Assembly: GCF_000003605.2 (NCBI RefSeq)
Contig: NW_003133360.1
Coordinates: 198,889-226,943, forward strand
Length of the DNA stretch: 28,055 nt
Direction: 5' to 3'
DNA from: Saccoglossus kowalevskii
Taxonomy: Eukaryota > Hemichordata > Enteropneusta > Harrimaniidae
Position 1 is the first letter of the stretch. Every line of letters begins with the position of its first letter. The position numbers and the translations under genes are program-made. Positions 1 to 28,055 of this stretch are shown in pieces. The notes beneath the pieces are model-generated. The model saw nothing but the letters and a program-made list of their open reading frames with translations. It was not told where the DNA came from and searched no databases.

Positions 1-440
1 ACATGGTCGGGGACATGTATCCTAACATGTATGATCTATGTACTAAATTTGAATGAAAACTGACAAAGCATGTCCAAAATACGACATTTTCAAAAAACAA
101 GATGGCTACCAGTCGGCCATCTTTGATCCAATTGTGAAATAAATCATCATGGACATGTATCCTAACATGTATAATCTATGTACCAAGTTTGAATGAAAAC
201 TGACAAAGCATGTCCAAAATACAACATTTTCAAAAAACAAGATGGCTGCCAGTCGGCCATTTTGAATCAAATCGCTAAACCACTGCATGTGCATATGTCC
301 CACATAAAGTACTAGGCACATGCAAAGAATGAACGGAATCGGTCCAAGGGATTCTGAGATATGACTCCGGACGGACGCACGGACACACGGACGCACGAAT
401 TATAAGTCCCCGTTTTCGGACTTCGTCCGAACAGGGACTA
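1..440. repeat. Interspersed element, family 1 (Helentron/HINE-like), 3' part
   Basis: Two tandem degenerate units of about 137 bp (both containing GGACATGTATCCTAACATGT near 11 and 150, and AACAAGATGGCT near 98 and 237) are followed by a GGACGGACGCACGG tract at 367-397. A terminal hairpin at 405-439 has arms AGTCCC...GTCCGAA and GGGACT. Tandem core, then ACGG-type microsatellite, then 3' stem-loop is the layout described for non-autonomous Helentrons. The class assignment is inference. The 5' end lies outside the window. Confidence 0.6.
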
Positions 441-984
441 ATAAAATATTGCACCAACATTTTGACAGGAAGAGCACTGCCATGTGGGGACAACTAGGTA
501 ATGGCATGTATTGGAAAAGCTCTGCTCTAGTATATGAGATGATTCATTGTTTTTGATGTCTGAATCAAAGCTGTTGCACTGAACACTTTAAACAGATACA
601 ACTATAAAGACAATATTATTGAAGATAGACCATGAGAATTCAAACATAAAAATAGGAGTGACAAAATTACCACAATTTTTTGTGTCATATAATTATTGAT
701 TTTAATCTACTTTTTTTTTTTTTTCGCTATTAAGAAATATTGGAGTAAAACTGCCTGAAAGCTACAAAAATGAACTTTGTTGAAACAAGTAATTATCAGA
801 ATATGCTAATGACTGTAAACACCAAGGACATACAATTGTATCACTATATGTAACCAAGAAAAGAAGGTTTGACCTGTGTTTTAGCGACCACTGCAAACAA
901 CACAGCATAATATAAAACCGTAGTGTCAACATCAAAGCAATCTGATCAATCATTTCATATTGGTAGCCATGCAGAACAACATAC
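441..984. other. Unassigned sequence left of the last visible exon
   Basis: No exon, long open frame or repeat recognised. A poly-T run lies at about 711-724. I looked on the minus strand for the PARP C-terminal 'nEyivY' exon with the catalytic Glu and did not find it, so this is probably intron. Confidence 0.5.
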
Positions 985-1114
985 CTGATGGAGTTAACAA
1001 GTTGTGTTTACTATCTGGTCCATATTCACCCAAACCTTTGGTACTATTTGATCCCTTGGCTGCAGACTCCATGTAACAACAGTCTGTATACTCTTTCACT
1101 TTACCAAGTGCAAC
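985..1114 (-). CDS. PARP exon 35 of 35 visible: late catalytic domain
   Basis: Codes for residues 1807-1850, beginning VALGKVKEYTDCCY and ending KGLGEYGPDSKHNLLTPSG. This matches the PARP catalytic stretch around 'alG..yE' and 'kGlG...Pd'. Acceptor AG at 1116-1115; donor GTAT at 984-981. It starts in phase 0 and ends after one base of a codon. The next exon, expected to carry the catalytic Glu (E of H-Y-E), was not found between 1 and 984 and presumably lies left of the window. Confidence 0.88.
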
Positions 1115-1346
1115 CTACGAAATACAAAAAGAATTTAAAAGGCTATAGACCAACTGATATGTGATATCCTACAACCATGCATCTAAATACAATGAGTATG
1201 TGGAAGAACTGGTTAGTTTTAATCCCAGGTGTTTTTGCTCCCTTGTGTATTCCCAGTCCATTTATTACCAAATATGTGAAGTTTGGTAATAACTTGCCAC
1301 AGCAACGGCAGACATAGAACAAAGTGATCCTCATCTTTAACTATGT

Positions 1347-1792
1347 TACATGTTACATACCTGGTTATTATTTACATGGTTACATACCTGGTTATTATCA
1401 CATGGTTACATACCTGGTTATCATCACATGGTTACATACCTGGTTATTATCACATGGTTACAAACCTGGTTATTATCACATTGTTACATACCTGGTTATT
1501 CTTACATGGTTACATACCTGGTTATCATCACATGGTTACATACCTGGTTATTATCACATGGTTACAAACCTGGTTATTATCACATTGTTACATACCTGGT
1601 TATTCTTACATGGTTACATACCTGGTTATTATCACATGGTTACATACCTGGTTATTATCACATGGTTACATACCTGGTTATTATCACATGGTTACATACC
1701 TGGTTATTATCACATGGTTACATACCTGGTTATCATCACATGGTTACATACCTGGTTATTATCACATGGTTACATACTTGGTTATTATTACA
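1347..1792. repeat. 26-bp minisatellite, about 17 copies
   Basis: Unit CATGGTTACATACCTGGTTATTATCA-like, period 26 bp (starts at 1401 and 1427, for example). Variants 'ACAAACC' and 'CATTGTTA' recur together at 1453 and 1557, 104 bp (four units) apart, showing higher-order copying. The unit has no stop in any plus-strand frame, so all three frames stay open for about 460-500 bases; these frames are not genes. Lies in the intron between the catalytic exons at 985 and 1814. Confidence 0.95.
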
Positions 1793-1813
1793 GTTTTACG
1801 AGCTATAACTTAC

Positions 1814-1909
1814 CTCTGTTAACAACATAAATTTGCTTGATAAACTCTTTGATCCATATGAATGACAGTAAGCTTCACTTTTCTGGAAAGTATCTGAGGT
1901 ATAAATTCC
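1814..1909 (-). CDS. PARP exon 34: catalytic core with catalytic Tyr
   Basis: Residues 1775-1806, starting GIYTSDTFQKSEAYC and ending KFMLLTE. Tyr1777 aligns with PARP1 Tyr896 (second residue of H-Y-E) and Tyr1788 with PARP1 Tyr907, both NAD+-contacting in the family. PARP1 has 'GIYFAD' where this protein has 'GIYTSD'. Length 96 bp, phase 0 at both ends, so skipping it would delete the catalytic Tyr without a frameshift. Donor GAG|GTAAGT. Confidence 0.93.
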
Positions 1910-2127
1910 CTAAAAAGTAAAAAATAGTTAGAAGAAAAACAAGATCATAGCACACCTATTACAGCCTTGCTTTCATAAAAAATATTCAGTCAAATGAAAT
2001 TTCTCATGATCATGATTTGTAAAATTACCTATCAATATTAGGGTCTATGATTACTACCAAAGACTTGACAAATATAAAAATTGATATCAATGGAAAATAA
2101 ATAAATTGTATTCGGGCCGATAAATAT

Positions 2128-2276
2128 GACATATAGTAGATAATATTTGGTAATTGTCCAAAGTAACTATAAGCGATGGCTCTTCATCGGTAGCATAGAA
2201 GATAAAGATCAATTGCTCAAAAGTATATTGAATAGTTACTTTTAGTTACGATTACCAAATATTGTCTACTATATAT
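2128..2276. mobile_element. Small MITE-like inverted-repeat element
   Basis: Left arm near 2130-2156 reads ATATAGTAGATAATATTTGG; the right arm near 2250-2278 is its inverse complement, ATATAGTAGACAATATTTGG. The arms extend inward imperfectly to GTAACTAT. No coding sequence. Exact ends and target-site duplication are unclear in the AT-rich flanks. Confidence 0.65.
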
Positions 2277-2428
2277 TATACATATGGACATGCTAGCTGC
2301 AGTTTACATTACACAAGGGAATAATATCTATCTTTGAACCTCAATTGAAAGCTTAATGGATAAGATCATGCATGTAATAATTTATAATACATATCAAATA
2401 AAATATAAAATGAAGATACTAAATGTAC

Positions 2429-2619
2429 CTTTCCAAACATATATCCGGTAACTGGAGCCTCAGCTGGTGCCACTAACAGCCCTTTCATGAGTATGCTAAT
2501 AAGATTGGCAGGACTTGTACCATGCCAAAGTAACATGTGATTGTCAAGATCGCAGTTATTAAGTTTCTCTGCTTCACCTTGTCTTTGTAAAGTAAATATA
2601 CCCTGTACTCTGACTCTGC
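2429..2619 (-). CDS. PARP exon 33: start of catalytic domain with catalytic His
   Basis: Residues 1711-1774. Contains LLWHGTSPANLISILMKGL, where His1743 is the catalytic/NAD+-binding His (PARP1 His862). The donor-loop region APAEAPVTGYMFGK follows, close to PARP1. The preceding strand RVRVQGIFTLQRQGEAEK matches the usual 'V..I..v.r.GE' entry to the fold. Acceptor TTTGCAG|GC, donor AAG|GTACAT. Confidence 0.95.
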
Positions 2620-2744
2620 CTGCAAAGGAATACAAGATGGAATTCGCACATGATGAGTGCAATGGAATCATAAACAAACATATCAAAGAAAGCTTAGAAA
2701 GAACTCCCGTGTGCTGAGAGAGTATTAGAGACGCAGTAAAAATT

Positions 2745-3952
2745 AATTCAAAATTACTTGTACTTGAGATATTGATGGAAAAGCTGAAAACGAATTATGC
2801 AAATCAGGAAATTAAAATGAACAGAGTGTAAAACTAATAAGGTCTGCGCAATGTAACAGACCATCTATGTACCAAGTTTAATTGAAATGTGATCAGAACC
2901 AAACAATTATGAATTATTATGCTAATTAGGGAACAGATATATGAACAGATTTTAACCTAAAACTGGTCATATTTGTACATTGTCCTAGAGCATCTATGTA
3001 CAAAGTTTCATTGAAATGTGATGATTAGTACTTGAGATATCAGTGTGAAAGTTGAAAATTCATCAATTATGCAAATAAGGTGATTAATATGCACAATTAT
3101 TTACCCAAAAACTAATCAGATCTCTGCATAGTCCTATGTAACAAGTTTTATTGAAATGTCTTGATTAGTACTTGAGACATACATACGAAAATTAACTAAT
3201 TATGCAAATTAGGTTATTAATATGCACAAATATTCATCCTAAAACAATCAATCTCTGCAGAGTGCTTGAGTATCTATGTACCATGTTTCAATGAAATGTA
3301 ATGCTTAGTACTTGAAAATTAATCTATTATGCAAATTAGGTAATTAATATGTACTAATATTACCCTAAAAACTACTAGGTCTGTGGAGTGTCCTATGACA
3401 TCTAGGTACGAAGTTTCATTAAAATGTGATGATTAGTAGTTGAGATATCAGTGGAAAAGCAAAAAATTTACGAATCATTATGCAAATTAGGTAATTAATA
3501 TGCACAGATTTTCACCCAAAACTAATCAAACACTGGCATTAGTTCAGAGCATCAATGAACCAAGTTTCATCAAAATCCAATGAGTGCTTTTTTAGATATC
3601 AGTGGAACAGGCACAGAACAGGTAAAAATTAGCTAAGTATCATGCAAATTAGGTAATCAGTATGCAAAGATTTTTACTAAAAACTAATCAAATCTGCGCA
3701 TAAGTTCAGATCATATATGTACCAAGTTTCATCAAAATTCAATAAGTGGTTGTTTAGATATCAGTGGTTTAGATATCAGTGGAACAGTCATGGAACAGCT
3801 AAAAATGAGCTAATTATCATGCAAATTAGGTAATTAATATGCACAGATTTTTACTAAAAACCTAATCAAATCTGCGCATTGGTCCAGAGCATCTATGCAC
3901 CAAGTTTCATCAAAAACCGATGCATGGTTCTTGAGATATCAGTGGAACAGAC

Positions 3953-4014
<62 letters not shown>
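2745..4014. repeat. Interspersed tandem-unit element, family 2, ending in a (CA)n tract
   Basis: At least eight degenerate units carry 'ATGCAAATTAGGT' (positions 2797, 2919, 3069, 3202, 3329, 3480, 3642, 3819), 'ACCAAGTTTCAT' and 'TTGAGATATCAGTGGAA'. The array ends in CAGACGGACACAC and a (CA)n microsatellite at about 3954-4013. General layout resembles families 1 and 3, but no terminal hairpin was recognised. Left edge uncertain. Open frames across the CA tract are spurious. Confidence 0.7.
3953..4014. repeat. (CA)n microsatellite, about 30 dinucleotides
   Basis: Uninterrupted CA/AC run directly after CAGACGGA at the end of the family 2 element. Likely length-polymorphic. Confidence 0.97.
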
Positions 4015-4016
<2 letters not shown>

Positions 4017-4195
4017 AATGAATGTACAATGGATGTCTTCCTCTTTGGAAAATATGCGCCACATAAAACACCTGGTCTCAGCTACAATGTAGTGCAAGTC
4101 GAAAATATAAGCTTGTCAATGAACAAAAACAATAGTTCAGACATGAATCTTGTAAAATATTGTTGTCACTCACTAAATTATGACTATAATCAGAA

Positions 4196-5052
4196 AACAA
4201 GCAGCCTCTCGGCTGAGATAGCTCCGCTGTTAGCAATGCACATTTCAATTAAAGAACAGAAGATATCATTAGAAAATGAACAATATGCATAGTATCAATG
4301 CAATGGGACTTGCTGTTTTCAACAAGAATTCAAAAATATAATTTTTCACCATAAATGATTGTGGTTTTTAACAAGAAGAAAATATCACTTTTTACCAAAA
4401 ATGACAAAAATATTCACCAAAATTAGAGAATTAAAGATATCATTACAAAATGAATAAATCTGGGAGAGGTCCACATGTAGTACCTATATATTTAATATCA
4501 AAGCAATTGGACTTGTGGTTTTTAGCAAGAAGTTGAAAATATCACTTTTTACCAAAAATGACAAAAATATTCATTAAAATTAGAGAACTAAAGATATCAT
4601 TACAAAATGAACAAATCTGAGTGAGATCCACATGTAGTACCTATATATGTAATATCAAAGCAATTGGACTTTTTACCAAAAATGACAAAAATATTCACCA
4701 AAATTAGAGAACTAAAGATATCATTACAAAATGAACAAATCTGAGAGACATCCACATGTAGTAGCTATATATGTAATATCAAAGCAATTGGACTTGCGGT
4801 TTTTAACAAGAAGTCGAAAATATCACTTTTTACCAAAAATTACAAAAATATTCACCAAAATTAGAGAATTGAAAATATGATCATGAAATGAACAAATCTG
4901 AGAGAGGTCTACCCAAGGTACATATACACCAAGTATCAAAGCATTCAGGCTTGTAGTTTTCAAGAAGAAGTCGAAAAAGTAAAACATAGACATGGACGAC
5001 GGACAATCACTCATATGATAAGCTCCGCTCGACAAAGTCGACAGCGGAGCTA
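4196..5052. repeat. Interspersed element, family 3 (Helentron/HINE-like), copy A
   Basis: Begins AACAAGCAGCCTCTCGG. A 5' subterminal motif TAGCTCCGCTGT (4219-4230) is the exact inverse complement of ACAGCGGAGCTA at the 3' end (5041-5052). The core is units of about 158 bp (ATCACTTTTTACCAAAAATGA near 4385 and 4543, and again near 4826), one shortened. The 3' end has GGACGACGGAC, then a hairpin at 5021-5051 with CGAC-AAA-GTCG at its tip. Confidence 0.72.
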
Positions 5053-5311
5053 AAGATGTGAAATAATGTAATTAGAAGAGTACTTCCGGTAGTAAAGGGT
5101 CACAATGACCTGCATTATATGTCTGTCAATATAATCACTGCACAGTATTCCTTATAATAGTCTAGCACCCTCATAGTTTTCTGTGGGAGAGGCGTTTTAA
5201 ATGAACTCAGAAAGAGGCTCCTGGGAGAAGCCCTGTTTTTGTTGCATACTCAGACATAGGAAATAGCATTATAGTGTTCACATTGAAATGATTAGCTCAC
5301 ATAACACTCAC

Positions 5312-5425
5312 CTGAACATGTATTCTGAATATATTTTAAAATATGTTGGGCCTCTAAACTGTGTTTATCAAGCACCTTCATTTGGCAGTCAGTACTTCTA
5401 TATACATAATCTAAAGGATTTATTT
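5312..5425 (-). CDS. PARP exon 32: link from regulatory to catalytic domain
   Basis: Residues 1673-1711: starts EINPLDYVYRSTDCQMKVLD and ends HILKYIQNTCSG. In PARPs the 'nPlD..Y..L.c....ld' segment joins the helical regulatory domain to the ART fold. Acceptor TTTCAG|AA; donor G|GTGAGT. The exon begins with two bases completing the Glu codon started in the previous exon. Confidence 0.92.
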
Positions 5426-5658
5426 CTGAAAGATAAAAATAACAGATTTGACAACTAGCACTTCAACCTCGTACAAATATTTGGCCAATGCTGTTTTTAT
5501 TGTAGGATGATCATCAGAGATAGCAATGTTAAAGGGCTGTGGTTGTGTTTGAATTTCATGTAAATAAACAATGTATTTTACATGTGTTGTATACGTCGCT
5601 ATGAGTCCCATATCGAACTGAACATTGCACAACAACCATCGCCCTTCAATTTTATTAC

Positions 5659-5836
5659 CTTTTGCTTTCAGCTGTGCACCAAGCAATACCCGGCTTGCAA
5701 CTTCAAGGTCAAGTAAATTATTAATTTTATTGACTTCTGCTTTTAATGCATCTGGTTCATTTAATGGTGTTAACTCTTCGTAGACGTAATTGGCCGAGGG
5801 TACCAGCTGAAAATATTCACTACTCAGATCAGCCAC
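5659..5836 (-). CDS. PARP exon 31: PARP regulatory (helical) domain, second half
   Basis: Residues 1614-1673: VADLSSEYFQLVPSANY, then NKINNLLDLEVASRVLLGAQ. This is the PARP regulatory-domain signature ('L...fy..iP' and 'l..LlDle.a..ll'). Translation stays open past 5659 into the intron, but splicing at AAAG|GTAATA restores the family sequence LKAK-EINPLDY with the next exon, so that donor was chosen. Confidence 0.95.
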
Positions 5837-6031
5837 CTGGAAGGATAAGACATGAGTCATGTCAGTCATACTGCATCAAATGAAATGTAATCACACAGGG
5901 AGTAACTTTATACAAGTAATACAAAGAAAGCAATTATAATAACTTGTGAAAACTTTTCACTGAATCAATTGTGTTTCTGTGATTAATATGGTTGATTATA
6001 AAAGAAATAAGTCATTATAAGCAAAACTTAC

Positions 6032-6110
6032 TTTTTCCATAGTTTCTTGGTATTGATGTAGATCAGGAAAACCTTCATCTTGTTGCTTTTCAACTTCATC
6101 AACTAATGGC
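6032..6110 (-). CDS. PARP exon 30: regulatory domain helix
   Basis: Residues 1587-1613: PLVDEVEKQQDEGF and ending HQYQETMEK. A short exon between two PRD exons; frame and borders (ATTTTAG|GCC, AAA|GTAAGT) fit both neighbours. It corresponds to the variable helix between 'il' and 'ia.lsn.fy' in PARP regulatory domains. Confidence 0.9.
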
Positions 6111-6182
6111 CTAAAATGCCATAATGAATAATTAATTAATCCATCCACTGACCTCACCATCCAATGACTGATTGTGATTGAA

Positions 6183-6310
6183 TACTGTGAAATACTATTT
6201 TATGTGGATTTTATTTTCACTGTTTTTTGACGTGTTGAATGGAAAATACAGGAAAAAAAGTATATTTGCTGGATTTTATTTTCACTGAATCATTCCTTCA
6301 GGGAAAATAG
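6183..6310. repeat. Short dispersed AT-rich repeat
   Basis: Two direct copies of TGGATTTTATTTTCACTG (near 6209 and 6280), with a related GGATTTTATTTTAACTG near 12284. Probably an eroded short element; no ends recognised. The rest of this intron (6111-6577) shows nothing else. Confidence 0.35.
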
Positions 6311-6577
6311 CGTAAATTAAATTCCAAGCGAGGACTAAGTTCTTGCTTTCAGCTTGTGCGGGCTGAGTACAGAGTTGTCCCACAGTGTGCCCCTCTTTTT
6401 GCCAAAATAAATTACGTTTTATCATTTACATTGTTGTGTGGTGTCATAAAAGTAATTTACAGTAATAATTATTTTCTCCACTGACCTCTCCATCCAATAT
6501 CATAATGATTGTTTCCCCACCAACCTCTAAACCCAATATCACCAATGTATGTGATTTCTGACAATTCAGTTTCTTAC

Positions 6578-6699
6578 CTTATTCGATTTAAAATTTCTCT
6601 AGCTTGTTCCAGCACATCTCTGGGAATCCTTCCAAATGGCATATATGAGGTGTTCACATTAGTATTCCTCAATGCTGCTTTTAACATACTAAAACTGGT
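6578..6699 (-). CDS. PARP exon 29: regulatory domain, first helices
   Basis: Residues 1547-1587: TSFSMLKAALRNTNVNTSYM then PFGRIPRDVLEQAREILNRI. The 'mPlGkls..qi..g..iL..i' motif of PARP regulatory domains is recognisable as MPFGRIPRDVLEQAREIL. Acceptor TTTACAG|ACC; donor AAG|GTAAGA. An open frame on the opposite strand here is a shadow. Confidence 0.93.
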
Positions 6700-6837
6700 C
6701 TGTAAAAGTCACATTAATATTATAAATTTAAATTAACTTCATACTTTCATTGCTCATTGAAAATAATATGCAAATTTGCTAATTAACATACACAGATTTT
6801 ATTCAGCCAACAACAAATCAAAGTTTTATTGACAGAC

Positions 6838-7010
6838 AGACTGTGTGAACTCAAAGACTGTATTTTGAGCCTTCACACACATGACATTGTGATAGACCAA
6901 TGGACAGACTGTATTTTGAGCCTTCACACACATGACATTGTGATAGACCAATGGACAGACTGTGTGAACTCAAAGACTGTATTTTGAGCCTTCACACACA
7001 TGACATTGAC
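6838..7010. repeat. Short direct-repeat cluster next to a splice donor
   Basis: The motif AGACTGTATTTTGAGCC with ACACACATGACATTG occurs three times (starts near 6855, 6906 and 6974), with AGACTGTGTGAACTCAA before the first and third. The last copy ends four bases short of the donor of the exon at 7015-7162. Confidence 0.85.
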
Positions 7011-7014
7011 TTAC

Positions 7015-7162
7015 CAATTGTTCATATACATCTTTCACATCGTCTGGAAGTTTAGAAGGAATGTCCGATTTTAAATTAATATCCAACTCTGTTAATGTCT
7101 TCTTTTGAATTCTCCTCCTCTCAGACTTCACTAAAGAGTACTTCTTCGGTTTCTTCTCAAAA
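7015..7162 (-). CDS. PARP exon 28: basic linker into regulatory domain
   Basis: Residues 1497-1546. Starts with a basic stretch FEKKPKKYSLVKSERRRIQ, then LPDDVKDVYEQL, the first helix of the regulatory domain ('l...v..li..if'). The basic segment could act as a nuclear localisation signal (inference). A 51/68-bp direct-repeat cluster ends right at its donor CAATTG|GTAAGT. Confidence 0.9.
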
Positions 7163-7180
7163 CTATGAAAAGCAAAAAAC

Positions 7181-7393
7181 AACATGAAATTAACAAGCTT
7201 TTAACTTAATGTCTCTTGAATTAGTAATTGGGCCATACTAAATAAAAGATTTGTTTGAAATTTAAAATTCATGCGTAATAGCATGAAAACAACATGAAAT
7301 TAACAAGCTTTTAACTTAATGTCTCTTGAATTAGTAATTGGGCCATACTAAATAAAAGATTTGTTTGAAATTTAAAATTCATGCGTAATAGCT
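7181..7393. repeat. 110-bp exact tandem duplication
   Basis: The sequence starting AACATGAAATTAACAAGCTT at 7181 is repeated at 7291 and stays identical through ATGCGTAATAGC (7271 and 7381). It lies in the intron beside the exon at 7015-7162. Near-perfect identity suggests a recent event (or an assembly artefact). Confidence 0.92.
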
Positions 7394-7536
7394 GTCAAAA
7401 TATGTGGCCTGTATTTTAGAGAAGTTTCTTATATTTTTGTTTACATGATTGGACACGGCAAACACACAGTGAAAGGTTGATATTATTCATACTAAGCTAG
7501 AAAAACAGAATTATCTTTTCCAATGACCAGCTTTAC

Positions 7537-7706
7537 CTTGAGACTTGAGACCAGAGATTTCCAGTCTTGGATTTGAAAATTTTACAAAATTCTCTAATCC
7601 CGTCTTCTGTTTTTTGAAAAGGAGTTCGTTGAAAGTTGCCTTCGTCACCTATGCGACCCCACCGTGTGAAGAGCACATATATTTCTTTGCCTTTCTGATG
7701 TATTAA
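7537..7706 (-). CDS. PARP exon 27: WGR domain, main part
   Basis: Residues 1441-1497: LIHQKGKEIYVLFTRWGRIG then GNFQRTPFQKTEDGIREFCK and FKSKTGNLWSQVS. WGR at 1456-1458, followed by the family pattern G-x-x-G and 'F..KT.N.W'. WGR domains occur in PARP1/2/3, where they read DNA breaks and signal to the helical domain. Acceptor TTTGTAG|TTA; donor AG|GTAAAG. Confidence 0.96.
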
Positions 7707-7928
7707 CTACAAAACACAAAAAATATGTTTTGTGAAATGTGACTTTATATCATCACTTACCAAAAGTATAGAAAGTCTGCATTGTAAGAAACAGACATTG
7801 TCAACTCAATACATAGCTTTATTTCTTTCTGTTCTTGACAATGACACACCATGACAACATGTCTGTTTCAACAGAATATCTGTTTTCAATCACAGTTTAG
7901 TTACATTGGTGCACAATGTTCAACTAAC

Positions 7929-8034
7929 CTGCATTTTATAAAAGTTGTTCATTCCCCATTTACCATAGTTAACATCTACTTTGGTAAGTAGTACATCATA
8001 AGGTATACCCTGAGACTTGTCTACTAACACCTCA
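7929..8034 (-). CDS. PARP exon 26: WGR domain, N-terminal strand
   Basis: Residues 1405-1440: VLVDKSQGIPYDVLLTKVDV then NYGKWGMNNFYKMQ. WGR domains usually begin with 'vy...L...d...n.NKFYklQll'; here NNFYKMQ joins directly to LIHQKG of the next exon. Borders ATTTCAG|T and CAG|GTTAGT. Confidence 0.94.
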
Positions 8035-8408
8035 CTGAAATAAAAATAATAATATTAGTTTCACCACCGACTCACCAACCTCATGTTCGACTAGTACATG
8101 TATGTTGTGCGTACTTTATCTTCATACGTGATTTTGAAATGGACAGCACAGATGTTACATGTCAGTGTTACAGAGCATCTACTTTGTCCCTTTATATTAT
8201 TTTTTTACATGCTACATCCCCACTAACTTGACGTCATTTGATAGCAAGATTCTGTCTCGTAGGCAGAATGTAATCATTTTTGTTTCCCTCTGCTAAATAG
8301 ATATATGAAGACAAGATTTGACCATGCAATCTCCCAGATGCTTGGTGGACATCCAAACCTTCAAACCACACACATCAATTTCATTCCCTTATTATGTAAA
8401 TAACCTAC
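8035..8408. other. Intron without recognised content
   Basis: Between the first WGR exon and the charged-linker exon. AT-rich; no repeat, open frame or RNA recognised. Confidence 0.5.
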
Positions 8409-8680
8409 CCATTGTTCTGAAGTTCTGATAACTTGTCAATTTCAGCCATTGGAACTTTCTTTGTTGTTGGTTTTTTCACAGTCTCTTCTGCATTATCATT
8501 CTTATCGCCGCTTTCATCAGTTTTTTCTTCTTTCTCTTTGGTCTCTTCCACTTCCATCTCAGTGGTTTCCGCTTCAGTGTATTCTTTAATCATCTGTTGG
8601 GCATCTTCACGAAAATCTGGCATCTCCGTATCCCATTTGATGCCATCATTGCAGCTCTCTACCACTACCGATGGTTTGAC
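8409..8680 (-). CDS. PARP exon 25: charged linker between ankyrin region and WGR
   Basis: Residues 1315-1405. Starts VKPSVVVESCNDGIKWDTEM, followed by a long Glu/Lys/Thr-rich low-complexity stretch (for example EAETTEMEVEETKEKEEK) and ends DKLSELQNNG. Probably disordered. No domain recognised. Donor AATGG|GTAGGT was chosen over the shift by one base because it keeps frame into the WGR exon. The opposite-strand Ser-rich open frame here is a shadow. Confidence 0.9.
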
Positions 8681-9243
8681 CTGTCAAATAATAACACAGA
8701 ATACCATGATTAGAAAAGCACATCACAACTAATGCTATATAACACAGTATAAACATTGCCAACAAATTTACAGTAATTCAAAATTTTTAATCATCAACAT
8801 TATTATGGACATTATTTTTATGCATTTTTCTATAATTTTTTTGTTAATTTTTAACAAACTTCCATTAGCTACATGCCCCGAACTGCATTTTGGAAAACAA
8901 ATCAAAAATTACATACCGGTAGATTTATTTTGTGGAATGTGACAAAGTTAGTTGATGTTTAAAGTGTTTAACAGAATACTGTAAATGTATTAATTATTAA
9001 CTGGGTTTCACAAATAAAATTCGCTCAATTTAATTCACATAAAAATATATAAAAAAAAAACTCATTGTTTTATTGCTGGAAAATTTGTTAACTTAATACC
9101 AAGTGAATATGATAAAAAAATTAAAATAGTGAGATTAAATATCAGTGAAAATAAATGGTTTTACAGTAGGTGGGTGATAGGTAGAATCAGGTTTCATCAC
9201 AGTACAGAAAAACCTACAAGTTCTAGGAAGAACTTTCTATTAA

Positions 9244-10078
9244 CGGTGCTGTTAGCAATGCATATTACAATTAAAGAACAGAAGATATCATTAGAAAATG
9301 AACAATATGTATAGTATCAAAGCAATTGGACTTGCGGTTTTTAACAAGAAGTTGAAAATATCACTTTTACAAACAAGCAGCCTGTCGGCTGAGATAGCTC
9401 CGCTGTTAGCAATGCACATTTCAATTAAAGAAGTGAAGACATCATTAGAAAATGAACAATATGAATAGTATCAAAGCAATCAGACTTACAGTTTTTAACA
9501 AGAAGTCGAAAATATCACTTTTTACCAAAAATTACAAAAATATTCACCAAAATAAATTAATTAGAGAATTGAAGATATCATCACGAAATGAACAAATCTA
9601 AAAGAGGTCCACATGTAGTACCTATATATGCAATATCAAAGCAATCGCACTTGCGATTTTTAACAAGAAGTCGAAAATATTGCTTTTTACCGAAAATGAC
9701 AAAAATATTCACCAAAATTAGATAATTAAAGATATCATCACGAAATGAATAAATCTGAGAGAGGTGCACATGTAGTACCTATATATGTAATATCAAAGTA
9801 ATCGGACTTGAGGTTTTTTACAAGAAGTCGAAAATATCACTTTTTACCAAAAATGACAAAAATATTCACCAAAAATAGCGAATTTGAGATTTTGACATGC
9901 GATGAACAAATCTGAGAAAGAACCATCCAAGGTACTTGCATATCAAATTTGAAAACATTCTGACTTGCAGTTTTGAAGAAGAAGTTGAAATTGTAAAGTT
10001 GACGCAGACGACGCATGCCAACGGTCAATCAGTAATATGAACAGCCCCGCTGTGTCGACTTTGTCGACAGTGGAGCTA
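9244..10078. repeat. Family 3 element, copy B, inserted into an older fragment of its own family
   Basis: 9244-9370 is a 5' fragment (TGCTGTTAGCAATGCATATT onward to ATCACTTTTAC). A complete element starts at 9371 with AAACAAGCAGCCTGTCGGCT. Subterminal TAGCTCCGCTGT lies at 9395-9406 and its near-complement ACAGTGGAGCTA at 10067-10078. A terminal hairpin of the form GTCGAC-TTT-GTCGAC precedes the end, and core units of about 160 bp lie between. The intron sequence 8681-9243 to the left shows no other feature. Confidence 0.68.
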
Positions 10079-10110
10079 AAAAATTCTCATATAAATTTTA
10101 TATCACTTAC

Positions 10111-10376
10111 CAAAACATCCGATTTTAATAGTTTCTGTATCATCGTGGCCATCTTCACAGAATGACTATTTAAGGCATAATCCAGTGGACTCTTGCCTTT
10201 ATCATCATTCACATTTAATGCAGCTCCAACATCAAATAATAATTGTAAAATATCGGTATTTTCATAAGTACCAAAGTCACATGTTTTCATTATATGGTGC
10301 ATAACAGTCCGTCCCTGATTGTCCACTGCTGCCAAGTCCACACTGCTCTTCTTTTCAAATTTTTCTTTCTTCTCAT
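10111..10376 (-). CDS. PARP exon 24: last ankyrin repeats
   Basis: Residues 1226-1314. After a Lys/Glu start (EKKEKFEKKSS) come NQGRTVMHHIMKTCDFG, DILQLLFDVGAALNVNDDKG and KSPLDYALNSHSVKMATMI, ankyrin-like helices and a 'vG A.lnv.D..G.spLdyA' turn. Donor TTG|GTAAGT; acceptor CATCAG|AT. The downstream intron carries a large repeat element and the upstream one a 43-bp minisatellite. Confidence 0.93.
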
Positions 10377-10489
10377 CTGATGAAGTAAAAATACAAGTAT
10401 TACTTATCTGAATATTATACTTGATAATCATAGAGCAAGCCAATGCTTTTGGTATAAAGTCCAGGTCATTTGGTTAGTTTTGGTCAGCA

Positions 10490-11627
10490 CACCAAGCAAC
10501 ATGATTGGTTCCCTGCCTCAAGTGTCATATCACACCAAGCAACATGATTGGTTCCCTGTCTCAAGTCTCATATCACATCAAGCAACATGATTGGTTCCCT
10601 GCATTAAGGCTCATATCACACCAAGCAACATGATTGGTTCCCTGTCTCAAGTCTCATATCACACCAAGCAACATGATTGGTTCCCTGCATTAAGTCTCAT
10701 ATCAAACCAAGCAACATGATTGGTTCCCTGCATTAAGTCTCATATCAAACCAAGCAACATGATTGGTTCCCTGCATTAGGTCTTATATCACACCAAGCAA
10801 CATGATTGGTTCCCTGCATTAAGTCTCATATCAAACCAAGCAACATGATTGGTTCCCTGCATTAGGTCTTATATCAAACCAAGCAACATGATTGGTTTCC
10901 TGCATTAAGTCTCATATCACACCAAGCAACATGATTGGTTCCCTGCATTAAGTCTCATATCAAACCAAGCAACATGATTGGTTCCCTGCATTAAGTCTTA
11001 TATCACACCAAGCAACATGATTGGTTCCCTGCATTAAGTCTTATATCACACCAAGCAACATGATTGGTTCCCTGCATTAAGTCTTATATCACACCAAGCA
11101 ACATGATTGGTTTCCTGCATTAAGTCTTATATCACACCAAGCAACATGATTGGTTTCCTGCATTAAGTCTTATATCACACCAAGCAACATGATTGGTTCC
11201 CTGCATTAAGTCTCGTATCAAACCAAGCAACATGATTGGTTTCCTGCATTAAGTCTTATATAACACCAAGCAACATGATTGGTTCCCTGCATTAAGTCTT
11301 ATATCACACCAAGCAACATGATTGGTTCCCTGCATTAAGTCTCATATCAAACCAAGCAACATGATTGGTTCCCTGCATTAAGTCTTATATCACACCAAGC
11401 AACATGATTGGTTTCCTGCATTAAGTCACATATCACACCAAGCAACATGATTGGTTTCCTGCATTAAGTCTCATATCACACCAAGCAACATGATTGGTTT
11501 CCTGCATTAAGTCTCATATCAAACCAAGCAACATGATTGGTTCCCTGCATTAAGTCTCATATCAAACCAAGCAACATGATTGGTTTCCTGCATTAAGTCT
11601 TATATCACACCAAGCAACATGATTGGT
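10490..11627. repeat. 43-bp minisatellite, about 26 copies
   Basis: Unit CACCAAGCAACATGATTGG + TTCCCTGCATTAAGTCTCATATCA, period 43 bp (ACCAAGC at 10921 and 10964, for example). Copies differ by a few substitutions (CCC/TCC, CACACC/CAAACC, TCTCAT/TCTTAT). It fills most of the intron between the acidic exon and the last ankyrin exon. No copy encodes an exon. Confidence 0.97.
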
Positions 11628-11716
11628 GTTTTGCACATAAGAGTCAATATTCTGTGACTACAATTCATTGTTACACATATTTACAATACTAGATCAGATC
11701 AGAGAATATAAGTTAC

Positions 11717-11827
11717 CTTTGTCTTTCTCTTCTTCTTCCTCCTCTTCCTCCATTGATTCTTCATGTTCCTCATCCTCATCTTCATCTTCATTGTCAGAGT
11801 CTTCATTACTGTTATCATCACTAACAC
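11717..11827 (-). CDS. PARP exon 23: acidic low-complexity exon
   Basis: Residues 1189-1226: VSDDNSNEDSDNEDEDEDEE, then a run of eight Glu ending EKDK. Almost entirely Asp/Glu/Ser. Borders TTTCAG|GTG and AAAG|GTAACT keep frame with both neighbours, so it is real coding sequence and not a simple repeat. It splits the ankyrin region from its last repeats and may be a disordered acidic patch. The Ser-rich frame on the other strand is a shadow. Confidence 0.85.
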
Positions 11828-12346
11828 CTGAAATAAGACATTTTTATTATTATCAAACATTTTACCATATATGATTGGCTTTGCATTACACTGAGCAGTA
11901 AATCATTCAATCAAGGAATAAAACATGAATAAAACATGATGTTCGTTCCACAGATTAGCATCTAAATGCTATCTACCGGTAATTGTTATTCCATCCATGT
12001 GACTGGTCATAGAGCAAATACAGTATTGAACTTTGAGCCCAATGACAATGTTATATGCCGTTTGGATTATTAAACTACTTAGTTATTGTTATCTACTCAT
12101 TACAGAGAGAATAACTGCTATGACATAGTCGCATGATGACAAAACACTCAAAAACAAATAAAATGCATATATTGAAATTACCCCCCAAAAAATGTTTGCA
12201 ATGTTTTGTATGAAATTTATTATTGCTGATTTTTTATGAGTTAAATGTAAAATACTTGAAAATAGGTATCGGTATATGTGCTGGATTTTATTTTAACTGC
12301 CACAGCAAAAATAAATTCTGAGTGAAAATAACCTATTTTACATTAC
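11828..12346. other. Intron without clear content
   Basis: AT-rich, with a poly-C run near 12181 and a short dispersed motif near 12284 shared with 6209/6280. No exon, RNA or element edges recognised. Confidence 0.45.
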
Positions 12347-12518
12347 TTTTATATAATCCAAATGACACTGGTGGAACAGCTCCATGTGTTCCCCTTAGTC
12401 TGTTTGAATGTAAGGGTCTCCGTCCAAATACACCATATCTGAATCCTTGCGTCGTCGCTGCCACCACTTTCATCTCATAGTCAGTATCTAACAGCAATTT
12501 TACATTTTCTATATCACC
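12347..12518 (-). CDS. PARP exon 22: ankyrin-adjacent exon
   Basis: Residues 1132-1189: GDIENVKLLLDTDYEMKVVA, then TQGFRYGVFGRRPLHSNRLR and VSFGLYKS. The first helix pair is ankyrin-like and continues from the previous exon (MHAAKQ-GDIENVKLLL). The Gly/Arg-rich remainder is not an ankyrin repeat. Reading runs open past the donor to a stop at 12335, but splicing at TATAAAA|GTAATG gives a frame-correct join to the acidic exon. Confidence 0.85.
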
Positions 12519-12739
12519 CTGAGAAAACACATAATTGTTATAATAGTACCCAGTAAGATTATTGTTTTATTACAAGTAACTTCAACATTTAACTACTTAT
12601 TACTGATGCAATGAATATTACTTTATAGGGCTTGAAAATTTTGTGAATTAAACATTTATAAATCTTTTATTTATTTCAAAGGATATTTGAAAACAACTTA
12701 AACCAATCACCAATACCTTAGAGGATCAATACAGTCAAA

Positions 12740-12985
12740 TATTGAAAAATATCATTTTTTTATCTCTTTTATATTATATATTCAAAATATCAACTCAATC
12801 AGAGTAGCCATTTTCAAGAAGAATTTTTTACTCAAAATGCCAAAAAAGAGAATTGAAATTATCATCATAAAACAAAAGAACAAATTTGGGGAGAATCAAG
12901 TATGATATTTATTAAAGCCATAGGTCTTACAGTTTTAAAGACAAATTGAAAAAGAAAAGTTGACACCAGACATTTGGTAATAAGA
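12740..12985. repeat. Eroded family 3 fragment
   Basis: Shares the family 3 word order in diverged form: ATATCA-TTTTTT, TTTTCAAGAAG, TTTTTTACTCAAAATGCCAA, GAGAATTGAAATTATCATCA and GAACAAATTTGGGGAGA. No ends or hairpin. The rest of the intron, 12986-13591, shows no recognisable feature; short open frames at 13037-13238 on both strands have no family resemblance. Confidence 0.5.
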
Positions 12986-13591
12986 GTAGATTGGCTTGAC
13001 TTTATTTTCTGTCTTATCATTAAAATCTGACTTATTTTAGCTACATGTATTGAAAGTAGAAACCCTGTCACTTATATTATCACATACATACCTAGAGCAA
13101 TACTGTACGGGTAAATGCCCTGTCAAAATGGTTTCCATGGAGATGACTAAGATGTATAAAGAGCCCCATACAATGATATCTAATTTTATTGTTTTACATT
13201 TTAATTCCTTGAAAAACAAGTTTGTAGAATCTCATTGACATTGACACAAAATTTTCATGACTTGTCCGTTTCGCCACGCCCTCTATAGTTGTCACCATGT
13301 TTTTGACGTGATAAGTATGCTAATGAGTAGCATTAATTGTGCCAACCAATGAAAACCAGCTTCTAGTCTGACCTGGCCTGATGCATAAAATGTTTTGCGC
13401 AAGTACACGCCAGTATTTTTGGAAGTGTTCCACCCTGGGGTTTAGTAACACCACTACATATCATGAATAAGTAATAACAATGAATACAGAACACACCAGT
13501 TGTGGTAATTTTGCATTGAAACAAGATTTAGAGAAAACAAAATTCTAAAATTGCCAGAATGGTATTGCAACTTTTAAAATACACTCCATAC

Positions 13592-13859
13592 CTGTTTTGC
13601 TGCATGCATAAGTGGTGACATTTTATTCTTATCACAGTAATTCACGTCTGCACCATTTTGAAGTAAGAATTTGATGGCTTGGAAGTTCTTCCTATGAATA
13701 GCTACTATTAGGGGTGTTAATTCTTGTTGTCCTGCAGCCGATGATACAAACCATTCCTCAGCGTCATAACCTGTGATGTTCTGATCTTGAAATATTTTGT
13801 ATTCTATCTTGGGGAATACTCCTGCACAGTTCAAGGTGGCCCCATTTTCTATCAATAGC
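13592..13859 (-). CDS. PARP exon 21: ankyrin repeats
   Basis: Residues 1042-1131. Clear repeats: LLIENGATLNCAG, LTPLIVAIHRKNFQAIKFL, NGADVNYCDKNKMSPLMHAA. The loop between them (FPKIEYKIFQDQNITGYDAE) is a long insertion in the first repeat. Acceptor TACTGCAG|G, donor CAG|GTATGG. Confidence 0.95.
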
Positions 13860-13957
13860 CTGCAGTAAAGCAAAAACACAATGTCAATGTTTCTTCTTTT
13901 CAATCATAGTGTCAGATTTTGTAAATGAAAAGAGCATAATAATTTTTTTTTTGTTTC

Positions 13958-14136
13958 TATAATATTTCTGGAAATGAAATTTAATTTTAAAGCCAACAGA
14001 CAAAATTTGAGTCAATTTTTTACTCAAAAAACAGGGCTATTTTAGTCCAAATCTTCAGAAGGAAGGAGCAGATTATAAACAGGACTATTTTGTGAATTTG
14101 TGATGAAATGAGGGAACTGGTGGTGAAAAGGTTAAA
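13958..14136. repeat. Dispersed intronic repeat, copy 1 of 2
   Basis: Similar along about 180 bp to 16172-16352. Shared words are AATATTTCT.GAAATGAA, GCCAACAGACAAAAT, GGACTATTT.GTGAATTTG and the end GGGAACTGGTGGTGAAAAGG. No inverted ends recognised; class unknown. Confidence 0.8.
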
Positions 14137-14257
14137 ATAAAATGATTACTCATGACAAACCACAAGCATCAATCAAAGATGTTCAAGGAAACAAGTTCAA
14201 AGGAAAGTACAAGTCCAACAAAAGATACAAGCATGATTATTGGTTAATATTACATAC

Positions 14258-14375
14258 TTTATCATATCTTTGGTCTGTTCATCAAACACACTGTCCCAAA
14301 GTAATGATATTATTGGTAATCTACCCTTGTTATCTGCTATCGTTACACACTCTTTCACTTGACTTGCACATTTCT
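14258..14375 (-). CDS. PARP exon 20: divergent ankyrin repeat
   Basis: Residues 1003-1042: KCASQVKECVTIADNKGRLP, then IISLLWDSVFDEQTKDMIK. 'D.kGrlPi..Ll' is an ankyrin-type turn with the usual T-P-L-H replaced. Borders TTGCAG|AG and ATAAA|GTATGT. It joins exon 21 as DMIK-LLIENGA, completing an ankyrin helix. Confidence 0.9.
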
Positions 14376-14508
14376 CTGCAACAAAATGAACACAAGATAA
14401 TGCATTGAGACCTCAGTTAATCATGCCGTTAAAAATATAAAATCCAATTTACAGGCCCTGCCACATTGCTTGTAGATATACAAATCTATATATTCAGATT
14501 ATATAATA

Positions 14509-15597
14509 CAGTCAAACCTCGTTAGTGCGAATATCAAGGCCCCAGGTGAATATTTTCGTTATAACCGGTGTTCGTAATAACCGATCACCACTAGAGGGCG
14601 CTTTACAGAAACAAACTAATTACCATAAGTCAGGGTAAACAAAACTATGGCGCCATTTTAAACACTAGACCAAGCATTAAAAACACACAAATAGTATTGA
14701 AATAAACGTTGTCATGTTTATTAAAATAATATTAAAATGGAAAATACAAATGTTGAATTCGGAATGCTTCATTCTCTGTCCTAAATCTTCGGCCTTTGCC
14801 TGGAGGATAGGACCGCTGATTGGGACATTCATAGAATGGGCACTGGTAAACCATTTCAGCAATGCCTGCTCAACGTCGTCGACTGCTGAAAACCGCATTC
14901 GCTTCCGGCACGGCTCAATTTTGTTGTGTTCGAACATCTTCAAAACATCAGTTTTTTTCTTTAAAATCGTTGACAGTGTACTGGGTTTAACATCAAATTT
15001 TCGACAGACATCGCCGTGACGAATGCCCGACTCAATCGCTTTGATCATTTGGACTTTACAGTCCAACGACAAGGCACGCCGTTTGACACGAGTTGACATT
15101 TTGAAGTCAGGACGGAAACTGGCATCTTACTCGTAGTCGCCGTAATTTATCTAAAATTTACAGCGTCCATGCTTCACACTTTTTTATTGTGAATCTTAAA
15201 ATTAAAAACTCGAGCAGCAAAGGCGTCGAAAGTGACTAGACACTGGAAGTCACGTACACAAAAGATTTTCACGCCCAGTGAATGGCTACATTGTTTTTAT
15301 TTTACGCTGCACAGCTCAAGCCCACTGCCAACAGCGGAAGCGTAAGACCGTGTATTTGGCGGTTCGTTTTAGGATTTCGCAGCTGTTTGAGCGAATGAAA
15401 TGTTCGCTATAGGTGTTACAGACCATTGTTTTTCAGAGAAAATCCTTTCGTACTAAGCGGGTTTTCGTAATAAACGAGTTCGTTCTAAGCGTTGTCAATT
15501 ACCATAGGGATAATCGATTTTCAAACGGGACTTCGGTGTTCGTTCGTTGTAACCGGTATTTCGTTGTAACCGAGTTCGTATTAACGAGTTTTGACTG
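14509..15597 (-). mobile_element. Tigger/pogo-like DNA transposon, internally deleted, with TA flanks
   Basis: Left end CAGTCAAACCTCGTTAGTGC; right end (inverse complement) CAGTCAAAACTCGTTAATAC. Both sides are flanked by TA (14507-14508 and 15598-15599), as expected for Tc1/mariner-superfamily insertion. Length 1,089 bp versus the roughly 2-3 kb usual for complete Tigger elements. Further TTCGTTATAACCGG/GTAATAACCGA-like subterminal repeats lie at both ends. It carries the N-terminal transposase frame at 14677-15099 on the minus strand, the same strand as the host gene, in an intron. Confidence 0.9.
14677..15099 (-). CDS. Truncated Tigger/pogo transposase: psq-type HTH plus start of CENP-B-type HTH, no DDE domain
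   Basis: 140 residues from ATG at 15099. Residues about 1-55 are a pipsqueak/CENP-B-N helix-turn-helix: LDCKVQMIKAIESG, HGDVCRKFDVKPSTLSTILK. Residues about 72-112 match the Tc5/CENP-B second HTH: VEQALLKWFTSAHSMNVPIS and LQAKAEDLGQRM. Then comes a Phe/Ile-rich tail (FHFNIILINMTTFISILF) with no family match, reading into the deletion join. The catalytic DDE domain (normally a few hundred residues more) is absent, so it cannot cut DNA by itself; it could at most bind DNA. Confidence 0.85.
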   Translation of the reverse strand: MSTRVKRRALSLDCKVQMIKAIESGIRHGDVCRKFDVKPSTLSTILKKKTDVLKMFEHNKIEPCRKRMRFSAVDDVEQALLKWFTSAHSMNVPISGPILQAKAEDLGQRMKHSEFNICIFHFNIILINMTTFISILFVCF

Positions 15598-15653
15598 TAT
15601 ATCATATAATTAATATAATTTTAATACCATATTCATACACCATCACAACTTAC

Positions 15654-15771
15654 CAAGAAACAGTTTCAATAATTTATTATTCTGCATAACTGCCAGATAA
15701 TGTATAGGAGTACAACCATAGACATCTCGGACTGTCAGTTTAAGACCATGTGTCAATAAGTCTGCCCCTAT
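15654..15771 (-). CDS. PARP exon 19: ankyrin repeat
   Basis: Residues 964-1003: IGADLLTHGLKLTVRDVYG then CTPIHYLAVMQNNKLLKLFL. Canonical 'rD.yG.TPiHyla...n' ankyrin turn. Borders TCTACAG|ATA and CTTG|GTAAGT. Its downstream intron (14376-15653) contains the Tigger-like transposon. Confidence 0.93.
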
Positions 15772-15901
15772 CTGTAGAAAGACAAGACATAGGAGAAAGA
15801 GATTGCAGGAACACCAAATGAAGATACGATATAACCATGTAACAACACAGTTAATGAACGCAATGGTTTAGAATAGACCTGTACAAAGAAAGGAATGTTA
15901 C

Positions 15902-16069
15902 CTTCAGACACTGATCTTGAACATGTTCATCAGTATCTTGACTACCAGTTAGTGCCAATGTATGCAGAAGATTCCTAGCTTTCTTAATAATCACTTGTAG
16001 TCTACTGTGGTCTTTCTGTTTTCGTAACATGCTTGACACTAATTGATACGCATATGCTTCTAATGCACT
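15902..16069 (-). CDS. PARP exon 18: helical segment between ankyrin blocks
   Basis: Residues 908-963: SALEAYAYQLVSSMLRKQKD, RLQVIIKKARNLLHTLALTG, ending DEHVQDQCLK. 'NLLHTLAL' resembles a degenerate ankyrin helix; the rest is basic/helical. 168 bp, phase 0 at both ends. Borders CTACAG|AGT and AAG|GTAACA. Confidence 0.9.
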
Positions 16070-16171
16070 CTGTAGTATATGGGAAAAAAACAGCCATATA
16101 TAATTGCTGGTTTAACATTTTCAGCACCAAACTTTCTTGCCTAAATTTGTTTGCTTTTTTTTAATATTCTT

Positions 16172-16352
16172 CAATATTTCTAGAAATGAACCTTAATTTT
16201 GGAGCCAACAGACAAAATATGAGTACATTTTCAGTTTTACTAAAAAATTTTTTACTATTTTTGTCCCAATCTCCTAAAGGAAATTGCAGACTATAAAAGG
16301 ACTATTTCGTGAATTTGAGATGAAAAGAGGGAACTGGTGGTGAAAAGGTTAA
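16172..16352. repeat. Dispersed intronic repeat, copy 2 of 2
   Basis: Counterpart of 13958-14136, in the same orientation, ending GGGAACTGGTGGTGAAAAGG-TTAA. Both copies sit in introns of the same gene about 2.2 kb apart. Confidence 0.8.
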
Positions 16353-16473
16353 CAAATCTTGTGTATAATAACAAAATATAGACCATGCAAGAATGAATGA
16401 CAAGCAGCTGTTGTACAAGAAAGTAATTTAGAGACAACAAATTATATTTCTACTGGGTACATTTATTACTTAC

Positions 16474-16741
16474 GTTAACAGCACTAGCATATTCATATCG
16501 TTTTAATTCCCACTGTTCCATGAGTAAAAACACGACACCTTGCCATCCATTTTCTACAACTTTGTGAAATAATGAGTATTCAAATGGTTTAGGAGGTGGT
16601 AAGATTGTGGGACAGTACTTCCAGATTGGCTTCACAGGCTTTCCTTCTTCATTTTCAAGGTCTTTTGTCGAGACTTTTTCAGGGGGATACACAATGTTGA
16701 TATTCGTACACGCACCATTTTGAATTAGAAGAATTGCACAA
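16474..16741 (-). CDS. PARP exon 17: ankyrin repeats with a Pro-rich loop
   Basis: Residues 818-907: CAILLIQNGACTNINIVYPP, a loop with PTILPPPKPF, then YSLFHKVVENGWQGVVFLLM. The loop of about 40 residues interrupts an ankyrin finger. Borders TTTCAG|T and AAC|GTAAGT. The intron upstream of it in transcription (16742-17263) is nearly all 41-bp minisatellite. Confidence 0.93.
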
Positions 16742-16789
16742 CTGAAATTAACAACAAATAAAACATGGCATTTCAAATATGAAGACATG

Positions 16790-17264
16790 CAAAGATGACA
16801 TAGCCCTTGTCTGTTATTCCACATATACTTCAAAGATGACATAGCCCTTGTCTGTTATTCCACATATACTTCAAAGATGACATAGCCCTTGTCTGTTATT
16901 CCACATATACTTCAAAGATGACATAGCTTTTGTCTGTTATTCCACATATACTTCAAAGATGACATAGCCCTTGTCTGTTATTCCACATATACTTCAAAGA
17001 TGACATAGCTTTTGTCTGTTATTCCACATATACTTCAAAGATGACATAGCCATTGTCTGTTATTCCACATATACTGCTAAGATGGCATAGCCCTTGTCTG
17101 TCATTTCACAGATATTCCAAAGATGAAATATCTCTTACCTGTCATTCCTCACACACACTCTAAAGATGACATAGCCCTTGTCTGTCATTCCACACACATT
17201 CTTAAGATGACATAGCCCTTGTCTGTTATTCCACATATATTCCAAAGATGACATAGCCCTTACC
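16790..17264. repeat. 41-bp minisatellite ending at a splice donor, about 11-12 copies
   Basis: Unit CAAAGATGACATAGCCCTTG + TCTGTTATTCCACATATACTT, period 41 bp (16831, 16872 and onward). Copies become more variable to the right. The last copy reads GACATAGCCCTTACCTGTCA, where TTAC|CTGTC is the inverse complement of the donor GACAG|GTAA of the exon at 17264-17340. Confidence 0.95.
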
Positions 17265-17340
17265 TGTCATGTCCTGCTTGTACAGCCAGACCTAATGGCG
17301 TATTACCATGGTTATCTTTTTGATCTAAGTCTATCCTCCA
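17264..17340 (-). CDS. PARP exon 16: ankyrin repeat; donor abuts a minisatellite
   Basis: Residues 793-818: WRIDLDQKDNHGNTPLGLAV then QAGHDS. Typical 'D..GnTPL.lAv..gh'. Borders TTTGCAG|TGG and GACAG|GTAAGG. The 41-bp tandem array at 16790-17264 runs right up to this donor and resembles it. Confidence 0.95.
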
Positions 17341-18202
17341 CTGCAAACAAGAAACAAAAAAAATTATTGGCCCATTATTTGAAAACTATACTGAGTTAGT
17401 CTTTTTCTATATCATATACATATTAAATGTACAGTATTATTCTTACGCTAACAGATTAAATATGACAGCAATAGTATGAATGTTCTAAATTATTATATCT
17501 CAACAAGGTTGATGGATTGTTATTTGTTTACCATACTGGTGAATATCAGACAGGGGCAGGTATTATTAATTGCAAAATAACATTTCATACCTTTAATAGT
17601 TCCATATTGAAATAATAAAAATAATCTCATAATCCCTTATAGAATATAACATTCCCTAAATAGAGTAGAAATTGATCTAAGCGAAATTTTAGCGAAAAAA
17701 ATATACAAGCCATGTATGATTTTGGCAGAAAAATATTATTGTCTACATAAGAAGAACAACACATCTGGTTACTAACAGATCTTGGGGAGTATAGTACTGA
17801 CCATCAGGTTCTCATTTTTATGTCTAAACTTTTTAATTTATTTTGGGCCCAATTTTCACATATATCATGAAAATTATATATAATAATAATCACAGTGAAA
17901 TTGAATTATTGCAACCACAAGAAACAAGGGTTTAAGACAAAAACAACAAAGAGGAAGAAGAATTTCTTTGCTTCATCGGATGATACAAGCAAGGTAAAAT
18001 TAAAAGTGCTTATCGACCACATCATATATGCCACCATTATCCTAGCCACAAGAAGTGTTAATAATGATAAAAATATGCATCATTATGGGCAAGGTAAAAA
18101 AAGGAATATTGATAGATATAATGTTGGCTAGGAAGAGATATACATGAAGTGTGTGTACATGTACCAGGATTTAAAGGTCATGCACAAATCGTTGTAACTC
18201 AC
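17341..18202. other. Intron without recognised content
   Basis: AT-rich. A Lys-rich open frame on the plus strand (17895-18131) has no family resemblance and no codon pattern suggesting a gene. Confidence 0.5.
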
Positions 18203-18606
18203 CTTGGCTTTATGAGTTGTAATATGAAGGCAGGATATTGCAGCACCTCTGAATGCAGCCCTATGTAATACCGATTGTCCATATTTATCTGTACTATCAA
18301 CTCCTTTATCATTCATAGCTTTAGTTAATAAGCTAACCACTTCAATAGGATCTAGTTGTGATTTATCAGTATGTTCACCCATTTTAACTAATGCATAATG
18401 CAATGGCAGTCTATTGTATTTATCTCTCACTAAGGGGTTTGCTCCTTTTTCCAGCAGAATTTCCTCTGTTTCTACGGACGAGTCTGGTCCACCAGTATTG
18501 CTATTCACGGCATAGTGTAATGGAGTACACAGCTTATTATCCATAGCATTTACGTCAGCTCCTGCTTCTATAAGTGACCTCACGGCTGATGCTGTCTCAT
18601 GGCCAG
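18203..18606 (-). CDS. PARP exon 15: four ankyrin repeats (largest exon)
   Basis: Residues 658-792. Repeats: VRSLIEAGADVNAMDNKLCT with PLHYAV; EILLEKGANPLVRDKYNR with LPLHYALVKMG; VDSTDKYGQSVLHRAAFRG; ending LHITTHKAK. 404 bp in one frame. Acceptor AAAACAG|CT, donor AAG|GTGAGT. The strongest ankyrin block in the window. Confidence 0.97.
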
Positions 18607-19042
18607 CTGTTTTGGGGAAAAATACATGTAATTCGGTAAATGTAAACATATTTAGGGAGGTGTAATTTTGAAGTTAAATATCCTATATTAAATCGATATG
18701 AAATTAAATATTAAAATTGAACTCCCCCAGGCATCATGTTAAATTTATTTCACCAAAAAAAATTAAAACAACATTAAATGTATAAATCATACATGAAATA
18801 ATATAAATAAATGAATGCTAGTTAGAATAGTTTTTTTTTTTTGGTAGAGATTACAGATATAGTTCATCAGAACTAGACAGGTCCTTAAACCCTGTATACA
18901 TAATGTTATAGTTTAATCAAATACATCTTCAAATAAAGAAAAACAAACAAATATTGTGAATCAAATATTAAAAAGACAGTGTTTTAACTTTGCTTTAAAC
19001 ATGGTTTTGTATACTTATGCAAGTGAGGTGAGGGGGGTATTA

Positions 19043-19948
19043 ACCGTACTCGACCACGTTAGAGCCCATGCCCAGGCAAGCGCCCGCCCCCGACTTGTGC
19101 GCAATTTTTATATTTGGGGTCACATTCGGCAAAGCGCCCACCCCTTCAAAATGCAACTAATTTAAAACTTGGTCTTGCGTAACAAATCTTGGTAATCGTT
19201 TTTATATGATACAGCATGGATATCGACCCCTGTGAATATGTTGTAAATGCGTAGACCACGGTAACCGTGCGTAAACTATGCTTCGACAATGACCTGTTAA
19301 TAAAAGTAAAGTGCGGTAAATATTTCATGCCATATTCAGTTTACCTCTAAAAAATGGCTAGTTATTAGTTTTTTGGAAAAACCATGTCGTTTATTCGCTG
19401 AAATCAATTCCAACAGATTGTACTTCGACATCGATAATTCACTTCTGCATTGCGTTACCGGAAAGTCTTCGGGAATTTCCGAAGAATTGCGTCGGTACAA
19501 TACAGCAATCTGATTGGTTAATAACCAACTTGACCCATTTGGTCAAAGGACGCTGCTGCAGGTCAAATCTGCAAATGCATCATGGCGGAAAGATTGCATA
19601 CGATCCAACACCTTCGTCAGTGGAGATAAGGATGAGAATTTTGACTAAGACTGTGTTCCAACAGACTCTAATGTTTTTAATTTCATAAATTCTGGTGGTA
19701 CGTAATTAATATTGTAATAAAATGTGCATATTTTTTGTGATCATTTCTGTTTCTTCATTGTGAAAATCAATGACGACGCAACTAATTTCGTAATTTGATT
19801 TTCCCTCAAAGACGTAAACTGTCACATGATGAATCAAAATTTTCATTTGCACTCTTTTTCGAAAGGGGTGCTCGGGTAAGCGCCCACCCCTAAAAAATCA
19901 TGATTTTCTGAGTTGAGGCCCCTGGGCGCTAACACGGTCGAGTACGGT
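19043..19948. mobile_element. 906-bp inverted-repeat element, non-autonomous DNA transposon or MITE
   Basis: Left end ACCGTACTCGACCACGTTAG-AGCCCATGC; right end, inverted, ACCGTACTCGACCGTGTTAG-CGCCCAGGG. Inside both ends lie related GC-rich blocks (AAGCGCCCGCCCC, AAGCGCCCACCCC) in an AT-rich background. No transposase frame. The interior 19500-19620 has a GATTGG box and an ATGGCGG start context. No clear target-site duplication. Short frames at 18956-19328 are not convincing genes. Confidence 0.75.
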
Positions 19949-20107
19949 AGTTTGAAATAATGACATTACTGCCATTAGGTGTCATGCTTGCTCATTCATT
20001 TTAATGAACAATCTCACAGACGTTGAATAGTTCTTGTACATGAGTATGCTTAATTTCTTGACTTATTCTTGTTACTATGTGATGTTATATGTTTACAGTT
20101 TACTTAC

Positions 20108-20220
20108 ATGTGATGTAGCTGCATGTAAAATGCAGAGCTGTTTTATCATTTCTACAATCAACTGCGTTCACATTAGTTCCCTTGTTTATAATCTTAGTTA
20201 CAATACCATACAGTCCTTCC
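20108..20220 (-). CDS. PARP exon 14: ankyrin repeat
   Basis: Residues 620-658: EGLYGIVTKIINKGTNVNAV then DKTALHFTCSYIT. Ankyrin pattern 'G..vn..D...kTALH'. Borders TATATAG|G and ACAT|GTAAGT. The intron after it in transcription (18607-20107) carries a 906-bp inverted-repeat element. Confidence 0.93.
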
Positions 20221-20416
20221 CTATATACAAGTAATACATTGGTATAATTAGTCTCCTCAAAGAGTCCCATTTACTCTGATGCAATTCATTCATAATAATT
20301 TATTTCCGTATTTCTGAAAACTTAGTGTTAAATCTCAGGAAGCATTGAATTGTTAATCATAAGACTACAAATCATAACCTTCATACTACCCAGAATGCAT
20401 TGCAACGTGACCTTAC

Positions 20417-20499
20417 CTAGCAGCAAGAATGATGGGTAATGATTTTCCATCTTCTTTTTCATTTTCCGATGCAGCGTTGACATCAGCTCCTGCTGAAAT
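20417..20499 (-). CDS. PARP exon 13: ankyrin repeat junction
   Basis: Residues 593-620: ISAGADVNAASENEKEDGKS then LPIILAAR. The acceptor TTGACAG|ATT is preferred to a nearby TTTCAG because only the former keeps phase and completes the helix AAEML-ISAGADVN. Donor CTAG|GTAAGG. Confidence 0.92.
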
Positions 20500-20626
20500 C
20501 TGTCAATGACATCAAAATAATAACAGGCTTTAATTGTACTTCAGAAAACAATTTGTGAAGAATTATTTTTTCAAAATCAATTGGTACATATACCAGCAAA
20601 TAATCAATTAAAATCATCATACTTAC

Positions 20627-20820
20627 AAGCATTTCTGCTGCATTTTTATTCTTCTGGTGGATCGCCAACAACAATGGGGTGTTGCCATCCTTATCTCGAA
20701 GGTTTAAATTTGGTTCATGTTTAAGTATCATACTTAGGGCAGGTCTATCTGTTGTTTTATCACCTTCTTTCACAGGCTTTTCATTGGTGCTTATTAACAC
20801 ATGTGATATACTTTGTAAAC
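20627..20820 (-). CDS. PARP exon 12: ankyrin repeat
   Basis: Residues 528-592: LQSISHVLISTNEKPVKEGD, then LNLRDKDGNTPLLLAIHQKN and KNAAEML. Clear ankyrin core 'lRDkdGNTPLllAi..kn...a'. Borders TTATAG|GT and CTT|GTAAGT. Confidence 0.95.
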
Positions 20821-21504
20821 CTATAAGACAAAAGGGAATACATACATTGTCAACCAACTGTATGTTGCCTGTGACATGCAAAGTGAAGAAATGTGTGTCG
20901 TCTCCAATATGTTGAACATAGCATAACTATTATGACCTTGTCTATTGACAATACAGATATTAAAAAATAAACACACATTCAGGATGGATACAATCTAACA
21001 ATTCACTCGCTGATTAGTAATTCTAATCTCCCCGAGCAAAAGAGAAAGAATAAAAGTTCTGAAACACTATATCTCACCAACATTTGCAGGAAAAATATTG
21101 ACTAAATTAAACAAGTGTAACCAAGAAAACCTGTAGTGTAAGGTACATACAAGGTAAAGGTGAGAGTGGTAAAAATTCTTGTAAAAAAGAACAAGAACAA
21201 TGAGGTTACTATAATTAAACTGACATAAAATTGTACACATACATATTGATAAGCACAAATAAAACTTGATTGGTGAAACAAACATGGTGATGTAAACGCT
21301 AAGTAAATTTGATGAATAATCAAACATTTTGATTTCTTCCTAAAATTACATATTAATGGTGTGGGTAGAAGCAAATGGATATATATTTATGATTCTTCCT
21401 TCTTTTATTTCCCTCTCAAAGTTTTTTTTAACTGTTATAGGTAGTTTTAAGAAAATGTTCTTTCAGAAATCTTAGAGGTACCTGCATACAAATATTAATT
21501 AATT
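20821..21504. other. Intron segment without recognised content
   Basis: AT-rich. Phe/Leu-rich open frames on the minus strand (21067-21374) reflect base composition; no signal peptide-plus-domain pattern or family motif was recognised. Confidence 0.45.
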
Positions 21505-21670
21505 CACTTGGACTACCATTTTTTTAGCAGAAGTCAAAGATATCAATTATCCCCACAAAAATACCAAAAATTTAAGAATTAACCAAAGTTAAAGAATTAA
21601 AGATATAGTTTACAAATCTTAGATAGACTTGAAGTTTGTAAGAAGTCGAAAATATCACTTTTTATCATTT
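21505..21670. repeat. Eroded family 3 fragment
   Basis: Contains AAAAATACCAAAAATTTAAG, TTAAAGAATTAAAGATAT and the near-intact AAGAAGTCGAAAATATCACT of family 3. No ends or hairpin. The remainder of the intron to 21913 shows nothing else. Confidence 0.6.
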
Positions 21671-21913
21671 ATGATAATAAATCATATTTGCATAGTTGAG
21701 CTCACAAGGAATCAGCATTAGACAATGGAATTTGTTTTGTTTAAGGCAAAGTTTATACAAATTACATTTAATATGACAATATTGCAATTGGTTTGCAATA
21801 CTTGGACCATAGTGATGCTGTTTACGCAGCTTCAATTTATTTTAGAGTTGTCATAAACATTATACTTCTATATTTAATTTGTTTTTCAAAAATTCTAACA
21901 AAAAAATGATTAC

Positions 21914-22004
21914 CTCTGGTATTATAATCTTCTTCTGTATCAAGTATCTTCTCTCGCTTGCCGACCTGGCAGTTCACATCAGCCTTTATCTTTTCAATAA
22001 ACAC
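21914..22004 (-). CDS. PARP exon 11: ankyrin-linked exon
   Basis: Residues 498-528: VFIEKIKADVNCQVGKREKI then LDTEEDYNTRG. 'kADVNcq' is the end of an ankyrin finger. Borders TTATAG|GTG and AGAG|GTAATC; the split codon AGA-G|GT joins to LQSISH. Confidence 0.88.
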
Positions 22005-22125
22005 CTATAAAAATTTAGATCAGATATTTCACTTTAACATTTGTATATTGTGCACAGAGCAAAATTTATATTACTACATATTTGACCCAATTAGGGTACT
22101 CTTACAACTTTAATTGTAACATTAC

Positions 22126-22197
22126 CTTTAACATAGCGCGTCCGTTTTCCATCATCTTCTGTCTTTCGGATTCGTTTTTACTGTGCTGTGCTTCTGG
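22126..22197 (-). CDS. PARP exon 10: short charged exon
   Basis: Residues 474-497: PEAQHSKNESERQKMMENG then RAMLK. Hydrophilic, with an ankyrin-like helix at the end (NGRAMLK-VFIEKIKADVN). 72 bp, phase 0 at both ends. Borders CTACAG|CCA and AAG|GTAATG. Confidence 0.86.
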
Positions 22198-22802
22198 CTG
22201 TAGATCAAACACACAAATAATTAAACAATGTTCACCTGAAAATCACAACAAGTGGAGATTTTATTCATTGACCATTATAATTCCTGAAATAGAAGATTTA
22301 CTGTTCACTATGAGAAGTCACATAATACATATGTGGTTCGAATGTCTGCTGCGAAAAACAATGATCTTATTTTGAACTTTTTTATACAGATAGTTGTCGA
22401 AATTTCTATCTTTTAGAGAAGAATATCTGATTGAGATATCTTTACTTATCGAAATTGACAACCATCAAATGTGTATAGCACATTATTGAGAAATGGAAAT
22501 ACCCAAAATATAGTTTAGCATTTTTCAATCTACAAGATGTTTTAATGCCATTATGACACTTGTTTGCTTTGTTTTTTAATTTGAATTTTAAGATAGTGTA
22601 CAATACATATTTACCATATCTCATAAATTATGCATGTAAGTCACAACAATCACACTTGGCCAAGATTTAATAGTTTTTATAATGTACATACTAACAACTG
22701 ATAAAATGAAAATAGATGATATAGAAGTAGTGAATGTAAGAAGTACGGTAATTGAACAATATTTAATAATTAAAAAGTCCCTGAAATGTATATGTTGCTT
22801 AC
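22198..22802. other. Intron without recognised content
   Basis: AT-rich; short frames on both strands have no family resemblance. Confidence 0.45.
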
Positions 22803-22931
22803 ATTGAAATCTGCATATACTGCAGCACATCGTAGTAATGGCGTGAAACCCTCCTTATCTTTCTGCATACTCATCTTATGTAATACTGAATTTTCTTTAT
22901 CACCATCACCACAATCATTACCACCAGATTT
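22803..22931 (-). CDS. PARP exon 9: ankyrin repeat
   Basis: Residues 431-473: KSGGNDCGDGDKENSVLHKM, then KDKEGFTPLLRCAAVYADFN. Ankyrin turn 'D.eGfTPLlrcA'. 129 bp, phase 0 at both ends. Borders TTCCAG|AAA and AAT|GTAAGC. Confidence 0.92.
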
Positions 22932-23053
22932 CTGGAATATAACACATTTTATGTCATTTATTAACATATTTGCTGGTCACCATGTTTGTGACAAATGTCG
23001 AACACGAATCAAGATAGTGCTACTAAGTTGGACAATATAAGCTAAAACTAATT

Positions 23054-23266
23054 AAACCATTAACTATAAGACTGATTGTGCCCTGAAACTGAATAAACCA
23101 TTAATTATAATAGTGATTGTGCCCTGAAACTGAATAACCCATTGACTATAATAGTGATTGTGCCCTGAAGCTGAATAAACCATTGACTATAATAGTGATT
23201 GTGCCCTGAAACTGAATAAACCATTAACTATAATAGTGATTGTGCCCTGAAACTGAATAAACCATC
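23054..23266. repeat. 41-bp minisatellite, about 5 copies
   Basis: Unit AAACCATTAACTATAATAGT + GATTGTGCCCTGAAACTGAAT, period 41 bp (23054, 23095 and onward), with few substitutions. In the intron between the exons at 23367 and 22931. Not related in sequence to the other 41-bp array at 16790. Confidence 0.95.
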
Positions 23267-23366
23267 AACTGTTTAACAGCAGAGAAGAATTATACATGCA
23301 AGAATTCAAACAGATAAGTTAGGTGTATGGACCCAATATGAAATCAGCTCTCAGACAGTTACTTAC

Positions 23367-23525
23367 CGTTTTCACAAATGTTTCAATAAGAATGGAGAGA
23401 TCATTAGCCATACACTGCTTGGCCATAATATGAAGTATGTTTTCTCCAATTTTACTAATATCACTGTCTTCAGTTAGAAGTTTACCACCTCTATCTACCA
23501 ACAGCTGTACTAACTTAGTATTATT
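23367..23525 (-). CDS. PARP exon 8: ankyrin repeat
   Basis: Residues 378-430: NNTKLVQLLVDRGGKLLTED, then GENILHIMAKQCMANDLSIL and FVKT. Ankyrin helices 'lvqlLvd.Gg' and 'geniLHimak'. 159 bp, phase 0 at both ends. Borders TTTCAG|AAT and ACG|GTAAGT. Confidence 0.93.
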
Positions 23526-23853
23526 CTGAAACATAATCAGATGCATAGAATTAGAGTTCAGAGAGTGTTTCTTTAAAAAATACATTTTTTCAATTGATAC
23601 ATTTATTAAATTTTTACTATTTTTAATCAGAAATCAGATAAATTCATCAATTTTATAAGTTAATGAACTGAATAAGCATAGTTCAAAAATGTACTTTTTA
23701 AAAAGTACATTTGTTAATAGTTTTTATTATGAAATTATGATTATCATCGGAATATTGTAGCATTTCATTCAACACAAAAAATCTGAATTACCATAGCAAA
23801 CAAATCCTGTAGTGCTTATTTGCACAGTTGTGAAACACACATATTTGTTATAC

Positions 23854-23979
23854 CTGCTGTATTGCCATGGCAATAGGCGTTTCTCCTAATGTATTCACTG
23901 TGGACGGATTACATCCATTGTCTAAAAGGATCTTGGCAACATCCAAACTCACTGACACTTTCTTGGTATCAATAGTGTC
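23854..23979 (-). CDS. PARP exon 7: ankyrin repeat
   Basis: Residues 336-377: DTIDTKKVSVSLDVAKILLD, then NTLGETPIAMAIQQ. Ankyrin turn 'N..GeTPiamAiq'. Missing from simple open-frame lists because it is short. 126 bp, phase 0 at both ends. Borders AACTAG|GAC and CAG|GTATAA. Confidence 0.92.
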
Positions 23980-24653
23980 CTAGTTAAACAAAATCAATAT
24001 TACATTCATTAGAAAATAGTCATGAACAATGACATAGTTTACATGAATAATTTACATTCTGAAATAATATAAGGTCACTGATATTAAGATCGCAGTCATT
24101 GTTTCACAAGGAGTGGGTATTAGAGGTCCCTGTTTTTGTTGGAGGACTGTGGTGTACTAGATACTGTAACTTTATATAATAGCGATGCACATCTCAACTG
24201 TGGAAGAGGCAGGGTCAGTGGTTTGCAAATCAGCATGTAATTTACACATATTGTCACAAAATGTGAATACCGATAAGTATGCATTTGTTTTCACCAAGTT
24301 TTGGATTTATTTAGTTCTGACTGAACAGAATAAATCGTCTTTGTTTTTGGATTTAGCCCACATAAGAACTAACAATCATCACAGATGTAATACCCAGTAT
24401 CTCCCAGCAATGCTCAAACTATAAAATTTGTTAGTTTTTTAAATACAAGGTGTTTGAAATACCAGGAAGAATGTGATTCAGATTGTGGGTTCCCATGTAT
24501 TGGAATTAAATAGTGAAAAAGAAGCAATCCATATCCAGGATGAGATATGTCACCACAGTCTTGTCTATTCATAAAAGTGACTTAGCTGCTGTAGTTGGGA
24601 CATTTGTTCATGTTTAACTCATGATAAGTCACAAAGAGAGAAAGCTTACTTAC
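23980..24653. other. Intron without recognised content
   Basis: A plus-strand open frame at 24185-24424 has no family resemblance. No repeat edges recognised. Confidence 0.45.
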
Positions 24654-24695
24654 CCAGTACTGTACTTTAATATTGTTACAGGCAACATGATGCAA
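24654..24695 (-). CDS. PARP exon 6: 42-bp exon completing an ankyrin helix
   Basis: Residues 322-335: LHHVACNNIKVQYW. It completes NKNNA-LHHVACNN from the previous exon, the 'aLHhvac' core of an ankyrin repeat. Borders TACGTAG|TTG and TGG|GTAAGT; phase 0 at both ends. Much too short for a simple open-frame search, but frame, borders and ankyrin fit agree. Confidence 0.88.
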
Positions 24696-24846
24696 CTACG
24701 TAAAAAAAACAACATTATCACAGACTAAAATATATACAATGAGATTTTATCATAGTACTCCAGAAACGATCCCTATAAACAACATTAGATGAATTAAATC
24801 ACTGAAAAGCAAGTAATTAAAGTGAATAACATAGAGTTGGACTTAC

Positions 24847-25071
24847 TGCATTGTTCTTATTGATGTCAGTCAGTGTGACATCAGCTTTCTTATCTTGTAC
24901 TAGGTATTTCAATTGAGAGGTAAGACCTTTGCCAAGCGTGCTGCCACATACAAGCATCACCATAGTACATCCATTCTCATCTCGGAAATTCACATCTACA
25001 CCTTCTTGTTCCAGTATGAGATCGGCACAGCCAGTATTACCCTGCATTACAGCAATGCCCAGTGGTGTTGT
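24847..25071 (-). CDS. PARP exon 5: two ankyrin repeats
   Basis: Residues 247-321: TTPLGIAVMQGNTGCADLIL, VDVNFRDENGCTMVMLVCG, then LKYLVQDKKADVTLTDINKN. Canonical 'TPLgiAv..gn...ad' and 'vDvNfrDenG' elements. 225 bp, phase 0 at both ends. Borders CAACAG|ACA and GCA|GTAAGT. Confidence 0.95.
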
Positions 25072-25406
25072 CTGTTGATAACAATGTTTTCAAACATTAT
25101 GTATACAGAGTACAGTAGATAAATTCATAACTCACTGAATCTATGGGGCAACTAGGTATATCAGCATGTGTGATCTAGTATGTAATTGTATCACTAGTGA
25201 TTGATACAACCAGGTTACATTAAACACAACACTGACAATTAAACTGAAACACAGGAACTCATGCAATATAAGCAATATAAAACATTATTTGTAGATTTGG
25301 AAAGTTAATATGCACAATAAAAATTAATCCAGAATAAACCCATAGTGACTTACTAATGTAACTGATCAAGTGGTTGAAAACACAGTTACAATCATTGTGT
25401 ACATAC
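25072..25406. other. Intron without recognised content
   Basis: AT-rich; nothing beyond splice signals at its ends. Confidence 0.45.
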
Positions 25407-25615
25407 CTTCCAGTCATTAGGTGTATTGATATCAGATCCAGCAGCTAGTAACACTTTTAGACAGTACCACCAACCATAACCTGCAGCATAATGTGCGGCT
25501 GTATTTCCCGATGAATCACTCACATTAGGATTGGCACCCTTTCTCAGTAGATAACAAACCACAGGGTAGTGACCATTCATCACAGCATGGATTAAGGCTG
25601 TTCGCTTTAATTTGT
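25407..25615 (-). CDS. PARP exon 4: two ankyrin repeats
   Basis: Residues 177-246: KLKRTALIHAVMNGHYPVV, LLRKGANPNVSDSSGNTAAH, YAAGYGWWYCLKVLLAAGSD and INTPNDWK. Strong match to the ankyrin consensus. Acceptor TTTTTAG|AC; donor AAG|GTATGT. Joins exon 5 as NDWK-TTPLGIA. Confidence 0.96.
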
Positions 25616-26038
25616 CTAAAAAACCAAAACACAAATTCAATCTCCTGATATTTTATTTGAAGCACATGATTACTGGTTGCAGGTATTCCACTGTAATCCC
25701 CACATATACTGTAAAACTGCTTAATTCTTACTGCTTGCAATTTTCGCGAAGACAAATTTTGCGAAGTTCACTGCTTTTACTGCTACAAAATTATATGATT
25801 TTTACTGACTTTTAAAAATTTGTCTCTAATACAGTTCACAGTAACCACATGTATGTTGGTCTATTAATACATAAGTACGGGTACACCTAAAATGAACACA
25901 AGCAATCTAAAGATAGAACACCAGCAACCAGCTTCAAGACAATTACTAGAAAATGGCTGAAAAGCACCCCCCCCCCCAAAATGGCATGATCAACATTATG
26001 ACCATTTTGTCTCCATAGAAACCAAACAATAGACTGAC
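25616..26038. other. Intron with a short palindromic AT-rich stretch
   Basis: TACTGTAAAACTG at about 25708 and AATTTTCGCGAAGAC followed by TTTTGCGAAG at 25739-25763 hint at an eroded MITE. A poly-C run lies at about 25969-25977. Nothing else recognised. Confidence 0.35.
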
Positions 26039-26195
26039 CTCTCTTTTCAACAGCAGCACCTACATCTATCAGAGCTTTGACTGTGGGTAGATATCCTTTC
26101 CTTGCAGCCAACATGACCGGCGTCATTTTATTGCGTCCTGCACTAAGTACCTTCTCAACATCAGCGCCATGCTTAACTAAGGCACGTACCACATC
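26039..26195 (-). CDS. PARP exon 3: ankyrin repeats
   Basis: Residues 125-177: DVVRALVKHGADVEKVLSAG, NKMTPVMLAARKGYLPTVKA and LIDVGAAVEKR. Canonical repeats. Acceptor TGTATAG|GAT; donor AGAG|GTCAGT gives the split Asp codon into exon 4. Confidence 0.95.
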
Positions 26196-26300
26196 CTATA
26201 CAAATAAATGTAAGGTTACACTCAAGCTGACAACACAGAAGAGAAATAGAATACCGTTCACTCAGTGTAATCGCAAGTATGGCGTAACGTATTGACTTAC

Positions 26301-26508
26301 CACATGGCCGTTCTCTGCAGCATAGTGCAAGGCTGTATATGTTGCCCTGTCTGTTCTATCAATCTGAAAACCACCACCGTCTTCATCACGATTCTTGGAA
26401 TCTTTTATTTTCTTAGCTAATATTTCTATATTATGCACTCGTCCTGTTTTTGCTGCAACCATCAATGGAGTTAAACACATATTGTCTGTTTCCTCAGGGT
26501 TCATACCT
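26301..26508 (-). CDS. PARP exon 2: ankyrin repeats
   Basis: Residues 55-124: GMNPEETDNMCLTPLMVAAK, VHNIEILAKKIKDSKNRDED, then TDRATYTALHYAAENGHV. An acidic/Gly insert (DEDGGG) lengthens the first repeat. Acceptor TCACCAG|A; donor GTG|GTAAGT. The internal ATG at 26504 is not taken as a start because frame and ankyrin structure continue upstream. Confidence 0.95.
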
Positions 26509-26619
26509 CTGGTGAAGGAATAATCAAAGATTGATGATAGAGGGCGCTGTACATCAACCAGGTTACTGGTAATAATCTAAATGATCTGTTTTATAGCTGA
26601 TAATGACGAAACCGTTTAC

Positions 26620-26783
26620 CTTGAAAGCAGTAATTCCAACGTAGCTGTGCCTTCGGATGCTGCGGCATAATGTATTGGTTTACGTCCTAACCTATCCGGA
26701 GCACTGTAGTCTGGTAACGCTGCCAACAGCTTGGTCAGATACTTAACATTAGGATTGATGGCTGCACAGTGTAATGGTAGAAT
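26620..26783 (-). CDS. PARP exon 1 visible (5'-most in window): ankyrin repeats
   Basis: Residues 1-55: ILPLHCAAINPNVKYLTKLL, then GRKPIHYAAASEGTATLELL and LSR. Begins in mid-repeat ('..lPLHcAa') at acceptor TTTTTCAG|ATT in phase 0, so at least one more coding exon lies upstream, probably past base 28055. Donor TCAAG|GTAAAC. Confidence 0.94.
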
Positions 26784-27353
26784 CTGAAAAAATAAAATTA
26801 CAATCACATCATGTGTTCACGAGAGAAATCAGCAGATATACATATTAAGCAAAACTTTGTACATTTAATTTATAATGAATAAAATGTTTAATGTCCTGGG
26901 CTCTACATACAATCAAATTCTGACTTTCCATGAACAATGGAATCTACAACAGAATGTTTTGATAATAGATTTACAATAATGCTATTGCATGCTTTATGTT
27001 TACAATCCCAATTAAAGGCCTTCCTGAACCACCAGGGACAAAAATATGGAGTTTTGACTATTTCAATTCTGGATGCTAACTGATTAATGCACTCAGACTT
27101 TAGTGGTGTTCTCACTGGACGAAATAAGTCGTCACAACGCCTTTTATTTGAGAACGTTGTTAAAATGTGTGTGTGAACAGAATACGCCGTTGTGGCGTTG
27201 GCGTTTTTGACACCGTCGTAAAAGGGGTGGACCAGATCCAAAACGCCGTTGTCACACCAGTTTTTGCACAACACAATGTGCCGTGTGAACACAATACGAC
27301 GACCAATACGACGACGACTATTGCCGACTTATTTATGCTTGTCATTACACAAG
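26784..27353. other. Intron segment with ACGCCGTT-rich stretch before a broken DNA-binding gene
   Basis: 27160-27330 contains repeated words (AATACGCCGTTGTGG, AAACGCCGTTGTCAC, AATACGACGACCAATACGACG, GTGTGAAC twice) unlike the AT-rich surroundings. This suggests a transposon end or promoter region of the decayed gene that follows. The minus-strand open frame 26903-27292 has no recognised family. Confidence 0.4.
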
Positions 27354-27665
27354 ATGGCGACAGAGGTCACGGTTACAGGTCGAATGGCAAAATGGTCAAC
27401 GAAGAAATAAGATTACTGATATCTGTATGTAGAGAATCGAATATTCAAAGAATGATGGACGTCTAGGGATGCGAGAGTATATGCTGTAATTGCAGAAAAA
27501 GCGACTGAAAAGGGGGTTGGACAGGACGTCATTACAATATCAACGGAAGATCAAAACTTTTCGTATAAAGTACAGAGAAGTGACTGATCACAACAAAAGC
27601 GTTAGAGATCCGAAAACTATGCCATTTTGGGATGAACTACACGAAATATTAGGTGGAAGGCCAGC
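27354..27665 (+). pseudogene. Broken Myb/SANT-like DNA-binding protein
   Basis: Family-like pieces appear in succession in different frames. They are MATEVTVTGRMAKWST (from 27354), EEIRLLISVCRESNIQRMMD (to about 27460), RDARVYAVIAEKATEKG (from 27465), and SLQYQRKIKTFRIKYREVTD followed by MPFWDELHEILGGRPAF (to about 27660). Together they follow the Myb/SANT-like pattern of a conserved Trp, 'vy..ia', 'qc..Kik.l...Yr', 'fwdel..ilg.rP'. About three frame changes separate the pieces, so it is not a working gene as read. Such domains are common in accessory genes of Harbinger/PIF transposons; that link is inference. Confidence 0.72.
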
Positions 27666-27809
27666 ATTCAATCCTCAAACACCGGTGTTTTTACTAAGTG
27701 AGAGCGCGAGCAGACAATTCAGCAGATTATCTAATATTTGCACAACAAAAAAACAGTGTTAACACTGACGTTTTTTTAGACGTGTAAGAACGTAGCTTTT
27801 GTATATAAA

Positions 27810-28055
27810 AACAAGCAGCCTATCGGCTGAGATAGCTCCGCTGTTAGCAATGCACATTTCAATTAAAGAACTGAAGACATCATTAGAAAATGAACAATAT
27901 GAATAGTATCAAAGCAATCGGACTTACAGTTTTTAACAAGAAGTCGAAAATATCACTTTTTACCAAAAATTACAAAAATATTCACCAAAATAAATTTTAA
28001 TTAGAGAATTGAAGATATCATCACAAAACGAACAAATCTGAGAGAGGTCCACATG
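27810..28055. repeat. Family 3 element, copy C, cut by the window end
   Basis: Begins AACAAGCAGCCTATCGGCTG, with the subterminal motif TAGCTCCGCTGT at 27833-27844. It continues closely like copy B (ATCACTTTTTACCAAAAATT at about 27953). The 3' hairpin is beyond base 28055. Confidence 0.72.

What the first reader, a model, noticed from the sequence alone, without database searches (positions are those of the whole stretch)
985..26783. ANK-WGR-PRD-PARP architecture in a large invertebrate gene
The spliced frame joins at least 1,200 residues of ankyrin repeats to a WGR domain and a PRD-type PARP catalytic module. Vertebrate tankyrases have ANK-SAM-PARP with no WGR or PRD, and PARP1-3 have WGR-PRD-PARP without ankyrins. 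This protein therefore combines a DNA-damage-type regulatory core with a tankyrase-like binding platform, as known for nematode PME-5. Finding it outside nematodes (which the repeat content suggests, but does not prove) would argue for an old animal PARP class lost in vertebrates.
Basis: partly seen in the sequence, partly recalled or inferred. Interest (0 to 1): 0.7.

Follow-up and report, generated by a model that had tools for sequence, protein, structure and literature searches.

The report
Ankyrin-bearing PARP1/2-type enzyme gene
This is a large intron-rich gene for a DNA-break-type PARP enzyme that carries a long ankyrin-repeat arm, a combination already described in a roundworm and a slime mould, so it is a good new example of a known kind rather than a new kind.

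Summary
[quoted passage not shown] Both gene ends, with the expected catalytic glutamate, lie outside the window.

The catalytic piece alone scores 85-90 bits with PARP1/PARP2, 31 with PARP3 and 21-25 with PARP4; no tankyrase is among the 45 hits at E up to 10. Pfam shows no SAM domain.

The architecture is published: Otto 2005 (C. elegans, Dictyostelium), Citarelli 2010 (Clade 1A), Perina 2014 (Clade 1 PARPs with ankyrins, lancelet included). No PME-5-type sequence could be reached, so no tree was made; the species is unknown. Most likely it is a DNA-break-responsive ADP-ribosyltransferase with an ankyrin partner-binding arm; DNA response and partners are inferred. New member of a known kind; modest interest.

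The parts
12347..26783 (-). Exons 1-22, main ankyrin-repeat region (residues 1-1188), interrupted array; the N-terminus lies outside the window
   Evidence: Spliced model; Pfam Ank_2 6.1e-105 on the whole protein; ankyrin signal in 6 of 6 fragments of residues 1-1188
11717..11827 (-). Exon 23, acidic (Asp/Glu-rich) linker, residues 1189-1225
   Evidence: up to 68% D+E in a 40-residue window
10111..10376 (-). Exon 24, last ankyrin-like segment, residues 1226-1314
   Evidence: fragment 7: Ank_2 E 4.8e-5, 24.3 bits, below the curated 27.3
8409..8680 (-). Exon 25, Glu/Lys-rich linker joining ankyrin and WGR parts, residues 1315-1404
   Evidence: no Pfam match (fragment 8)
7537..8034 (-). Exons 26-27, WGR domain (residues 1417-1498)
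   Evidence: Pfam PF05406 3.8e-19, profile 1-78 of 79; Asn567, Trp589 and Arg591 equivalents present
5312..7162 (-). Exons 28-32, PARP regulatory (helical, PRD) domain (residues 1533-1681)
   Evidence: Pfam PF02877 7.4e-22, profile 1-135 of 135
985..2619 (-). Exons 33-35, PARP catalytic domain (match 1696-1843 begins in exon 32); His and Tyr of the HYE triad present, the Glu expected in the next exon outside the window
   Evidence: Pfam PF00644 4.3e-35, profile 2-152 of 199; His862, Tyr896, Ser904, Tyr907 equivalents

Best explanation
The window holds most of one large gene for a Clade 1-type PARP with an N-terminal ankyrin arm (the 'Clade 1-ank' or PME-5 kind). Most likely mechanism: the WGR domain contacts a DNA break and signals to the helical regulatory domain (PRD), whose opening lets NAD+ into the catalytic pocket. 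The enzyme then ADP-ribosylates itself and nearby chromatin proteins. The ankyrin arm holds particular partner proteins near the catalytic site, and the acidic linkers act as flexible spacers and possible acceptor sites. Shown here: domain order, open frame, PARP1/2-type core with His, Tyr and other pocket and WGR residues kept. Inferred: DNA-break activation, nuclear location, partner binding, poly- rather than mono-ADP-ribosylation, and one transcript.
For: Spliced 35-exon frame without stops. Pfam ANK, WGR, PARP_reg and PARP, all above curated cut-offs. PARP1 2.8e-63, PARP2 1.5e-47, PARP3 2.7e-22, PARP4 3.6e-7, tankyrase-2 0.056 (best rows). Catalytic piece alone: PARP1/2 85-90 bits and no tankyrase among 45 hits at E up to 10. 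Of 27 PARP1 positions checked (chosen from recall), 19 are identical: N567, W589, R591, K633, L713, D770, H862, G863, N868, A880, Y889, M890, F891, K893, Y896, K903, S904, Y907, C908. Function of the kind: pme-5 is transiently induced by ionising radiation (passages of PMC2491638); PME-5 is reported as nuclear and chromatin-associated, with more apoptosis after RNAi and damage (PMC2964712 section 19).
Against: The catalytic Glu is not in the window, so activity is not assured. Eight of the 27 checked positions are changed: L698, L701, H742, L765, D766, S864, R878, F897, five of them in the helical domain. Five residues of the helical-to-catalytic linker are missing at the exon 32/33 join. No direct comparison with PME-5 or Dictyostelium ADPRT3 was possible, and there is no RNA evidence. 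PMC2491638 says the function of pme-5 in the worm is not known and calls it a tankyrase; the cohesin interaction in PMC3297586 holds for all five pme genes, so it is not specific.
Confidence: 0.85

Rival explanations
1. It is a tankyrase (Clade 4) that has lost SAM and gained a WGR-PRD segment, and works on tankyrase partners through tankyrase-type ankyrin clusters.
For: Ankyrin repeats N-terminal to a PARP domain; tankyrase-1 is among the ankyrin hits (row 44 of 60 shown, 416 in all); tankyrase-2 is a weak hit of the core (E 0.056).
Against: No SAM domain at E up to 0.1; the catalytic piece has no tankyrase hit at E up to 10 while PARP1/2 score 85-90 bits; one Cys only in the segment where tankyrases carry their CHCC zinc site (motif recalled; segment).
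Confidence: 0.03
2. Two neighbouring genes, an ankyrin-only gene and a PARP2-like WGR-PRD-PARP gene, run head to tail on the minus strand; the reader and I spliced them together.
For: The last ankyrin segment and WGR are linked by low-complexity linkers. Exon 25 holds in-frame Met codons that could start a short PARP2-like protein, and reading on past its donor meets a stop at once (frame 8683..8408), so intron retention there would end an ankyrin-only protein.
Against: Exon 25 has an acceptor and a donor in phase on both sides and no in-frame stop; I recognised no terminal exon of an ankyrin gene, though I ran no dedicated search for one; the same architecture is reported as one protein in C. 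elegans and Dictyostelium.
Confidence: 0.1
3. A degenerate or inactive copy kept only as a scaffold.
For: Gene incomplete in the window, so Glu unseen; 5-residue shortening at the exon 32/33 join; helical-domain changes.
Against: 35 exons without a stop and with intact splice sites; conserved pocket residues.
Confidence: 0.07

Closest known systems
Clade 1-ank PARPs: C. elegans PME-5 (Ce.pARTc), Dictyostelium ADPRT3 / Dd.pARTb, Branchiostoma floridae and Saprolegnia members
   Same: [quoted passage not shown] elegans and Dictyostelium in PMC1266365 and PMC2964712; the lancelet and Saprolegnia proteins are described in the passages I saw only as Clade 1 PARPs with ankyrins); catalytic domain nearer PARP1 than tankyrase, as reported for PME-5 (PMC2964712)
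   Different: Sequences not compared directly (none reachable here). This copy is spread over at least 35 exons, some introns filled with minisatellites.
PARP1 / PARP2 (Clade 1)
   Same: WGR-PRD-catalytic core, 36% identity to human PARP1 over the aligned core, pocket residues
   Different: Long ankyrin arm; no PARP zinc fingers, PADR1 or BRCT found in the part of the protein in the window
Tankyrases (Clade 4)
   Same: N-terminal ankyrins and C-terminal PARP domain
   Different: WGR and PRD present, SAM absent, catalytic piece without a tankyrase hit at E up to 10, ankyrins not specially tankyrase-like

Membership tests
Clade 1-ank PARP (PME-5 kind) | Ankyrin repeats N-terminal to WGR-PRD-PARP in one frame | tested here: met
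   (spliced model; no RNA)
Clade 1-ank PARP (PME-5 kind) | Clade 1 (PARP1-type) catalytic domain | tested here: met
   PARP1/2 far above PARP3, PARP4 and tankyrase (score ranking against solved structures, not a tree)
Clade 1-ank PARP (PME-5 kind) | Catalytic H-Y-E triad | tested here: inconclusive
   His and Tyr present; Glu expected in an exon outside the window
Clade 1-ank PARP (PME-5 kind) | Groups with PME-5 / Dictyostelium Clade 1A proteins in a tree | not testable with these tools
   No such sequence reached: searches confirmed no relative; one search gave phage PARPs only
Tankyrase (Clade 4) | SAM domain between ankyrins and PARP | tested here: not met
   No SAM at E up to 0.1 in the Pfam scan
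Tankyrase (Clade 4) | Tankyrase-type catalytic domain | tested here: not met
   No tankyrase among 45 hits at E up to 10
PARP1 | PARP zinc fingers, PADR1, BRCT N-terminal to WGR | tested here: not met
   None in the part in the window; ankyrins and linkers stand there instead

The most novel reading that the evidence does not exclude
The gene is a true orthologue of PME-5 and of the lancelet and Dictyostelium Clade 1-ank PARPs in an invertebrate outside nematodes. Its interrupted ankyrin array is homologous to theirs, so the fusion arose once before animals and was lost in vertebrates, rather than arising several times as Perina 2014 suggests.
Probability: 0.4. Interest if true: 0.45.

Novelty: new member of a known kind. 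Interest (0 to 1): 0.25.

Why it matters
It gives an open-frame, intron-rich example of a PARP class known mostly from a fast-evolving nematode and from protists. If sampled across animals, this class could show whether one ancestral enzyme joined DNA-break sensing to ankyrin partner binding, a job that vertebrates split between PARP1/2 and tankyrases. Much of the idea is already in print.

Tried and rejected
Relatives by back-translated patterns: viral contigs (3 and 209 stretches) and genome contigs (19 and 115 stretches) gave pattern matches but no confirmed relative. tblastn in phage records gave 8 records with distant PARPs, 24-41% identity. I fetched four of the 8 and used two as PDB queries, hoping to print PARP2, PARP3 and tankyrase sequences for a tree. 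The alignments printed were of PARP1 chains or chains named only poly(ADP-ribose) polymerase, so no tree was built; the score ranking takes its place.

A missed microexon between exons 32 and 33 was sought: 18 rows were printed after asking for a His, at least 8 of 15 pyrimidines before the acceptor and a GTA/GTG donor. One was exactly 15 bases, but its His does not fall at the expected place; none was adopted.

Rfam scan of the window: 0 matches at the gathering thresholds. The intronic transposase fragment has no match among plasmids. A 141-residue open frame at 27328-26906 (minus) has no Pfam family at E up to 0.1. Plus-strand frames were listed but not scanned against families.

Species: the genome search 'own' did not complete four times. 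Introns have median 413.5 and maximum 2692 bases, which does not look like C. elegans to me (recalled); other nematodes are not excluded.

Literature: eight searches ran (two found no paper); one search was turned back for its wording. Papers seen in passages or sections only: PMC2964712, PMC4245714, PMC1266365, PMC3297586, PMC2491638. Gravel 2004 was seen only as a reference.

Full report
Observation. Stop-to-stop frames were listed (both strands from 60 residues; minus strand from 30 residues), and the exon-like ones on the minus strand were joined at AG...GT sites (sequences). The model has 35 exons from 26783 down to 985, 5548 coding bases, 1849 residues and no stop, with phases in agreement at all 34 internal junctions. 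Because I chose boundaries with the frame in view, phase agreement is not independent; the domain matches are more so. Pfam gives ankyrin (Ank_2 6.1e-105), WGR (3.8e-19, profile 1-78 of 79), PARP_reg (7.4e-22, 1-135 of 135) and PARP (4.3e-35, 2-152 of 199), all above curated cut-offs, with no SAM, BRCT, PADR1 or PARP zinc finger among the 12 families at E up to 0.1. Each of 7 fragments covering residues 1-1314 shows ankyrin signal on its own, the seventh below the curated cut-offs; the eighth fragment (exon 25) shows no family. A profile built from human ankyrin-1 repeats gives 14 rows, 12 below E 1 and 7 below E 0.1, against none below 0.1 in 20 shuffled and 1 reversed controls. The repeats are real but divergent and interrupted.

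Limits. The window starts and ends inside the gene. The last exon seen ends in phase 1 after ...LLTPS, so the part expected to hold the third catalytic residue (Glu988 of PARP1, recalled numbering) lies beyond position 1 on the low side. The N-terminus is beyond the high side. At the exon 32/33 join the protein is 5 residues shorter than PARP1; the microexon scan did not settle whether an exon was missed.

What kind of PARP. Against the solved structures, the 445-residue core ranks PARP1 2.8e-63, PARP2 1.5e-47, PARP3 2.7e-22, PARP4 3.6e-7, tankyrase-2 0.056 (best rows; 60 of 83 distinct hits shown). With 111 catalytic residues alone, PARP1 and PARP2 chains score 85-90 bits, PARP3 31 and PARP4 21-25, and no tankyrase occurs among all 45 hits at E up to 10. 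Of 27 PARP1 positions that I recalled as functional, 19 are identical, among them Asn567, Trp589, Arg591, His862, Tyr889, Tyr896, Ser904 and Tyr907; 8 differ (Leu698, Leu701, His742, Leu765, Asp766, Ser864, Arg878, Phe897). The ankyrin arm (first 473 residues) matches ankyrin-1 best (270 bits); tankyrase-1 comes in row 44 of the 60 shown, with 104.7 bits. Nothing here makes the arm tankyrase-like in particular; binding of tankyrase-type peptides was not testable.

Known or new. Otto 2005 (PMC1266365, passages) calls a C. [quoted passage not shown] Citarelli 2010 (PMC2964712, passages and section 19) describes Clade 1A, found in Dictyostelium, fungi and Paramecium, as the one Clade 1 subclade containing ankyrin proteins, leaves PME-5 unplaced (probably a long-branch effect), and states that ankyrins were gained at least twice. 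Perina 2014 (PMC4245714, passages and part 1 of 3 of section 7) names the ankyrin-type Clade 1 PARP, reports it in C. elegans, Branchiostoma floridae, Dictyostelium and Saprolegnia, mentions further ankyrin-PARP combinations in Monosiga and Naegleria, and favours several independent origins; the body of its Table 1 was not held. The class is therefore already known outside nematodes, in a chordate too. That vertebrates lack it is my inference from the human Clade 1 set of PARP1-3 given there. I saw no paper on a mollusc or similar member in the rows listed by searches (1 of 1 listed; 20 of 290 listed; 20 of 27 listed; none found), which is weak evidence of absence.

How it works. By analogy with PARP1/2 (established knowledge), WGR contact with a DNA break opens the helical domain and activates the catalytic site; the ankyrin arm would choose partners. 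pme-5 is transiently induced by radiation, in a paper that also says its worm function is not known; its product is reported as nuclear and chromatin-associated, with more apoptosis after RNAi and damage; and pme-5 interacts with a cohesin mutant, as do all five pme genes. DNA activation, location and partners are inferred for the window's protein.

Verdict. The bolder claim, one old origin of the fusion, needs PME-5-type sequences that could not be reached here.

Noticed in passing
16790-17261, 6855-6963, 7176-7392, 1348-1792, 10488-11627, 23045-23270: Introns carry minisatellites (41 nt x11.5, 51 nt x2.1, exact 110-nt duplication, 26 nt x17.1, 43 nt x26.5, 41 nt x5.5). The 16790-17261 array ends at the exon 16 donor, and the 26-nt unit repeats a donor-like CAG|GTATGT (read), so a donor edge may have been amplified.
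   Followed up: partly
14680-15126, minus strand: Transposase fragment with CENP-B_N and Tc5-type HTH domains (3.1e-11, 1.5e-7) inside intron 19.
   Followed up: partly
4388-4977, 9459-9990, 27806-28055: Dispersed copies of an element with 157-base internal repeats, about 64-98% alike by family, inside introns 32 and 24 and upstream of exon 1.
   Followed up: no
L001 1450-2724, L002 1405-2556, L003 1131-2402, L004 1101-2381: Phages encode PARP proteins similar to the core, one listed only as hypothetical protein (Stenotrophomonas phage RAS14, 85% of the query covered, 24% identity).
   Followed up: partly
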